Source of the DNA: Pelagomonas calceolata
Taxonomy: Eukaryota; Sar; Pelagophyceae; Pelagomonadales; Pelagomonadaceae
DNA length: 64,000 bases
Direction: 5' to 3'
Assembly (NCBI GenBank): GCA_918797485.1
Contig: CAKKNE010000006.1
Span: 2,728,001 to 2,792,000 of the forward strand
Each line of letters opens with the position of its first letter. Position 1 is the first letter of the stretch. A program made the position numbers and the translations under genes. Under the pieces are notes generated by a model, which searched no databases, had not been told where the DNA came from, and worked only from the letters and a program-made list of their open reading frames with translations. Positions 1 through 64,000 of this stretch are shown in pieces.

Positions 1-1
1 G

Positions 2-1419
2 CTGGGCAAGAGCGTAATCGTAAAAGGCCGCGGCAAGCCGCGCGCACGCCTAACGACAGCAGACATGGCATTTGAACGCGCCGTCGACGCGGCGACGATG
101 GCCGGCATGGCGCTACCGGAGAAGGAAGAAGACATTATCACGCCGCCGGAGGACACAAGGGCCTGGCAGGGCACCGAACATGGTAATTTCAACGGCATGG
201 ACGCGGCGCGCGCGGCGAAGGACGAAGACGACAGCGTCGCTATGCGCCGCGTCAAGAAAGCGGCATCGCTGGCGCAGGCGGCCCTACACGCGCTGGTGCT
301 CTTCGTGCTGCACGCGCCGATCAAGTGTTTAGGAGTGAGCGCCCAGGTCGAGTGGGGCAATGCGAACCGCTCCTTCGCGCTGCTGTCGCAAGGGTCGCTC
401 CTGCGGAACATGGCGTGCGTCGCTCTGAGTCGAGTAGCATATGTTCCGTGCGAGGCGCTCCATCGGCTGATCTGGTTTCTCTGCGAAGGCATGCAGAGCG
501 TGAAGGGACTTAGGGGAGCCATGACCAGAGGAGCAGCGGTGCACATGGCGCTGTCCGTGGCGCTGCTCTTCGGCGACGAGATCTTCGAGGGCAATTCCGA
601 CGCGCTCTTCATCGTTGAGTCTATTAAAAACGTGCTCGGTGTCACGGCCTTGTGTGGCTACGCCGCCAGAAATTGTTCTTATCATTCTGGCGAGGTGGCT
701 ATCCGAGTCAGAAATTTCAACGTCCCGCGTCGACGCGATCGGTTCGATGGCGTGGTACGTACGAGCAAGATCTCTCGATAACGCAGGCCCTGCAAGCGCT
801 CGCGGAGTTCTGGAAAAGGATGGACGCGGACTCATCGAAGGAGGCCGTCGTTTCTATCCTTGGATCCTCGTTCACGCTGTTCAAGAACGCCGCCGTCCCG
901 ATGCTGATGATCTCGCAGTGCGGCTGGTGCCCGGAAACCGGCTGGCCCGTGTTCGCCGCTACGGCCTGCTTCGTCGGGTATACGGAGATCACGATGTCGG
1001 GCATGGCGCGGTACGCCGTGTCGGAGCTCCACCGGTTCCTCGCTTATTGCAAGATTGTTCATTGCGGCCAGTCGGGCCAGAGACCGGAGGGCGTCGGCGT
1101 GATGCAGTTTCTCTTAGATCTCGCCGGTCGCCTGCCAAACTCGTGCGAGGACATGTTATTCGGCATCCACGGTCACTCGAACGTCGTCATGGGCTCGACC
1201 GTTTGTATGGTGCCGCTCCTGGGCGCGTCCGACGAGCGGGAGTTCCTCATGGGCGCGGGCGTCGGCGTCTTCGGGATCCTGCCCCTCCTGGACCGCAAGG
1301 TCTTCCGCGCCATCTTCGACCTCCTCAAGCGCGCCCCGATCGTCACGGGCGACCACGGCATCATAGATGCGCTCTTCGGCCAGGAGCAGAAGTGGGTGCC
1401 CGGGCCCCTCTGGAAGTGA
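2..1419 (+). CDS. Unrecognised protein, 5' partial, one probable intron
   Basis: The reading frame is open from the window edge, so the gene probably starts upstream; the first in-window ATG is at 65. Exon 1 (to about 694) encodes a charged N-terminus and hydrophobic stretches near 285-330 and 540-580. Exon 2 (787-1419) is in another frame and encodes a His/Gly-containing segment and several hydrophobic helices. The frame switch implies splicing. My best model is an intron at 695-786 (GT...cgataacgcAG, phase 0), whose interior carries the CACGCCATCGA core seen in other introns here. The donor is uncertain; another GT at 641 is also in phase. I recognise no family. The gene converges on the sulfotransferase ending at 1577. 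Confidence 0.6.
695..786 (+). other. Probable intron (introner-like) in the first gene
   Basis: The segment joins two coding frames and contains GTTCGATGGCGTGG (742-755), the reverse complement of the hairpin core found in the introns at 56.3 and 63.6 kb. The left end, CCGAGTCAGAAATTTCAA, loosely resembles the terminal repeat of the better introners. No convincing target duplication is visible, and the donor choice is tentative. Confidence 0.4.
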
Positions 1420-1576
1420 GGCGTGTCGTTTCCTTCTTTATGCTTGTGTAGTGTGGAGGAGGGGCATAAGCTTGTTAATAACAAATACGTCTCAAGCAGC
1501 CTCTGCCCACTCCCTTGCCCTGGTCAAGTCCCTGGTCATGCAAAGCAGCGCGGCCGCGAAGGAAAAAGACACACTC

Positions 1577-3077
1577 TTACACAGGCCGCTCACCACCACC
1601 ACCGCAGGGCCAGGGCAGCCGCCGCCGCAGCGTCGCCGATAAGGCGCGGTTCGGCGCGCAGTAAAGCTCGTCGAGCGCGGCGCGCGTCGCCGCGAGCATC
1701 GGCGCGTAGCGGCCGCCGCGGCTGGGCATCAAAGCGTACAATCTCTCCACGGCGGCGACGCGCGCCGACCGGCCATAATCAAAAGGCTCCAGTCCCGCAA
1801 AACGCTCGACGCGCGCGACCGCCTCGAGCGTCGCCTCGCGACTGCTCACGAAGTCCTCAAACACTAAAGCCAAAAGTTGAGACCGGGGGAAGCGGTCGAA
1901 CCAGGGCGCGAGCTGGCAGTCGTAGAAGCCCCGCGGTAACACGTTCGAGTCGCCGCTGCCGGAGCCGCGCGCCCACGCACACTTATCTAGATCTTTTTTT
2001 GCCGCGAGCTGCGCCCTCACCAGCCTATCAAAAGCCTCGGGCGCGCAGGGGAAGCTCAGTCGTTCTGATGACTCATCATTGGACTTTGATCGAAATACAG
2101 CACCCTCCGCCTGGCGGACGCGGCCGTTGCGGCACTCGTGTTGTAAATGACTGTATGCTCGCGACGTAGGGTTCCGCAGACACACCAGCAACTTGAGGGA
2201 AGGCATCAACGACGCCAGGACCGACGGGATTTTCGGGTTCAACAGGTAGTTGGGGGACTTGTCGAACGTGAGTACACCATCAGTAGCTGGAGGGTACTTC
2301 CTCAAATAAAAGCGCCAGTTCCGGCCCGCCGCCTCCGGGTCGTGGGCTGCCGAAAAGTATCTCGATTCTTGCGGCCACCCTATCATATCCTCCGACGTCC
2401 GTAGCTGCGGATGGTTCTGGAGGTAGAGCATGATGTTCGTGGTCCCGGACTTCATGGCGCCTGCGTGCGTATGATGTCGCGGCGATGGCGTACCGGTGGG
2501 GTAGGTGTTCGTCCTCTCGCGGCGGGGTCGCGGTCGCCGTGGCGGCAGGAGTTAGGCGGTCGCGGCGGCGCGGCCGCGGCGGTCGCGGCGGCAGGAGTAG
2601 GCGGTCGCGGTGGCGAACGTGGCGTTGTCATACGCCATCGACGCGCCGCCAGTACCAGGCGCGAACGGCGCGTCGTGGCGGGGGGCGTGGTGTCGAAGGC
2701 ACGCGGACGCCGCTTCCAATACCGATCACGGCCAGCGACGGCAGGCACCGCCGCCGATGCGCGCCGCGCCAGTCCGCCGCGTCCTCGACGCAGACGCCCG
2801 CGTCGAGGCTTGATGCCTGGACGCAATGCCCGTCGTCGGCGAGCGTCGTGCCGGGAACGGCTCTTCCACTCATCCGGCGCTGCTCCGGGCACGTCACGAC
2901 ATCATCCGTTTGCACGGCCCAAGCCGTCGCCGTCGTCCGCAATAAAAGCGACGCCGCGACGATGCAGCCGACCGCTGCTGCTAACAAAGGCAGCACGCGC
3001 GTCTTGTACTTGTCCTGCGACGGGAGCCTTTCTGGGGGCGGCGGCGCCTTCGTGCCTGATGCACGGCGCAGCATCAT
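1577..3077 (-). CDS. Type II membrane sulfotransferase (heparan sulfate-type), two exons
   Basis: Exon 1 is 3077-2723 and exon 2 is 2460-1577 (412 aa). Exon 1 gives a cytosolic tail, a single hydrophobic anchor (LPLLAAAVGCIVAASLLL) and a short stem ending LPSLAVIG. Splicing restores the PAPS 5'-phosphosulfate loop GAMKSGTTNI, whose first Gly codon is split by the intron. The 3'-phosphate-binding motif LRNPTSRAYSHLQ follows in exon 2. The order of anchor, stem and sulfotransferase domain is that of Golgi carbohydrate sulfotransferases, so sulfation of a glycan or secreted substrate is likely; the acceptor cannot be told. The gene is head-to-head with the lipase and shares the palindromic promoter element at 3217-3240. 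Confidence 0.8.
2461..2722 (-). other. Intron of the sulfotransferase gene, repeat-rich
   Basis: The donor is gtattgg after GTGATCG and the acceptor is acgcacgcag before GCGCCATGAAG; joining them yields AVIGAMKSGTT. The intron is 262 nt. It contains CATACGCCATCGACGCG at 2629-2645, shared with the kinase intron and intergenic copies, a second reversed copy of the core near 2478-2492, and a GC-rich direct repeat (2541-2565 and 2587-2610). Confidence 0.75.
2541..2610. repeat. Short GC-rich direct repeat inside an intron
   Basis: Two copies of a unit beginning GGCGGCAGGAGT and ending AGGCGGTCGCGG lie at 2541-2565 and 2587-2610, with a period of about 46 bp. They sit inside the sulfotransferase intron, and the intervening DNA is a CGG-rich low-complexity run. 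Confidence 0.7.
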
Positions 3078-3216
3078 CTAGGTCTGGGTCTGGCAGGGCT
3101 GCTCGCGTCGATGCCGGTGCTCGAGCCCAAAGGCGCTGTCTTTTTATGACTCCTGCAGCACCAGGGCGTCTCCAGGCTGTCACAGCAATGCGATGACCGC
3201 GATTTTGCCGTCTTTT

Positions 3217-3240
3217 GCTAGTGTGTTACAGTACGCTAGC
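3217..3240 (+). promoter_or_regulatory. Palindromic promoter element (divergent pair sulfotransferase/lipase)
   Basis: GCTAGTGTGTTACAG followed by TACGCTAGC. It lies 140 bp from the sulfotransferase ATG (3077, minus) and 120 bp from the lipase ATG (3361, plus), in an otherwise featureless 283-bp gap. It belongs to the recurrent family described in the findings. Confidence 0.65.
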
Positions 3241-3360
3241 TGTCGAAGCGCGGCCGCGGCGGTTATTTGACCGCATCGGTTGCGTAGGAGTGCGTGCGAA
3301 CGGCGACGGCGTAGCCTGTGCCAGGCGCAACATTGCTGGGCATCCGTACGGCCAACACAG

Positions 3361-4638
3361 ATGCGGCTCCTCCACCTAACCCTCCTCACAATAACGCAGG
3401 GCGAGACCAGTAGATTGAGAAGAGGCCTCACGTCCATCGCGCGGCAGCTCGCGCCGCCGGAAGCTGTGGAGGCCTGCGCGTCGATTGGAAGAGCATTAGA
3501 AGCATTGGAGAATAGACGAGGTCGCAAACATAGACGAAGGGGCCCGCTCGTGCTCGACTTATTATTGCTAAGAGCGTTAGACAAGGACTGCGAGCGAGGT
3601 ACCAAAATACAAATCAAGGACCCGTCGTTCCTGCGGTTCGCGTGGCGCCACGCGTCGGCGGCCTACGGCTACGTGCTCCTGAAGGCCTGCGGGTTGCTAC
3701 CGGGCGTGCATATCCGCAGCTCCATTCAAAGATTAGACGAGTTGGGCATACGGGAGCGGTGCGGAGACGTGGACGTGTTTTTTGAAAATTTCCGGGACAA
3801 GAAGACGTTAGATGGCACGCCGAAATGCTATGTTTGTAGAGATGGGGACCGCGTCGTGCTATCAATCAGAGGCACGGCGGACATTTTTGATGCATTGACC
3901 GATGTTTTGTGTGAAGCGGTGCCGTTTTTGAATGGGGAAGCTCATTCTGGTATGCTGAAGGCCGCAGATAGATGTTTAGCAGCGACGGAAGCATCGATAT
4001 TGGAGGCCCTCGATTCTGCCCCGAGGAAATGCGACCTCGTAATTACCGGGCATTCCATGGGCGGCGGCTGCGCCATCCTGGCGGCGATGCGGCTCGACGA
4101 GCTGCGAAGGAGGCATGATGCGAAAGGGCCCGGGTCGAGGCTCGCGGACCGGTTGTATAAAGGCCAACACCACATCAGGTGTGTCGCGTTCAGTCCACCA
4201 CCGGTCGCCACGGTCGCGTGCCGCGCGTCGCGGAGGTGCTCTCTCGCATCTGTGTGTAGAGGCGAGGACGTCGTGCCGTCTTTATCGTTGCGAAGCGTGG
4301 CGAATTTACTAAGGAGCTTGGACGTGCTCGACGCCTCGCTGGAGGTTGGTCGAAGGGCGCGGCTCGTCGCGTTAGATACAGTGAAGACCGACGCCGTCGA
4401 TGAAGTCCGATCGAAGCTGGGGGCGCAATTATCAAGGCTGCGCGACGATTTTCACGGAGACGACCATCCAGCGCGTTTGGTTGTGCCGGGCGGCCTCGTC
4501 CGGCTAGGCCAGGAGCACCACGTCTTTGATGATAAACCGCCGGTGATCCGCGTGCGGGACGCGTCGGTGAGCGACCACACGCTTATGAGTGTCGACGCGT
4601 CCATCGAAGCACTGGCGGAGCACTATGTTGTCGACTAG
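3361..4638 (+). CDS. Class 3 lipase-like alpha/beta hydrolase
   Basis: The protein is 425 aa from the first ATG (MRLLHLTLLTITQG); the frame extends upstream only through a TTG. The nucleophile elbow GHSMGGGCAILAAMRL is near residue 230, preceded by the lid/oxyanion-strand region VVLSIRGTADIFDALTD and followed by CVAFSPPPVA, the order seen in fungal-type lipase_3 and sn1-specific diacylglycerol lipases. The likely role is hydrolysis of an acylglycerol or galactolipid ester. A catalytic Asp and His should lie downstream, with the C-terminal SVSDHTLMS the best His candidate. The N-terminus is hydrophobic but is not a clear signal peptide. It converges on the next gene with 21 bp between stops. 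Confidence 0.75.
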   Translation: MRLLHLTLLTITQGETSRLRRGLTSIARQLAPPEAVEACASIGRALEALENRRGRKHRRRGPLVLDLLLLRALDKDCERGTKIQIKDPSFLRFAWRHASAAYGYVLLKACGLLPGVHIRSSIQRLDELGIRERCGDVDVFFENFRDKKTLDGTPKCYVCRDGDRVVLSIRGTADIFDALTDVLCEAVPFLNGEAHSGMLKAADRCLAATEASILEALDSAPRKCDLVITGHSMGGGCAILAAMRLDELRRRHDAKGPGSRLADRLYKGQHHIRCVAFSPPPVATVACRASRRCSLASVCRGEDVVPSLSLRSVANLLRSLDVLDASLEVGRRARLVALDTVKTDAVDEVRSKLGAQLSRLRDDFHGDDHPARLVVPGGLVRLGQEHHVFDDKPPVIRVRDASVSDHTLMSVDASIEALAEHYVVD

Positions 4639-4659
4639 CGTATTAAGTATCACAGACTG

Positions 4660-5454
4660 TTAGATAGGGAGTTCCCCGACGCGCACGCGGCTGCCACGAC
4701 GCGTCCCAAGTATAAATGGGACGCACGTGCCGGTGGCCCAGGCGACGTACCACTGAAAGCGCGGCCGCTTCAGGTAGACGTGGTCCAAAAGCAACCCGCC
4801 GGCCACCCTAAAAGCCCACGCGATATGAAACAAGCACGACGCGTACGCGACTGGGACAGTATGTGTCCAGGCGCACGCCTCGATTCGATCACTGGATGCC
4901 AATGAGTCGAACCACCACCAGCACAATAAGCCGGGCACGAAGTGGCCTAATGTATTTAAAAAGTGGAAGTAGGGCATGCTTGCATCTATCCGCGTCGCCA
5001 ATTCGCGGTAGTGTGACGGGTACAAGATGGCCATGACGTTGAACGAGAAGAAGATGGCCCAGCTGTTCACTAATAAGTAGGGCAGTAATCGCGGCGGGAC
5101 GTCTATTCGGATGAACGCGTCGCACAATTGAGCTATCAACGCTGTACAATTCCATATGGTGTAGGTCGACGAGAGCAACGGCGGCCCGGCGCACAGCAGC
5201 AGACCCAACCCAGCAGCACAGGACGCCCAGCTCGCCCGCACGCTCATCGCGAGTCCTGCTAAAGCGCCGTAGCAGCCCGGGAGGATCAAATCTCTCCAAT
5301 CAGGGAGCGGCTTTTGTTTATTTTGGTCGCCCAAAGCTAATCCAATATTGACCGTGCCGGCGAAGGAGGCGCTGCGCTTCATTTCCGTTTCGTCTAATTG
5401 CGCCGCGCTTCGGGTTCGCGCCGCGACGGGCGCCGTGTGGTCGACGAGGACCAT
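4660..5454 (-). CDS. Polytopic membrane protein, unrecognised
   Basis: The protein is 264 aa from ATG 5454. A soluble N-terminus of about 65 residues is followed by roughly six hydrophobic segments, including LAMSVRASWASCAAGLGLLLCAG, LVNSWAIFFSFNVMAILY, FLNTLGHFVPGLLCWWWF and a segment ending LLLDHVY. Conserved-looking motifs are HYRELATRID and WNCTALIAQLCDAF. I do not recognise the family. Its promoter region (5455-5747) carries a palindromic element at 5703-5725. Confidence 0.7.
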   Translation of the reverse strand: MVLVDHTAPVAARTRSAAQLDETEMKRSASFAGTVNIGLALGDQNKQKPLPDWRDLILPGCYGALAGLAMSVRASWASCAAGLGLLLCAGPPLLSSTYTIWNCTALIAQLCDAFIRIDVPPRLLPYLLVNSWAIFFSFNVMAILYPSHYRELATRIDASMPYFHFLNTLGHFVPGLLCWWWFDSLASSDRIEACAWTHTVPVAYASCLFHIAWAFRVAGGLLLDHVYLKRPRFQWYVAWATGTCVPFILGTRRGSRVRVGELPI

Positions 5455-5702
5455 GGTGCTCGCTGCGCCGTCTTACAGCTTACTGCGATGAATGCTCTCC
5501 CAGCTACAGGGCGTCGCAGCAGCTCGTAATGAATGCTGCTCTCCCACTACAGAGAGCACCTCGCGCGAAGGGCCTCACACGGCAAACGATCCGGCCCACG
5601 TCGTCGGCGCAGCGATGCGACGATTGATTCCGATCAGTGTGCGCCTCCGTAGGGCTGGGAGACGTCTACAGGTCCAGCGAGCACTCGAGTTTTGGCTGTG
5701 CT

Positions 5703-5725
5703 CTAGTGTCTTAAGGACGCTAGCA
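5703..5725 (+). promoter_or_regulatory. Palindromic promoter element upstream of the 4660-5454 gene
   Basis: CTAGTGTCTTAAGG then ACGCTAGCA, 249 bp upstream of ATG 5454. The other neighbour is only the 3' end of the gene ending at 5748, so this copy can serve a single minus-strand gene. Nothing else is evident in the 293-bp gap. Confidence 0.6.
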
Positions 5726-5747
5726 GTTGCTTCTTAGGCCCCATCTA

Positions 5748-6680
5748 CTACACCCGATTGACGGGGAGGTTGTCGTAGTTGATCGACGATCTCCGCCGGA
5801 CGAGCTCGATGCTCATCGCCGACGCGCGCCGGTTGAGGTCGTCGTTTTCGATCTTCCGCGTCCGCCGGCCGCAGCACGCCGCGAACCCGCAGTAGACCAG
5901 CGGACAGACAACGAGGATGATCACTGCCGCCATGAGCGCCGTCTGGTCAAACTTCTTCCAGTTTAATGTCTCGTAGATGTAACGGTCGCCGTCGCAGCGG
6001 AGGCCGCTCACGTAAAATACGGCCGACCAGATCAGGTAGAGTATCGAGTATCCGATGAAATACCTGTGCGGTAGACGCGTGGATCGACCGGCGCGGCCAC
6101 AGATTTCCACACAGTAATACCATACACGAAGTGCCACGGGCGCACGGGCTGGTTCGTGAGCAGCTGGTCGACCGCCATCGCCAGGAAATTATACCCGTGC
6201 GTGAACGGCGTGATGGGGCGCGGCGTGCCGCCGTCGTAGATCAATGTCCAGTACAGCAGGAACACCAGAAACGACGCGGAGAGCGTCAGATCCTGGAGGA
6301 CCCACGTCGCTTTCGCAAACCAGGGCGTCGGCGATGGCGCGTCCCTGTAGAACGCCGACGCCGTCGTGTACGCGGCGAAGGCGAGGTAGACGACCTCGAT
6401 GATCAGCATTTGGTTCGTCACTGTGTGGGAATCAAATGTCAGGCGCCACGTCCCCTAACTCACTGGTCGATTTTCACACAGGTGCCGAACGATAGATGAG
6501 GTAACACCGCGACGGATGATGCGCCACGCTCCAGACAAACACGGCGAGCACGCTCGCGAACAGACAAACGCGCACGGCGAGGTAGGCCTTGCGGTCGTCG
6601 ATGCAGCGGCTCGCGCAGAAGTACTCTTGCCATCGATTGTCGTAGGTCGATAAGGCGAACCTCTGGCGGCAGGACGCCAT
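5748..6680 (-). CDS. Multi-pass membrane protein of the rolling stone/AIG1-like type, three exons
   Basis: The exons are 6680-6491, 6420-6126 and 6063-5748 (266 aa). Splicing joins CYLIY-L-TNQMLIIEVVYLAF and RPWHFV-YFIGYSILYLIW, giving about six membrane segments. The pattern TLIYDGGTPRPITPFTHGYNFLAMAVDQLLTNQPVRPWHFVY, a Trp-rich core and the closing YIYETLNWKK resemble rolling stone and FAR-17a/AIG1-like families, with the central TxHxxN and membrane-embedded His as candidate functional residues. This is weak homology by pattern, so the function is open. Both introns are introner-type. Head-to-head with the kinase-phosphatase gene. Confidence 0.72.
6064..6125 (-). mobile_element. Introner-type intron 2 of the rolling stone-like gene
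   Basis: The intron is 62 nt. On the plus strand its ends read CTGTGCGG (6064-6071) and CAGATTTCCACACAG (6100-6114), inverted copies of the terminal repeat CTGTGTGGAAATC. The donor (gtatggta) lies in host-like sequence outside the repeat, and the same GTAT restarts the next exon (gtatttca). This fits insertion with a target duplication that supplies the 5' splice site. Confidence 0.6.
6421..6490 (-). mobile_element. Introner-type intron 1 of the rolling stone-like gene
   Basis: The intron is 70 nt. The termini are CTGTGTGGGAATCAA (6421-6435) and TCGATTTTCACACAG (6467-6481), inverted repeats matching at 12 of 15 positions. The gt donor (6490-6489) falls in the flanking octamer beyond the terminal repeat, and the acceptor AG is the end of the other terminal repeat. 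The flanking octamers are only partly alike, as expected for an older insertion. Confidence 0.65.
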
Positions 6681-6879
6681 GCTCAGTTACAATGATACAG
6701 TAATTAAGTGGTCACGGACGCTAACTAACCCAACAATGATGGTCCATGAGGACAATGTTTTGTAGCCAGGCGTTTCGCGTTACCGGCTTGCCGTCTCGTC
6801 CCTGGGCGACGTGAATAGAGCCAAGAGCCTGACACTAACTCAAAATACTCGAGCCTGCGGGCAAAGCGCGTTCCTGTCA

Positions 6880-6904
6880 GCTAGCGTGTCTGTAACACAC
6901 TAGC
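6880..6904 (-). promoter_or_regulatory. Palindromic promoter element (divergent pair 6680/7112)
   Basis: In minus sense it reads GCTAGTGTGTTACAG then ACACGCTAGC. It sits almost exactly midway, 200 bp from ATG 6680 (minus) and 208 bp from ATG 7112 (plus). The rest of the 431-bp gap shows no other feature. Confidence 0.65.
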
Positions 6905-7111
6905 AAGCACGGAGCTCAAAGCCCAAAAAGGCAGCCAAACGGTGCCTGATTCAATATAAACCCAGCAGTGGTAGTCTTAATTAATGCCTCTTCTCACGCT
7001 GGCGAGCGCTTCGATGCGTGCTTGAAGAATACGGCACCCAGGAGCCACAGAGCACACAGAGCATTTTGGACAGCTCTGCTCTCAGAGTCAGAGCACTGCG
7101 CGCGTAAGACA

Positions 7112-9559
7112 ATGCGCCAGACGCCGCCACCCACACCGTCGGCGCGGTCGCCGCGCCGCAGAGCAGGCTCCATCTCGTCGGCAGCCCACACCGGAAAGAA
7201 CTACGTCTTAGTCCTCGTAGGACTATTAGCGGCTGGCTTAGTCCTGGAGTGCGCACGCCATTTGATACGACGCGACGAGCCCGCACCACCGCTCGAAGCA
7301 GACGAAACAAACTACCTCCCCGACCCGCGCACGAAATTATCACCAGGAGACACCGTCAACGCCTACGAGCTCGTGTCGCTGGCGGGCCAGGCCGGCGGCA
7401 ACAAGCTCCCGGCGCCGATCGAGGGGATTACGCACTTCACGCCGGCCTTGCCCCATCCTCGAGATGCCTGCGCATTGACGGAGAGCGAGCCCGGCGCCCA
7501 GACGTCGTTCCGCTGGGCCATCAAGAGACGTTTGAACAGAGGCGCGCACGGCGAGGTCTGGGCTGCAACTAGAGAGGAGAGGGACTATGTGCTGAAGCGC
7601 ATGTTTTTGGAGAAAGGAGCACACGTACGTTTAGCTGCGGCTCGGGAAGCGTGGTTCGGTGCGGCTCTGGGCGGTCATTTTGTGGAGAGTTTCGCGACAG
7701 CTAGAGGCGACGTGTGGCTGGTCTTCGAACACGCTGGTCGATCATTACATGATCATCTGTTCGAGGCCGATCCTACCATCGGGGTACTGAGACCTACAAG
7801 GGCCTGGCGCCAATTGCGGTTGGATGCTGATGGGCCTCGCAAATTCGCGGAATTATGTGTGGGGCTCCTCGAGGCGACGGCGGCCGTGCACGCGGCGGGC
7901 GTCGTGCACCGCGACGTGAGTTGCGGCGTCGCGTTTTTCCTTCGACCCGCGACCTCGACGCCATCGACGCGGTCGCGGCGATGGCGTATGGGGGGCGCCA
8001 GGCGCCATCGACGCGACGCCCGCGCGCAGGTCAAGCCCTCGAACATAGCTATTGATGTGACCGACGAAGGCTACATGAAGGTGACGCTGCTCGACTTTTC
8101 CAGCGCTTGGAGCCGCGAGGCGGAAAGTGCCGGGTTGTACGGCTCGACGGGCCCGTCGCGCGACGAGGAGACCGTCGAGTACATGCCTCCTGAAAGGTTA
8201 CTCGACGACGGGACGAAGACGCCGTCCCCTTCCCAGGACGCCTGGGCGATTGGTGTCGTCTTGCTGGAGGTATTACTCGGGACGCGCCAGGCCTTCCAGG
8301 TGGATCCACGGACAAGAGCATTCGTAGAAAAAAGCCTGCGAGGGCGGTCGCGTTTTGAAATTGAGAAGGCGCTGCTCGAAGCGGCCCTGGCCGATCTGTG
8401 CGTCTTGCCCAAGGACGCGACGCCCTGCGCGCCGACGGATCTACTGGACGAGCTCCAGGAGCGCGACCCGCTGGAGGTCGGCTTCGCGTCGTACCTCGGC
8501 GTCGACGGCGCCGACTTCATCTCCTCGTTACTAGCGAGGGACCCTTTGGAGAGAGCCCTCCCGGCCCAGGCCCTGAACCACCCGTTCCTCCGGCGCGCCG
8601 CGGAGCAGCTCTTCGAGAACGTCCGGCGCATCGACGCGCCCGCGTCCTTGCTGGTCGAGGCGCCCAGTCGCGCATTAGATGCCCCCTACTATACGCTACC
8701 CGGCGTGAGGCGGCGCTTCGACGTCTGGGAGTCGTGCCGGCGCTTCGCGGAGTTGAAGAACATGACGGCGTTTTGTGAGTACGATGCAAGATCGTTGCCG
8801 CCCTGCTTATCAGCACAACGCTTCGAGATCGACCAGGAGAGCCACTACGGATTATGTGACTTGAGGGGGCGGCGGGCGCGCATCGAAGACCACCACGCGG
8901 TCGTGTATGATGACCATTACGCGTTGTGGGGCGTCTTCGACGGGCACGGTGGTAGGGCCGCCGCGCGGTATTCTGCTCGAGAATTGCCCGCGGCGTTATC
9001 CACTTTTGGTGACGACGATATAAGGGCCGCGTTTCACAGCGTCGATGCGGCGTTCGACGATCCGAAGCACGACAAGTCGGGCAGCACGGCGACGGTCGCG
9101 GTCGTCGTCAATCAATCCCTTGTCGTGGCGAACGTCGGCGACTCGAGAGCTATAGCCTGCTGCCCGTTGGTCGTTTTGACGGAGGACCACGTCGCGTCGG
9201 ACGCAAGCGAAGCTTCACGTATTAATCAGCTGGGCGGGACCATTGTTGAAAAACGGGTCGAGGACCGCGTCGTGCTCACGCGAAGTATCGGAAATCGGGC
9301 GCTCGATCCCTTGTTGATCGCGGAGCCTTATATCACGCGCTATCCGTTATCGTCGTTCCGGTACCTGATCGTGGCCACGGACGGGCTCTGGGACGTCGTC
9401 TCCAACGACGAGGCGGCGCGGTTCGTCGGCGAAAGACTGGACGGGTCCGTCGACGCGGCGCAGCGCGCGGCGAAGGCCCTCGCGCACGAGGCGCTCGTGC
9501 GCCAGTCGACGGACAACGTGTGTGTGATTGTGGTCGATCTGGAGGCGCATGGCTCGTAG
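7112..9559 (+). CDS. Membrane-anchored protein kinase-PP2C phosphatase fusion, two exons
   Basis: The start is ATG 7112 (MRQTPPPTPS); the upstream frame has only a GTG. Exons 7112-7915 and 8030-9559 give 777 aa. A single hydrophobic segment (VLVLVGLLAAGLVL, about residues 30-48) predicts a membrane anchor. The kinase domain (about 130-500) has a Gly-rich loop (NRGAHGEVW), a candidate Lys (YVLKRM), the catalytic loop HRD-VKPSN restored by splicing, LDFSS in place of DFG, and PPE. The C-terminal PP2C domain (about 545-775) keeps DGHGG, GDSRA, DGLWD and TDNV, so its metal site looks intact. Plants have a comparable soluble kinase/PP2C-like protein (Arabidopsis At2g40860 type). The altered DFG may lower or change kinase activity. 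Confidence 0.85.
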   Translation: MRQTPPPTPSARSPRRRAGSISSAAHTGKNYVLVLVGLLAAGLVLECARHLIRRDEPAPPLEADETNYLPDPRTKLSPGDTVNAYELVSLAGQAGGNKLPAPIEGITHFTPALPHPRDACALTESEPGAQTSFRWAIKRRLNRGAHGEVWAATREERDYVLKRMFLEKGAHVRLAAAREAWFGAALGGHFVESFATARGDVWLVFEHAGRSLHDHLFEADPTIGVLRPTRAWRQLRLDADGPRKFAELCVGLLEATAAVHAAGVVHRDVSCGVAFFLRPATSTPSTRSRRWRMGGARRHRRDARAQVKPSNIAIDVTDEGYMKVTLLDFSSAWSREAESAGLYGSTGPSRDEETVEYMPPERLLDDGTKTPSPSQDAWAIGVVLLEVLLGTRQAFQVDPRTRAFVEKSLRGRSRFEIEKALLEAALADLCVLPKDATPCAPTDLLDELQERDPLEVGFASYLGVDGADFISSLLARDPLERALPAQALNHPFLRRAAEQLFENVRRIDAPASLLVEAPSRALDAPYYTLPGVRRRFDVWESCRRFAELKNMTAFCEYDARSLPPCLSAQRFEIDQESHYGLCDLRGRRARIEDHHAVVYDDHYALWGVFDGHGGRAAARYSARELPAALSTFGDDDIRAAFHSVDAAFDDPKHDKSGSTATVAVVVNQSLVVANVGDSRAIACCPLVVLTEDHVASDASEASRINQLGGTIVEKRVEDRVVLTRSIGNRALDPLLIAEPYITRYPLSSFRYLIVATDGLWDVVSNDEAARFVGERLDGSVDAAQRAAKALAHEALVRQSTDNVCVIVVDLEAHGS
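7916..8029 (+). other. Intron splitting the kinase catalytic loop, introner-like
   Basis: gtgagt...gcgcag, 114 nt. Removal joins HRD to VKPSN. The intron is a multiple of three and has no in-frame stop, so retention would insert 38 residues into the catalytic loop. It holds an ACGCCATCG/CGATGGCGT hairpin (7958-7966 and 7979-7987) and a further copy of the shared core (8003-8019). Confidence 0.85.
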
Positions 9560-9773
9560 ATGTTGTAGTAAGTGTGGTTCTCTGTCTCGGTCCGTACCTA
9601 CCGGTAGGTGCGACGTCGCGGCGAAGGCGTGGGCCTCTTGTTGAGAGGGGTTTCTCAGGACGACTCTGCTGAAGAATGCGACTCCGGACTATCGTCTATG
9701 CTCCAGTAAGAAACAGGCATAGTTCTTAGTCACTTGAATACAGGCATTATTCTTAGTACACTCGTGAATAGGC

Positions 9774-10553
9774 CTAGAGCCCAACGACGACCCCGGCGAT
9801 CGCCGCCGCCGCGACGAGGGCAGCGCGGCGCGCCAGTACCGGCTTCGCCGCCCGCGCAACGGAGACGACGAGGACCAGCGACGCGACCGCCAGGGCGGCG
9901 CCGAGGGCCTGCTCGGTGAACGTGAAATCTTCTTCTTCTTCCGTGTCCTTGTCGTCGTTCCCGGTCTCCTCGGGCGCGCGGTCGCGGCGGCGCTGCGGGC
10001 CCCAGAACATTTGCTCAATACTGTCGGCCGAGCCCTCCGAGCCCTCCGGCGGCGTCGGCGGGAGCGAGAGGCCCTCGACGTCGAGGCCTAGCGCTTCTCT
10101 CTGCGTCTCCAAACGTTGCCGCAGTAAATCATCGCGCTCCACCGTGAGCGCTTCGACGACCGCGCGCAGCGCCTCGGTCTCGCCCTCGCGAGAGACGTCC
10201 TCGAGTTGCGGCACGCCTCCGATGCGCGCCGCCACGGCGCGCTGGACGGCCGGGTCCCGCGCGAGGTCCGCGCCGAGTCTGACGGCGCGCCGGGCCGCCT
10301 CGGACGCGAGGGCCTCGGCGGGGATCGTCTCGACGGCGGCCGGCGCGAGGATCTCCAGGCCGCCGTCGACGTCGACATCTCCGGGTTTCAAGCCAATTTC
10401 GAGCCAAGAGCCCGCGAGGGGGACCTCTGGCTCCTCGGACTCCGTCGGGCGGTCGCGCAACGCCTCAGTGCGGTCTCCGGCGGCCAGGCCTGCCAGAGCG
10501 GCGGCGCCGGCGGGCGCTAGGCGTCGGGCGGCTTGGCCGGCGGGCACGGACAT
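9774..10553 (-). CDS. Unrecognised protein with a C-terminal membrane region
   Basis: The protein is 259 aa from ATG 10553. Residues 1-185 are Ala/Glu-rich, with helical stretches and an acidic linker (NDDKDTEEEEDF). Two hydrophobic segments end the protein: LGAALAVASLVLVVSV and LVAAAAIAGVVVGL, separated by a basic turn. This suggests a tail-anchored or hairpin membrane protein. No catalytic motif is visible and no family is recognised. Its upstream region carries a palindromic element at 10790-10810. Confidence 0.6.
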   Translation of the reverse strand: MSVPAGQAARRLAPAGAAALAGLAAGDRTEALRDRPTESEEPEVPLAGSWLEIGLKPGDVDVDGGLEILAPAAVETIPAEALASEAARRAVRLGADLARDPAVQRAVAARIGGVPQLEDVSREGETEALRAVVEALTVERDDLLRQRLETQREALGLDVEGLSLPPTPPEGSEGSADSIEQMFWGPQRRRDRAPEETGNDDKDTEEEEDFTFTEQALGAALAVASLVLVVSVARAAKPVLARRAALVAAAAIAGVVVGL

Positions 10554-10789
10554 GATTTAAAAATCGGGGCGGCGGCGTATGAGAACTGAGGGCGTGCCGG
10601 GCGTACGGCAGGGCAAATTTCGAACGATCGTGCTCTGGCAGCTTTTTTAGCGTCTGAAGGGCCGATTTCGAGCGCCGCTTGCTTTGATTCTTCGCACACG
10701 TGTCAACCGAGTTGCTGGGAGTCTCGTCAAGTCTCGGTGGCCGCTGCAGGAGACGGCCTTGCGCTGTGCACTTTTGTCAGCATAATCAG

Positions 10790-10810
10790 GTAGCGTATCG
10801 ACATACTAGC
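10790..10810 (-). promoter_or_regulatory. Palindromic promoter element upstream of the 9774-10553 gene
   Basis: In minus sense it reads GCTAGTATGTCG then ATACGCTAC, 237 bp upstream of ATG 10553. It is the GTAT/ATAC variant that also occurs at 15494-15514. Confidence 0.55.
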
Positions 10811-10867
10811 CAAAAGAGAAGCTGCTCCATACGCTAGTTCTAGCACCGTAACAAGTAGAGAGTGCCC

Positions 10868-10888
10868 CATACGCCATCGACGCGACGC
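10868..10888. repeat. Intergenic copy of the introner core sequence
   Basis: CATACGCCATCGACGCGACG, nearly identical to segments in the sulfotransferase intron (2629) and kinase intron (8003) and to the copy at 39891. It lies 27 bp beyond the stop of the 10915-12174 gene, possibly in its 3' UTR. Confidence 0.6.
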
Positions 10889-10914
10889 ATCGCGAACAGG
10901 CACTCCCAAACACG

Positions 10915-12174
10915 CTACTTAACCACCCTATCCCACGACTTCGGCGCGTTCGCCCTCGCTTTGGGAGCGGTCTCGTCGCCCGTGACCCGCCGGATCTGGT
11001 TCTTGATGACGGTCTCGTAGCCTAATGACAAATCGTTCGCTTCGGAAGGGCGCCCCGTCCTTGTATCGGGATCCCAGACGCACAACGTGTCGAGCTGCTC
11101 GAATCTTGAATGAAACGGTGAAGTGGGGTCCACGGCGAACGGAACGTTGCACCAGCTCCAGTTCAGCGACGCCAACCAACTACCCCAGACAAACAGCGCG
11201 ATGGCGCCCCAGTAGGGCCCCGAGACGGCGGGCGGTGCCAGGAGCGGATTCACAACCTTCGGCTTTTGCGACGCGGTCCAGGGCGCCAGCACGGAGGCGG
11301 AGAACGGCTCCCCGGTCGTCCGGGTCTCGAGGGCCCTCGACAATTCGGCCGCCTCGCTCACGGTCCCAGCAGGTGGGAGAGCGTCCAGTGCCGCTTTAAG
11401 GCTCGCCTCGTCGGGAGCCGCACCTTCGCCCGTCGTCGCGTCTATAATACGACTCTTCGACGCGTCCAGCGCGACGGCCGCGAGCCTCGCTACTGCCGAG
11501 CGAGACCCCCCAAATCCTTGTTGCTTGGCCTTAGGGTCGGCCGCCGCCAAGGTTATGCTGCGCTCCGTGTCCACAACGGCCGCCGTTTGCGCGCGCATCG
11601 TGTCCACGTCGAGCCGGTAGTAGGGGCCGCCCTTCAATTCTCCTGTTCTCAATATTGTCGCAACAGCGTCGCCGCAGTTCTCGAGGCAGGCCGTCTCGGC
11701 CTCCGCCCACGCCTTCGACTCGTCGCCTATCAAAGCCAGCGCGTCGTTCGGCTTGCCGATGCGGCCGTAGAACACGACGTGCTGCGCGCCCGAGACCGCA
11801 GCAGCACTCACGAGGCTCGCGACGTCGTCGGCGTCCGGCGCCTCGTCCGTCGCGATCACCAGCGCGTCGACGGAGCCGCCCGCAAAGGGCCGCGCGTCGG
11901 CGGCGAGCGTGCGACCGTCGTCGTTCGTCGCCAGGAACAATTCCTCAGGTGCGAGCGCGGCGAGGTCGACGCCCGGTGCTCTTCTCAGTTCATTGCAGAC
12001 GCTGCGGCCCGTGAGGCAGCCGGCACCCGCGACGAGGACCACACGGTCGGAAGCCATCGCGACGACGGCGCAGCGACGGCGTGCGCGTGCTGGTCTGGCT
12101 CTGCGGTGCCCCAGAGGTGCACGCAGCGCCGCCGAGAGCACTGCAAATGCTGCGAGGCTGAAGAGCCGCATCAT
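10915..12174 (-). CDS. Plastid-targeted NmrA/atypical SDR-like Rossmann protein
   Basis: The protein is 419 aa from the double ATG at 12174. The N-terminus is a signal peptide (MMRLFSLAAFAVLSAALRAPLG) followed by an Arg/Ala-rich stretch, as in bipartite plastid targeting of algae with complex plastids; a Phe at the cleavage site is replaced by Leu. Residues about 44-260 form a Rossmann-like fold (VVLVAGAGCLTGRSV with a modified GxxGxxG; QHVVFYGRIG; VATILRTGELKGG), the pattern of NAD(P)-binding atypical SDRs. A hydrophobic C-terminal segment (YWGAIALFVWGSWLASL) could anchor it to a membrane. The substrate is unknown. Confidence 0.7.
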   Translation of the reverse strand: MMRLFSLAAFAVLSAALRAPLGHRRARPARARRRCAVVAMASDRVVLVAGAGCLTGRSVCNELRRAPGVDLAALAPEELFLATNDDGRTLAADARPFAGGSVDALVIATDEAPDADDVASLVSAAAVSGAQHVVFYGRIGKPNDALALIGDESKAWAEAETACLENCGDAVATILRTGELKGGPYYRLDVDTMRAQTAAVVDTERSITLAAADPKAKQQGFGGSRSAVARLAAVALDASKSRIIDATTGEGAAPDEASLKAALDALPPAGTVSEAAELSRALETRTTGEPFSASVLAPWTASQKPKVVNPLLAPPAVSGPYWGAIALFVWGSWLASLNWSWCNVPFAVDPTSPFHSRFEQLDTLCVWDPDTRTGRPSEANDLSLGYETVIKNQIRRVTGDETAPKARANAPKSWDRVVK

Positions 12175-12246
12175 TGCTAATTATTTGCGGTATGCGATGC
12201 AGCCGTAGGCTGTGGTATCCAGCAAAAGATTCGAGACAAAAGTTGT

Positions 12247-12269
12247 GCTAGCGTAGCATTGATGCTAGC
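12247..12269 (-). promoter_or_regulatory. Palindromic promoter element (divergent pair 12174/12365)
   Basis: GCTAGCGTAGCAT then TGATGCTAGC. It is 73 bp from ATG 12174 (minus) and 96 bp from ATG 12365 (plus), so it occupies most of the 190-bp shared promoter. The centre differs from the CTTACAG class, but the GCTAGCG/GCTAGC arms are kept. Confidence 0.5.
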
Positions 12270-12364
12270 GCTCTCAGACGCGTGCCGCGCGTGCCTAGCC
12301 GTACGCAACGCAGCAATAGCCAAACGGCAGTCGGACACCTTGAATGCTCATGCGAACCTAATAT

Positions 12365-13960
12365 ATGGCTCCACTGCGACTGCTGTGGTGTTTGTGCACG
12401 ATTCAGGCGAGTTTAAGACCCCACAACGCAGCGCCTCCAGGACCGACGCGTCCAGCAGCGCACGAGTCGTCATCCAGCCACGAAAAGCGGCTAAAGGAAG
12501 ACTCGCTTGGCTCAGTGTCGCGCCCTGCATTCTCAGCTTTCGCTTCTCTGCCGGGACCACCGACCGTCGCCGCGACACCGAAAACTGACCTCTCAAACGC
12601 GACCGAACCGTGCATTCTGACCGGTCTCGTCAACGCGTTCGAAGGCATCCCCGACGACCTCCTCACAAAAACCGGAGGTAAAGTGCGAGTCGACATCTGG
12701 CCCGTCGACGGCGGCCCGTGCCCGGCGAAGGACGGCGGAGTCATCATAGGACCCACTTTGGTTCCAGTGGCCGCGGACCGCGTGCTGCCGTTGCTGCGAG
12801 AGACGCAACGGGGCTACCACGCCTACATCCGCCACCTGGACCTCAACTCCTTCCCGGACGTCGCGGACCGCTTGCCGCTCAAGCGCGCGAAGCGGCTCTG
12901 CGGGCCCCGAATTAAGTCCGCCAACCTATGGCTCGGCGACGGCCGCGTGCAGTCGGCCGTGCACTGGGACGGCCACGACAACCTGTTGCTGCAGTTGGAA
13001 GGGCGGAAACGGGTCCTGCTGCTGCCGCCCGACGCCGTCTCGGTGCTCGGCTTTCGACGGTTCCAGTACCACGCCTGGTGCCTCTCATCGGACGAACTGG
13101 ATACGATTGGTCGCGGCGGATCTATGGCCCCGGCATTCTCTGAGCACGAGCATTGCAAGGCGGACGTGGAAAACCACTGCACCTTCGACGCTTTTCGTGC
13201 GACGGCGACATTACCGCCATCAATCGAAAGGCGAGCGTACCTCGCGGTCCTGGAACCAGGCCAGGCTTTATTTGTACCGGCATTATGGCACCACGCCGTG
13301 GCGAGCGAGCCAGATCCGGCTTCCGGTTTGAATTGCGCCGCGAACCTGTGGTTCGTCCTCGGAACTGCTGCCCACGACGCAGCTTTACGAAAGACGCCGG
13401 CCTGGCCCGAGGCGTTATTTTGCCTGGCGGCCGCGAAGCGCTCGCTCGGCGACCCGCGGGCCGCGGTTCAGGCGTACGAACGCGCTCTAAAGCTGCGGCC
13501 GGCGATGACCGACGCCAAGCACAACCTCGCGGCCGCCTTGGCCGAGGCCGGCGACCTCAAGGCCGCCGTGGCCCGGTTCGAAGCGAACGTCGGCGGCGAT
13601 GCAGCCGAGGAAGCGCGGCGGCTCTCCGGTTTAGGCGTTGTATATAAACGCCAAAATCGTCTTGAGGACGCCGCCGCCGCCTTCGACGCTAGTCTACAGC
13701 TCGTGGAGGACTCGCGGACGATGGTGTACCGGGGCAACGTCGCGGCGCTGCTGGGCGACCTTCCCGACGCGGAGCGGCGCCTCGCGGCGGCGGCGGCGGC
13801 GGCGTTGAAGCCCCGCGACAGGGCCGACGCCCTGAACTCGCGGGGCGTCGTCCTGGAAGCGCTCGATCGTCCTGGAGACGCTGCGGACTGCTACGACCGC
13901 GCGCTCGACGCGGTCCCGGGCCACGCGAAGGCGCGGGCGAACCGCGACGCGCTCCTCTAA
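12365..13960 (+). CDS. JmjC (cupin-8) oxygenase with C-terminal TPR repeats and signal peptide
   Basis: The protein is 531 aa from ATG 12365. A short hydrophobic leader (LRLLWCLCTIQASL) suggests entry to the secretory pathway or plastid. The JmjC/cupin-8 domain (about 70-325) contains the Fe(II) facial triad: HWDGHDN (HxD, near residue 199) and the distal His in ALFVPALWHHAV (near 308), with the RVLLLPPD strand between. Residues about 345-525 are TPR repeats (for example AVQAYERALKLRPAMTDAKHNLAAALAEAG and AADCYDRALDAVPGHAKARANR). It is probably a 2-oxoglutarate-dependent hydroxylase, with the TPRs holding the protein substrate. It converges on the next gene with 32 bp between stops. Confidence 0.8.
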   Translation: MAPLRLLWCLCTIQASLRPHNAAPPGPTRPAAHESSSSHEKRLKEDSLGSVSRPAFSAFASLPGPPTVAATPKTDLSNATEPCILTGLVNAFEGIPDDLLTKTGGKVRVDIWPVDGGPCPAKDGGVIIGPTLVPVAADRVLPLLRETQRGYHAYIRHLDLNSFPDVADRLPLKRAKRLCGPRIKSANLWLGDGRVQSAVHWDGHDNLLLQLEGRKRVLLLPPDAVSVLGFRRFQYHAWCLSSDELDTIGRGGSMAPAFSEHEHCKADVENHCTFDAFRATATLPPSIERRAYLAVLEPGQALFVPALWHHAVASEPDPASGLNCAANLWFVLGTAAHDAALRKTPAWPEALFCLAAAKRSLGDPRAAVQAYERALKLRPAMTDAKHNLAAALAEAGDLKAAVARFEANVGGDAAEEARRLSGLGVVYKRQNRLEDAAAAFDASLQLVEDSRTMVYRGNVAALLGDLPDAERRLAAAAAAALKPRDRADALNSRGVVLEALDRPGDAADCYDRALDAVPGHAKARANRDALL

Positions 13961-13992
13961 TGTGATTTTTGTAAAACACGACAACGTTACAT

Positions 13993-15225
13993 TCAGTATG
14001 GGGCGGGCGACGGCGAAGGCGTCACGACGGCTGCTGCGGCGCCGACGACGACGCGCTCCGCCTCTATCAAAACGCCATCGTCCTGGCGGCCGTAAGAAAC
14101 GCAGGCCCAGTCGTGCACCGCGTCGACGCCCAGCGCCGCGACGGGCGGCAATGCGCGCCTGTCCAGGAGCACCAGCCTCGCCCAAGCTCTCGAAGCATCC
14201 GCCAGCGCGGGCCTCAAAAACGGCGGCAGCGCGCTCGACGGAAGGGGCGCCTTCAGTGGCTTCTGAATCGCCGCCGACCTATCATGGGCGAAGCACGGCC
14301 CACCGTACCAGCGCGCCCAACTACCGTCGTCCCACCGCTCCTTGTGGGCGCACCACTCGAACGGCCGCCGCGCCGGCGTATGAGATGCGCCGAAGAAGAG
14401 GGAGAGACGCAGCTTCTCCCGCAGCGCGGCGCCGCCGTCCGCCTGCACCGACGAGAAATCGACAATGGTTACGTCCGGGGGCGCCTCCAGCAACGAGAGC
14501 GCGTCCAGGTGCTTCTCCAGAGCCGTCCAGCCGAGGCGCCAATCGACGATGCGCGCACACGCCGCCTCGTCCAAGTTACTAAGAGAGGCCATCTCCGTGC
14601 AGCGCACGTCCCCCAGAATCGATTCTTGGACATCCGGCCACAGGCAGAACGGGTGTAATAAACATAACCGTGCGGCGCCCTCTCCAAGTTGTGAGTAGTC
14701 CCGTTCACATTTCATGCGTCTCCAAGCATCGCGCCATTGAGTGGATGTGACGCGGCGGCCGTCGATAGATGAATCCTCCGGCGTGAAGTGTGGTGCTAAG
14801 GCGCCGCTGTCGACGCGGTCCAGCATCGACACGAGGCGGCTCTCGAGCTGCAGCCGCGGTTGGCGCACGACAACGACCCACCACCTCGCGATCGCGCTCC
14901 ACAGTTCGATCGTCGCGGGTAGAACCTTATTGGACACCTCCTTGACGAGGATCGTCGTCGCGTTGGTCGAGGCCTCCAAGACCGCGCGGAAGACCGGCTC
15001 GATCCTATTCGAGCCGTCCGGCAGTCCTAATAAACTGGGCTCGTTGACCTGGGCGTCGAAAGGTAAAGCTTCGTACAGGAAACGCTCCGTCGCCGTCGTG
15101 CCGCCGCGCGGTAATCCCAAGACAAAGACGATGCGTAGCGTGCCGGCGTCGGTGCGCTGCTTCAGGGCGCGGAAGGACGGCGCCTCGCTGGCTAGCTTTC
15201 TGGCGGCGGGCGTGAGGGTGTCCAT
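13993..15225 (-). CDS. Sulfotransferase-like protein
   Basis: The start is ATG 15225 (MDTLTPAARKL); the frame extends only to a GTG at 15240. The protein is 410 aa. The PAPS-binding P-loop is VLGLPRGGTTATERFL near residue 33, followed by acidic/Asn-rich NEPSLLGLPDGSN. VVVRQPRLQLESRLVS is the candidate 3'-phosphate-binding Arg/Ser segment. It lacks the transmembrane anchor of the sulfotransferase at 1577-3077 and is not closely similar to it. Unlike that gene it is intronless. The acceptor substrate is unknown. Confidence 0.7.
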   Translation of the reverse strand: MDTLTPAARKLASEAPSFRALKQRTDAGTLRIVFVLGLPRGGTTATERFLYEALPFDAQVNEPSLLGLPDGSNRIEPVFRAVLEASTNATTILVKEVSNKVLPATIELWSAIARWWVVVVRQPRLQLESRLVSMLDRVDSGALAPHFTPEDSSIDGRRVTSTQWRDAWRRMKCERDYSQLGEGAARLCLLHPFCLWPDVQESILGDVRCTEMASLSNLDEAACARIVDWRLGWTALEKHLDALSLLEAPPDVTIVDFSSVQADGGAALREKLRLSLFFGASHTPARRPFEWCAHKERWDDGSWARWYGGPCFAHDRSAAIQKPLKAPLPSSALPPFLRPALADASRAWARLVLLDRRALPPVAALGVDAVHDWACVSYGRQDDGVLIEAERVVVGAAAAVVTPSPSPAPY

Positions 15226-15493
15226 CTGGCTGCTCTTCACCCTGCCGCGCGTGTTGTTGCGGCGGCTACGTTGCTGCGGCTACGTTGTTGCGGCGGCTAA
15301 GAGCGTCGACCGTCCCGCGCGGCGTGGCAGCGATGCTGTCACAGCCCTTGGCTGATTTGGGGTCCTGTGGCCGCGGATTTCGAGCGCTGCAGGCACAGCT
15401 CGTGAACTGAGGCTCCAACGGCCTGGGGTCTCCTATTAATTGGCACGAGCGCAGCGATACAACCCGTGAAACGCTGCCCTGGGAAAAAGCTGA

Positions 15494-15514
15494 GCTAGCG
15501 TATGGACATACTAG
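15494..15514 (-). promoter_or_regulatory. Palindromic promoter element containing an upstream in-frame ATG
   Basis: In minus sense it reads CTAGTATGTCC then ATACGCTAGC. It lies 269 bp from ATG 15225 (minus) and 168 bp from ATG 15682 (plus). An ATG at 15502, in frame with the aminopeptidase, is part of the palindrome, which argues against it as the start codon. The rest of the 456-bp gap shows no gene. Confidence 0.55.
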
Positions 15515-15681
15515 AACACAAACAAAAACGCATCGAGGCGTTCATCGCTGCTAAAAACCAGCCCCGTTGGGCGCAAGCAGCGGCATTCGTGCTCCCGCGC
15601 TGCTGCCGATCATCTGAGACACGCGTCAGCTCTCCATCCACCAGCCTGCAGAGGCGATACAGCTGCACGCCAGTCGCAGCG

Positions 15682-16914
15682 ATGGCCGACGACGATAGCA
15701 AGACCGTCGAGGGCGCGCCACAAGTAGAAAACACCTGCGCCGGCTGCGGGTTACCGGCGAAGATGGCCTGCCCCCACTGCGTCAAAATCAAGGCCAGCGA
15801 GCCGCAAGACTTCTCCACTGATTATGGAGTGGCCTACTACTGCGCCCAGGACTGCTTCAAGAAGCACTGGAAGACGCATAAGGCGCAGCACAAGCCCTGG
15901 GCCGCCGCTGTGGAAATTGCTACACCATTACCAGGAGGCAACGAACGGATGCCATCCTGTTTCGACAACTACCAAGGCTGGACCGGTTCGTTGCGACCCT
16001 GGGCGCGGCCCGCCGTCGACGATACAAGGGCTAGATTATTGCGACTGCCGGCTTCGGTCCAGAAGCCGGACTACGCCGGTTCAGGGCAACCCTACTCCGA
16101 AATACTTGATAAGAGGAACCGGACCGCAAAAGTGTATACGCCGGAGCAAATCCAAGGTATTCGCAAGGCTTGTAAAATAGGGCGGGAGGTCTTAGATGCC
16201 GCGGGTCGAGCCGTGAAGGTCGGTGTCACGACCGCGGAAATCGACCGCGTGACGTATGAGGCGACGGTGTCAAGGGGAGCCTACCCCTCACCGCTCAACT
16301 ACTACAACTTCCCCTGTGCCGTGTGTACGTCCGTAAATGAAGTCATCTGTCATGGCATCCCGGACCTACGACCGTTGCGGGACGGCGACGTCGTCAACGT
16401 CGACGTCTCGGTGTTTTACCAGGGCTACCACGGCGACCTCAACGAGACCTTTGTCGTCGGTCAATGTTCCCCGCAGAATGTTGGGCTTGTGGAGACGGCG
16501 TTCCGGTGTTTAGAGGCGGGCGCGGCGTTGATACGACCCGGTACGATGTATAGGGATATAGGCTCAAATATTGAAAGAGTAGCAAAGAAGCGAGGCTGCC
16601 AGGTCGTCAAGACCTACTGCGGTCATGGGATTGGGGAATTATTTCACACGGCGCCGAACGTGCCGCACTACAGCAAGAACAAAGCTGTGGGAGTGATGAA
16701 GGCCGGCCACATCTTCACGATCGAGCCCATGATCAACCTGGGCGGGTGGCGCGACCGGACCTGGCCCGACGACTGGACGGCGGTGACGGCGGACGGGTCG
16801 AAGTCGGCGCAGTTCGAGCACACGTTTTTGGTGACCGAGGACGGCTACGAAATATTGACGATGCGCGACGGCGAGCCGCGGATGGCCTGGGACCTGACGA
16901 AGCAGCAGCGGTGA
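15682..16914 (+). CDS. Methionine aminopeptidase type 1
   Basis: The protein is 410 aa from ATG 15682 (MADDDSKTVEG). It removes the initiator Met from nascent cytosolic proteins. The N-terminal C6H2 zinc finger typical of eukaryotic MAP1 is present (CAGCGLPAKMACPHC ... YYCAQDCFKKHWKTHKAQHKPW). The catalytic domain (about 150-405) has all metal ligands in order: substrate His in NEVICHGIPD, Asp pair in VNVDVSVFYQGYHGDLNETF, His in CGHGIGELFH, Glu in FTIEPMI and Glu in AQFEHTFLVT. The in-frame ATG at 15502 would add 60 residues but lies in the promoter palindrome. Confidence 0.93.
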   Translation: MADDDSKTVEGAPQVENTCAGCGLPAKMACPHCVKIKASEPQDFSTDYGVAYYCAQDCFKKHWKTHKAQHKPWAAAVEIATPLPGGNERMPSCFDNYQGWTGSLRPWARPAVDDTRARLLRLPASVQKPDYAGSGQPYSEILDKRNRTAKVYTPEQIQGIRKACKIGREVLDAAGRAVKVGVTTAEIDRVTYEATVSRGAYPSPLNYYNFPCAVCTSVNEVICHGIPDLRPLRDGDVVNVDVSVFYQGYHGDLNETFVVGQCSPQNVGLVETAFRCLEAGAALIRPGTMYRDIGSNIERVAKKRGCQVVKTYCGHGIGELFHTAPNVPHYSKNKAVGVMKAGHIFTIEPMINLGGWRDRTWPDDWTAVTADGSKSAQFEHTFLVTEDGYEILTMRDGEPRMAWDLTKQQR

Positions 16915-17005
16915 GTAAACTTAGGTTCTAGTATGGGGCGCCACGGAGGGTGCCCGGTCGATATCTCGGTCGATCGATGCGACAGCACTGGCGGGTCTTT
17001 TTTGG

Positions 17006-18270
17006 CTAATCATCTTCAAATGTATTCGATCCCTGCCCCACGATGTATATCAAATTGAGCATCAGAGTGTACCAGATGAGATACGCAAAAAAACCGGCCA
17101 TTCCCCAGCCGAGCCCGCCGCACTTACTCCGGCCCGCTTTCGCACGCTGCAGGAACCTCACGACTATGGGCGGGACGGGGGCAAAAATGATTCCAAGTGA
17201 TTCGGGCCATCCCTGAGCCACGTAGGTACCAGAGACGCCAACGAACACCGTGCCAGGAATCGCGAGGACGCAGACGAGTTTGACGGCGTTTAGGATTCGT
17301 TCGTCGGCGTCCGTGACACGCACTCTTGCATTTTCTTCTGCCTCTTTGCGCGTGCGTTCGTCGAGACCGTGTCGAAATGCGAGGTCATCGATATCTAACA
17401 AAAAAACAACCGCCACGGTGTTCAGGCACACGTCCTTCACTCGACCGCCGTCATTCAGTACAAGCGCCACGACTGACAAGATTACGTTTGGAAGCATTAT
17501 ATAATACCGCGCAAAGTTCAGGCCACGTATGGCGAAGCGCCAGCCGCTGCTGACTTCTCGTCGCTCTGATACATCTCGCAAGGCGATCTCGCACAACATA
17601 GCATCACGTATCTCTGCAAACACGGCGAATGCGACGACCAGCGAAGCCAGGCCGAGGGTGAGCCAATCTTGAATCATCATCGAGTCGACTCGATCCCTCA
17701 CAGCGTCCCCATAGTGCTCGAAGCCTTTATCCGTCGTGCACGTGGCGCACATATTCTGGCTCCCTTTTTCGTCCCAGTAGCATTTTTCGGTCGAGTCGGC
17801 ATCGCAACAGTGCTCCCACTCACTTTCGCACCATTCGCACAGCCCCTCATCGCAGAAATTACCGCGGGGGCAATCTGAGTTTTCGCCTGTGCATTCAACC
17901 AGTGAGTTGGGCGGCAAAAGGTGATTATGCGCTGTTGTTCGCTGCACGTGCTTAAGTTAACCCCGATGGCGAATCCACTGGTGACGAAGCACTGCAGGAA
18001 TACAATTCCGATCGATATAGTTAGGAGCCCGTACTTGCGCCGCGGCGGCGTGTCCTCCCGAACAAGTCCGTAGTAAATCGTGGTCTGGTGGAGGCTGTGC
18101 GGCTCGCGCGTCGCGAGGCGGTGCAGCGTCGCACGTATCGTGTCTTCGTCAGGCGTCTTCGCGGGCGTGCGATTCGTGATCTCTTGGTCGCGCGGCGGCG
18201 CTGCCTTTGTCTCCTCGGCCTCCACATCCTTTTCTTCTGGAGCTACTTTACTCACGCTGCGGGCAGCCAT
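17006..18270 (-). CDS. Tandem Cys-rich multi-pass membrane protein, copy 1 (split by an intron)
   Basis: The exons are 18270-17943 and 17886-17006 (402 aa). Layout of this unrecognised family: a cytosolic N-terminus with LATREPHSLHQTTIYYGLVR; TM1 (KYGLLTISIGIVFLQCFVTSGFAIGV); a Cys-rich loop (CSENSDCPRGNFCDEGLCEWC ... CATCTTDKGFE); TM2 (QDWLTLGLASLVVAFAVFAEIRD); then about four more TMs with conserved GWRFAIRGLNFARYY, DGGRVKDVCLNTVAVVFLLDIDDLAF and DAVKLVC-like blocks. Splicing at TGC-A/GC-GAA restores CSENSDC, matching CSEHSDC/CSEHSEC of other copies. It is the only copy of five with an intron. Function unknown; the loop suggests an extracellular or lumenal receptor-like role. Confidence 0.75.
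17887..17942 (-). mobile_element. Paralogue-specific introner-type intron with GC-AG ends
   Basis: A 56-nt intron starting gcgaacaa and ending gaatgcacag; the next exon starts GCGAAAAC. The flanking octamers match at GCGAA, as a target duplication would, and the inner ends (CAGCGCATAATCACC versus CTGTGCATTCAACC in reverse) are inverted and similar. The other four tandem paralogues are uninterrupted here. No GT donor in the right phase was found, so a GC-AG boundary is the best model. Confidence 0.65.
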
Positions 18271-18581
18271 GCCCAGCCGTCGCGAGGCGTGGTCCCAGGC
18301 CTTCGGATTAATTGATTAGTCGTCGGCAGCATCTATGTAGCGCTCGCCAGCAGCGCTGCCCGCGGCGCCGCGCAAAATCCAGAGCATGAGCGCGTACCCT
18401 AATTGAATTGAATTGAGCAGGTGGAAGGGACGTCCTCTATGTCTATGTATATTCGAAAATCTTAAGAGTAGGGTCATGGGTAAGTCCCAGATAATCAGAC
18501 CCAGGAACCTGGCCAGAGCGCGCGCGGCCGAGTCCGATGCGACATCAGATCCGTCGACGTCGACGCGCGAAATCGCGTGAG
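18271..18581. other. Spacer between tandem copies 1 and 2, homologous to the spacer at 21.2-21.4 kb
   Basis: GATTAGTCGTCG then GCAGCATCT, the AT-rich ATTGAATTGAATTGA block and AGTAGGGTCATGGG then AGTCCCAGATAA recur in the same order at 21217-21416. The match is that of a duplicated unit containing one gene's 3' flank and the next gene's promoter. No gene is seen. Confidence 0.6.
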
Positions 18582-19763
18582 CTAGTCATCATCAAACATT
18601 CGCTCACCGTGAGCTTGGAAGAATAGCAACATGTACAACAAATGGGCCCATACGATATACACGAACCACTCGGCAAATCCCCAGCCGATCCCGCAGCAGG
18701 CCTCCTTGAGTTTAAGGCCACTCGATTTCATACGTTGCACGAACACCGCGACAATGGCCGGTAGAGGGGCGAGCAGTATCCCGCATTCGTCAGGATCGCT
18801 CGCGACCATGCCGTAGCCGCAGACGCCACCGAAAATCGCGCACGGGATGAGGACCACACATATCAATTTGACGAGGCCCATTGTTTGCAGGTCATCTTCC
18901 GTCACGCGTGCCCCTGAATGAACATGTTCCTCCGCTTCCATCCGCGTGCGTTCGCCGAGACCGTGCAGAAACGCCAGGTTATCCACCTCTAAGAGGAACA
19001 GAACTGCCACCGTGTTAAGGCACACATGCTTAACTGCCCCGCCATCATTAAGTACGAGCGCCACGACTGAATTAACTATACTTGGAAGCAGCAGAAAGTA
19101 GCGCGCAAAATTCAGGCCGCGGATGGCATATCTCCAGCCTCGTGGGACTTCCCGCCGCTTTGATATTTCTCGCAAGGCGATCTCGCACAACATGCAGTCC
19201 CGCATCTCTGCGAACAGGGCAAATGAAACGACTAACGAAGCCAAAAATAGCGTGACCCAATCTTGTATTAACATCGCGTCGACGCGATCCTTCACAACGT
19301 CCTGAAAAATTATCCATCCTTTGCTGCCCGTACACGCGGCGCACATATCTTCTCTATCGATGCCGTCCAGCCAGCAGGTGTCTGTCGAGTTGGTGGTGCA
19401 GCACTCTTCATGGATTGATTCGTAGCACCAATCACAAATCCCTGAATCGCAGAAATTGCCACGTGAAGTGCAATCGGAATGTTCGGCGCACGTGAAGTAA
19501 TAGATACCAGTGCTTAGTCCGGTGGCGACGAAGCACTGCAGAAATACAATTCCGATCGACGCGGCCAACAGGCCGTACTTGCGCCGCGGCGGCGTGTCCT
19601 GGCGGACAAGGCCGTAGTAAATTGTGGTCTGATGAAAACTGGTGGGCTCACGCGTCGCGAGATGGTGCAGCGTCGGCGCGTGAGGCATCATCCCGAGCGG
19701 CGCTGCCTCTACATCCTTGGCGTCGTCTCCTGGACTCACTTTACTCACGTTGCGCGCAGCCAT
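18582..19763 (-). CDS. Tandem Cys-rich multi-pass membrane protein, copy 2
   Basis: Start ATG 19763 (MAARNVSKVSPG), matching the start of copies 1 and 5; the longer frame upstream is Arg-rich and unlike its paralogues. The protein is 393 aa. The order is as in copy 1: LATREPTSFHQTTIYYGLVRQDTPPRRKYGLL, TM1, a Cys-rich loop (CAEHSDCTSRGNFCDSGICDWC, NSTDTC glycosylation-type sequon, MCAACTGSKGW), and five further TMs with FLLEVDNLAFLHGLGERTRMEAEEH. It ends in the acidic FDDD, like FEDD in copy 1. No intron. Function unknown. Confidence 0.75.
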   Translation of the reverse strand: MAARNVSKVSPGDDAKDVEAAPLGMMPHAPTLHHLATREPTSFHQTTIYYGLVRQDTPPRRKYGLLAASIGIVFLQCFVATGLSTGIYYFTCAEHSDCTSRGNFCDSGICDWCYESIHEECCTTNSTDTCWLDGIDREDMCAACTGSKGWIIFQDVVKDRVDAMLIQDWVTLFLASLVVSFALFAEMRDCMLCEIALREISKRREVPRGWRYAIRGLNFARYFLLLPSIVNSVVALVLNDGGAVKHVCLNTVAVLFLLEVDNLAFLHGLGERTRMEAEEHVHSGARVTEDDLQTMGLVKLICVVLIPCAIFGGVCGYGMVASDPDECGILLAPLPAIVAVFVQRMKSSGLKLKEACCGIGWGFAEWFVYIVWAHLLYMLLFFQAHGERMFDDD

Positions 19764-19961
19764 GCCCACGCCTCGGATTGATCGATTAGTTTCGTTGGGG
19801 CAGCATCTGCGACGAAGCGCGCACAGCGCCGCGCAGCGCCGTCTCCTGCCAGGCTCTGGCAGCCCGAGCAGATCCCGAGCTGGCCGGACGCCGCGCACCT
19901 CCGACCCCCTACGAGCCGTACTCGGAGCTCTGTTCAACAACTACCACATAACTAGACTTAC

Positions 19962-21176
19962 CTAACTTGCTTTTTCGTCGTGTTCGTAGTTCGAGACCCC
20001 GGTAATCACCGGAAACGAGAAGAACACGTAGTAGTACACGATCCACCCAAACAGTCCTCGGGCAAATCCCCAGGCGAATCCCCGCCATCGGTCCTTCGCC
20101 TCATGGACCGACTGGACCAGGGCAACGACCATGCACGGGAAGGGCGCGCAGACGCCGACAATGACCCACGGGTCGCTTGATCCGACGCCGCCCAGGATCG
20201 CCATGGGAATAGAGAACACGCACACCGTCTTGATGGCATCGACGATGCGCGCCTCGTTTTTAGTCAAAAGTATTCGGCCGTGCTGCTCGGCTTCTATCCG
20301 GAGCGACTCGTCCAGGGCGTGCGTAAAGGCAAGATTGTCGAGCTCCACAAGGAACAAAATTGCCACCGCGTTCAAGCAAATCGCGATGGAATTACCTGTC
20401 TCGACCACCACGAGTCCCATGACGCATCCGATGATGTAGGGCGCCAGCGCGAAAAGACGCAGATAGTTCAGCGTGTGCAGGGCCCATGGCCAGGCGCGAC
20501 CCACTTCGCGCTCGTCGCAGATTCTCTGCAGGGCGAAGCGGCACAGCGTCGCGTCGCGGATCTCGCCGAAGACCCCGTAGCTGACCACGACCGCCGCGAG
20601 GAGCAGTGCCGCCCAATCGTGAGGCATCATGGCGTTGATGTTGTCTCGGAGTACGGGCCTGTAGTTGATGAATTCCCCGCCGTCGTTCGTGCAGGCGTCG
20701 CACATGCCCGGATTCACGTCGACGTCTATCCTGCATTCCCCACCAATGCGCGTGGAGTTCCCGCAGCACTCGCGGTTGTCCCCGCCCTTGCACTTGTCGC
20801 AAAACCCGCCGCCAGTCGTTTTGTCCCTCTTGCACCACATGCCGCGAACGCAGTCGTCGTGGTAGTTACACGTCCGGAAACTGGAGCCCCAAAAAATCCC
20901 AATGGCAACGAACGCCTGGAGGGCCACGATTGCGTAGCTCGCGGCGAGCAGCTTGTACTTCAGCCGCGGCCCGCCCGTGTCGGACACGAGCGCGTAGTAC
21001 ACCGTCGCCTGGTGCAGCGAGTTCGGGTCCCGCTTCGCGAGCTCGTGCAGCGTGGCCTGGTCGGGCTCCGTCTCTAGCCTCCGAACGCGCCGCTCGACTG
21101 CCTCGAGGTCCAGCAGCGGCGCTTCCGCTTCCTTTGTGTCCTCGGCTGCCGGACTCACCTTCTGAACAGCGGCCAT
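19962..21176 (-). CDS. Tandem Cys-rich multi-pass membrane protein, copy 3 (most divergent)
   Basis: Start ATG 21176 (MAAVQKVSPAAEDTKEAEAPLL), by alignment with copies 4 and 5; the frame runs on upstream but without similarity. The protein is 404 aa. It shares KRDPNSLHQATVYYALV, TM1, a Cys-rich loop with extra Gly/Lys (CVRGMWCKRDKTTGGGFCDKCKGG ... MCDACTNDGGEF), FGEIRDATLCRFALQRI and FLVELDNLAFTHALDESLRIEAEQH. The loop carries a different Cys spacing from copies 1, 2, 4 and 5, and the middle block lacks GLNFARYF, so it is the outlier. Function unknown. Confidence 0.75.
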   Translation of the reverse strand: MAAVQKVSPAAEDTKEAEAPLLDLEAVERRVRRLETEPDQATLHELAKRDPNSLHQATVYYALVSDTGGPRLKYKLLAASYAIVALQAFVAIGIFWGSSFRTCNYHDDCVRGMWCKRDKTTGGGFCDKCKGGDNRECCGNSTRIGGECRIDVDVNPGMCDACTNDGGEFINYRPVLRDNINAMMPHDWAALLLAAVVVSYGVFGEIRDATLCRFALQRICDEREVGRAWPWALHTLNYLRLFALAPYIIGCVMGLVVVETGNSIAICLNAVAILFLVELDNLAFTHALDESLRIEAEQHGRILLTKNEARIVDAIKTVCVFSIPMAILGGVGSSDPWVIVGVCAPFPCMVVALVQSVHEAKDRWRGFAWGFARGLFGWIVYYYVFFSFPVITGVSNYEHDEKAS

Positions 21177-21441
21177 ACTGGCGATGCGCGTAGCAGAATT
21201 GCAGTTCAGGGAGCCAATGTCTTCCGGATTGATCGTTAGTCGTCGAGCAGCATCTGTGCAGCGCCACGTGCCGGCGTCAGGCGCGCTGCGCATCCAAATC
21301 CAGACCAGGGACCCTATTTGAATGGAATTGAATTCAGGCTTCGAAAGGCGCCTTCGATGACTAGTTATATTCCAGAGACTTAGCAGTAGGGTCATGGGCG
21401 AGTCCCAGATAAAATTGACCCCTGCAGCAAGGCCGCGTCGG

Positions 21442-22635
21442 CTATTTCTCATCAAATCCCTCTTCTCCCTGCGTTTGGTAGATCATCAAAGTCGTGACCG
21501 CAAGCAAAAAGAGCCAAAACACGACGAATCCGGCCACAGCCTCGCAGACGGCTCCGCAAGCTCCCGTTAGTCCGTTCGCTCTCGCACGTTGCACGAACAC
21601 GGCAACAACAAAAGGCAAGGGGGCAGCGACATACACAATATTCCCCCGCATTAGTCTGTAGCCACGGACGCCGCTGAAAACCACGCAAGGGATAAGGACC
21701 ACACAAACGATTTTGACGGCGTCCATGGTTCTCAGCTCGTCATTCGTCACGTGCCTCGCCCCGGCATTTTCCTCCGCCTCCATACGCACACGCTCGCTAA
21801 GACCGTGCAGGAAGGCTAAGTTATCGACTTCCAATAGAAACAAGACAGCAACGGTGTTGAGACACACGTCCCGTACTCGGCCGCCGTCAGCCAAAACAAG
21901 CTCCATGACAGACAAGACTACACATGGGAGAAACACGAAGTTTCTGCAAAAATTCAGGCCACCAATGGCGAAGCGCCAGCCTCGGGGGACTTGTGATATG
22001 TCGCGCAGAGCGCAGTGACACAGCACGGCATCGCGCATCTCTGCAAACACGGCGAACGCGACCACCAGCGAAGCCAGAAACAGCGCGAGCCAGTCTTGAA
22101 GCCTCATGGAGTCGACCCGGTCCCTCTGAATGTCCGGATACGTCTCGAAGCCTTTGCTGGTCATGCAAGCGGAACACAATCCTTCTCTCTCCTTTTCGTC
22201 CAGCTTGCGTGTTCTCCCTTCACGAGTCGCGCAGGTGTCCGTCGCGTTGGGTAGACAACAGGACTTGTATCTTTCTTCGCACCAGTCACACATCCCTTCC
22301 GCGCAATACAATCCACGGCCGCATTCCGAAATTTCGCTACACGAACTCATACTAACCCCGATGCTAAAGCCGGCGCCGACGAAGCACTGCAGAAATACAA
22401 TGACGATGGACGCGGCCAGGAGCCCGTACCTGCGCCACGCGGGCGTGTTCGGTCGGACCAGCCCATTATAGATAGTGGCCTGGTGAAAGCTCGTCGGCTC
22501 GCGGGTGGCGAGTTGATGCAGCGTCGGCGCGCTGGCTGTCGTCTCGAGCGTTCGAATCCTTGTCTCATGGTCGAGCAGCGGTGTCTCTGCTGCCTTTGTG
22601 CCCTCGGCTGCCGGGCTCACCTTGTGCTCAGCCAT
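21442..22635 (-). CDS. Tandem Cys-rich multi-pass membrane protein, copy 4
   Basis: The protein is 397 aa from ATG 22635 (MAEHKVSPAAEGTKAAETPLLDHE). It has LATREPTSFHQATIYNGLVRPNTPAWRRYGLL, TM1, a Cys-rich loop (CSEISECGRGLYCAEGMCDWCEERYKSCCLPNATDTC ... LCSACMTSKGFE), DWLALFLASLVVAFAVFAEMRD and FLLEVDNLAFLHGLSERVRMEAEENAG. It is closest to copy 5 in the TPAWR motif and the CCLPNAT segment, so these two probably separated last. Intronless. Function unknown. Confidence 0.75.
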   Translation of the reverse strand: MAEHKVSPAAEGTKAAETPLLDHETRIRTLETTASAPTLHQLATREPTSFHQATIYNGLVRPNTPAWRRYGLLAASIVIVFLQCFVGAGFSIGVSMSSCSEISECGRGLYCAEGMCDWCEERYKSCCLPNATDTCATREGRTRKLDEKEREGLCSACMTSKGFETYPDIQRDRVDSMRLQDWLALFLASLVVAFAVFAEMRDAVLCHCALRDISQVPRGWRFAIGGLNFCRNFVFLPCVVLSVMELVLADGGRVRDVCLNTVAVLFLLEVDNLAFLHGLSERVRMEAEENAGARHVTNDELRTMDAVKIVCVVLIPCVVFSGVRGYRLMRGNIVYVAAPLPFVVAVFVQRARANGLTGACGAVCEAVAGFVVFWLFLLAVTTLMIYQTQGEEGFDEK

Positions 22636-22921
22636 GCGCAGCTGAGAGATGGCGGCAGTGCTTTTCGCTCAGAGGCTCGAGCGCCAGCCAACGAGTTGTC
22701 GCCGGTCAATCTCGCTGCACGTCGGTCTACAGATATCAAATTGGGCAGCACTTGTGGCTTCTGCGCCTCACGCACAGCGCATTCTTTTGCAAGAGCTCGT
22801 CCGGGTTTTACGCGGCGCTAGAGCAGCGTTAGCGGAGCCTTCGCAGGGCGTACGTAGCCGCTAAGTAATTTCAAACAAACTAATTACTAGGCGAACCGGG
22901 AAGACGACCGGACGCGGCCCC

Positions 22922-24160
22922 CTATCTAACATACTTTGCTCCCTCTCCCGTCGCTTGAAGATATATCATCTGGTAGAACAATGCACCCCAGCCAACCATG
23001 GCGACGAACCCGACGATTGCCCAGCCAAGCCCGGCGCACACTCCCCTTCGTCCGTTCGCCTTCACTCGCTGTACGAACACCACTAACATGGACGGCAGAG
23101 GGGCGAGCATGTAACATACATTATCTGTTTCTCCGTCGGCCAAGTTTCTCGCGTAAGCACCACAGACGCCTCCGACAATCGCACAAGGGATCGTAAGGAC
23201 GCACACGAGCTTGACGGCATCCATGCTCTCCAGGTCGAGCTCCGTCACTTGTTCGTGCGCCCCTGCGTGCTCTTCCGCCTCCATGCGGGTGCGCTCGCCG
23301 AGCCCGTGCAGAAAAGCGAGGTTGTCAACTTCCAATAGAAACAACACTGCCACAGTGTTCAAACAAATATCTCTAACCCGCCCGCCGTTATCGTGTACAA
23401 GCGACATGACTGAAAAAAGTATCTTTGGAAATAGTATGAAGTAACGAGCAAAGTTCAGGCCGTGGATAGCAAACCGCCAGCCGCGGCTGACTTCTCGTCG
23501 CTTTGATATCTCTCGCAAGGCAATTTCCATCAGCATGCCATCCCGAATCTCCGCGAACACGCCGAACGCGACGACCAGTGAAGCCAAGAAGAGCGCAAAC
23601 CAATCCTGAATGAACATTGCGTGGACTCCTTCCCTTATAACGTCATGGTTAGTCTCGAATCCTTTGTCCGAAACGCACGTGTTACACATGCCTTCTCTGT
23701 CCTTCTCACCCATCTCGCGGCGATTATGTCCCTCTTTTTTATCGATCGAGCAGGTTGCTGTCGCATTGGGAAGGCAGCAGGACTTATGCCACTCTGAGCA
23801 CCCACTACAAATCCCCTCGTCGCAGAAATTTCCACGGGTGCATTCCGAGTGTTCGCTGCACGTGCTCGTGCCAACCCCGAAGCTTAATCCAGTGGCGACG
23901 AAGCACTGCAGAAATACAATCCCAATCGACGCTGCCAACAGTCCGTACTTGCGCCACGCCGGCGTGTTCGGTCGTACCAGTCCGTAGTAAATGGTTGATT
24001 GGTGGAAGCTCGTCGGCTCGCGCATCGCGAGATGGTGCAGCGTTGGCGCATCGGGTGTCGTTTCGATCGCTTTCACGCGTTCCGCTAACGTCGCCAGGTC
24101 CAGCAGCGGCGCCTCTGCTCCCGCGAGGTCTATTGACGGGCTCACCTTTTGGGCAGCCAT
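22922..24160 (-). CDS. Tandem Cys-rich multi-pass membrane protein, copy 5
   Basis: The protein is 412 aa from ATG 24160 (MAAQKVSPSIDLAGAEAPLL). It has MREPTSFHQSTIYYGLVRPNTPAWRKYGLL, TM1, a Cys-rich loop (CSEHSECTRGNFCDEGICSGCSEWHKSCCLPNATATC ... MCNTCVSDKGFE), DWFALFLASLVVAFGVFAEIRD, GWRFAIHGLNFARYF, FLLEVDNLAFLHGLGERTRMEAEEHAGA and terminal helices. It is the first gene of the array and stands head-to-head with the Tudor-like gene, so its promoter lies in 24161-24518. Function unknown. Confidence 0.75.
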   Translation of the reverse strand: MAAQKVSPSIDLAGAEAPLLDLATLAERVKAIETTPDAPTLHHLAMREPTSFHQSTIYYGLVRPNTPAWRKYGLLAASIGIVFLQCFVATGLSFGVGTSTCSEHSECTRGNFCDEGICSGCSEWHKSCCLPNATATCSIDKKEGHNRREMGEKDREGMCNTCVSDKGFETNHDVIREGVHAMFIQDWFALFLASLVVAFGVFAEIRDGMLMEIALREISKRREVSRGWRFAIHGLNFARYFILFPKILFSVMSLVHDNGGRVRDICLNTVAVLFLLEVDNLAFLHGLGERTRMEAEEHAGAHEQVTELDLESMDAVKLVCVLTIPCAIVGGVCGAYARNLADGETDNVCYMLAPLPSMLVVFVQRVKANGRRGVCAGLGWAIVGFVAMVGWGALFYQMIYLQATGEGAKYVR

Positions 24161-24518
24161 CCTGGTGGTGCGCAGCAGACGTGCAACAATGCCTTACAGA
24201 TCAATAAGGCAGCGTTAGATCAATAAACGCAAGCAAGGAAACAATGTATTTCAGATCAATCGGCAGCGTTTATTAGCCGGCACGGCCGCGCGGATCCGGC
24301 AATCCGCCGCCGGTAAGGTATCGATAAAGTACCTTATACCTCGGTGGTGGGGGTCGGAGGCTTGAGAGGCAGCGCTTATGTGAAGTGCTCTCCGCCGACC
24401 GCGCGAGCAACACACGCACTCCGGACGTTTGTCGCGAGCGGTTTTATTGCCAGTGAGCCCACCGCGAAATTTGCAAGCGCTCGGTTCACTAGCACAGCTC
24501 GAGCACTGCAGCCGCAAC
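24161..24518. other. Divergent promoter region with direct repeats and two palindromes
   Basis: This 358-bp gap lacks the usual CTAG palindrome. It holds a 21-bp direct repeat (CAGATCAATAAGGCAGCGTT at 24197 and CAGATCAATCGGCAGCGTTT at 24252), an inverted repeat TGCCTTA...TAAGGCA (24190-24211) and AAGGTA...TACCTT (24315-24335). Confidence 0.6.
24197..24272. repeat. Imperfect direct repeat in a divergent promoter
   Basis: Two copies of CAGATCAAT(AA/C)GGCAGCGTT begin at 24197 and 24252. A third partial copy, AGATCAATAA, begins at 24217. They could be paired binding sites. Confidence 0.65.
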
Positions 24519-25622
24519 ATGGAGCCCTCCCCCGACGTCGACGCCGCGGTCCGCCAGGCAACAACAGCCCTCGACGCCGTCGACGACGCGCGGGCCCAGG
24601 CCTGGGCCGCCGTCCAGGCCGCGGCGACCGCCGCCGGCTGCGCGCCCGGCGACTTGTTTGGACACAAAGTGAATATTGATGTTTTACAGAGCGGCCCGCC
24701 CACCGCCGCATTACCGGTGCTCGTCAAGGCGGCGACGGCCTGGAAGCGGCATTTAGAAGGAGGTTATACGTGGAGAAGACGAGATCGCACCAAAAGACGA
24801 AAAGGCGCGGCCTCAAACCTCGTATCGATTGTAGACGACGGCCTGGGGCCTTCCGCCTTCGCCCACCTCATTCTGGGTTCAGGATTCTGCGCGCCGTCGG
24901 ACCTGGGAAGATTGTCCCGCGTCGCCGCGTGTTTTGGGAGTAGACGACCCCATGAGATAGCAGGTCAAAGGCCCTGGCTCTCGTTATCGGAAGCGTCCTG
25001 CCGCGTCCTCGCCCAGAACCATTTGCGGCGCATGCTGAAGCCTGCGGTTGCGGTACTACCCATCGGTAGGGCGTGCGGCAAAGCCTTTGGTAGTCGTAGA
25101 TTGGAAGACGCCGTCAAAGCAAGGAACGGGCCCCTCAACCGGTGGAGAGCACAGTTAAAAGTAGGCGATCGGTTGGATGTCATGGACAACGACGCGCGAC
25201 GGGCGAAACGAGGCGATTTAGGGAGGTGGTGCGAGGCGGTGCTCGTGGGGTGCACGGAAAAAAATGATAGAAAATGGTGGACGGTGCACTTCCGGGGCTG
25301 GGATACGAGGTTCGACGAGGAGATCGACGCGGACCACGCTGAAAGATTTTTACCACCTTATTCGAGCGTCGAGGACTGGCGGAATGGGTTGGAGGAAGGC
25401 GACGAGATAGAGGTGAGACGGCCGGGCGACCACGGCGACGCGCGGACCTACTGGTTCCAGGGGCGCGTCGTGTCCGTCGCCAAGGACGAGATCTTCGTGA
25501 GGATGCAGGTCCTCGACCCGTCGGTCCAGCAGCTCGAGCCGTGGCCCGTACAACGCGACTCCGAGCGCATCGCGGCGAAGCACGAGCACATCAAGCGGGA
25601 GGTCTGGCTGACGCTCAACTAA
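24519..25622 (+). CDS. F-box-like protein with paired Tudor/chromo-barrel-like segments
   Basis: The start is ATG 24519 (MEPSPDVDAAVRQ); the frame upstream has only non-ATG starts. The protein is 367 aa. A helical segment (LGPSAFAHLILGSGFCAPSDLGRLSRVAACFG) is F-box-like. Two C-terminal beta-rich segments resemble Tudor/chromo-barrel folds: LKVGDRLDVMDN...WCEAVLVGCTEKNDRKWWTVHFRGWDTRFDEEID and LEEGDEIEVRR...YWFQGRVVSVAKDEIFVRMQVL. It may be a ubiquitin-ligase adaptor or chromatin reader; both domain calls rest on pattern only. Its stop codon overlaps that of the convergent coiled-coil gene. Confidence 0.6.
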   Translation: MEPSPDVDAAVRQATTALDAVDDARAQAWAAVQAAATAAGCAPGDLFGHKVNIDVLQSGPPTAALPVLVKAATAWKRHLEGGYTWRRRDRTKRRKGAASNLVSIVDDGLGPSAFAHLILGSGFCAPSDLGRLSRVAACFGSRRPHEIAGQRPWLSLSEASCRVLAQNHLRRMLKPAVAVLPIGRACGKAFGSRRLEDAVKARNGPLNRWRAQLKVGDRLDVMDNDARRAKRGDLGRWCEAVLVGCTEKNDRKWWTVHFRGWDTRFDEEIDADHAERFLPPYSSVEDWRNGLEEGDEIEVRRPGDHGDARTYWFQGRVVSVAKDEIFVRMQVLDPSVQQLEPWPVQRDSERIAAKHEHIKREVWLTLN

Positions 25623-28501
25623 GTAGTACCCTTACTCACGTTCGTCGGTACCGGACTCAAAGCCTGGAGCCGCTCCCGCGCGCTCCGTAACCTAGCGATC
25701 TCCGCGTCCTTGGCCGCGAATTCCCGGGCCACCTTCGTCATCTTCTTCTCGAGCTTCGCCGTGAACCTGTCGAGCTCGGCGTCGTGCGACGCTTGTTGTT
25801 CTGCTAAGCGTGCATCTAACTCTTCTTCAAACAACGCCAATTGCTTCGCCGACGTCTCGCTCCGCTGGTCGTCCAGCGCGACCTCGCGCGCCGCGGCGAC
25901 CTCGGCGACGGCGGCCGCTTTTTGTTTCATGGCATCCAACTCAGCTTCGAGCGCCGCGACGCGTTCCAGGGACGCGTCTCTAGCTTGGTTTGTAGAAGCG
26001 AGGTCCGCTTCCAATGATGAAACGCGTTCTGATGCGGCGGCCTGCTTCCGGAGGTCCGCTTCCAATGAAGCGACGCGCTCCGCAGCGGCGGCCTGCTTCT
26101 GGAGCGCGGTCTCCAATGCATTCGTGTGGTCGTCGCGCTGCCTTTGTAAAGACGCGTCGTGGTCGGCGCGCTGCTGGTCCAACGCCCGGTTCAGCGCCGC
26201 CGCGTGGTCGTCGCGCTGTTGCTTCGACGCCGCGGCGTGCCGCTCGGCGGCCGCCGCGGATGCCGCCGTCGCCGCCGCGAGGTCCGCGCGCAGCGACCCG
26301 ATCATGACGAAATGGGCTTTTTCCGTCTCCGCCAGAACCGTCGTATGCTCCGCCCGCGCCGTATCGAGGGCGGTAGCGTGCTCCCGCCGCAACGACTCAA
26401 CCGTAGACGCGTGCTGCTTGCCCGCCGCCTCCAGGAGCATCGCGTGCTCCTTCCTCAATTTACCGATATCATCCTTCGAGGCTTTTTTGGATGCCTTGTC
26501 GAGGTCGGCCTTGAGCCCCTTCTGGATCTTCACGTTGGCCTCGAGGGCCTTGGCGTGGCTCTTGTCCTTCGCGTCCAAGGCCTTGGAGTGCTCCCTCGCC
26601 TTCGCTTCGATAGATTTGGCATGGGCCTCCCGGAGAGCTTTGGCGGCGCTCTCGTGCTTCTGTAGAGCTTTTTCTAGGGCTTTGGCGTGGTCGTTCTTCA
26701 GCTTCTGCTGGGCGGAGGCGTGCTTTTCCGAGGCTGTGGAAACTTCGTGCTTCGTCGCGTCGAGGGCCGCTTGGAGCTTCGCGCAGGCGTCCCGGTGCGA
26801 CGCGTCTCGGAGTTCTAGCGAAGCCTTCTCACTCAAAGCGGCGGCTAATTCCGCTTTAACAGAGGCATAAGCTTTGGCAGCTTCGACAGACTCCTGCGTC
26901 TGCGCCGATTCGAGTGCAGAGGCGTGCTCCTGTTTTGCGGAAGCGAGCGCCGTCTCCGCGGCGGCGACGGCCGTAGCCTTGTCGGCGAGATCCGCCTTCA
27001 GAGAAGCTATAACAGAAGCGTGCTCCTTCTCGAGCGACGATAGGGCGAGGGCGCGCTCCTTCCGCGCGGCCAACAACGCAGCGGCGTGCTCCTCGCGCGC
27101 CGCGGCGAGAGCATCTGTTAATGCAGAGTGCTCCTTCGCGAACCGTTGTACACCCTCCCTCACCTGGTTCTCCAGACCTTCGGTGGCGGCCTTCGTCTTC
27201 ATCTGGTCCTGCTTGAGAGCTTCGATCTTCGCCCCATATTCGCGGGAGATAGCATCTATAGCGTTGCCGTGGGACCGGTTGGCCTTGGCGAACTCGACGG
27301 CGTGGTCCTGCTGCAGGGCGTTGATCTCCTCATTGTGCTTCGCGCGCTCGTCGTGCAGCGCCGCCGCGACGGCCTTTGAAATACCCTCGGACCCGGCGTT
27401 GGAAGCTGCCAAAGCGGCGTCGCGCTCGGCGCCGAGCTTCTCGGTCGCCGCTCGTAGGGCAGCGGCGTGCTGGGCGTCGCGCTCCCGCAGCGCCGCGGCC
27501 GCGTCGTCTTTCGCTTGCCTCAGCTCGGCCTCGACCTCGCTCCGCACTTGCGCCCGCGCGTCGCGCGCGGCCCGTTTTTCATCACCGCCGCGTTGCAACG
27601 CGTTCTTCTGGCGCAGCGAATGCAGCTCCTGCTCGTGCTCGGCCTCCGCATCTCGCAGTCGCTTCGCCCAGGCCGCCTCGGCCGTCGTCGACGCGGTCGC
27701 TATCGCATTATCCAATTCCTTCTTCCTAGATTCGAGCTTCCGCTCCAGACCTTGCTCCGCTATTCTCACGGTCTCCTTCGCCCTTAGCCGCTCCTGCTCC
27801 GCCAAAGACGCGTACTCCCTATCCTTATCGAGGCGCGCCTTCTGGACGGCCTTCCTTAGAGTAACAGCAGCTTCATCAATCTCCTTCCCGCGTCTCAACA
27901 ATTCGCGCGAGTGCGCCGCCTTCAGCTCGACGAGCTGCGCGTGGTGCTCCGTATCCTTCCGCTTCAGCCGGCCGACGGCGTCCACCAGTTCGTCGTTACG
28001 CTCGCGCAGCGCCTCCTCGACGGCTCGTGCCGCGTCGGCTTGGAGTTGCGTCCTTTCGGCCGCGAGTTGGGCCTCGTGTTCTCGAGATGCCGCTTCGAGG
28101 GCCTTCTCGTAGCCTCTCTCAACAGCCTTCAAGCGCTCGGCGGCGCCCAATTCCGAAGAAGCCTTTTCTTCCAATAAAGCTGCGGTCGCGCGCGCGACCT
28201 CGGCGTCGCGCGCCGCGGCCAATTCTTTGCGCCTCTCCCTCAATTGGGCGGCCTCGTTCTCGAGCGACTCCCGTCGCCGCCCTAGAATGCGGAAGGGCGC
28301 CGCCGCGATGCGCGCCACGCCTAGTAATGGAGACGCGGCGAGGCGGCCGATGCCGGTGCAGGCGCTCGGCCGCAGGGGCGGGTCCGGTTCTTCATATTCC
28401 TCTTCTTCCGCGTCGCCCGGTACTAGACGCACGTCCGGCGGGGCCGCGTCGTCGCCGAGGGCGCCGCCAGGGGTCACCAAATGCGTCTCCGCGGCTGCCA
28501 T
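25619..28501 (-). CDS. Long coiled-coil protein
   Basis: The protein is 960 aa from ATG 28501. After an acidic N-terminus (EEEEYEEPDPPL) and a short Arg/Ala-rich region (about 50-75), almost everything to residue 940 is heptad-like Ala/Glu/Lys/Arg helix. It includes irregular repeats of the type HA(A/S)AL..A..EH and KEHASALESA. No motor, kinase or membrane segment is visible. A structural or tethering role (cytoskeleton, Golgi or basal body) is plausible but unproven. The stop at 25621-25619 overlaps the stop of the gene ending at 25622. Divergent from the MYND gene across the palindrome at 28649-28671. Confidence 0.75.
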   Translation of the reverse strand: MAAAETHLVTPGGALGDDAAPPDVRLVPGDAEEEEYEEPDPPLRPSACTGIGRLAASPLLGVARIAAAPFRILGRRRESLENEAAQLRERRKELAAARDAEVARATAALLEEKASSELGAAERLKAVERGYEKALEAASREHEAQLAAERTQLQADAARAVEEALRERNDELVDAVGRLKRKDTEHHAQLVELKAAHSRELLRRGKEIDEAAVTLRKAVQKARLDKDREYASLAEQERLRAKETVRIAEQGLERKLESRKKELDNAIATASTTAEAAWAKRLRDAEAEHEQELHSLRQKNALQRGGDEKRAARDARAQVRSEVEAELRQAKDDAAAALRERDAQHAAALRAATEKLGAERDAALAASNAGSEGISKAVAAALHDERAKHNEEINALQQDHAVEFAKANRSHGNAIDAISREYGAKIEALKQDQMKTKAATEGLENQVREGVQRFAKEHSALTDALAAAREEHAAALLAARKERALALSSLEKEHASVIASLKADLADKATAVAAAETALASAKQEHASALESAQTQESVEAAKAYASVKAELAAALSEKASLELRDASHRDACAKLQAALDATKHEVSTASEKHASAQQKLKNDHAKALEKALQKHESAAKALREAHAKSIEAKAREHSKALDAKDKSHAKALEANVKIQKGLKADLDKASKKASKDDIGKLRKEHAMLLEAAGKQHASTVESLRREHATALDTARAEHTTVLAETEKAHFVMIGSLRADLAAATAASAAAAERHAAASKQQRDDHAAALNRALDQQRADHDASLQRQRDDHTNALETALQKQAAAAERVASLEADLRKQAAASERVSSLEADLASTNQARDASLERVAALEAELDAMKQKAAAVAEVAAAREVALDDQRSETSAKQLALFEEELDARLAEQQASHDAELDRFTAKLEKKMTKVAREFAAKDAEIARLRSARERLQALSPVPTNVSKGTT

Positions 28502-28648
28502 GTTTCGTGTGCTCGGTGCGTGCGTTCCCGGCGCGAGTTTTTAATGCGCACGGGTCCACAGCGTAAAAAGGCGGCGCCACGCGCGCAGGATCGCAGCCGT
28601 AGCCCGTGCACGGCTGATTTACGGCTAGCCGTTGGCTGCGGCTCACAT

Positions 28649-28671
28649 GCTAGTGTCTTACTGCCGCTAGC
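28649..28671 (+). promoter_or_regulatory. Palindromic promoter element (divergent pair 28501/28741)
   Basis: GCTAGTGTCTTACTG then CCGCTAGC. It lies 148 bp from ATG 28501 (minus) and 70 bp from ATG 28741 (plus). Confidence 0.65.
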
Positions 28672-28740
28672 AAGCATTATTTTTACGGGTCTGCTTTTGG
28701 CATCGTAGGGCTGCCCCCGAGCGATTTGACCATACTAAAG

Positions 28741-29889
28741 ATGATCCTCACGCAGTGCGCCGTCTGCGCCACCGAGCTTGGGCTGACCTTGGGGAAGAAA
28801 TGCGGCCGCTGCAGTACACGCTACTGCGGACCCGAATGCCAGGTGCAGCACTGGAAAGAGGGCGGCCACGACCAGATCTGCAAGAAGATTAAAAAGGCTG
28901 GTGGCGCAGAGCAATACAACGCAGATAAGAAGTGCGCAGAGGCCGTCGCGGTCGCAGTCGAGGCGTGCGCGGAGGACACCAAGGGCCAGACGTGCTACAT
29001 CTGCACGCAGGCCCTCCACTGGAAGACGAAGGAGGGCCTCGTGCGCATGTGCGCGTGCCGCGGGACGGCGGGTTTCGCGCACGTGTCGTGCCTGGCGGAG
29101 CAGGCGAAGATTTTGTGTGACGAGGCCGAGGAGAGAAATTTGTTTGGTACTGAGAGAGGAAATTCGAGGTGGGATCGGTGGAACAAGTGCAGTCTGTGCG
29201 AGCAAAAATACCACGGCGTCGTGGTGTGCGCGCTCGGGTGGGCGTGCTGGAAGACGTACGTGGCCCGTAACGTGGGGAGGCCGCAGGCGGATATGATTCG
29301 GTGCTTGGCAATGGGCGTGCTCGGGATCGGTCTCTACAGTGTGGGGCACAGCGAGGACGCGTTGTCCGTGCAAGAGGCCCAATATCCTATGATGAAGCGC
29401 CTTGGCGCACCAGAACAAGAGCTACTCACCGTGCAATGCAATCTTGCGAGCACGTATTTAGCCCTCGGACGGGACGAAGATTGCCTGCGCGTGCGGCGAG
29501 ACGTCTACTCTGGGCGGTTGAAGCTCCTTGGAGACGAACATCTGGGTACCCTCTCAGCAGCTCACAACTACACGTCGGCCCTTCATCTTCTGAAGCGTTA
29601 CGAAGAAGCTAAGGCATTCACGCGCAAAGTAATCCCCGTGGCACGACGCGTTCTCGGAGAGAGTCATGAAATCACGCTAAAGATGCGCTGGTGTTACGCC
29701 GAGGTGCTCCATAAAGCCAACGGCGCCACACTAGACGATAACCGCGAGGCCGCGGCGACGCTCGAGGAGGTAGCAAGGACCGCGCGGCGCGTGCTCGGTG
29801 GCGCGCATCCGTTCGTAGGAATGATTGAGCGGGCTTTGCCATTTTCGCGAGCGCTCCTCCGCTCCAGCGAAACGTCGAGGGGTGCGTAA
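28741..29889 (+). CDS. MYND zinc finger / RING-CH / TPR protein
   Basis: The start is ATG 28741 (MILTQCAVCATELG). The protein is 382 aa. An N-terminal MYND finger (CAVC...CGRCSTRYCGPECQVQHWKEGGHDQIC) is followed by a RING-CH/RINGv-type finger (CYICTQ...MCACRGTAGFAHVSCLAEQAK...WNKCSLCEQKYHG, about 85-155). The C-terminal half consists of kinesin-light-chain-like TPRs (CNLASTYLALGRDEDCLRVRRDVYSGRLKLLGDEH and HNYTSALHLLKRYEEAKAFTRKVIPVARRVLGE). A RING-CH with TPRs suggests an E3 ubiquitin ligase using the TPRs for substrate or partner binding. Remnants of two related genes lie at 38.6-39.9 kb. Confidence 0.82.
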   Translation: MILTQCAVCATELGLTLGKKCGRCSTRYCGPECQVQHWKEGGHDQICKKIKKAGGAEQYNADKKCAEAVAVAVEACAEDTKGQTCYICTQALHWKTKEGLVRMCACRGTAGFAHVSCLAEQAKILCDEAEERNLFGTERGNSRWDRWNKCSLCEQKYHGVVVCALGWACWKTYVARNVGRPQADMIRCLAMGVLGIGLYSVGHSEDALSVQEAQYPMMKRLGAPEQELLTVQCNLASTYLALGRDEDCLRVRRDVYSGRLKLLGDEHLGTLSAAHNYTSALHLLKRYEEAKAFTRKVIPVARRVLGESHEITLKMRWCYAEVLHKANGATLDDNREAAATLEEVARTARRVLGGAHPFVGMIERALPFSRALLRSSETSRGA

Positions 29890-29918
29890 ATATAAACGAA
29901 GCAACTTACGCGAGGAAG

Positions 29919-31241
29919 TCACTTGTTGAACTGCGCGAAGTACGAGTCCAGCGGCGCGCGGACCTCGCCCCCGGCGCTCTCGCGGCGCTGCCGCCGCTCC
30001 TCCATCTGCTTGTCGAGCATGGCCTGCATGTACTCGTCGGGGGACATGTCCTCCATACCTTCCAAAGCGTAGGTGTTCGTCGTGCCGACCGGCATCCCGA
30101 ACTGGGCCTTGCGGTGCTCGTCGGCCGAGAGCCCGGCCTGCTCGAAGGCCTCGACGCCCTTGAGGGCCTCCTCGTCGGCGTCCTCCGTCATGTGCTCGTC
30201 GAGTTCGGGCCGCGGCGGCGGCGGCGGCGGCGGCGCGCCGCCCATTGTGGGGGCGGGCGGCGCGGGCGGCGCCTTGGGCGCGGGCGGCGGCGGCGGGGCC
30301 GCCGCTTTTGGTGGAGGGGGCGGCGGTGCTGCTGCTTTTGGCGGGGGCGGCGGCGGTGGTGCGGCAGCCTTGGGGGCGGGCGGCGGCGGCGGCGGCGCGG
30401 CCTCGGCGGCGGCGGCCTTCTTCGCCGCCGCGCGCTCGGCCGCGAGCTTGAGCGCCGCAGCGCGGTCGGCCGGCGCGCCGGCCGGGGGAGCCGCCGGGGG
30501 CGCCGGCGGCGCGGCGGCCGCGGGCGCGGGCGGCGGCGGCGCGGCGGCCGCAGGGGGCGCCGGGGGCGCGGGCGGCGCCGCGGGCGCGGGCGGCGCCGCG
30601 GGCGCGGGCGGCGCCGCGGGCGCGGGCGGCGCCGGGGCCGGCGCCGGCGCCGCGGGTGGCGACGGCGGCGCCGCGACGGAGCCCGAGATGTCGCCTCCCA
30701 GCGCCTCGATGATCGCGTTCGCGTCGGCCACGAAGGCGTCGAGCTGGCGGCCCTTGCGCAGCGGCCGGCCCGTCGGGCCGACGCGCTCGCCGAAGGCCCC
30801 CAGCAAGTTCTTCACGGCCTTGGCCGGCGCGGTCGACGTGATCTTGCCTCTTTTTGATGAGGGCGGCGCGGCAGCTCCAAAAGGCTTCGAGTTCTGGGCC
30901 CGCGGCGCCTCGAAGATGCGCGAGTCGTGGTCGTCATCCTCCTCGGGCGGCGGCGGTGGTGGTGGCACGCCGGCGGCGGCCGGCGGCGGCGGCGGGGGCA
31001 CGGCCGCAGCTGCCGGGGGTGGGGGCGGCACTCCGGCGGCCGCAGGTGGTGGGGGCGGCGGGACGCCGGCGGCCGGCGGAGGGGGCGGCGGCGGCGCGCC
31101 GCCCTTGGCTGCTGCGGCCGCCGCTTTCGCCGCGGCGTAGTTTTGCAGCGGCGGCACGCGACGGCTGTGGCGGAGCGCCGGGCTTGGCCTCAGCGCCGTC
31201 GCGGCCGGAGAGAGCGCGAGGGCTACGATGACCGAGCGCAT
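29919..31241 (-). CDS. Proline-rich protein with signal/transit-like leader
   Basis: The protein is 440 aa from ATG 31241. The leader MRSVIVALALSPAATALRPSP looks like a signal peptide followed by a plastid transit start. Two long poly-Pro/Ala-Pro tracts resemble formin FH1 regions, but there is no FH2 domain. Between them is a conserved-looking block (GKITSTAPAKAVKNLLGAFGERVGPTGRPLRKGRQLDAFVADANAIIEALGG). The C-terminus is charged (SPDEYMQAMLDKQMEERRQRRESAGGEVRAPLDSYFAQFNK). The tracts are coded by GGC/GCC-type repeats at about 30210-30660 and 30940-31100. Possibly a plastid scaffold; function unknown. Confidence 0.65.
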   Translation of the reverse strand: MRSVIVALALSPAATALRPSPALRHSRRVPPLQNYAAAKAAAAAAKGGAPPPPPPPAAGVPPPPPPAAAGVPPPPPAAAAVPPPPPPAAAGVPPPPPPPEEDDDHDSRIFEAPRAQNSKPFGAAAPPSSKRGKITSTAPAKAVKNLLGAFGERVGPTGRPLRKGRQLDAFVADANAIIEALGGDISGSVAAPPSPPAAPAPAPAPPAPAAPPAPAAPPAPAAPPAPPAPPAAAAPPPPAPAAAAPPAPPAAPPAGAPADRAAALKLAAERAAAKKAAAAEAAPPPPPPAPKAAAPPPPPPPKAAAPPPPPPKAAAPPPPPAPKAPPAPPAPTMGGAPPPPPPPRPELDEHMTEDADEEALKGVEAFEQAGLSADEHRKAQFGMPVGTTNTYALEGMEDMSPDEYMQAMLDKQMEERRQRRESAGGEVRAPLDSYFAQFNK

Positions 31242-31661
31242 GACTGGGTTGCTGGTGAGAGCAAAGTGGTCAGGAGAGGCTGCGGGCCTTTTGAGATGGC
31301 TCTCGCCGCACGCCTGGCTGTCGGACGTATCCGAGAAGGCCTTGAACAGGCGAACCGGTAACTAACCGGCTCTGGGTGTGAGCACGTCTCGCGTTTGCTG
31401 TGTGCGTCGACAGCTTGGCATCGCTACGCTCGAGCCCAGTGAGCCGTCTCCAGCACCGCGTAGCAACGTCCACAATGGTCGAAGACGCGGCCGGACTCAT
31501 GCAAGCGACCTAGTGGCAAAGTTCGGGTTGCCCAGCGCCGCAAAAGCCAAAGCGCCAAAAAGGACGCCAGTCGAGGCGCAAGGGCTGCCCAACAGTCCCA
31601 AACAACAGACCGCAAACCCCCCTCCCAGCCACCGCACCGCCAGCGCCACCGACCGCCGACC
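31242..31661. other. 420-bp divergent promoter region without the usual palindrome
   Basis: The only structure noticed is the short inverted repeat CCGGTAACTAACCGG at 31355-31369, roughly 115 bp from ATG 31241 and 290 bp from ATG 31662. No coding sequence is supported. Confidence 0.4.
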
Positions 31662-33308
31662 ATGCAAGGGCTGGGCCCGGGCTCCTTGCTGGGCGCCGCC
31701 CGCGAAGCTGCTTATGGAGAAATCTCGGCCGAAGCAAGACAACTGGGCAAAGCGGAGATCGTGGGCATCGACACCTGGGAGCACGAGGGTGCCGACGAGT
31801 CGAAGATGACGCCCAGGGAGCGCGCGCGCTACCGCGCGAGGAAGGGCCGACGCTTCCTGCGGGAAGCCGATGAGGCGAGGAGCCCAGAACAGGCTGCCGC
31901 GACAAAGACGGACTTTCGGAGGCAACTCGGTCCAAGTGTACCGTCGATAGACCCCTACGGTTCGTATCACCTACCGCTGCAGTACGACACCGACCGCCTG
32001 CCGTACGGCGCGAGACCTGCATCAGATGAACCTCATATCGTCCTGGAGTACCGCGAGCTCATCCCGAAACTCGACAAGCATTGTGTGCGCTTGTTCGCCG
32101 AGGGTGGAGGTAAAAGATACTTAGAGGAGTGCCGGAAGACCGAGGAGCAAGTGCAAGCTGAGAGATTGCTGTTAGATGCCGACTTGAGTGAGCGAGAAGC
32201 CATCGAGATCAGAGATGAGGCAGCACTCGCGGAGGCCGTAGCCCAAGCGGCCATGACGCAGCTCGACAGCGAGAACTACAGCGAAGCGCTCAAAAAACGT
32301 TTGGAGGATGAACGCGGGAAAATCGTAGACGCCTCGAGGCACGACTACACGGACATCTACCGGTGGGACCCCGACGGTATAGCGTTGGAGGAGGTCGATT
32401 CTGATGATGGGTGGGACGATGATGTCGTGATGAACAATGCTAATATATCTAAGAGTTTCAAGGTATCAAGATATAACTGTCAAATACCCGAGGACTATCT
32501 CGATCTCCAAAGGCAATTTGTCGCGTTACATCCTGGACAATACAGACCATTGTCTATAGAGAGACCAGATGGCTCACTAGTCCAACCGAACGAGAAGCAC
32601 TTTGTCCACGGCGAGACGATCGTGTTTCGGGAGTTCGGGATCTATAACAACGATGGAGTGGAGAGACCATCTAATAAAATACGGGCGTCCCTCGTCATGA
32701 AGGCGCGAGCCAAAGATGTTATAGAAGACACCGTGGAAGCCATGCATGCCGTGCTGGCCGCGAAGAGGGCCGCGTCATCAGCGACCAACGACGACCTCGA
32801 GGCCGAAATAGCTGCGGAAGAAGAAGCGCTGCGGAAGGAGCGGGAGTTCGGCCTCGAGCTCGCGGATGAGTTCGAGCGTTTGGAGGCGAAGAAGGCCGCG
32901 TTGGTGAGGGCGAATGATGAACAGAGGGCCGCCCTCGCCCAGGAAATAGCCGCCGACGAGGAGGCGTTGCGGGAGGAGAAGGAGAGATTAGCAGAGGCCA
33001 AAGAGGCGGAACGGCTCGCGGCGGAGCCGTTCCTCTTCGACTGGGAACGGCTCCACGCCGAGAATTGCCGCGACGACCTTCCTCTGAGAGATACGGTGCA
33101 GCCTCCTGTGTTGACGAGTGGTGACAAGCGCCAAGCTTCGATCCAGACGCCGCGCACGGAAAAGGCGTGGCAGACGTCGTCTCTAGCTGCTAGGAGGGCG
33201 GGCCAGATGCGCGCCGGGCGCTCGAAGCCGACGCCCTTCCATCTGGGTGGGGAAGGGGGCAATGGGCGCGGCGCGGGCCGGTGGTACGTGAGCGGGTGCG
33301 GGCGGTAA
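31662..33308 (+). CDS. Coiled-coil protein, unrecognised
   Basis: The protein is 548 aa from ATG 31662 (MQGLGPGSLLGAAREAAYG). The middle (about 150-240) and C-terminal parts (about 345-460, EAEIAAEEEALRKEREFGLELADEFERLEAKK) are predicted coiled coils. A more globular central block contains DIYRWDPDGIALEEVDSDDGWDDDVV and VSRYNCQIPEDYLDLQRQFVALHPGQYRPLSIERPDGS. The N-terminus is charged (MTPRERARYRARKGRRFLREADE). No enzyme motif is visible. A flagellar or centriolar role is conceivable from the composition alone, not shown. Confidence 0.65.
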   Translation: MQGLGPGSLLGAAREAAYGEISAEARQLGKAEIVGIDTWEHEGADESKMTPRERARYRARKGRRFLREADEARSPEQAAATKTDFRRQLGPSVPSIDPYGSYHLPLQYDTDRLPYGARPASDEPHIVLEYRELIPKLDKHCVRLFAEGGGKRYLEECRKTEEQVQAERLLLDADLSEREAIEIRDEAALAEAVAQAAMTQLDSENYSEALKKRLEDERGKIVDASRHDYTDIYRWDPDGIALEEVDSDDGWDDDVVMNNANISKSFKVSRYNCQIPEDYLDLQRQFVALHPGQYRPLSIERPDGSLVQPNEKHFVHGETIVFREFGIYNNDGVERPSNKIRASLVMKARAKDVIEDTVEAMHAVLAAKRAASSATNDDLEAEIAAEEEALRKEREFGLELADEFERLEAKKAALVRANDEQRAALAQEIAADEEALREEKERLAEAKEAERLAAEPFLFDWERLHAENCRDDLPLRDTVQPPVLTSGDKRQASIQTPRTEKAWQTSSLAARRAGQMRAGRSKPTPFHLGGEGGNGRGAGRWYVSGCGR

Positions 33309-33696
33309 TGTTCTTGTAGTCTTCTCGGCTCGACGGCGTACGGGGGGGCCGCGTCGTTCATGCGCCAGCTGCATAAGCGTGTTGGGGCCCCGGACCGGTC
33401 GCTAGGCCTCTCTAGCACTCCCCGGGGGCCCCGGGCAGGCCTGCGTCGCGGTGGTTACCCTAGCAGGGCAGCACTAGCCCGCGGCGTTGAGAGAGCAGGG
33501 TTAGCTAAAAAGGGCACGGAAGCACCTCGACAGGCGTGAAGCTGGGCCGGTAGCTAGCCCTCGACGCACCAGCCACAGCCGCGAAGCGGGGCAGCGCGTC
33601 GCGCAAGCGCGCACGCCGCCGAAGCTGCCCAAACCTGCAGGGCGGGCAGCCCGCGACCCGCGACGCGCGCACTACTGAGGCGCACGAGAACGCAAG
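33309..33696. other. 388-bp intergenic region between co-oriented genes
   Basis: GC-rich, with several short CTAG-containing inverted stretches (for example CCCTAGCAGGGCAGCACTAG at 33458-33477) but no full copy of the recurrent promoter palindrome. No gene or RNA is seen. Confidence 0.4.
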
Positions 33697-36600
33697 ATGG
33701 CCGACATGCTCACCGACAACTTAGATGGAAGTGAACCGTGGCACAACGGCGCACCTTATGTTCCCACGACCATAGGCCACGTCCCGAAATGCACGCAAAA
33801 AGCAAGGGAGTTCCTCAAGGGCTTCCCCGCCGAGGAACGGGCCGCGGCGCTCCGACCCTTCATGATCCGCTACCGATTGTTCCCGGACAACTGCAAGGAT
33901 GTCCACACCGCACCTATAACCATAAAAGAGCTCAAAGGGTTAGTACGGGTCTGGAAGCTCCACAACCAGAAGGGTTTCTGGAGCGACCACACGACGCGGG
34001 AACAGATCGTGCTGGCCTTGTACGAGCGCATGCAGTACAACTACCGACAGGTCCGGGAAAAAAGACGTAGGGCGGACGAAGATCGGAAGCGACGCGAGGC
34101 CCTCAAGCACCAGGACGGCCCTCAATTAACGGAAGAGGAAAAAGCTGCTGCACGCATGAAGGCCCTCGCGTCGCGCCGAGAAGGCGGTCCCCGCCGGAGA
34201 AGTCTCGAGGAAGAGCCTAAAAAAGATCAAGATCAAACGCCGTTGCTCATGTACATGTCCCGCGGCTTTGGCGAGCCCGAAGACCGGTGCAATCCCCGCA
34301 GTCCCTCGCCGACGAAGAAGAAGAAAAAATTCTTTTCCGACGAGCGGCCGTCGTTCGAAGAGTCGGAAGACGAGGACGAGGACATGCAGCAGGTCCGCAT
34401 CAAAAGGAAATGTAGTACGGCTCTCTTGAACATGTCGCTGAACAAAAAAATGTCGTCGCAGTTCGTCGAACAAGGGGGTATGGCGGCTCTGCTCGACCTC
34501 GCCTCGACGTGCAAGGACGAGGAGATCATTACCAATTGTGCCGCGGCTCTCAATAACTTGATACCCTACGGCGACTACTACCCGCCGTGGAAGCTTTGCG
34601 ATCTTGGGGTTGTGCCAGTGATAGTTAAGTTGGTCAAGAGCGACGACGCTAGGGTGCGGCACTTCATGGCTTTATGTTTGTGTCGACTGTCGCAAGAACA
34701 TCAACTGGAGGATCGATTGGCGGGCCAAGGCGCCCTAGGTGCGGCCACTCGACTCGTAGCCGTGAGTGACAGCGTGCGAACGAAAGAAATCGCAGCTAAG
34801 GTGTTGATAAACTTGGCTTGTAGCATGGAAGGCCACCAGGCCGACACTACCGTGAAGAACGTCCTCAAGTGTGTGGCTGTCCTAGTCACACATAGGGATA
34901 AGAACAACAACCCTGACGCCGAGACGCAGCAGTTCTGCGCCGAAGCCATTCTCGTGATGGCCTGTTTACCTCAAGCTAGACCTGTCCTAGCGAAGCAGGG
35001 TGTTGTCGCGTTGCTGAAGGTCATGTTTTTAGCCTCACAAAGACCTGCAACCACCAATGCCTGCGCGTCAGCCTTGTGCAACATGGGCCAGGCCCACTCC
35101 TGCAGGAAGGAGATCTTGAATTTAGGATTGGTCAAGATCATGGCCCGGCTCATGAAGACGGGCGAAGAAGCGACGCAGCGCATATGTACTCTTTGTTTGA
35201 CCGCCCTGGCCGCGCAAGCGGACCTAAGGCCTTCTTTGTTAAAGGAAGGAGCGTTAAGAACAATAGCGGAGGTGGTGTACGCGCGGAAAGACGCTGATTT
35301 AGTGAAACAAGGTGCAGGTGCATTGCTGGCCTTTGCGTTCGACCCGTCGACGCGCGAAGACGTGGTGCATGAAGGGTGTTTAGGTGCTCTAGTTGCCTTG
35401 CTAGATAAAGATGACAAAGTAGATGAGGAAACACAAGCTAATAGCTTGATGGCCCTTTGTAACCTTATAGCCGATGCGGCTACTTGCCCACAAGTGCTGG
35501 AGGCCGGGGTGCTGTTGAAACTCGTTGGTTATACGTCGCAGTTGACCGAATTACCTTCGCTCGTCGATTACTTGGCCGTTGCTGTCTTAAATGTATCGAC
35601 CCATAAGGACGTACGAACATATGTGGCAAGGACACCGGGTTGCCTGGACTTGATAATTGAATTAGCGCTATTGGGTGTAGCTAGGAAAGACCCATCAGGT
35701 GAGTTGATTGAGGGTGACGGTTCGGGTGCTGATTCTGACAGAACTAAATCTGCGCTCAAGACGCTCCTGAACTTGTCACTGGACAGCGAGACGCACGAGG
35801 CGTTACTTGAGAGAAGACGTCGTTCGTTATTGGATGCCCTCGCGTTGCTAGTCTATGAAGACCGGAAGGCGCGGACCTTTGATAGCTCGCGGCCGTGTGG
35901 TAAAGATAGCACGTTACATTTGATATCATTGCTCTTACATATTCTGACCACGAATAAGACGAACCACGACCAGTTGATGTCCGGCGACGCGTCTAAATTG
36001 TTAGTTTGTCTAGCCAAGACTTCTAATGACGAAACGAGAACGGCAGTAGCCGGCTCGCTCTACAATATGACTCAACTCAACCCAGTAGCTGAGGAAAACG
36101 CCATCGAAGCTCTAGTGAGATTGTCGAAATCCTCGGAGAACGAGCGCGTGTTGTGGTGCGCCTGGTGCTTCGCGAACCTCAGTACCTACCCGAAGGGTCG
36201 GGCGATGTTAGGGAAACTCAGTGCATCGTTAGTCCCAGCACTACTGGGCATGATGAGAAGCGGAGTAGCCGACGCCGAGAAAGTACAATATCACTGCGCC
36301 GTCGCCGTCTGCAACACTCTGTCGGTGTTCCTCAAGAAACAACACGTGTTGGACATGGTCGCGAGTGGTACCGTACAGGACGTTATCGTCATCACGGTGT
36401 TGCGGGCGAATGACGTGCGGACGAAGCAGGTGTTGGCGCAGGCGTTGTTTAACTTGTTGGCTCGGGTAGATACTCGCAGAGAGATGATCGAGTGCGACGT
36501 CCCGATGGCGCTCGTGCGACTTACTCGTGTCGAGGATCCTATTTTGAATTTATTGGCTACTAATATGTTGAAGAACTTGTCGTGTGAGGCGGACAAGAAC

Positions 36601-38544
36601 GTCGAGAAGCTCCTGGAGATGAGAGTTGTGAGAGTGTTGGTGTCGCAATGTCTTTCAAGTTCGGGAGGCGTGCAGATCAAACGGAAGTGCGCCGCGACGC
36701 TAGCTAATCTAGCAGCAGTCCCGGAAATTTTAGATAAAGGCTTTTGTGATCGACAGTCGAATATTGTAAGTGGGGTGAGATCGATAGCTGTTGCTAGAGA
36801 TGCGGAAACTTTGGAGTACGTCGCTACCATCTGCTACTACTTATCAGCGATGAAGAAGGGTCGCGACGAACTCGTGGCGCAGGAGGCCGTGCCCGTCTTG
36901 GCTTCTCTATGTAGTGGGGAAGACGTCCCGGCCAAAGTGCGGCAGTTGGTCGTAGCGGCGCTAACTCATATATCCAATGATAGTACGACTCATGAATCCT
37001 TAACAGAATTCGCCCTCCCCCTCATCATCGAGACGATGGCCGGCGCGGTCCACGCCCACGACACGCGCATGAACGCCATGACGCTGCTATGTAATTTAGT
37101 GGTGCATCACGAGCCGAGTCGCGGCGCGGCCGTCGCGTTGGAGGCCCTACCTGCCTTAAAAGCTTTCGTAAGAAGTTGTTCGGTGGACGAGCACTTCGCC
37201 GTCGTCGCCAAGATCTTGCGGGACTTGACCTGGGACGAAGAGCACGTCCCGTTGTTAATTGAGCAAGGTGCCATGGCTTTAGCCGCGAGACTAGCGAAGA
37301 GGGAACCCGCTCCACTCAAACACGACGTCGCGGCCATCGTCTGCAACCTGTGTGCGTCCGGCGCGCGGCCGTCGCAATTGATAGAGGAGGACGCTGTTGG
37401 TGCTTTATTCTGGCTTACCTTACAAGACTTGCTCAATCTCACGAGAGCGGTGACCGTCGAGTGTGCGACATCGTTAAGGTACTTAGCGCAACATAGTGAA
37501 ATAGTGCCCCTCATCTGCGACGAGGCTAACCTGCTACCTTTACTGTTACGGTTCTTTAAGTATGATGAATCGGAACAAGTAAGGTATGATGCCGCTGTGG
37601 TACTGTACTACTGCCTGGGCCACGAGCCGGCCCAGAAGGCCCTGTGTCGGGCCGGTGCTATTAAAATGTTATCAGATTTAGCGTCGACGGGCGAAAGAAT
37701 AAGGGAAGTGTGTAGTGCAGCCTTACATCAGTTGCCCAATAACCTCATGCAGAATGTTGATGGTAAATTACTAGGTGTATTGATGGGCTTGCTGGACATG
37801 CAGGACGCGGACTTCACGGACCCAGCCACGTTCATGCCTGATAGGTCATTAACAAGCAGGAAGCCCTGGCCGCTCCGAGAAGCCACGCCTTACGAACCGA
37901 AAAAAAAGAAGATGAAGGCCGAGTGGCCCACGTCCGTCATCGAGAAGTCGACGAATGCCTTCGTGCCCGCGAAGTATCAGTTGGACATGGCCCATCCCTG
38001 CGAGGAGATAAATCCCGCGCTGCAAGACGTAAAAGTGGATTTTATTGGCGAATACAAGAAGATGGGCTGCGACGCCGAGGCGCAAACAATAAAAAAGCTG
38101 TCGTGGGGCGCGAAATATTTGGAAAACAAAATTGTGGACTACTCTCCGCGCGCGCCGGCGCCGGCGCCGGTCTTCGTGGACACGACGCCGGCGTCTCCCA
38201 CGCCGACGCTGGAGTCGCCCGTGCTGCCGCGCGTGCAGACGCCTCCCAGGTCCCTTGGATCGAGACGGTCGTCTGTCGACGACGAGGAGAGGTTGCCCGC
38301 CGTCGACGCGAGGTTCCTACAAGCGGAAGACGTGGCCGCTTCTGATGCGTTGCAGAACGCTTCCATAACATCAGCGTTCAAGAAAGGAGTGGATGAGGTT
38401 GAACCGGAACCATCACCAGCGCCGGCGCCCGCGCCCGCGCCGCCGCGGCGGCGGAACCCGCGCAAATACGCGGTCACGAAGAAGATGAAGCAAAAAGATA
38501 GGATCGCCGACGACTACTACGAGCTCCTGCGGAACGTGGCGTAA
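33697..38544 (+). CDS. Large armadillo-repeat protein
   Basis: The protein is 1615 aa from ATG 33697. Residues 1-200 contain a globular region and a basic coiled segment (REKRRRADEDRKRREALKH). From about 230 to 1400 there are many ARM-type helical repeats with recurring patterns such as AALLDLASTCKDEEIITNCAAALNNL, VAVLVTHRD, AVCNTLS, AALTHISNDSTTHESL and SALHQLPNNLM. The C-terminus is Pro-rich and disordered, ending in a basic tail (RRRNPRKYAVTKKMKQKDRIADDYYELLRNVA). Such scaffolds bind peptides in signalling or ciliary complexes; I cannot name an orthologue. Codon use is less GC-rich than in neighbouring genes. Confidence 0.78.
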   Translation: MADMLTDNLDGSEPWHNGAPYVPTTIGHVPKCTQKAREFLKGFPAEERAAALRPFMIRYRLFPDNCKDVHTAPITIKELKGLVRVWKLHNQKGFWSDHTTREQIVLALYERMQYNYRQVREKRRRADEDRKRREALKHQDGPQLTEEEKAAARMKALASRREGGPRRRSLEEEPKKDQDQTPLLMYMSRGFGEPEDRCNPRSPSPTKKKKKFFSDERPSFEESEDEDEDMQQVRIKRKCSTALLNMSLNKKMSSQFVEQGGMAALLDLASTCKDEEIITNCAAALNNLIPYGDYYPPWKLCDLGVVPVIVKLVKSDDARVRHFMALCLCRLSQEHQLEDRLAGQGALGAATRLVAVSDSVRTKEIAAKVLINLACSMEGHQADTTVKNVLKCVAVLVTHRDKNNNPDAETQQFCAEAILVMACLPQARPVLAKQGVVALLKVMFLASQRPATTNACASALCNMGQAHSCRKEILNLGLVKIMARLMKTGEEATQRICTLCLTALAAQADLRPSLLKEGALRTIAEVVYARKDADLVKQGAGALLAFAFDPSTREDVVHEGCLGALVALLDKDDKVDEETQANSLMALCNLIADAATCPQVLEAGVLLKLVGYTSQLTELPSLVDYLAVAVLNVSTHKDVRTYVARTPGCLDLIIELALLGVARKDPSGELIEGDGSGADSDRTKSALKTLLNLSLDSETHEALLERRRRSLLDALALLVYEDRKARTFDSSRPCGKDSTLHLISLLLHILTTNKTNHDQLMSGDASKLLVCLAKTSNDETRTAVAGSLYNMTQLNPVAEENAIEALVRLSKSSENERVLWCAWCFANLSTYPKGRAMLGKLSASLVPALLGMMRSGVADAEKVQYHCAVAVCNTLSVFLKKQHVLDMVASGTVQDVIVITVLRANDVRTKQVLAQALFNLLARVDTRREMIECDVPMALVRLTRVEDPILNLLATNMLKNLSCEADKNVEKLLEMRVVRVLVSQCLSSSGGVQIKRKCAATLANLAAVPEILDKGFCDRQSNIVSGVRSIAVARDAETLEYVATICYYLSAMKKGRDELVAQEAVPVLASLCSGEDVPAKVRQLVVAALTHISNDSTTHESLTEFALPLIIETMAGAVHAHDTRMNAMTLLCNLVVHHEPSRGAAVALEALPALKAFVRSCSVDEHFAVVAKILRDLTWDEEHVPLLIEQGAMALAARLAKREPAPLKHDVAAIVCNLCASGARPSQLIEEDAVGALFWLTLQDLLNLTRAVTVECATSLRYLAQHSEIVPLICDEANLLPLLLRFFKYDESEQVRYDAAVVLYYCLGHEPAQKALCRAGAIKMLSDLASTGERIREVCSAALHQLPNNLMQNVDGKLLGVLMGLLDMQDADFTDPATFMPDRSLTSRKPWPLREATPYEPKKKKMKAEWPTSVIEKSTNAFVPAKYQLDMAHPCEEINPALQDVKVDFIGEYKKMGCDAEAQTIKKLSWGAKYLENKIVDYSPRAPAPAPVFVDTTPASPTPTLESPVLPRVQTPPRSLGSRRSSVDDEERLPAVDARFLQAEDVAASDALQNASITSAFKKGVDEVEPEPSPAPAPAPAPPRRRNPRKYAVTKKMKQKDRIADDYYELLRNVA

Positions 38545-38638
38545 AGTTGATTTTAGAAGTGAGGGTCTCGGGCGTCGGTGGCGTACTGCGGGCTAGCCTA
38601 GGATCCGTGGGTGCCAGTGATTCTTGACCTTGCCATAT

Positions 38639-39619
38639 TTACTCTTCGCGGGCGCGGAGGTCTGCTTGCGCGCATCGCAGGGTTTCCTCAATATTCATTG
38701 CGAGCGGGTGCGCACCACCGAGCACGCGCCGCGCAGTCGGTGCCAATTTCTCGAGTATCGTCACGGCCTCGCGGCCGCCGAGCGTCTTCGCGTAATTCGC
38801 CGTCATCTCGAGCGTAAGACCATCATTCTCGCCGAGCACGCGTCGCGTCGAGGGGATCGTTTTGCGGAACAGTGCCCGGGCTTCTTCGAGGTGCTGTAGA
38901 CGAGCAAGGGTCACCGCGTAGTTGTTGGCTGCTACGTGGGTATTTCTATATTCTTCGCCCTCTAGCCTCAAGTACCCAGAGTATACATCTCGTTGGATCT
39001 GCAGTGCCCGCTCGTGCCTTCCAAGCGCTTGGTACGAGCCCGCAAGATTGCTCCGCGCGGCGAGCATGCTGTGTTCCGATGCGCCAAGGCGTCGCTTCAT
39101 AGACAACTCGGCCTCTTTCACGGACAAAGCGTCATCGTGGTGGTCGGCAGCGGACAGAACGATTCCAAGCCCCGACATCGCCAGGCGCCGAAACCGGTCC
39201 GCCTCCGGCTGGCCCACGTACGTTTTCCAGCACGCCCACCCGAGCGCACACGCCACGACGCCGTGGTAATCTTGCTCGCACAGACTACACGTGTACCACC
39301 GCTCGAACCGCTCAGTCATCGCCTTAAGGCCCAAATTGTTATCCTCACCCTCCTCGACCAAAATCTTCGCCTGCTCCGCCAGGCACGACACGTGCGCGAA
39401 GCCCGCCGTCCCGCGGCACGAGCACCCGCGCACGAGGCCCTCCTTCGTCTTCCAGTGGAGGGCCTGGGTGCAGATGTAGCAATTCTGGCCCTTCGTGTCG
39501 TCCGCGCACGCCTCGACGGCCTCCGCGACGGCCTCTTTGTATTTTTTGTCGGCGTGGTATTGGCAGCCAACAACTGCGCGTTGACCCTTCTTAATTATCA
39601 GCGCTTCGAAGAAACCAAA
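38639..39619 (-). pseudogene. Truncated RING-CH/TPR paralogue lacking MYND domain and start codon
   Basis: Reading minus from 39619, the frame is open but has no ATG before the RING-CH motif. Homology to the protein at 28741-29889 begins at IIKK...QYHADKKYKEAVAEAVEACADDTKGQNCYICTQALHWKTKEGLVRGCSCRG and continues through CSLCEQDYHG and the TPRs (SNLAGSYQALGRHERALQIQRDVYSGYLRLEGEEYRN...RRVLGENDGLTLEM) to the stop at 38639. The MYND half is missing; in its place lies the inverted remnant at 39557-39880. It is either a decayed copy or an internal exon of a gene with an unseen start. Confidence 0.6.
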
Positions 39620-39880
39620 TCACTATTGCGCCCAGTGATACCCGTGGCGCGACGCGTACTCAGAGATGATCAAGTCACGCTCAGGATGAGGTCGATTTAC
39701 GCGATGGCGCTCTACAGCGACGCCGGCGCCACGCTCGACGATCTCAACGAGGCCGTGACGACGCTCGAGGAGATGGAACCGACCGCGAGGCGCGTGCTCG
39801 GTGGCACACACCCGCTTACAACAGGAATCGAGCGCGCACTGCGACGCGCGCGAGCCGCGCTCAAGGCCCGCAAAGAGTAA
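39557..39880 (+). pseudogene. Inverted 3' fragment of a MYND/TPR-family gene
   Basis: The plus-strand frame encodes AANNCALTLLNYQRFEETKSLL...IPVARRVL...GATLDDLNEAVTTLEEMEPTARRVLGGTHPLTTGIERALRRARAAL, matching the last third of the protein at 28741-29889 (GATLDDNREAAATLEEVARTARRVLGGAHPF). The matching part has no upstream MYND or RING section; the frame continues upstream only as antisense of the minus copy. It abuts that copy head-to-head, so the pair looks like an inverted, truncated duplication. Confidence 0.6.
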
Positions 39881-39890
39881 TAACCCCAAG

Positions 39891-39909
39891 TACGCCATCG
39901 ACGCGACGC
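39891..39909. repeat. Intergenic copy of the introner core sequence
   Basis: TACGCCATCGACGCGACGC, shared with 2630, 8003 and 10869. It lies between the stop of the inverted MYND fragment (39880) and the NDUFA12 stop (39934). Confidence 0.6.
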
Positions 39910-39933
39910 GTAACTATCTAAGCATGAACTTAG

Positions 39934-40545
39934 TCAGGGTTCCGACAGCGGACGCAGCCCCTTCATCTTGTCCGCCTTAGCGCCACCGGCATCTGAGGGA
40001 TCCCAGGGCTCGTAGCCCTTCCTCCTCGCGTACTCACCGGCCTGACCGGACGTCTCGCTACCGGGCTGCTTGTAGTACTTGTCCGGTTCGTTCGGATCGG
40101 GCTTCAGCATGCTACCGATACCGTAGCCCCTATTGCGTAATTGCGTCTCATTGGTCATCCAATGCTCTTCCTCCTTGTAGGGAGATCGTCCCAAGTGCGA
40201 CGTGTAGGGCCCGTCGTCGTGCGTGTCGAGCTGAGCTACTGACTTGAGTTTGTCCTCCAGGAAAGCGGCAGAGTTCGGGCCCGGCTCGTCGGTCATGTGG
40301 CAGAGCCAGCCGTGCCACGACGGCGGCACCATGGCCGCGTCGAAGTCCCAGGTGTTCTTGTACTGGACCCAGCGGTGCTGGCAGTGCTTCTCGTTCCGGT
40401 CCTCCCAATAAGTGTTTCCGTGCACATCTTCCCCAATTTTGACGCCGCCAATTTTCACGGTCCCCATGGCGAACATCTGGTCCCAGCAGCCGCGCCAGCC
40501 GAAGCGCTCCAGGGCCAGCTTCCAGCGGGGGAAGATGGAGGCCAT
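39934..40545 (-). CDS. NDUFA12: NADH dehydrogenase (complex I) subunit NDUFA12/B17.2
   Basis: The start is ATG 40545 (MASIFPRWKLALERFGWRG); the longer frame is basic and has no support. The protein is 203 aa. The family signature is clear: KIGEDVHGNTYWEDRNEKHCQHRWVQYKNTWDFDAAMVPPSWHGWLCHMTDEPG, i.e. GxDxxGNxYxE, RWVxY and VPPxWHGWLxxxTD. It is an accessory subunit of mitochondrial respiratory complex I on the matrix side. The C-terminus is longer than in animals, with a charged YARRKGYEPWDPSDAGG tail. Divergent from PRORP across the palindrome at 40799-40822. Confidence 0.92.
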   Translation of the reverse strand: MASIFPRWKLALERFGWRGCWDQMFAMGTVKIGGVKIGEDVHGNTYWEDRNEKHCQHRWVQYKNTWDFDAAMVPPSWHGWLCHMTDEPGPNSAAFLEDKLKSVAQLDTHDDGPYTSHLGRSPYKEEEHWMTNETQLRNRGYGIGSMLKPDPNEPDKYYKQPGSETSGQAGEYARRKGYEPWDPSDAGGAKADKMKGLRPLSEP

Positions 40546-40798
40546 TTTTACGGGCTCCGGTGTTCGTCGCCGGTGCCTTCGCGGGCGTCTCGGCGGCGCG
40601 CGGCGACAACGCGCGTCGCTGTGCAAGTTTTGCAGTGAGGGGCTGGTTTGGCCTTGAGCTGCGGCGCGGCGGCGCGGCGCGGGCCAAGACTTCTCGAGAA
40701 GGTTGATATATGTCTCCGCAAGGGTCTGGCGCGTTCAGAAGGTCGGCGCTGTGCCCCTGCGACGCGCGAGGAAGCTGTAGCAATGGAGCAAGCTAAAA

Positions 40799-40822
40799 GC
40801 TAGTGCCTCTTTGGCTAGCTAG
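40799..40822 (+). promoter_or_regulatory. Degenerate palindromic promoter element (divergent pair 40545/41063)
   Basis: GCTAGTGCCTC then TTTGGCTAGCTAG. The arms are kept but the CTTACAG core is not. It lies 254 bp from ATG 40545 and 241 bp from ATG 41063, near the midpoint of a 517-bp gap in which no gene is supported. Confidence 0.45.
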
Positions 40823-41062
40823 TCTCGAGCGAGCTGCCGCGCGAGCTGTTTGCGTGTTGAAGGAAGCCTCCGGGACCGCAGGGCGGGATCGCCTTCACTG
40901 CTATAGCTCAGCCCCTCAGTGCACCAGAGGCAGTGGCACCAAGGTGCAGCGGCGCTCGACGTCCGGCGCGCCCAGGCATATAGAGCGATCGCTGCAACAC
41001 AACACCCGCAGCGGTAGCCGCAGCGATCGAAAACGGACGCGCTTTGGGCCCTCGTAGAAACC

Positions 41063-42490
41063 ATGCGGCGCTGGGCAGGCCTCATCGTCGCCGCCTGCGC
41101 TGCGGCCGTCTCCTTCCCGAGCGTCCGGCCCAAGACGCAGAAGGTCGTCCTCCAGCGCAAGCAGCCCGTTCCACAAAAACCGGACGACTACGCGCGCGAC
41201 ATCTACCAGGCGATCAAGCGCGACGACTGGCCGTCCGCGCTCCAGGCCTACCAGCACGCGCGGCGCGCGCGCGCTCGATTGCCGACGAACTGCTACAATG
41301 GCATTTTGAACGGCCTCGCGAAGCGCGCCGACGGCGACGCTTGTGCGAGTGTCTTCGAGGACATGCGCGTTTTGTCCGTCGAGCCCACTGAAGCATCAAG
41401 GACGGCCCTGGCCAAGGCCCACGCCCTGAATGGCGACGGCGACAAAGCCCTTGAGGCGTTGAGAGGAGGTACGGACTGGACGCCGAAGTTACGGACCTAC
41501 GCGCCGGTCCTCAACTGTTTATTTTCATCGGGCCGCGTCGAGGACGCGCTCCGAGTGTGGCGCGAGATGGTTTCTAGAAGCGTGCGGCCGTCGGGCGAGT
41601 TGATTGTAGCTGCTGTTGCCGCTATTGATGATGACCATACGTTAGCTACGTTCCTCGGAAGTCTAGGTGATGTTTGTTTGAATAGAAAACAGCTCGAGGC
41701 CATACAGCAACGGGCAGGTGGCTCTTTTATGCACGTAACAAACGGCAAACTAGGTAACTTACAACTCCCCGGCGCCGGTTTGACAACGACGGAACTCGCG
41801 AGTGTCCGACAAGGCCTCTTCGACGCGGCATCACAATCTTCCGAAAGAGACAAAAACGAGCTCGAAAAGTTCGACGGCTTTCTCAGGGACCACCCCTGGC
41901 GCTTCACGGCGGTCGTGGACGGGCCGAACGTCGCGTACCTAAATCAGAACTACGACGGGGGCCGGTTCCGGCCGCTGCAGATCAAGGCTGTGGTGGACGT
42001 GCTCGAGGCGCGGGGCCACCGCGTCCTCGTCACGCTACCGGCGAAGTACTGCGAGGCCGTCGTGCCGAACCACTCGAAGTTCGCGACGCCTCTGCCGAGC
42101 CAGGAGGCCGAGCAGGCTCTGGAAGCGGAGGAGATCGCGTTGTTGGAGGAGTGGCGCATGCGGGGCATGTTGTATGCGGTGCCTCGCGCGTGCCACGACG
42201 ACTTGTACTGGATTCTGGGGACAACTTATAATTGTCTGGCGGTGTCGAACGATCGAGCAAGGGACCACTGGACGGGGGTCTTTGACAGTGAGGCGCAGTA
42301 TCGGAGGTGGTCTCGGGCGGCGGTCGCGTCCGTGGCCATCTCGCCGGACGGCGTGGAGCTGTCTTGTCCGCCGGTGCACGAGCATGCGAGCTTCGCCTCC
42401 ATATCTTCTGAGGGGGCTTCTATCGCGGTGGCGCCGGAAGAGGACGCGGGAGAGTGGCTCCGCGTGGACGTTGTGTTTAAGCAAAATTGA
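41063..42490 (+). CDS. PRORP: Protein-only RNase P (PRORP) with PPR repeats
   Basis: The protein is 475 aa from ATG 41063. The N-terminus (MRRWAGLIVAACAAAVSFPSV) is a probable organelle/signal leader. About five PPR-type helical pairs follow (CYNGILNGLAKRADGDACASVFEDMRVLSVEPTEAS and others). The C-terminal NYN metallonuclease domain (about 275-420) keeps the catalytic acids: VVDGPNVAYLNQN, CHDDLYWILG and AVSNDRARDHW. It would cut 5' leaders from pre-tRNAs. The zinc-site cysteines expected in PRORP seem absent: the CxxC position reads HVTNGKLGN and the usual terminal WLC reads WLR. It converges on the PhyH gene with only 3 bp between stops. Confidence 0.85.
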   Translation: MRRWAGLIVAACAAAVSFPSVRPKTQKVVLQRKQPVPQKPDDYARDIYQAIKRDDWPSALQAYQHARRARARLPTNCYNGILNGLAKRADGDACASVFEDMRVLSVEPTEASRTALAKAHALNGDGDKALEALRGGTDWTPKLRTYAPVLNCLFSSGRVEDALRVWREMVSRSVRPSGELIVAAVAAIDDDHTLATFLGSLGDVCLNRKQLEAIQQRAGGSFMHVTNGKLGNLQLPGAGLTTTELASVRQGLFDAASQSSERDKNELEKFDGFLRDHPWRFTAVVDGPNVAYLNQNYDGGRFRPLQIKAVVDVLEARGHRVLVTLPAKYCEAVVPNHSKFATPLPSQEAEQALEAEEIALLEEWRMRGMLYAVPRACHDDLYWILGTTYNCLAVSNDRARDHWTGVFDSEAQYRRWSRAAVASVAISPDGVELSCPPVHEHASFASISSEGASIAVAPEEDAGEWLRVDVVFKQN

Positions 42491-42493
42491 TAG

Positions 42494-43342
42494 TTAGGTC
42501 GTCGCGTCGACGGCGTCGACCTCTGGAAACAGCGCCCGCTTGGGAAAGTTCACGAGGTCCCGGAACCAGGGCTTCGCGACCGTCAGCACGAAGACGGGCC
42601 TCGCGCCGCCCGTGTTGTTCAAAGTGCCGCGGTGCAGGACGCGGTAGTCGAAGAGCAACGCGTCTCCAGGTGTGACAAGAGGCACGACGGGCGGCCGCAG
42701 CGTCTTCTTGATGCGCGCCAGGAGCATCTGCTTCGCGAGATTTCTAGTTAGAAAATGGCTCCCGGGTTTTATCTCCGTCCCTCCGCCTCGCGTCACGTCC
42801 ACCAAAGGAACGAAGATATTCAACACATGGGCCGGCTTGTGTTCTGTCGGAGATAAATGAGCCCCGTCCACGTGCCAGGCCTGGGCCGCGCAGTCTCGCT
42901 CGGCTATGACCACCGAACAGCCCAATATCCGTAATTCATCCCGCAAGATCCGCCGCGCCGTTTCAAACGCCAATGACTTCTCGACGCGCCGCCTCAAGTT
43001 CAATAAGGGTTCCCGGTCCAGCCCATGACGCATCTCGTAGCGCCCCGGCATGCGCTGCACGATCTCTCGGTAGCCGGCCCTCTGGCCCACACCCATGCCG
43101 GGATCGCGCGCCTTGCACTCGTCGAGCGCCTCCATCGCCGCCGCGCGGCAGGCTTCGAGCTGTGATGCGTCGGCGACGCCCGGCGCGACGCAGAAGCCGT
43201 CCTGCTCGAACTGGGCGGCTAGAGCTGCGTCGGATCCATTGGAGATGTCCAGAGTGCTGAGGTCGACCGGGTTGGCCACAGGGATGCTCGAACTCGTCGC
43301 GCCGGGTCCTGGCACATCCGCGACGGCCACAGAAGCTGCCAT
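42494..43342 (-). CDS. Phytanoyl-CoA dioxygenase-like (PhyH) oxygenase
   Basis: The protein is 282 aa from ATG 43342. The double-stranded beta-helix Fe(II)/2-oxoglutarate core shows the triad: WHVDGAHLSP (HxD) and the distal His in LLFDYRVLHRGTLNN, with the 2OG-binding Arg probably in GGARPVFVLTVAKPW. The N-terminal FEQDGFCVAPGVADASQLEACRAA helix is typical of PhyH proteins. It lacks an obvious PTS2 or transit peptide. The substrate is not predictable; algal PhyH homologues act on diverse small molecules. Divergent from delta-tubulin over 277 bp with a palindrome at 43387-43410. Confidence 0.8.
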   Translation of the reverse strand: MAASVAVADVPGPGATSSSIPVANPVDLSTLDISNGSDAALAAQFEQDGFCVAPGVADASQLEACRAAAMEALDECKARDPGMGVGQRAGYREIVQRMPGRYEMRHGLDREPLLNLRRRVEKSLAFETARRILRDELRILGCSVVIAERDCAAQAWHVDGAHLSPTEHKPAHVLNIFVPLVDVTRGGGTEIKPGSHFLTRNLAKQMLLARIKKTLRPPVVPLVTPGDALLFDYRVLHRGTLNNTGGARPVFVLTVAKPWFRDLVNFPKRALFPEVDAVDATT

Positions 43343-43386
43343 CGCTGCGGGAAAGTGGTCTACTGGCCGTGCGAGCGCTGCTGCTT

Positions 43387-43410
43387 GCTAGTGTCTTACA
43401 TGACGCTAGC
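43387..43410 (+). promoter_or_regulatory. Palindromic promoter element (divergent pair PhyH/delta-tubulin)
   Basis: GCTAGTGTCTTACAT then GACGCTAGC. It is 45 bp from the PhyH ATG (43342) and 210 bp from the delta-tubulin ATG (43620). Confidence 0.65.
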
Positions 43411-43619
43411 ACGACTCGAGCCGCGGCACTCAAAAAAAAAGCACCAGTAACGCACGAATCCGTGCTCCAGGAAGGCGCCAAAGGACGCCCGCGCACAGCT
43501 GCGCGCATCGCTGATACAAATCTCCACGCCTGCGGACTAGGCTCCAGCCTCCTCTGCCAGCAGCACACGCGCGGCGCGGCGGCTAGTCTACGCACCGACG
43601 CGATACAACAAAAAAAGGG

Positions 43620-44969
43620 ATGCCCGCCTCCTGCGTCACCGTGCAGATCGGCCAGTGCGGCACGCAGCTCGGAGCTTGCGTTTTAGATAGGCTGAACGCC
43701 GAGGCCCGGCACGAGGCCGACGCGGCGTACTTCTTCCGGCAAGGCAAGTCGGGCGAGCGCGTCGCACGCGCGGTTCTTGTGGATACGGAACCTCGAGTAG
43801 TGGGCGAGGTCGAGGGCGGCGATCGGGACGGCTGCCGGTGGGTGTATGGCGCCGCGAACCGCGTTCTGTGCGACGCGGGGTTGCGGGGCTGCGCGAACAA
43901 TTGGGCCAAGGGCTTTTCGTCGGAGAAGGAGGGCGTGAACCGAGCGGCGGATGTCGTTCGAAGGGAGATGGAGCGGAGCGATCGAGTCGACGCGTTGCTG
44001 TCGTTCGCCGCGGGCGCGGGTGGTACTGGGAGTGGTCTAGGATGTGCCTTCCACAGCTGCTTTTCCGACGACAATCCGAAGATCCGACCCTTGCATTGCG
44101 TCGTGCTGCCAGACAGACAAGGCGACGTCGCGGTCGGGTCCTACAACGCCACTTTGACATTGAATCACTTGAGCAAGGACGCGAAGCGGAGAGGCGGCGG
44201 TTTGTGTTTACTGTCGAACGAGCTCTCGAAGCAGATGTGCACGAATGTTTTCCGGATAGATAGACCTACTTTTGACCAGTTGAACGACGTCTTCGCAACT
44301 TTATTGGCCGGTAATTTGCTCCCCTACGCCATTGAGGGTCAGCGCAAAGGCCTAGGATATACATTGAGCCACTGCTGCGCCGGGCGACTGAGGTACGTGA
44401 CACCGTATGCTGCGCCCTTGTACGAGCGGGCCCAGAACGCGGCCTTCGACCAGAATTTGTGGCCCGGCGTCTGCGGCGAACTTACCAGAAGAGCCAAGCT
44501 CCTGGCCGAGCCGATTCTGCGGGCCGACGAGAAGCCGCCTCTGGATCGACCGCCGCCCGCGCGAGCCTGGGTCTGCGCGGGACTCGTCGTGGGACGGGGC
44601 GCCGACGCCACGCAGATGGAGGAAAGTCGCTTCGCGAGAGATATACGTATACCAAAGGGCGCCCCCGGCCTCAAATTCGGCACTTCACAGAACGCGTGCC
44701 GGACGGCGCCGCGGTCATGTTACTTCCTCGCCAATTCGTCTTCTGTGTTACCTATTTTGAGGCATGTGGAATCGCGATGCAGCGCCATGCTCGAGTACCG
44801 CGCCTACGTCCACCACTACGAGCGCTACGGCACGACGGCCGAGGATCTTGAAAAGGCGCTGGCGTCGCTGCGCGCCCAGATCGCCGACTACGACGGCCTC
44901 GCTCCCGTGCCGGAGCCGCCCGTCGCGGCGATGGCGTCGTTATCGCTGCCGCCGCCGCCGCCGCGCTAG
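43620..44969 (+). CDS. TUBD1: Delta-tubulin
   Basis: The protein is 449 aa from ATG 43620. Tubulin landmarks are CVTVQIGQCGTQLG at the N-terminus, the GTP-binding loop GAGGTGSGLG near residue 135 and helix NATLTLNHL. Features closer to delta- than alpha/beta-tubulin are ARAVLVDTEPRVV, NNWAKGF in place of NNWARGH, and the C-terminal MLEYRAYVHHYERYGTTAEDLEKALASLRAQIADY block. Delta-tubulin is tied to triplet microtubules of centrioles and basal bodies, which implies the species can build basal bodies or retains the gene for another role. The C-terminal tail is Pro-rich rather than acidic. Confidence 0.87.
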   Translation: MPASCVTVQIGQCGTQLGACVLDRLNAEARHEADAAYFFRQGKSGERVARAVLVDTEPRVVGEVEGGDRDGCRWVYGAANRVLCDAGLRGCANNWAKGFSSEKEGVNRAADVVRREMERSDRVDALLSFAAGAGGTGSGLGCAFHSCFSDDNPKIRPLHCVVLPDRQGDVAVGSYNATLTLNHLSKDAKRRGGGLCLLSNELSKQMCTNVFRIDRPTFDQLNDVFATLLAGNLLPYAIEGQRKGLGYTLSHCCAGRLRYVTPYAAPLYERAQNAAFDQNLWPGVCGELTRRAKLLAEPILRADEKPPLDRPPPARAWVCAGLVVGRGADATQMEESRFARDIRIPKGAPGLKFGTSQNACRTAPRSCYFLANSSSVLPILRHVESRCSAMLEYRAYVHHYERYGTTAEDLEKALASLRAQIADYDGLAPVPEPPVAAMASLSLPPPPPR

Positions 44970-45009
44970 TTTTCTTCGTAATAATGTCTGTTGAGATATA
45001 CAAACAATT

Positions 45010-46206
45010 TTACGCGGGCCGCCGCGGCGTGTCCACCGAGCCGTGGTACGCCATACCGCCGACGCAGCACGCGACGCCCAGTATCGCGGCGCTCCCGCGC
45101 CAACGGGGAGGCGTTTCGAAGGCGCGGGCGTGGTCGTACAACGGCGACTCCGGCCCTTGACACGCCTTCGGCGATGACGGGCCGCCCAGGACCTCGACGT
45201 CGAGGGGGTCCTCCTCCCGTTTGATGGGCGACGGCGTGACGACGCTGCGAGCTAAAGCAGTTTGTAAAGGCGACGCCGGCTCGTCATCAGAATAGCCGGT
45301 GAATTCATGGGACAGCGGGCCCGTATTTCCCGTCCGTTCGCGCCACGCCCTATCATGCTCCAGCGTGATCGGCCATTGCACACTATGATCATACCCCGGT
45401 GAACATTTATCTAAACGAGTTTGTCCGGCGCCCGTGATGGCCCGCCAGTCCGGTCCAATTAACTCGGTCATTTTATCCTCATCTTTATCCGTAACAAATA
45501 ATATTTTGGTGGCCGTCTTCGGGTCGATCAGAGGCTTCACGAGCCGATAAGCCACTGAAAAAACAGACGGCGCATTATGTAAAATAATGTGGCCGCAGCA
45601 CTCGGCAAAACAACACGTCAACATCCGCATCGTCTCCTTCGTGACGGCCCAGGACGGGTTGTTCCGCAGTGAGAAATCATTCAGGTGGAGGAAGATCACG
45701 TACTTTCTCACTTGAGAACCGTCGCACCGTCGCAGCGCGTGCTCTAAGACGAACGCTAACGCGCGTAATTGGCCGCCCGCGTCTTTCGTATTTTGGACGC
45801 TATTATCAAAAATGACCACGGGCCGGCCAAACCTATCGAGTGAGGGCGCCACCCTCAACTTACCAGTGGCGCACTCCCGATCCAGTTCCGCGTAGTCCAG
45901 GACGTGCGGTCTCCTCCGAAGGCGCCAGGCCAGCGCGTCTCGGATGAGTCGACTTGCTTTTTGGACATTGTCGTCCCTGGCTACTAGGAAGCGGTCCAGG
46001 ACGGCGTCATCATCGAGGTACCAGGCCCAGCGCTCGTAGGTGAGGCCCAGGTCGGCTTCACGCCTCAGTTCCTCGCGCAGCTCTTGGATTTTACTGGTGT
46101 TGGGCTCGGGCCGGCTCGCGAGGACGTGCCAGCGCTGGTTGACGGCGGCGGCTGCCGGTTTTGGTGATGCCGATGCCGGTTTTGCGGCCGGTGTGGATGC
46201 AGGCAT
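45010..46206 (-). CDS. Sec14-like (CRAL-TRIO) lipid-transfer protein
   Basis: The protein is 398 aa from ATG 46206. A Pro/Ala-rich N-terminus precedes a CRAL-TRIO-N helix bundle (LDDDAVLDRFLVARDDNVQKASRLIRDALAWR) and the lipid-binding domain (KLRVAPSLDRFGRPVVIFDNS...KYVIFLHLNDFSLRN...IILHNAPSVFSVAYRLVKPLIDPKTATKILFVTD). These are Sec14 landmarks. The C-terminus has a disordered stretch and a hydrophobic segment (SAAILGVACCVGGMAYHG) that could anchor it. The likely role is phosphoinositide/phospholipid exchange or sensing. Confidence 0.85.
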   Translation of the reverse strand: MPASTPAAKPASASPKPAAAAVNQRWHVLASRPEPNTSKIQELREELRREADLGLTYERWAWYLDDDAVLDRFLVARDDNVQKASRLIRDALAWRLRRRPHVLDYAELDRECATGKLRVAPSLDRFGRPVVIFDNSVQNTKDAGGQLRALAFVLEHALRRCDGSQVRKYVIFLHLNDFSLRNNPSWAVTKETMRMLTCCFAECCGHIILHNAPSVFSVAYRLVKPLIDPKTATKILFVTDKDEDKMTELIGPDWRAITGAGQTRLDKCSPGYDHSVQWPITLEHDRAWRERTGNTGPLSHEFTGYSDDEPASPLQTALARSVVTPSPIKREEDPLDVEVLGGPSSPKACQGPESPLYDHARAFETPPRWRGSAAILGVACCVGGMAYHGSVDTPRRPA

Positions 46207-46319
46207 CGCACGATTCTACGATTCTACGTTTTTGTATTTATGCTCGTAGATGGCACCAAACAATTGCCCTTAAGACGGGGCAACAGCTGCCAAGTCTGAC
46301 AAGTTGTTTGCCTGCTTTT

Positions 46320-46341
46320 CTAGTGTCTTACAGCCGCTAGC
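46320..46341 (+). promoter_or_regulatory. Palindromic promoter element (divergent pair Sec14/46649)
   Basis: CTAGTGTCTTACAGC then CGCTAGC, the copy closest to consensus. It lies 114 bp from ATG 46206 (minus) and 308 bp from ATG 46649 (plus); the 442-bp gap shows no other feature. Confidence 0.65.
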
Positions 46342-46648
46342 AACGTGAGAGCAGTATTCGCAGGGAGACCGCTCGCTTGCGTCGCCCCGACAGATCTCTT
46401 TCAGGGGCGCCGCCCGCGCGGACTCCAACAATCCCGCGCGCACTGCGCGCGAGGCTGCCCAGGCTTGTTGCTCTGCGCGCACTGACTGCGGTGCGGAGAC
46501 GGAGGGGCAGCGCGCGTTAAGTGGCGCCATCTCTACACGTGATCGGTCTGCGCTGCCTGCTGCGAAGCGCCCGCCCGGCAGGCCCCAGCGAAGTTTGTGC
46601 TCCCAGGGCAGCGCCACTGGAGGCGGCCGACGCGCCCGTTCATCCAGG

Positions 46649-49600
46649 ATGAAGCCCGCCTCGCGCCGGCGCGGCGCCCTCGCGCTCCTGGCCCTGGCCG
46701 GATGCGGGGTCGCGCAGAACATGGGGCAATGGGTCGGAGGCGAGCATTGCGCGGGCTCCCACTGTGGGCCCAGCAAGTCGGAGCCCGAAGAGCCCAGCAA
46801 GGAGGCGCAGCGATTGGCTCGCGAGGCGTTGGCAGGCGGCGGGTCGGGGTGGTTTGAATACGATATACTCGACGGCAACCGCTTCGACGGCTTGGGCGTC
46901 GTCCAATATTTGGGCAGCGGCGTCAAGGTCGACTTTTCGGCGGACGCCGCGAACTACTACTCGCGCTCGACGGGCCACCGGACGGGCGACCGCGAAAATG
47001 CAGCGCGCATGACTCTCGCGGCGGAGGGCGACTTCTCGGGCGACCACGCGACGCAGTGGAGCCTCGGGGCGCCGGGCGCCTGGTTCTCGATACGGCTGGT
47101 CGACCACGCGCTGCGGCCGACCTACTACGTCTACCGCGGCGACATGGGCGGGGGAGGCAATCATCCGAGGACCTGGACGCTCGAAGCCTCCGCCGACGGC
47201 CAGAACTGGACGCCGCTCCGCGAGCACGACGACGACGATGGGAGCGTCACCAATACCCAGGCGGGCGGGTGGCCGCTCGAGGCCGAGGAACACTTCTCGT
47301 ATTTTCGCATTCGGAACCGCGGCCACCCGAACCATCTCTGCTGCAGCGGCGTCGACTTTTACGGGGAACTCGTCCACCGGAAGGGGGCGGGCGCGGTGCC
47401 GGTCACGTCATTTGCGGAGGAACCCGGGGCGGCGAGCGGCGGGCTCCGGGAAGCGCTCGACGGCGCGCCGCGCCTCAAGTTGGTCGCCGCGGGCTCGGAC
47501 GATGCGCTGCACTTCGACAACGCGGCGACGCTGCGCGCGGGAGGCGAGGCGCCGCTGACGGCGAACGGCAAGAACGTTGGGCTCTACTGGTCGCAGCCGC
47601 GGAATGCCTGGGGCCACTGGGATTACATTGACCTCGGCGTGAGCGAAAAGCTGCGCCCGCTGCGCGTCAAGCTCGACGGGCCCTATATCGTCTGGGAGGG
47701 GGGACAAGGCGAGTTCGCCTTCGACGTTTCGATGTGGCAGCTTCACGAGGGCCGACACCTCGTTCTGGTCCAGGCGTGCGAAGGTAATCCGGGAGGACCG
47801 ACGCGGATGTCGCAGGACGCGGCCGGACGAGACTTTGTCCTTTATGCCGACGGCACGATCGGGCCGCGCACCGCGACGCATCTGCGGCTCGGCGTCGTAT
47901 CGAAGATTGGTAACCTTCGGCCTGGATGGTCGGCGCACGAGGACATCGACATGGCCTATCAAGGCGACGTCGAAATCATCCACAACTGGCGCGAGGAGCA
48001 CTCCATCGAGGACCTCCAGCGCATCGTCGAGCGCAAGGGCTACTCGGCCATCTCCGTGGGCAGCTTCGACCACGCGGCTCTGAAAAAGTTCCCGTACCAG
48101 CTCACCGCCGGCCACTGCGAGCCGTCTCCGGGGTACTCGAACACGTTCTACATCTGGGGCGGTCGGGGCGGCGGCGGCGGGTCGGCCGACGGCAGCGAGG
48201 TGGCGCCGAAGGAACCCGGGGAGGGTTCCGGCGGCAGCCTGAGGAAGGTAGAGGTTGGTCGTGTTATGTCGTGGTACGACTACCGCGCGCGGGCGAAGCA
48301 AGAGGGCGGGCGCCTGCCCACGACCGCGGAGCTAAGAGCCGCAGGCGTCGATGTCGGCTACGATCAGTGGACGCCGATCACGCCGAGCCCGGGCGACCAG
48401 GAAACGGGCCGCCGCGACGGCGCGCGAGGCAAGGACGAGAACGCCTGGGCCAATATCGGTCCGCGCAAGTACCAGATCGAGTATCCCGCCTGGGGCCTCG
48501 ACGCGAGCGAGCATCCATGGAAGCGGCTCACCTACTTTTACGTCGTGTCTGATTTTGGCAAGGACTGGGACGGGTTCGAGGACGACGAGTCCGGCGCCTT
48601 GGGCATCATCTCGTCGGTGCAGCCCAAGATCATCGATTCGAGGTTGGTGCTCGTTCGACGGGGCAGCCCGAACGTGCTCCGCTTCGACCACTGGCAAGCC
48701 CTGCAGGCCGGGAGCGCGGCGCCCTTGACTGTCGACGCGTCGCACCCCGGGAATGGAATTGGGACGATGTACCCTGAAGAACGAAGATTCCAGGAGTGGA
48801 GATACACAGAATCAAAATGTGTGGCGGAGCGAGACGCGTGCTCCGTTCAACTGGTCCAGGGAAAGTTTCTGAAGCGGGTCGACGCGAACCTAGTGCTTGA
48901 CGTGGCCTTTTGGAAGTTTCACGAGGGGACCGCGGTCAATTGGGTCGGCGGCGGAAGCGACGACCGCACGTACCTCCACGGCGGCGGCCGCGACTTCCGC
49001 GTCAACTCGGACGGGTCGATCTGCCTGGTCAACCACCCGCGCTTATGCCTGGGCGTCATCGACCCCGAGAGCCGGGTCCGCCTCTTTAGGTGGAGAAGGT
49101 GGTTGTCCAAAGTGCAGGGCGTATGTTCTAACGATTGGCCCGAGTTCCCTGGCGACTACCCATACGAAGCATTCGCGAACTCGGGAAAATGCAGAGGAGG
49201 TGATTTCGACGAAGACGTCGGCACGGTCGCTGACATCGGTGAGTGTTGGAGCAGGTGCCAGGATCTCAACGAGCCCGGAAAAACGTCGTATTGCGCTTCG
49301 ATGCATCAAACGTCGATGGAATGCTCCTGCCAGGGCGCAGATCCTGACGGCGACTTCGACGAGCTCGAGTGCCTCGAGGACGTCGGGGAGTACACGCTCG
49401 CCGTGCACGAGGGCTGGCGCGGCTCGCGGTGCTACGGCAACGACGGACGCGTGTGCGCGTGCGACGGCGGCGATTACTGCCTGCCGTGCGATTACTGCCT
49501 GCCGTGGACGCGGGAACATATGGCAGGACCCTTCAAGGAGGGACTGCTCAGCTACGCCTTTCTGGCCATAGGATTCAGCTTGCTGCTCGGCCCTGGCGTC

Positions 49601-49730
49601 TGGCTTATTGTGCGCGTGGGCCTCTGCTGGGTCGCGATCCCCGGCCTCATGGCCGCTGCCCCCCCTGGAACTGGCGTCGTCGCGTTCCTTTGGATTCTCG
49701 TCGGCATAATCGTCTACAGGTGCATAGAAA

Positions 49731-49761
<31 letters not shown>

Positions 49762-50173
49762 AGAAACAGCAGCAGCAACAGACACAAGAGCAGACGCTGT
49801 AGCGGAGGTCGATAAGGCGAATGAAAACTGTCAGACGCCGCTATACATCGCCTGCCAGAACGGCCACGTTGACACTGCGCGGCTGCTGCTGGACAACGGC
49901 GCGGAGGTCGATAAGGCGAATGAAAACGGTGTGACGCCGCTGTACATCGCCTGCGAGAAAGGCCACATCGATGTGGCGCGACTGTTGCTGGAGAAAGGCG
50001 CGAATGTCGACAAGGCGAAGAAGGACGGTGCGATTGAGGCAAATGAATCTACTACTCAAGTCATGCAAAACCCACCGCCGCCGCGTCATGATTTACTAAA
50101 TATGTATTCGGGTGAAATTGGAATATGTGTTCTTTTGTTTTATTTTTTTGGCTTGTATCAGCATGCATTATAA
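46649..50173 (+). CDS. Mosaic secreted/membrane protein: galactose-binding-like, repeat modules, Cys-rich, two TMs, ankyrins
   Basis: Start ATG 46649 (MKPASRRRGALALLALAGCGVAQ), a good signal peptide; 1174 aa. Residues about 75-250 resemble an F5/8C or HECTD1-type galactose-binding-like domain (RPTYYVYRGDMGGGGNHPRTWTLEASADGQNWTPL...CCSGVDFYGEL). Two homologous modules follow (LKLVAAGSDDALHFDN...DFVLYADGTIGPR and LVLVRRGSPNVLRFDH...DFRVNSDGSICLV). A WSC-like Cys-rich segment (GKCRGGDFDEDVGTVADIGECWSRCQDL) precedes two hydrophobic segments (about 970-1030), an Ala/Thr linker coded by CAG-type repeats and two to three ankyrin repeats. The last 40 residues come from AT-rich DNA unlike the rest. 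A surface sensor is plausible. Confidence 0.75.
49730..49795. repeat. CAG/CAA-type trinucleotide repeat in coding sequence
   Basis: An interrupted run of AGC/AAC triplets is read in frame as GCA/ACA (Ala/Thr) and forms the linker between the membrane segments and the ankyrin repeats. Length variation would stay in frame. Confidence 0.8.
49802..50040 (+). repeat. Near-identical 99-bp ankyrin-coding tandem repeats
   Basis: GAGGTCGATAAGGCGAATGA begins at 49805 and again at 49904; a third, more diverged unit begins near 50000 (AATGTCGACAAGGCGAAG). Each unit encodes one 33-residue ankyrin repeat (NGVTPLYIACEKGHIDVARL type). The high DNA identity indicates recent duplication. Confidence 0.85.
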
Positions 50174-50482
50174 TGAGAATAAGAATGATACTTCAGAAAT
50201 GGAAGCACGACAATGTGATACAAAAGGATTTGGTTTAGCATTATAGAAAAATTATTGCCGGAAAGATAAAAATGAATGGAATATGAATCCAAAAACGACA
50301 CATTGGGAACAACGTTGCTGTTGAACTATTCTTTACTGCCATGAAGATAGGAAGTTCATGTCGTACTCGGAGCCCCCGTTAGACTTCCCCTGTTCACACT
50401 AATTTTCCCCTGCCTCGAGTTTAAAGATTTATATAATACAAGTACTCGAGAGTTCTGGAATGGTAGTGGGAGAATGACGCGT
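50174..50482. other. AT-rich intergenic tract, compositional outlier
   Basis: From about 50040 to 50460 the DNA is markedly AT-rich in an otherwise GC-rich window. One frame near 50262-50327 reads NEWNMNPKTTHWEQ, which resembles the second half of a WW domain, but it is short and unsupported. No gene is called. Confidence 0.5.
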
Positions 50483-51841
50483 CTAGCACGACTCCGCCGC
50501 GCCGACCTTGGTCGTCGCCGCGTAGGGCCTCGTGAGGAACGGCCGGCCGGCGACGACGAAGGCCGCAATGAGGGAGAAGGCGACGATGAGCGGCACGTAG
50601 GCGATGTACTCGTTGTCGAGGTGCTGCTGGACGAAGTTCGACCAGCGCGGGCCGGGGATCTTCCCAACGTCGACGCTCGCCTTGTACGCGGACATCATCG
50701 TCGCAAAGGCGGTCTTCGGGAGGATTCCCTTATAGGCCGGCGAGAGGCCCATCGAGAATACCGTCGACGCGCCCGCGAGCGTGAGGTAGCCCGCGAGGAA
50801 GTAGGTCTCGACGTAAGTCATCGACGGCCGCGACTGGCCGACGAGCATCAGGCCGAGGCCTACCGCGACGGCCGCCGAGCCGGCGGCGATGCAGTCGTAG
50901 TGCTCGAGGGGCGTCCGCTCCAGCAAGACCTCGGCGACCAGTCCGCTCCCGAGGCCGGCGACCTGGAAGAGAAAGAGCCAGAGGGAGATCTTGGGTTGGT
51001 GCCAGCGCTGCTCGGCCAGGAAGACCGGTCCGAAGTAGTTCGCCGCCGACGTCGCGAGACCGTAGCAAAATACGAAGACCAGCCAGGTGCACGTCTGCCG
51101 CGTCCACACGCCGGTCTCGCGCCAGCCCGCGAAGGGGTTGAGCGACCGCTTGGTTCGCGCGCCGGCCGGCTCGACGACGAGCGCCCAGACACAGGGAAGC
51201 GTCACCAGGGACGCGAGCGCCTGGACCGCCGCGGGACTATTACCCGGGTTGTACTGGACGCCGGCCGAGAACCGTGCGTGGCCGAGGCCAATAGAGCTAC
51301 CCGTCGCCGCGACCATGCCAACGCTAACGAACAGCCGGAAGGTCGACATGCGCCACGAGGCGACCTTCGGGTGCGCCGACACGGTCGGGATGTAGCCGAT
51401 GCCGAGCGCCGTCGCCCCGCAGCCCAGGCCGTCGACGAATTTTCCCGCGATGGCCAGTCGTATCGAGCCCGCGACGCTCGGGTCCGCGAGGACGTACATC
51501 AAGTTCCCCGCGAGCATCAGGACGACGTAGACGAACAGGGCGGGCCGCCAGCCCAGCGCGCCCGAGAGCGCCCTGCTCAGCACGCTGCCGACGAACTGGC
51601 CCGCCGCCCAGACCGTCCAGGCGTTCGAGAACTGCGTGTTCGCCGCCTTCGTCGGCTCGCTGTCACGCATGTCGAAGGCGCCGCCCGTGTCGATGCGCGT
51701 GAAGTAGTTGGGGCCGGACGAGAGCGTGAAGACGTAGTCGGAGCCGAGCAGGGCGGCGACCCAGTACATGAAGAGGAGCGCGCGTTTGACGGCCGTCGAC
51801 TCCTCGTCGGGCTTCGGCGTCGACGCCACTTTCTCGCTCAT
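50483..51841 (-). CDS. Major facilitator superfamily transporter
   Basis: The protein is 452 aa from ATG 51841. About twelve hydrophobic segments are visible with a central cytosolic loop (EPAGARTKRSLNPFAGWRETGVW). The loop 2-3 region reads GSVLSRALSGALGWRPALFVY, an MFS-type signature with a weakened GxxxDRxGRR. The N-terminus is soluble (MSEKVASTPKPDEES). No substrate can be assigned. A partial palindromic element (51862-51878) lies 21 bp upstream of the ATG. Confidence 0.8.
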   Translation of the reverse strand: MSEKVASTPKPDEESTAVKRALLFMYWVAALLGSDYVFTLSSGPNYFTRIDTGGAFDMRDSEPTKAANTQFSNAWTVWAAGQFVGSVLSRALSGALGWRPALFVYVVLMLAGNLMYVLADPSVAGSIRLAIAGKFVDGLGCGATALGIGYIPTVSAHPKVASWRMSTFRLFVSVGMVAATGSSIGLGHARFSAGVQYNPGNSPAAVQALASLVTLPCVWALVVEPAGARTKRSLNPFAGWRETGVWTRQTCTWLVFVFCYGLATSAANYFGPVFLAEQRWHQPKISLWLFLFQVAGLGSGLVAEVLLERTPLEHYDCIAAGSAAVAVGLGLMLVGQSRPSMTYVETYFLAGYLTLAGASTVFSMGLSPAYKGILPKTAFATMMSAYKASVDVGKIPGPRWSNFVQQHLDNEYIAYVPLIVAFSLIAAFVVAGRPFLTRPYAATTKVGAAESC

Positions 51842-51861
51842 GGTGCTTGCAGGAAAAAAAT

Positions 51862-51878
51862 GCTAGTGATGTTACAGC
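51862..51878 (+). promoter_or_regulatory. Half copy of the palindromic promoter element
   Basis: GCTAGTGATGTTACAGC, the left arm and core without the right arm. It is 21 bp upstream of ATG 51841 (minus), the closest of all copies. The remaining sequence to 52117 shows nothing else. Confidence 0.4.
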
Positions 51879-52117
51879 AATGGTGATGATGCGTGACAGT
51901 TATTGGGCGCACGAGTTTGGTTTAGAACATATGAAACGCCAGTGAGACTCGCGTGCTCGCACGTCGCGCGTCGGAGTCGCGAGAGACAAAGTCACTGACA
52001 TCAAAACGGGTTTTCCTGATTCCTGTGGCGTGCTTTGTAGCGGGGCTAGAGGGGCTAGGGTAAGAGCTTGGAGGGGGGGGGTTCGCATTTCACACTAGTT
52101 ACGCCCCCAGAACACGA

Positions 52118-53158
52118 TCAGAGCTCGATCGCGTCCACCGGAACCGCCGCCTTCGGCGCCGCTGCGCGCTCGACCGGCGACGCGAACAAAGCCGTCCCCG
52201 AGCCCGTCGCCGCGTCGAACGCGAAGACGTTGTTCGTCGGCGCGCCCCGGCCGGACACGGCCTTGACGACCTCCTGGCCGAGGACGCCGCCGACGACCGC
52301 GGCGATATGGGCCGGACATTTCCCCGCGACGCGCGCGTGGCGCGCCAGTATCGTGTCGTCCAACCCTAAGCTCCGCGCCGCCAGCTCCCGCCGCGCGAAG
52401 GCCACGAAGTCGCCTTCGTCTCTTGACCGCTTCTTTGAGGTAGGACGGTCCGCGAAGAGCGCGTCGAGCCGATCCAACAGAAACGGTGTTGGCGGCTGCG
52501 CCATCTTCTTGTTCTTTACGCTGTCCCAGGCCACACCGACAGCGTCGGCATACGAACAGTACGAGGCTTTTTGCGGTGCTGATGTTGTTTTCTTGGCCCC
52601 CTCTCCCGTTTCGACCACGTACGTGTGCTCCGCGCCTAAATCTAAAAAAGCCGCCGCGCCGTCCCCCGAGCAGCGCACGGCCAGGAACTTCGCGCCACTC
52701 TTGCGGCAGGCCTCATTAATCAATTTCCTTTCCTCCTCACTACCTCTAGTACAAGGCACGTCGACGATGACCACCCCATGACCCTCCACCAGCTTCTCCG
52801 CCGTTGCTGCATCGCTGCAAGAAGAAGTAGAACCAATCTTCACGTCCGCGAAGGGGTTGAGCTCCGCAATGTTCTCCACAGACGCCTCTCCGACGCCCTT
52901 GCCGATGCTCTCGGCATCCGCAAAGAAGTTGTAGCCCAGCGACGCCGCGTCGACCTTCCGATGGTCGGCAACCGTCGCCGAGAAGCCGGCCAATACAAGG
53001 TTCTTGCAGAGCTCCACGTTCGCGGGCCCGAGGCCGAGGAAGAGGACGCGGCTCGCCTGGATGCGGCGCTGCGCGTCGGCGCCCCACAACCTAATCTGCC
53101 GATCATAGACCTTGTTCGTTTCTTCCTCCGAGGGCTTTGTGCTGGTGAAGGTCGCCAT
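52118..53158 (-). CDS. SAE1: SUMO-activating enzyme subunit 1 (AOS1)
   Basis: The protein is 346 aa from ATG 53158. The ThiF/E1 adenylation-fold start VYDRQIRLWGADAQRRIQASRVLFLGLGPANVELCKNLVLAG is diagnostic of the SAE1/AOS1 half of the SUMO E1; it lacks a catalytic Cys domain, as expected. Further landmarks are DHRKVDAASLGYNFFADAESIGKGVGEASVENIAELNP and the C-terminal AGKCPAHIAAVVGGVLGQEVVKAVSGRGAPTNN. It works as a heterodimer with SAE2/UBA2, not in this window. The nucleotide-binding loop reads GLGPAN rather than GxGGxG, usual for this inactive-side subunit. Confidence 0.9.
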   Translation of the reverse strand: MATFTSTKPSEEETNKVYDRQIRLWGADAQRRIQASRVLFLGLGPANVELCKNLVLAGFSATVADHRKVDAASLGYNFFADAESIGKGVGEASVENIAELNPFADVKIGSTSSCSDAATAEKLVEGHGVVIVDVPCTRGSEEERKLINEACRKSGAKFLAVRCSGDGAAAFLDLGAEHTYVVETGEGAKKTTSAPQKASYCSYADAVGVAWDSVKNKKMAQPPTPFLLDRLDALFADRPTSKKRSRDEGDFVAFARRELAARSLGLDDTILARHARVAGKCPAHIAAVVGGVLGQEVVKAVSGRGAPTNNVFAFDAATGSGTALFASPVERAAAPKAAVPVDAIEL

Positions 53159-53565
53159 GGCGTTTAAGAGAGCTACCCTCTCGCTACTGGTTACAAATTT
53201 GCCACGGCGCGCGACCGGGCTCGCCTCCTCTGGGGACCAAGTGACTCGGACAGGACTGCGAACGCTGATCTCGCGCTGCGTCGGGCTCGTAGCCGTGTAG
53301 ATTGGCGCGTGAGCAAAGCGAGCCCGCGCAGGCTAGCGGCATGTAAGACACTAGCAAGCTGTTAGGCGGGTTTTCTTCACGGAAGACGTCCTAGTCCCGA
53401 TAACCAGGCCGCGACGTACATATATAGTTGCTTTGCTTAGAGCTAGGCCGCCTAGCCACCCGGCCGACGCCTCCCTAAGCCTCCCTACGCCCCTCATACG
53501 CCGTCGCCCCGAGTGTTCGCTCGGAGGCGACGACGGCGAGGGGGAATAGGTAACGTAGAGAGACG
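53159..53565. other. 407-bp intergenic region with a promoter palindrome
   Basis: The palindrome at 53332-53354 is the only recurrent element; the rest, down to the IQ gene stop at 53566, shows no supported gene. Confidence 0.4.
53332..53354 (-). promoter_or_regulatory. Palindromic promoter element upstream of SAE1
   Basis: In minus sense it reads GCTAGTGTCTTACAT then GCCGCTAGC, 174 bp upstream of ATG 53158. It serves one gene; the other neighbour is a 3' end. Confidence 0.65.
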
Positions 53566-54795
53566 TTACTGCCCCCCACCACCACCGCTCGACTCGGCCG
53601 TCCATTGGTCTTTGAGTTTTTCGGCGTCCGTTTTTGCGATTTTCTTGTCCCATTTTCCCGCCCGGTGGTCGTCCTGCCACTGCAGGTGCTGCGTGAAGTC
53701 CTCGCGGTCGTGGTTGAAGCGCACCGCCGCGTGGTGCGTCCGAATCATGGCCCGCGCGAGACCGCCGACGTGCAACTGCGACGCTCTCCTTCTGTAGGCG
53801 CACTGCACCCGGAGCGCCGCCCCCTCCTCCCGCCTGTTCTTCAGGATCGTCCTCGATATGTCTCTAAATCTATGCATGGTCTGCATGCGCCGCCACCGAC
53901 TCTGCACAATCAACGCGGCGGCTTCCTCCTTGCGCCCCTGGTGCCAGCCCCGCATCAGATGCTTCTTCCACTCCTTCTGGATGACGACGGCCTGCTCCTC
54001 CTGCGTGTAGGATTGTATGGTGCCGATGACGCCCAATGCCCTAAGCTTCGCCTGCCTCACGCGAGCTCGCTCCTGGATGACCCTCGCGGCTTCGACCCGT
54101 CGCGCCTCCTTCTCCTCGGCGAGCTTCTGCTTGTATTTCGTCATCTTCGCGTTATCCAACGAGACGTTCACCACCGGTGCGAGACCCGCCTTCTCCGCTA
54201 ACTGTACGAGTTCCGCCCGGATCTCGTCATCAAGCTTGAGCTTTTCTGCCCTCAACCTCGCGCGCCGCTCCTCGTCGGACTCCGGCCTCTGCCCACCTCT
54301 TTTGGGCCGTTCGATTTCTTCATCCGCGATCCTTCGCACCGACGCCCCGCGCCAGGCCGCCTGCAGTGCCGTAGCTCCCGAAAACTCCCTTTCTGCTTTG
54401 GCATCGCGCTCCTCGACCAAGCGTTGCATGAACAGCCGCCTTTCTTCATGCATCGCCTCGTTCATCTTCTTGCGCGCGATCTCGTCCATGAGTCGCTGCG
54501 TCGGCGTCGCCGTGCCCGGGTTCCGCTGGACCGAAGCGGCCGACGCGTTCGACGCGTAGGGCAAGCGGCACCGCGCTTTGGACTTGCTTTGTTGCCGTTC
54601 TTTTTCACCGGGGGCCACATACCGCCTCACCGTATTCGACGTGCACATCACATCTACATGTGTTGTGCGACTGGACGTGACCCAGAGGGGCTCCGCAATG
54701 ACCATCCTCCGTTGGGCCTCCATGCGGTTGACGTCCCAGGCGACCTTGTGTCGCGCCGGCGCGGCGCCCTCCGTGCGCTGGGAGGCGTCGGCCAT
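53566..54795 (-). CDS. IQ-motif calmodulin-binding coiled-coil protein
   Basis: The protein is 409 aa from ATG 54795. It has at least four IQ-like motifs: ATALQAAWRGASVRR, AVVIQKEWKKHLMRGW, ALIVQSRWRRMQTMHRF and ALRVQCAYRRRASQL. Charged helices separate them (DEIARKKMNEAMHEERRLFMQRLVEERDAKAEREF). The C-terminus is Gly-rich. Such proteins bind calmodulin or myosin light-chain-like partners, often in flagella or centrioles; the exact role is unknown. It is head-to-head with the glycosyltransferase-like gene. Confidence 0.75.
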   Translation of the reverse strand: MADASQRTEGAAPARHKVAWDVNRMEAQRRMVIAEPLWVTSSRTTHVDVMCTSNTVRRYVAPGEKERQQSKSKARCRLPYASNASAASVQRNPGTATPTQRLMDEIARKKMNEAMHEERRLFMQRLVEERDAKAEREFSGATALQAAWRGASVRRIADEEIERPKRGGQRPESDEERRARLRAEKLKLDDEIRAELVQLAEKAGLAPVVNVSLDNAKMTKYKQKLAEEKEARRVEAARVIQERARVRQAKLRALGVIGTIQSYTQEEQAVVIQKEWKKHLMRGWHQGRKEEAAALIVQSRWRRMQTMHRFRDISRTILKNRREEGAALRVQCAYRRRASQLHVGGLARAMIRTHHAAVRFNHDREDFTQHLQWQDDHRAGKWDKKIAKTDAEKLKDQWTAESSGGGGGQ

Positions 54796-55271
54796 GGCTG
54801 CCTCCGGGATGGTGTGGGCGCTGCGGCTCCACCACGAAGGCGTGGCCGGTGTCCTCGCTTTACTGAGGCTGCCCGACGGCGTGCGGGCGAGCCGTATGCG
54901 TGCTCCGGGCGACGGTCGCGCCGGCAGCGGGCAGCTCCTCGACGCGCTGCGGCTTGGCAGAGGGCTTTCAAAGCTACTAGGTTCGCGACGTGTCGAGGGA
55001 GGGAATCTTGCTGCGGAGAGGTCTTTGGAACTGTATGGGACCGTGAGGGCGCTTCCAAATGCTCACGGGTTTTGTGCGCCGCTCGGGGACCCAAATCACC
55101 GGCGGCGCGCGCGAGTTTGATCAATTTCTCGCGCGGGTTAGAACCAACATTCTTACCTTGCCGCCACGCGCCGAAAAAAATAGGCGTTCAGCGCACTCTC
55201 ATTAACAGAGAGCCAAATTCCCAGACTGGGCTTTATTTTCCGTACGCGCCGCGCGAGGGACTCGGCGCGCC
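54796..55271. other. 476-bp divergent promoter region with its own palindrome
   Basis: It lacks the CTAG-type element but holds CGCGCGAG (55108-55115) and CTCGCGCG (55128-55135), a perfect 8-bp inverted repeat around TTGATCAA. No gene is supported here. Confidence 0.5.
55108..55135. promoter_or_regulatory. CGCGCGAG/CTCGCGCG palindrome in a divergent promoter
   Basis: Perfect 8-bp arms flank a 12-nt centre that includes TTGATCAA. It is 313 bp from ATG 54795 and 137 bp from ATG 55272, in one of the few divergent promoters without the CTAG-type palindrome. Confidence 0.45.
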
Positions 55272-56756
55272 ATGAAGCGCTCCATCAGCCAGGAATCGAT
55301 CGTGACGCAGCGCCCGGCGTTCCTGCGGACTCTGAGCATCGAGCCGGACTCGCCGGCGACGCCGGGCCTGAACTACGATGATGATCCGGCGGGCAAGAGT
55401 CCGCGCGACCGCCGGCCGATCTTCTGGGGCCGGCGGCTGAGCCCGAAGGGGCCCCCGGGGTCGCCAAAATTCGCGGCGCCGCCCCGGGGCCGCCCGCCGT
55501 GGGCGTACGTTTTGACCACCGCGCTCGTCGCCGGACTTTTGTTAATAGTGCACGTCGGCGTCAGCGGCGAGCTCTCCTCCACGAAGGCCGAGGTCGCGCG
55601 GCTGACCGAGGCGCTCCGGCACCACGAGGAGCCGTCCCCGGCGCTCCGCGGCAGCGCGCCATCGCCAACGGCGCGCCGCCACCTCGTCATGGCCTGCGCC
55701 GTCGATGCGACGCACCTCGACTTCCAGAGGTTCGTCTACTCGCTGCGGCTCGAGGCGAATTATAAGGGCGACGCCGCCCTCTTCGTCCGGGAGGACACGC
55801 TGCCGTGGCTGCGGGAGGCCGTCGACGTCGTCACCGTCGAGCATACAATGCCCTGCCCGAGCGACCCGAAGCGGACGTGCGTTGCGGACGCGGCCTGGGG
55901 CCCCGTGCCCGTGTCCCTCGCGCGGTTCCGCTACTTCCGGGACTACCTCGAACGGCACGAGCCCTACGACGCCGTGCTCTGGACGTCCTTTGCAGATACG
56001 TTCTTCCAGCGCGACCCCTTCTCGCCGCCGCCGTTCTCCGAGTTAATTGAAGAGAAGAAGCTCGTGATGTTTGGGGAGCACCCGGCGCGGCCGTTGCTGC
56101 GCCAAGTCTACACCATGAATGCGATCCACGAGTGTTATGGATTGGGCAAATTGGAAGAGTTCGTCAATGATGAGACGCCAGCGCTCACGGCGGAGGCTCT
56201 GCTCGGCGCGGGCAGCGCGGTCAAGAGCTACCTCGGGCTGTTGTTGTTCCACGTCGAGGCCTGTGTGGAAATCAACCAGTGTGTCGGGTGCATCTCTCGG
56301 CGATGACGCGGCCGTGCTGGCTCCGTCGAGCGGTGAGGAACCGGCATCGCCACGCCATCGAGCAGGCGTCGCGTCGATGGCGTGGCGGTCGACGCGACGA
56401 TTCGAACGCGCCGTAAAATTTTGATTTCCACACAGGTCGAGGCCTACTTCCCGAAGTCCAAGACCTGCGCGACGTCGCTCAGCGCGGACCAGGGCCACCA
56501 CAACGTCGTCGCGTTCTCGAAATTGCCTCGGGACCTCTTTCGCATCGCGGCCTACAACACGGGCCAGGTTTTTGTCGCCGGCCAAACGAGACTCGCCAAG
56601 GAGAAGATCAAAACGGAGGACGGGTACGTACTAGATGCGGAAGGCAAGCGCGTGCCCGTGGTCCTCCAGTACTCGTCGTTCGACTTCCTGAATGACAAGG
56701 CGAAGGCCATCGTCGAGACCCACGCGAAGGAGGCTATCAAAAGGTGGAACGTGTAA
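55272..56756 (+). CDS. Type II membrane glycosyltransferase-like protein, two exons
   Basis: Exons 55272-56252 and 56436-56756 give 433 aa. A basic, Ser/Pro-rich cytosolic tail precedes one anchor (AYVLTTALVAGLLLIVHVGV, about 76-95) and a short stem. The lumenal domain has AVDATHLDFQRFVYSLRLEANYKGDAALFV and YDAVLWTSFADTFFQRDPF, the latter resembling the DxD-like strand of algal nucleotide-sugar transferases. Splicing joins LLLFH to VEAYFPKSKTCATSLSADQGHHN and keeps the frame. The donor nucleotide and the acceptor glycan are unknown. The intron is the clearest introner of the window. Confidence 0.75.
56253..56435 (+). mobile_element. Introner element forming a complete intron, perfect TIRs and target duplication
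   Basis: The 8-bp target GTCGAGGC is at 56253-56260 and again at 56436-56443. Between the copies lies a 175-bp element with perfect 15-bp inverted ends, CTGTGTGGAAATCAA (56261-56275) and TTGATTTCCACACAG (56421-56435). Splicing gt (first target copy) to ag (last bases of the element) restores the host sequence exactly. Inside is a perfect 14-bp stem, CGCCACGCCATCGA (56348-56361) with its complement (56374-56387). The intron is 183 nt, in frame, and contains a stop. Confidence 0.85.
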
Positions 56757-56789
56757 GTAAACCTACTCTGTGTACACACATCACATTTT

Positions 56790-57935
56790 TTATTGTCGGT
56801 ACGAGCTCGAGAAGCGCGAGTCCAACCCCTTGGCCTTCTCGATGACGGCGCGCGCGGCCTTGGCGTCCATGCGCTGCGGCGCGTCCATGGCGTCGCGCGT
56901 CCACTTCGCCGGCTTTTGGGCGGGCGCCGTAGACTTCTTGGCCTGGAACGTCTCGACGAGCGCCGGGCCGCGCGCCGCTCGGGCCGCCCTTCTACGTTCT
57001 TCGTCGGCGGCGACCTCGGCCGCCGTCGGCTGGGGCAGGGCGCCGCGCCCGGACCCCAGCCGACTCTTCGCCGCCGGTAAACCGTCCTTCGTCAGCGCCG
57101 TGAGTTCGCCGGCCGTCGGCGGCGTGAGCATCCAGCCCTCGCGCTTCCCGTCGCAGTCGCCCTTCGTGCCGTCGGCCGCGCGCGTCCAGCCGCCGTGCTT
57201 GTCCTCTTCTATTTTAACGCGCTTCGTCGGCCGCCGCGGCGCGCGCGCCGCCTCGCCCGGCGCCGCGGGCGCGGGGCCGTCGTCGTCCGACGACGACGAC
57301 GACTCGGGCGGCGGCCGCGCGGGGCCGCGCGGCGCGCGCGGCGCCGGCGGCCCGGCGGGCCCGCGCGGCGCGCGCGCGGCCTCCGCTGGCGCGGCGGGGC
57401 CCCGCGGCGCGCGCGCGGCCTCCGCCGGAGTGGCGGCCTCCGCTGCGACAGGTGGGGCGGCGACCGCAGCCGGCCGCATCGATGCGGCCAGCGCGGCGCA
57501 GGCCCGCCGCGAGCAGGCGTCGTCGGCGGCGAAGCCCGGCGCGCCCGAGAGCTCGTCGCGCGGCGCCGGGCGCAGGCCCAGGCCCCGCAGCACGTGCTCG
57601 AGGGCTTCCCTCGCATCTTCGTCCTGGATCTTCTCGATGCAACAGCTCTCGCCTTCTGATAAGCGCACGAGCGCGCGGCTCACCTCGCTCCGGAACCGCC
57701 CGTCGAAGCACCCGGCGGCGGTCTCGGCGCGGTCCGCGGCGACGGCGCGGCGCGCGGCCGTCGTCGCCGCCAGGGCCTTGGCCAAGGCGTCCTGCTTGCC
57801 CAGCGCTTCGACGAGTGCCGCGGCGGCCGCGTCGGGCTCCGTCGTGCTGCTGGAGGTGAGCAGCCGCAGGAGTGCTTCAGGGGTGTTACTGATCAAGGCT
57901 TGCACTAATGCTGCTTCAGTGGTCGATTCGGCCAT
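56790..57935 (-). CDS. GPALPP1-like (DUF3752) protein
   Basis: The start is ATG 57935 (MAESTTEAALVQALIS); the frame begins upstream with a TTG. The protein is 381 aa. An Ala-rich helical N-terminus is followed by a disordered Ala/Pro/Arg tract with APRGP repeats and an acidic SSSSSDDD run. The C-terminus has the DUF3752/GPALPP pattern: REGWMLTPP...LVETFQAKKSTAPAQKPAKWTRDAMDAPQRMDAKAARAVIEKAKGLDSRFSSSYRQ. A nuclear role is likely from family context; biochemical function unknown. It converges on the glycosyltransferase-like gene with 33 bp between stops. Confidence 0.7.
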   Translation of the reverse strand: MAESTTEAALVQALISNTPEALLRLLTSSSTTEPDAAAAALVEALGKQDALAKALAATTAARRAVAADRAETAAGCFDGRFRSEVSRALVRLSEGESCCIEKIQDEDAREALEHVLRGLGLRPAPRDELSGAPGFAADDACSRRACAALAASMRPAAVAAPPVAAEAATPAEAARAPRGPAAPAEAARAPRGPAGPPAPRAPRGPARPPPESSSSSDDDGPAPAAPGEAARAPRRPTKRVKIEEDKHGGWTRAADGTKGDCDGKREGWMLTPPTAGELTALTKDGLPAAKSRLGSGRGALPQPTAAEVAADEERRRAARAARGPALVETFQAKKSTAPAQKPAKWTRDAMDAPQRMDAKAARAVIEKAKGLDSRFSSSYRQ

Positions 57936-57993
57936 GCCTGCTGCTGCTATATCGAGCGATGCGCGCAAGCGGGCGCCGATGCTATGCCTCCAG

Positions 57994-58016
57994 GCTAGTG
58001 TCTTTCAGGCGCTAGC
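57994..58016 (+). promoter_or_regulatory. Palindromic promoter element (divergent pair 57935/58412)
   Basis: GCTAGTGTCTTTCAG then GCGCTAGC, 59 bp from ATG 57935 (minus) and 396 bp from the Myb ATG (58412). The remainder of the 476-bp gap is GC-rich and shows no gene. Confidence 0.65.
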
Positions 58017-58411
58017 TCCCAGCCGGGAGGCCTCCCCGCGGGCGCCGAACGGCTCCGACGCACCCCTCCTCGGCGGGGCGACTCTGCCGAAGCGTCCGCG
58101 CGCGAGGGCACGAGGCTAGTGGGCCCAGCGCTCACTCGCTCCAAGGGAGAGCTTGCGCTGTGTACGACGAGGCTTGGTGCGCCCCAAACTTGGAGCGCCC
58201 GGCAGGCTGCGAACGCGCCCTCCCGCCTCCCTCCCACTCGATCGGGGCAGCCCCGCGGCCGCGCGGCCTGGCCCTCCCGGCCGAAGTTTTGTGCAGCGCC
58301 TCCCGGCCGAAAGACGCAACGCGCCCTTCCTAGGCCCCTCCCGACGACCCGGGGCCCTGCGTCGGGCCCAAACGACCCGCCCCCCCGTGCCACGGGGCCG
58401 GAGCCGGCGCC

Positions 58412-59527
58412 ATGAACCCCATGGACGGTTTGGATGAGCCCCTGCTCGACGACGACGACACGAAGCGCCGGCGCTGGACGAAGCGCGAGGACGAGAAGCT
58501 CCGGGCCGGCGTGCGCGCTCTGGGCACGGACGACTGGGCGCGCGTGTGCTCGCGCTACCTCAGCGGCCACGGCCGCGCGCCGGACCAGTGCCGGCACCGC
58601 TGGGAGCATGTGTTGAGAGAGGGTTTGGTGAAGGGCGCCTTCACGCCCGACGAGGACGCGATCATCCTCGAGATGCTGTCCAACGGCCAGCGGCCCTCGT
58701 GGATGGACGTCGCCGCGCGCATTCCCGGCCGCATCGGCAAGCAATGTAGGGAGCGCTGGACGAACCACCTCGACCCGAACCTCAAGAAGGGCGGCTGGAC
58801 GCCCGAGGAGGACGCCGTCATGGCGGCGGCCCAAGCGCGCTGGGGCAACGCCTGGACGAAGATCGCCGAGCTGCTTCCCGGTAGAGCGGAAAATGCGGTG
58901 AAAAATAGGTGGAACTCCGCCTTCCGCCGGAACAACGCGCACGCCTTCGGCCGGGCCACGGACGACCGCGTCGCGCGCGCGCTCCAGGAGGCGCGGCGCG
59001 GCATGGAAATTATTGATCGGGCGGGCTCGTTGCACGCCGACGGCGGGCGCCACTCGCCCGCCAATATGAACGCGCCGCCGCGGCGCCGGGCGCATCGCCG
59101 CGCGCGGTCGCCCGCGCAGCTGCCAGCGCCGCGCCGTTCGACGCCGTCACCCTTAAATACGGGCGCGCCGCCGGAGGGTTTAGATTTGGTGGTCCTGGCC
59201 ATCGAGTCGTCGCGCGGCCTGCCGGCCATCGACGACGGGTCCTCGTCGCCGCTGCCCGAATCGCCGCGCAAGAAGCGCAAGGAGCCGGAGCAGGCGTCGT
59301 CGCTGCCGGCCGCCGCCGACGTCACTTCCAGCGTGGAGACGCTGCGCGAGCGCTCGCCGTCCGACGACCAGAAGCCTCCGGGCGAGGAGGCGTCGGTGAT
59401 CACGCCGCCACCGCAAGCCGCGAAAACGGCGTGGCCCGAGGAGTCGAAGGCGGCGGTGCAGAAAACCCTAAACCCGTCGCCGGACAACTCCGTCGACGGG
59501 GCCGGTCAGCCGGTGTCGCCGGTCTGA
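58412..59527 (+). CDS. Three-repeat (3R) Myb transcription factor
   Basis: The protein is 371 aa from ATG 58412. Three SANT/Myb repeats lie at about 19-70 (RWTKREDEKLRAGVRALGTDDWARVCSRYL...CRHRWEHVL), 74-123 (GAFTPDEDAIILEMLSNGQRPSWMDVAARIPGRIGKQCRERWTNHLDP) and 126-172 (KGGWTPEEDAVMAAAQARWGNAWTKIAELLPGRAENAVKNRWNS), with the spaced Trp residues. R2 and R3 match c-Myb/3R-Myb DNA-binding repeats, so it is a nuclear DNA-binding regulator, possibly of the cell cycle. The C-terminus is disordered and basic/Ser-rich with an RRRAHRRARSP nuclear-localisation-like stretch. Confidence 0.92.
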   Translation: MNPMDGLDEPLLDDDDTKRRRWTKREDEKLRAGVRALGTDDWARVCSRYLSGHGRAPDQCRHRWEHVLREGLVKGAFTPDEDAIILEMLSNGQRPSWMDVAARIPGRIGKQCRERWTNHLDPNLKKGGWTPEEDAVMAAAQARWGNAWTKIAELLPGRAENAVKNRWNSAFRRNNAHAFGRATDDRVARALQEARRGMEIIDRAGSLHADGGRHSPANMNAPPRRRAHRRARSPAQLPAPRRSTPSPLNTGAPPEGLDLVVLAIESSRGLPAIDDGSSSPLPESPRKKRKEPEQASSLPAAADVTSSVETLRERSPSDDQKPPGEEASVITPPPQAAKTAWPEESKAAVQKTLNPSPDNSVDGAGQPVSPV

Positions 59528-59684
59528 CCCCCCCATCACCTTACCCGATGTCCCCCTTATCGCGCGCGGCCTAAACATGTCGACGACTTATACATGAGCT
59601 TACGTTCTTCTTTGGGGACATGTAGGGGAGAGAGGAGGTGCGTTCTTTTTTGGGACAGGGTAGAGGGAAGGGAGAGATGCGCGT

Positions 59685-62268
59685 TCACGCGCTGGCCGCG
59701 ACGAGCGGCGCCTCGACGGCTATCGTGGGGACGGTCCGCGACGCCATCGGCCCGACGACGCGGTCGGGGTCGATCGCCGAGACGTAGCGATTTCCGGCAG
59801 CGCGCACGTAGGCGCCGTCCAGCAGGTCGACCCGTCCCTCGGAGAACCCGTAACAGTCCTTGAGCGCATCAACGACGCGCTCGGTCCCATAGAACGGGTG
59901 CGCCGCGACCGAGTCATCAGTGATGCCGTGGCCGAGGCCGATAACTGCCGTCCCGCCGACCGAGAGGTAGCCGGTCGCTCGGCCCTCGAACAGGAAGCTG
60001 TAAACGTAGGCCACGTCGCGATCGACGACTGGCATCGTGACTTCGGCGGGGAAGCTCCACCGATCGCCGCCTGGCGCCATGCACGGGTGCCACGCCGTCG
60101 CGCGGACGTCGCCGACGGCGTAGAGGGTTGGATCTAGCATGCGCGTCCGGACCACGCACCGGACGACCGCCGGTCCATTTGTCAGCGCGTCCACGAGCAC
60201 ATCGCCCTTGACGACGTCGGAAACGCGCTTCCTCGTACCGTCGAACAGCCGGGCCAACGAGTCGCCAGCGACACAGCCGTTGCCGCGGTAGTGGTAGGCG
60301 CGCGCCATCGCCGCGCCCGACGCGACGCCGCAACCTTCCCTCGACGGCTTCGGCGGCGGTAACTTTGAGAAGGCGGCATCCGCATCTGCCAGGAGATCCT
60401 TCGCGACCGAGCCGAAGTAGTGCTGCACGCTCTGGTCCTTAAAGTTGTGGCACGTCCCGCGTCGGTGCGCGGACGCAAGAGACCGGCAGTAGTACCGGCC
60501 CCACCGCTTCCACTCGCGCTGGGACGACGTGGCTATCTTGACTTGGCCTTCGAGATCCATGATGCCTCCCGCGATACGATTCGCCGCCACATCGGTACCG
60601 ACCAAACCAGCCAGTTCGTAGACCTCGCTCGTTGGAGCCCCCTTCGGCAGCGACAACGCCAGCGCGATGCGGCGCTCGGAGCGAGGCGGCGCCCGTCTTA
60701 AGGCCGCCTCCCAGCCGTCCCGCCACGCATCCGCGCGGGCCATCTCCCGCAGCGCATCACTCGCGCCGGCGCCGCTCGCCTTCGCCACCGCGACCGCCGC
60801 GCTCGCGTCCGCCGCGGCGAGCTCGTTCCCCAACCCGAAGAGGGGCCCGGCGAGCATTTCTCGCGCCTCGACTGCGAGCTCGGCACATACGCGGCGCGTC
60901 GACGCCCAGGCGTCCGTCACTTCGCTCCGGATGAGCGTTGCGCTTACGTTCTGCTCCCTGTCTCCATCATCGTAGTCGACGTCGTAGCCCGTCGCCGTCG
61001 CCCTGGAGATGGTCCCCGCGTACCACGTCTGGCGGCCCTGGAACTGGGCCTCTATTCGGTCGCCCGGCTGGAAGCTCACCATCTCAGCTGGAGGCGGCGA
61101 GATGCGAAGTGCGTCGATGAGCTGCATGCGGAAGCGCTCGGCCGCCGCGAAGCGCCGGTCGGCGACGGTCGCCACGTGGACGACGCCGGTCGCGCGGGCT
61201 AGGTTTTGCCCTTGGCGGTCCGTCAGGAGAAGCTTCTCGGGGTTCGCCAAGAGCGCGTGTTTCGTCTCGCCGCGGCGGAGGTCGCCCAGCGGCAGATCAT
61301 TTAAAAGTGCGTCCGACGCGGCTGACGCCCGGAGCGACGCCGACAGGTTCGTGAAGGTCGTGCCGACCATGCCCGCGTCGGGCACGAAGGCGAAGATGCC
61401 GCCCGCCTCGCTCGCGAGGCCGTCGAGGACCTCGTCGTCCAACGAGTAGCCGAAGCCGAACGTGTGGACCGTGATGTCGCTGACGTCCTTCTCTAGTCGC
61501 TTCATCTTGCGCAGCGCCTCGACCTCGCCGCCCTCGGGTCTCGTATTCGGGAGGCCGTCCGTCAGCAACACGACGGCCCTGGGCAGCGACGACCCCTGCT
61601 TGTTGAGCTCGCCCAATGCTTTTTCGAGGCCGCCCCACAAATTCGTGCACCCCCGGGGGGCGAGGTCGTCGAGGACCGTGTGGAGCTGTTTGACCTGCGC
61701 GGGCGGCGGTGAGGCGCGCGCCGTCGAGCCGAAGCGGCGCGCTTACAGGCTGCACTATTTTCTTCAGGAAAGAAATAAGTTGTGGGTTTGCTGTGAGCAG
61801 CCTTGCGCGCCGCGATTGAAGTTTCGGACGCCGGAACGCTACGTGGTCCTCGTCGACGCTCGCCGACGGCAAGACCAGCTCCGCGATATTGTCGAAGGTG
61901 ATCAGACCCAGTCTCGAGTCGGCGTCGAGCGTCGCTGCCAGCGCCCGCGTCGCGTGCTTGCAGACGTCCAAAATCGAGAAGCCGTGCTTCTGCGCTTGGC
62001 CGGACGCGTCTTGTACCTTACATTCGGTCGACATCGAGCCAGAAATGTCCAAGACGACCATGAGCTCGATTGCGGTCTTCGTGGCCGGCGCGTCGCATTT
62101 GATTTCGACGAGGGCGGCGTCTTCGATGCCCTCGACGACGCGCAGGGCGAAGCTGTCTTTCGGGGGGGTGGGCAGCTTGTTTTGTAGTAGCGCGGGCGAG
62201 TTCGGCGGCGCCGGTGGGCCGGGCAGCGCGAAGGCCTTGCGGGGCAGTCGTGGCGATTTATTTGTCAT
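59685..62268 (-). CDS. vWA - Tudor-like - Hint (Vint) protein, two exons
   Basis: The exons are 62268-61843 and 61694-59685 (811 aa). The vWA domain has a MIDAS start (LMVVLDISGSMS) and LGLITFDNIAELVLPSASVDEDH; splicing adds VKQLHTVLDDLAPRGCTNLWGGLEKAL and VVLLTDGLPN. A Tudor-like segment follows (FQPGDRIEAQFQGRQTWYAGTISRATATGYDVDYDDGD). The C-terminal Hint fold begins GCVAGDSLARL and contains ATAWHPCMAPGG; this is the vWA-Vwaint-Vint arrangement seen in protists. A Hint domain can cleave its own N-terminal bond through the Cys; no Asn-Cys intein end is apparent. A second donor (gtaagc, about 61755) is also in phase. Confidence 0.78.
61695..61842 (-). other. Intron interrupting the vWA domain
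   Basis: The preferred donor is gtagcg after GACCAC and the acceptor cgcgcag before GTCAAACAG (148 nt). It gives vWA spacing typical of the family. The alternative donor gtaagc nearer the acceptor would keep about 29 more residues. The donor-side sequence CGTCCGAAACTTCAA faintly resembles the introner terminal repeat. Confidence 0.6.
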
Positions 62269-62582
62269 GTTTTTTTAGTTCTATGTGCGTAAATGTGCGT
62301 GTTTGCTCTGTCCTATGCTCTGTCTGAGATTTTGGAGACTTCCTGGCGGGTTTGGCAAAATTCTTCAAGGGCAGCCTTCGTGGGACGCGGTTGCGGCGTC
62401 GCGGCGAGTCCTCGGGACGGGTTGTTGCGGAGGATGTGGCTTTCCTACGGCTGTCGGGTGCTTGCTAGTGTCTTACAGCTAGCCCCACTCTGCCTGGACA
62501 GCAACAGCAAAGCGCCTTCCTTAGGCCCCCAGACCACCTGCTGACACGCGTGGACTTTCGAAAACATCTGTCGTGTCGAGGG
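62269..62582. other. 314-bp divergent promoter with palindrome
   Basis: It contains the compact palindrome at 62464-62483; nothing else is recognised. Confidence 0.4.
62464..62483 (+). promoter_or_regulatory. Compact palindromic promoter element (divergent pair 62268/62583)
   Basis: GCTAGTGTCTTACAGCTAGC, a 20-bp version in which the right arm follows the CTTACAG core directly. It is 196 bp from ATG 62268 (minus) and 100 bp from ATG 62583 (plus). Confidence 0.65.
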
Positions 62583-63182
62583 ATGTTCGCCCGAACCGCG
62601 GCTCTCGCCGTCCGGCGCTCAGCGCCACCGATGAGACGACTGGCCCCTGCGGCGCTGGTCAACGCGGCGCCGGGCGGCGCGGCGCCGTTCAGCACGAGGT
62701 CAGCCCTCCCGACGCCCGTCACTGCGGCGCTGGGCTCGCCCGGCGCCCGCGCGCCCTTCAGCGCGCGACTCGCCGAGCGCGCGTTCAGCACGCGACCAGC
62801 AACCGCCGCTACAGCGCCGCCAACATCAAAAAAGAAGCGCGGCCGCGCGCTCCCGGCACCGTTAACCATCACGCCGGCCGCCGCGGAGCGAATAAACGAT
62901 TTGTGCGCCTCGAAGCCCGAGGTCCTCGGCGTGCTGCTGGGCGTGAAAAGGCGGGGCTGCAACGGCATGTCCTACACGCTCAACTACGCCGAGGAGCCGC
63001 CGCCGAGCGACCACGAAAAAGTTGAAGCCGACGGCGCGACGGTCTGGGTCGAGCCGCCGGCCCTGTTCCACATCGTGGGCACGGTCATGGACTTCGAGGA
63101 GTCGGCCTTGGAGACGGGCTTCACGTTCACGAACCCCAATGAAAAAGGTAGATGCGGCTGCGGCGAGTCGTTCAACGTGTAG
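62583..63182 (+). CDS. ISCA1: Mitochondrial A-type iron-sulfur assembly protein ISCA1
   Basis: The start is ATG 62583 (MFARTAALAVRRSAPPMRR); the frame begins upstream with a GTG. The protein is 199 aa. The leader is Arg/Ala/Ser-rich with repeated FSTR-like motifs, as in mitochondrial presequences. The HesB/IscA domain (about 90-199) has LTITPAAAERINDLC, LGVKRRGCNGMSYTLNYAEEP and the terminal GRCGCGESFNV, giving the three conserved Cys. It takes part in maturation of mitochondrial [4Fe-4S] proteins. It converges on the next gene with 31 bp between stops. Confidence 0.92.
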   Translation: MFARTAALAVRRSAPPMRRLAPAALVNAAPGGAAPFSTRSALPTPVTAALGSPGARAPFSARLAERAFSTRPATAATAPPTSKKKRGRALPAPLTITPAAAERINDLCASKPEVLGVLLGVKRRGCNGMSYTLNYAEEPPPSDHEKVEADGATVWVEPPALFHIVGTVMDFEESALETGFTFTNPNEKGRCGCGESFNV

Positions 63183-63213
63183 ATATTGCTAGTGTAAGGA
63201 TTTGTGTGATTGC

Positions 63214-64000
63214 CTACTTATCCCAGCTTGGCGCCGCCGGGAACGCGGCCTTGAAGGACGGGTGGCCGACGCCGAAGCCCATCGGGATCGCGTCGTCGTC
63301 GTCGTCTCCGCGTCGCCGGGCGTCGGGATACCGAATCTCCCGCGCGGCCGGATCCCAGCGGCCCCAGTACCTTCGGGAGGCGATGTCGTGGAAGACGTAA
63401 CGACGCTCGTCCGCGGGCACGGGCACGGTCCCGACGCCCGGCGCGTGGACCTCGGTCGCCTGCCCGACGTAGGCTGCCCACCAGCTGTACGTGGACTCAG
63501 TGACGACGAGCCGCGTCGCCCGCGCGAGGTACGCAAAGTCCGCCTCAACGGATCGGCCCCGGCCGTCGCCGCGAATCCTTGGCGAGACGACCTGAGTGGA
63601 ATTCAACACTGAGATGGTCACGCCATCGAGCAGACGTCGCGTCTTGAGATTCCGCACGGGAGACGACCGTCGCGTTGAGGTGCTTGACCAGATCCCGGAC
63701 GACGCCCGGCCGCGCGGCGTCGCACGCGGCGCAGACCTTGACCCGTCCCCGCCAGTTGTCCAACCGCGCGAAGACGTGTCTAAAATAATTCTCGTACGTG
63801 TAGAGCTTGTAGTGGTTCTGCGTCTTACATAAACGCACGTGAATAATCACGTCCGTCTTTCTTGGACTCTCGGAAAGTTCTAAATCACGGAGCCGGAAAT
63901 GGGATCGCAACGGAGACCCGAGGCCCCGATACAGCGCGTAGTGCTGCCAGTAGCCCAGCGTCTTTAAACATGTAAAGTGGTCGCGGTTCAGGGCCCGCCG
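63214..64000 (-). CDS. GT11/alpha-1,2-fucosyltransferase-like protein, 5' partial, two exons
   Basis: Exon 1 runs from the window edge (64000) to 63668 and exon 2 from 63591 to 63214. The spliced frame reads LGYWQHYALYRGLG...TDVIIHVRL, then DLVKHLNAT-VVSPRIRGDG and DFAYLARATRLVVTESTYSWWAAYVGQ. The DVxxHxRL strand and the DFxxLxxxxxxxxxxSTxSWWAAY block are typical of GT11 fucosyltransferases using GDP-fucose. The N-terminus, with any membrane anchor, is outside the window. The C-terminal part (RYWGRWDPAAREIRYPDARRRGDDDDD) is charged and of unknown role. Confidence 0.68.
63592..63667 (-). mobile_element. Introner element with perfect 8-bp target duplication
   Basis: GTCGTCTC occurs at the donor side (63667-63660, minus sense) and again at the start of the next exon (63591-63584). 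The element ends read CCGTGCGGAATCTCAA and TTGAATTCCACTCAG, imperfect inverted repeats of the same family as at 56.3 kb. Positions 63619-63643 match 56351-56375 of the other introner at 24 of 25 bases. The intron is 76 nt; removal restores the frame. Confidence 0.8.

Follow-up and report, generated by a model that had tools for sequence, protein, structure and literature searches.

A 24-bp, orientation-independent element in 5' intergenic DNA of Pelagomonas calceolata that probably adjoins transcription starts

The window analysed here is a 64-kb stretch of the Pelagomonas calceolata genome, which was also scanned as a whole (32.4 Mb, 8 contigs). A short two-armed element recurs between its genes, with 13 motif matches at no more than one mismatch (including a doubtful one at 33459), a density somewhat above that of a 264-kb genome sample. 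The original prediction had listed 14 copies. Twelve of them match the two-arm pattern with one mismatch or none, and two, at 40799 and 51862, are weak (Table 1). Its nine divergent gene pairs with one copy each were found again, although the left-hand gene of the pair at 3217 is uncertain. The genes adjoining the element are functionally mixed (tubulin-type protein, Fe-S assembly protein, lipase, Myb), and when genes that have it were compared by Pfam with genes that lack it, no clear functional class emerged; a Pfam domain was present in 13 of 20 genes with the element and 7 of 17 without. The promoter of a MYND/TPR paralogue (L041) has retained the copy found at 28649.

Table 1. Copies of the element in the 64-kb window.
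Positions	Strand	Copy	Remarks
3217..3240	+	GCTAGTGTGTTACAGTACGCTAGC	left-hand gene of its divergent pair uncertain
5703..5724	+	(T)CTAGTGTCTTAAGGACGCTAGC	without outer G; at most 1 mismatch
6880..6904	-	GCTAGTGTGTTACAGACACGCTAGC	divergent pair
10789..10810	-	GCTAGTATGTCGATACGCTACC	TCGAT-type core; 1 mismatch
12247..12269	+	GCTAGCGTAGCATTGATGCTAGC	variant core; divergent pair
15494..15515	-	(T)CTAGTATGTCCATACGCTAGC	variant core; overlaps possible upstream ATG at 15502
28649..28671	+	GCTAGTGTCTTACTGCCGCTAGC	divergent pair
40799..40819	.		doubtful copy; 2 mismatches, control level
43387..43410	+	GCTAGTGTCTTACATGACGCTAGC	divergent pair
46320..46341	+	(T)CTAGTGTCTTACAGCCGCTAGC	divergent pair
51862..51877	+	GCTAGTGATGTTACAG	doubtful half copy, left half only
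53332..53355	-	GCTAGTGTCTTACATGCCGCTAGC	tandem region
57994..58016	+	GCTAGTGTCTTTCAGGCGCTAGC	divergent pair
62464..62483	+	GCTAGTGTCTTACAGCTAGC	short form, arm overlapping core; divergent pair

The consensus is (TT)GCTAGTGTCTTAC-NN-GMCGCTAGC, with a length of 20-26 bp, mostly 24. Its half-sites are related but not equal, one being GCTAGTGT(CTTAC) and the other, read on the opposite strand, GCTAGCG(G/T)C. The arms had been described as complementary, but the element is not a true palindrome: across the genome the asymmetric arrangement occurs 2,017 times, compared to 38 and 18 occurrences of the symmetric arrangements (TG/CA and CG/CG, respectively), and a perfect palindrome with two identical half-sites was rejected on these counts. 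The CTTACAG-like core that had been proposed holds for the main, CTTAC-type class, whereas ∼10% of the copies carry a different core of the TCGAT type. The core begins with GT and ends with AG; a mini-intron was set aside as a reading because copies lie outside genes and are unoriented.

The strict pattern GCTAGTGTN5-10CGCTAGC has 2,017 exact matches in the whole genome versus 1 for the reversed pattern, and a relaxed form of the motif has 3,966 versus 9, in agreement with the earlier claim of a density far above chance. In the 264-kb sample there were 22 copies without mismatches (0 in the reversed control) and 42 with at most one (7 in the control). When two mismatches were allowed, the 76 copies were no better than the 94 of the control, and therefore only copies with zero or one mismatch are counted and those with at least two, equally frequent in the control, were excluded.

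The location of the element relative to genes is highly uneven. Using gene starts from a purpose-built gene finder rather than the published annotation, we found a copy in 24 of 44 divergent and 16 of 70 tandem intergenic regions of the 264-kb sample, but in only 1 of 49 convergent ones, and 204.7 kb of coding DNA in the same sample contained none. The comparison of 5' regions with 3' and coding DNA, which the original prediction had named as a way to refute it, thus left that prediction standing. Its wording that most 5' regions carry the element is too strong, as a recognisable copy is present at ∼40% of the called 5' ends. The distance to the start codon is 150-250 bp at 37 of 65 5' ends, 56-333 bp at 62 and 56-411 bp at 64, so that the 21 bp at the low end of the predicted range (21 to ∼400 bp) was not found again. 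Such enrichment between genes on the 5' side, within a narrow range of distances to gene starts, is as expected of a general promoter element close to transcription start sites (TSS). Orientation was indeed independent of the direction of transcription (32 copies in the same orientation as the gene and 29 in the opposite).

ATG triplets were used as a marker of the transcribed leader, not of the exact start. In the zone 15-60 bp beyond the element on the gene side there are 3 sense ATGs versus 29 antisense, while other permutations of A, T and G in this zone have ratios of ∼0.5-1. On its upstream side, tandem regions have 18 sense and 30 antisense ATGs, which is not significant. The boundary of the depletion is located at the element (Fisher p 8e-10 for all regions, 0.045 for tandem regions only) and is seen on both of its sides. 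Since sense ATGs vanish ∼15 bp past the element but not upstream of it, transcription starts appear to adjoin it, and the depletion suggests that transcription begins within about 15-30 bp.

No related sequence was matched among IMG/VR viral contigs. Five matches to GTDB MAGs represent contaminating pelagophyte DNA, which served as a comparison set from a sister species. Four copies persist there at matching positions. In the three pairs that could be aligned, 63 of 69 element positions are kept compared to 66% of the flank positions; the fourth copy (L010:5352 versus G000) occupies the corresponding site in inverted orientation, within DNA that is otherwise unalignable. Among six usable comparisons, one copy (L010 near 7631) has lost its right arm and a weak copy (L010:461) has no counterpart, and turnover of the element therefore occurs. 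An all-versus-all comparison of 55 flanks gave matches only between paralogous genes and between unrelated repeats close by, which do not include the element.

We consider it highly probable that the element is a TSS-adjacent, orientation-independent promoter element, bound by a putative abundant sequence-specific factor that would open promoters and direct initiation close to either flank. Binding of a protein is predicted, as is an activating rather than insulating or repressing role. The putative factor would touch two unequal half-sites, which points to a heterodimer or to a single protein whose two DNA-binding modules are not equivalent, and the variable spacing of the half-sites points to a flexible link within it. 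In divergent pairs a single copy would serve both genes. The original prediction had preferred a dimeric site or bidirectional core promoter to a splice or translation signal; the promoter element is favoured by location, lack of orientation, the ATG boundary and conservation in the sister species, whereas simple binding of a perfectly palindromic site by a homodimer is unlikely because the arms are obligately different. How a factor binds an orientation-free element with such arms is a specific puzzle. A more far-reaching version, which we put forward tentatively, is a lineage-specific bidirectional core promoter in which one asymmetric 24-bp element and a pelagophyte-specific heterodimeric or two-module factor would alone place starts on both sides, replacing TATA/Inr-type elements in a large fraction of genes.

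A possible but less probable reading is a site for nucleosome positioning, insulation or replication licensing, which would mark promoters without positioning starts, in the manner of general regulatory factors. In yeast, sites for Reb1, Abf1 and Rap1 are abundant in promoters, with few factors acting on many unrelated genes, and the Abf1 site consists of two half-sites and a spacer. Orientation independence, a central position in divergent regions and presence at only ∼40% of 5' ends would fit such a site. However, the ATG boundary lies ∼15-30 bp from the element, whereas centres of nucleosome-free regions are usually farther from the start, as are the yeast sites, whose sequences also differ, and single-gene 5' regions contain copies too. 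This reading and the TSS-adjacent promoter element overlap to a large extent. The site of a condition-specific regulator is unlikely: some genes lack the element and two core classes exist, as in a regulon, but ∼4,000 copies next to such diverse neighbours argue for a general promoter element.

Thousands of copies, a quasi-palindromic shape and the presence of introners and further repeats in the P. calceolata genome (PMC9481584) could indicate a dispersed mobile remnant (MITE, introner or REP-like palindrome) inserted near promoters by chance. This is very improbable, and was rejected on the basis of unshared flanks and promoter-only location: apart from paralogues and separate repeats, the 55 flanks have no common sequence past the element, insertion regardless of gene ends does not agree with 24 of 44 divergent versus 1 of 49 convergent regions, and both the fixed distance to start codons and conservation above that of the flanks speak against it. 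Also very improbable is an RNA hairpin in 5' leaders acting on translation or stability, even though copies lie upstream of start codons and the arms can pair on the canonical strand with one G-U. Orientation to the transcript is random (32 versus 29) rather than fixed, the wobble version is ∼50 times commoner than perfectly pairing symmetric arms, which are avoided, and the element borders the ATG-depleted leader on the upstream side and is not within it; the hairpin was rejected on the first two grounds.

Among known systems, the human CGCG element (TCTCGCGAGA), known from CpG-island promoters without a TATA box, is likewise short, palindrome-like and associated with functionally mixed genes; it is active in either orientation, as the Pelagomonas element would be, and found within 50 bp of divergent starts, and imperfect palindromes still act both ways (PMC6192621). 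It is 10 bp long and unrelated in sequence to the ∼24-bp Pelagomonas element, its symmetric form is functional whereas symmetric arms are nearly absent here, and it has roughly 450 copies in annotated promoters compared to about 4,000 in 32 Mb. By analogy, the Pelagomonas element would resemble it in working, yet is outside that (BANP-type) family, as the consensus GCTAGTGTCTTACAGGCCGCTAGC lacks the TCTCGCGAGA core. The oomycete core promoter elements INR, FPR and DPEP (YCAYTYY, MWTTTNC and SAASMMS, 7-bp definitions) are also stramenopile words near the starts of only part of the genes, but are mostly oriented with the gene, with forward/reverse ratios of 1.8-5.9 (PMC3599244); the Pelagomonas element is long, different in sequence and unoriented (32 same versus 29 opposite), and was not assigned to them. 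The M4 motif ACTAYRNNNCCCR of human promoters has conserved promoter copies that number in the hundreds and a dedicated factor, THAP11 (PMC5006282), as would the Pelagomonas element, but it has no similarity to that element beyond chance and is not two-armed.

A literature search by sequence words gave no paper describing the element in titles and abstracts, where matches looked like chance or primers, and no description of pelagophyte promoter specification was found in the literature searched; within that literature the element is very likely previously undescribed. Pelagomonas ranks with the ocean's most abundant eukaryotes (PMC13284251), and the element perhaps serves about one third of this alga's genes. 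The ∼4,000 copies and sharp consensus offer a direct handle by which transcription starts would become predictable from sequence, and the element could be used as bait for its putative factor and, in genetic tools, as a compact promoter acting in both directions.

The two-arm element was defined as GCTAG[TC][GA][TG] and [ACG][CT][GA]CTAGC, separated by a spacer of 3-11 bases and with at most one mismatch, and was counted in a 264-kb sample (the window together with 20 stretches of 10 kb each, taken at random), with the reversed sequence as control. Exact copies number 22 against 0 in the control and copies with ≤1 mismatch 42 against 7, while at the two-mismatch level the control exceeds the signal (94 versus 76). 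Twelve of the 14 copies of the original prediction match this definition; the one at 51862 is only a half copy, and the one at 40799 has two mismatches and is not countable, because control outnumbers signal at that level. Genome-wide counts, which like those in the sample leave out copies with degenerate arms, cover 32,445,274 bases in eight contigs, the window being G000:C6:2728001-2792000. The strict form GCTAGTGTN5-10CGCTAGC is matched exactly 2,017 times, against once in the reversed control; the figures are 1,935 against 0 for the 24-base consensus GCTAGTGTCTTACAGGCCGCTAGC with ≤3 mismatches and 3,966 against 9 for the relaxed form CTAGTRTN5-11CGCTAG. No match was found in IMG/VR. The published P. 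calceolata genome comprises six nuclear and two organelle contigs with 63% GC (62% in the window), 16,667 genes and 0.45 introns per gene (PMC9481584); the terms 'motif', 'palindrom-' and 'promoter' are absent from the main text of that paper and of a 2026 P. calceolata study.

Of the first 100 relaxed copies, 52 are 24 bp long overall, 16 are 23 bp, 11 are 22 bp and 11 are 25 bp, the remainder being 20, 21 or 26 bp. The left arm and the adjoining CTTAC are almost invariant and are followed by 2-3 free bases and a right arm, (C/A)CGCTAGC; TT is preferred 5' of the left arm, and in about one tenth of copies a TCGAT-type core replaces the usual one (e.g. GCTAGTATGTCGATACGCTAGC). The arms do resemble a palindrome, as had been proposed, but they are not interchangeable. 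Free choice at each arm would make about half of the copies symmetric, whereas the whole genome holds 38 (TG/CA) and 18 (CG/CG) symmetric versions against 2,017 asymmetric ones. The element is therefore intrinsically directional, yet used both ways round: 32 copies have the same orientation as the gene and 29 the opposite, which bears out the earlier view that orientation is independent of the direction of transcription.

Genes were called with a three-periodic Markov gene finder trained on the same 264 kb, and intergenic regions were classed by the strands of the flanking coding blocks. Copies with ≤1 mismatch are found 24 times in 44 divergent and 16 times in 70 tandem regions, once in 49 convergent regions, and not at all in 204.7 kb of coding DNA; the single convergent copy lies in a gap of ~800 bp that may conceal a gene. 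Distances from the element to the start codon, as predicted by our own gene calls, are 56-333 bp in 62 of 65 cases, with a peak at 150-250 bp, and are the same in tandem regions as overall. The suggestion that most 5' regions carry the element was overstated, the proportion being ~40% of called 5' ends (64/158). This agrees with ~4,000 copies in a genome of 16,667 genes, if a copy shared by a divergent pair serves both of them.

Leaders avoid ATG because ribosomes scan them, and upstream sense ATG was compared with antisense ATG (CAT) as a tracer for transcript starts. The interval from element to start codon holds 35 sense and 135 antisense ATG triplets (26 versus 107 without those in frame with the called start). 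The first 15 bp past the element contain 4 and 5, respectively, and the following stretch, at 15-60 bp, 3 and 29; the five remaining A/T/G permutations give ratios of ~0.5-1 over the same stretch, so that base composition does not account for the depletion. On the upstream side of the element, counted in tandem regions, there are 18 and 30. The shift at the element has p 8e-10 over all regions, where each divergent pair enters twice, once from either side, so that its halves are non-independent, and is barely significant in tandem regions alone (p 0.045). The depletion suggests that transcribed leaders start within ~15-30 bp of the element edge and, in divergent pairs, do so on either side.

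The element is most economically read as a promoter element, which a putative, abundant factor would recognise through two unequal DNA contacts. Such a factor would clear or organise the promoter, with initiation immediately outside the element, on one flank or on both, and the variable inter-arm spacing (20-26 bp in total) would imply a flexible connection. We infer that a protein binds, that it activates and that it sets the start position. A mobile element is opposed by the promoter-only location and by the flanks, 55 of which, compared all-against-all, had nothing in common past the element except in paralogues and in copies near a separate interspersed repeat. An RNA hairpin is opposed by the random orientation and the avoidance of perfectly pairing arms, and a narrow regulon by the unrelated functions of the neighbouring genes (lipase, PP2C/kinase, M24 peptidase, tubulin-type GTPase, CRAL/TRIO, ThiF, Myb, Fe-S assembly). 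In function, the human CGCG element is the nearest analogue found: it is bidirectional, acts in either orientation and lies ≤50 bp from starts (PMC6192621). Its sequence, length, symmetry and abundance are different, which places the present element outside the CGCG family. Oomycete core elements (PMC3599244) are short and oriented, unlike the element here.

Five copies turned up when bacterial and archaeal genomes were scanned, all of them in MAG contigs from marine-looking samples, and all five contigs align wholly or partly to the P. calceolata genome. Three (L009, L011, L012) show ~89-96% identity; the two from MAG MED672 (L010, NZGT01000013.1; L013, NZGT01000054.1) show ~80-94%, mostly 82-87%, and are syntenic with contig 6. 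The five represent pelagophyte DNA present as contamination or in chimeras, L010 and L013 deriving from either a sister species or a deeply diverged lineage. The affected GTDB MAGs are labelled Spirochaeta, proteobacterium and Desulfobacteraceae, and this contamination deserves flagging. In three alignable sister pairs, from a comparison of a handful of loci that all derive from MAG contamination, 63 of 69 element positions are kept, against 474 of 720 (66%, gaps counted) in the flanks, 120 bp on each side. Differences fall mostly in the core, at the left-arm G/A position and at an outer base. In a fourth pair (L010:5352-5374 versus G000:C6:2239185-2239208) the copy is inverted, in otherwise largely unalignable surroundings, with a similar spacing (~190-235 bp) to the conserved neighbour block in both. 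Orientation can therefore switch without loss of the element, through either an in-place flip or a replacement. Two cases count against conservation: the L010 counterpart of C6:2236930 has lost the right arm (GCTAGTGTCTTTTATCTAGC), and a weak copy, L010:461, lacks a clear counterpart. Paralogous MYND/TPR genes, at 28741 in the window and in locus L041, each have a copy that precedes the called start by 73-80 bp.

Further features of the same DNA are listed in the table. The word GGCTGCCC, found both with and without the main element, likewise favours 5' intergenic DNA: divergent and tandem regions contain 0.73-1.03 per kb, coding DNA 0.07 and convergent regions 0. It is likely a second promoter element. 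GCGTCGATGGCGT, repeated in tandem and convergent intergenic DNA and at times in close inverted pairs, is possibly a 3'-end, intron-related or repeat feature. An interspersed repeat of ~157 bp begins near GTTACGGTGCTAGGACTAGTGGGCGG and ends with TAATAACAG; it is intron-like, with a branch point, and perhaps represents one of the introner families.

Other sequence features, in window positions unless a locus is named
Feature	Location	Strand	Remark
GGCTGCCC (examples)	28709, 31583, 46453, 54867, 33644, 58245, 62369		
GCGTCGATGGCGT (examples)	10872, 39893, 56353-56375; L026 9641-9663		
~157-bp interspersed repeat	L010:299-455; also L024, L031		≥30 similar sites in G000
Inverted duplication	28912-29142 / 39332-39562		87% identical, within MYND/TPR-type genes
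Tandem cluster of related genes	17006-24160	minus	0 Pfam matches among those scanned
Gene with Vint and Vwaint domains (intein-like Hint)	59685-61505	minus
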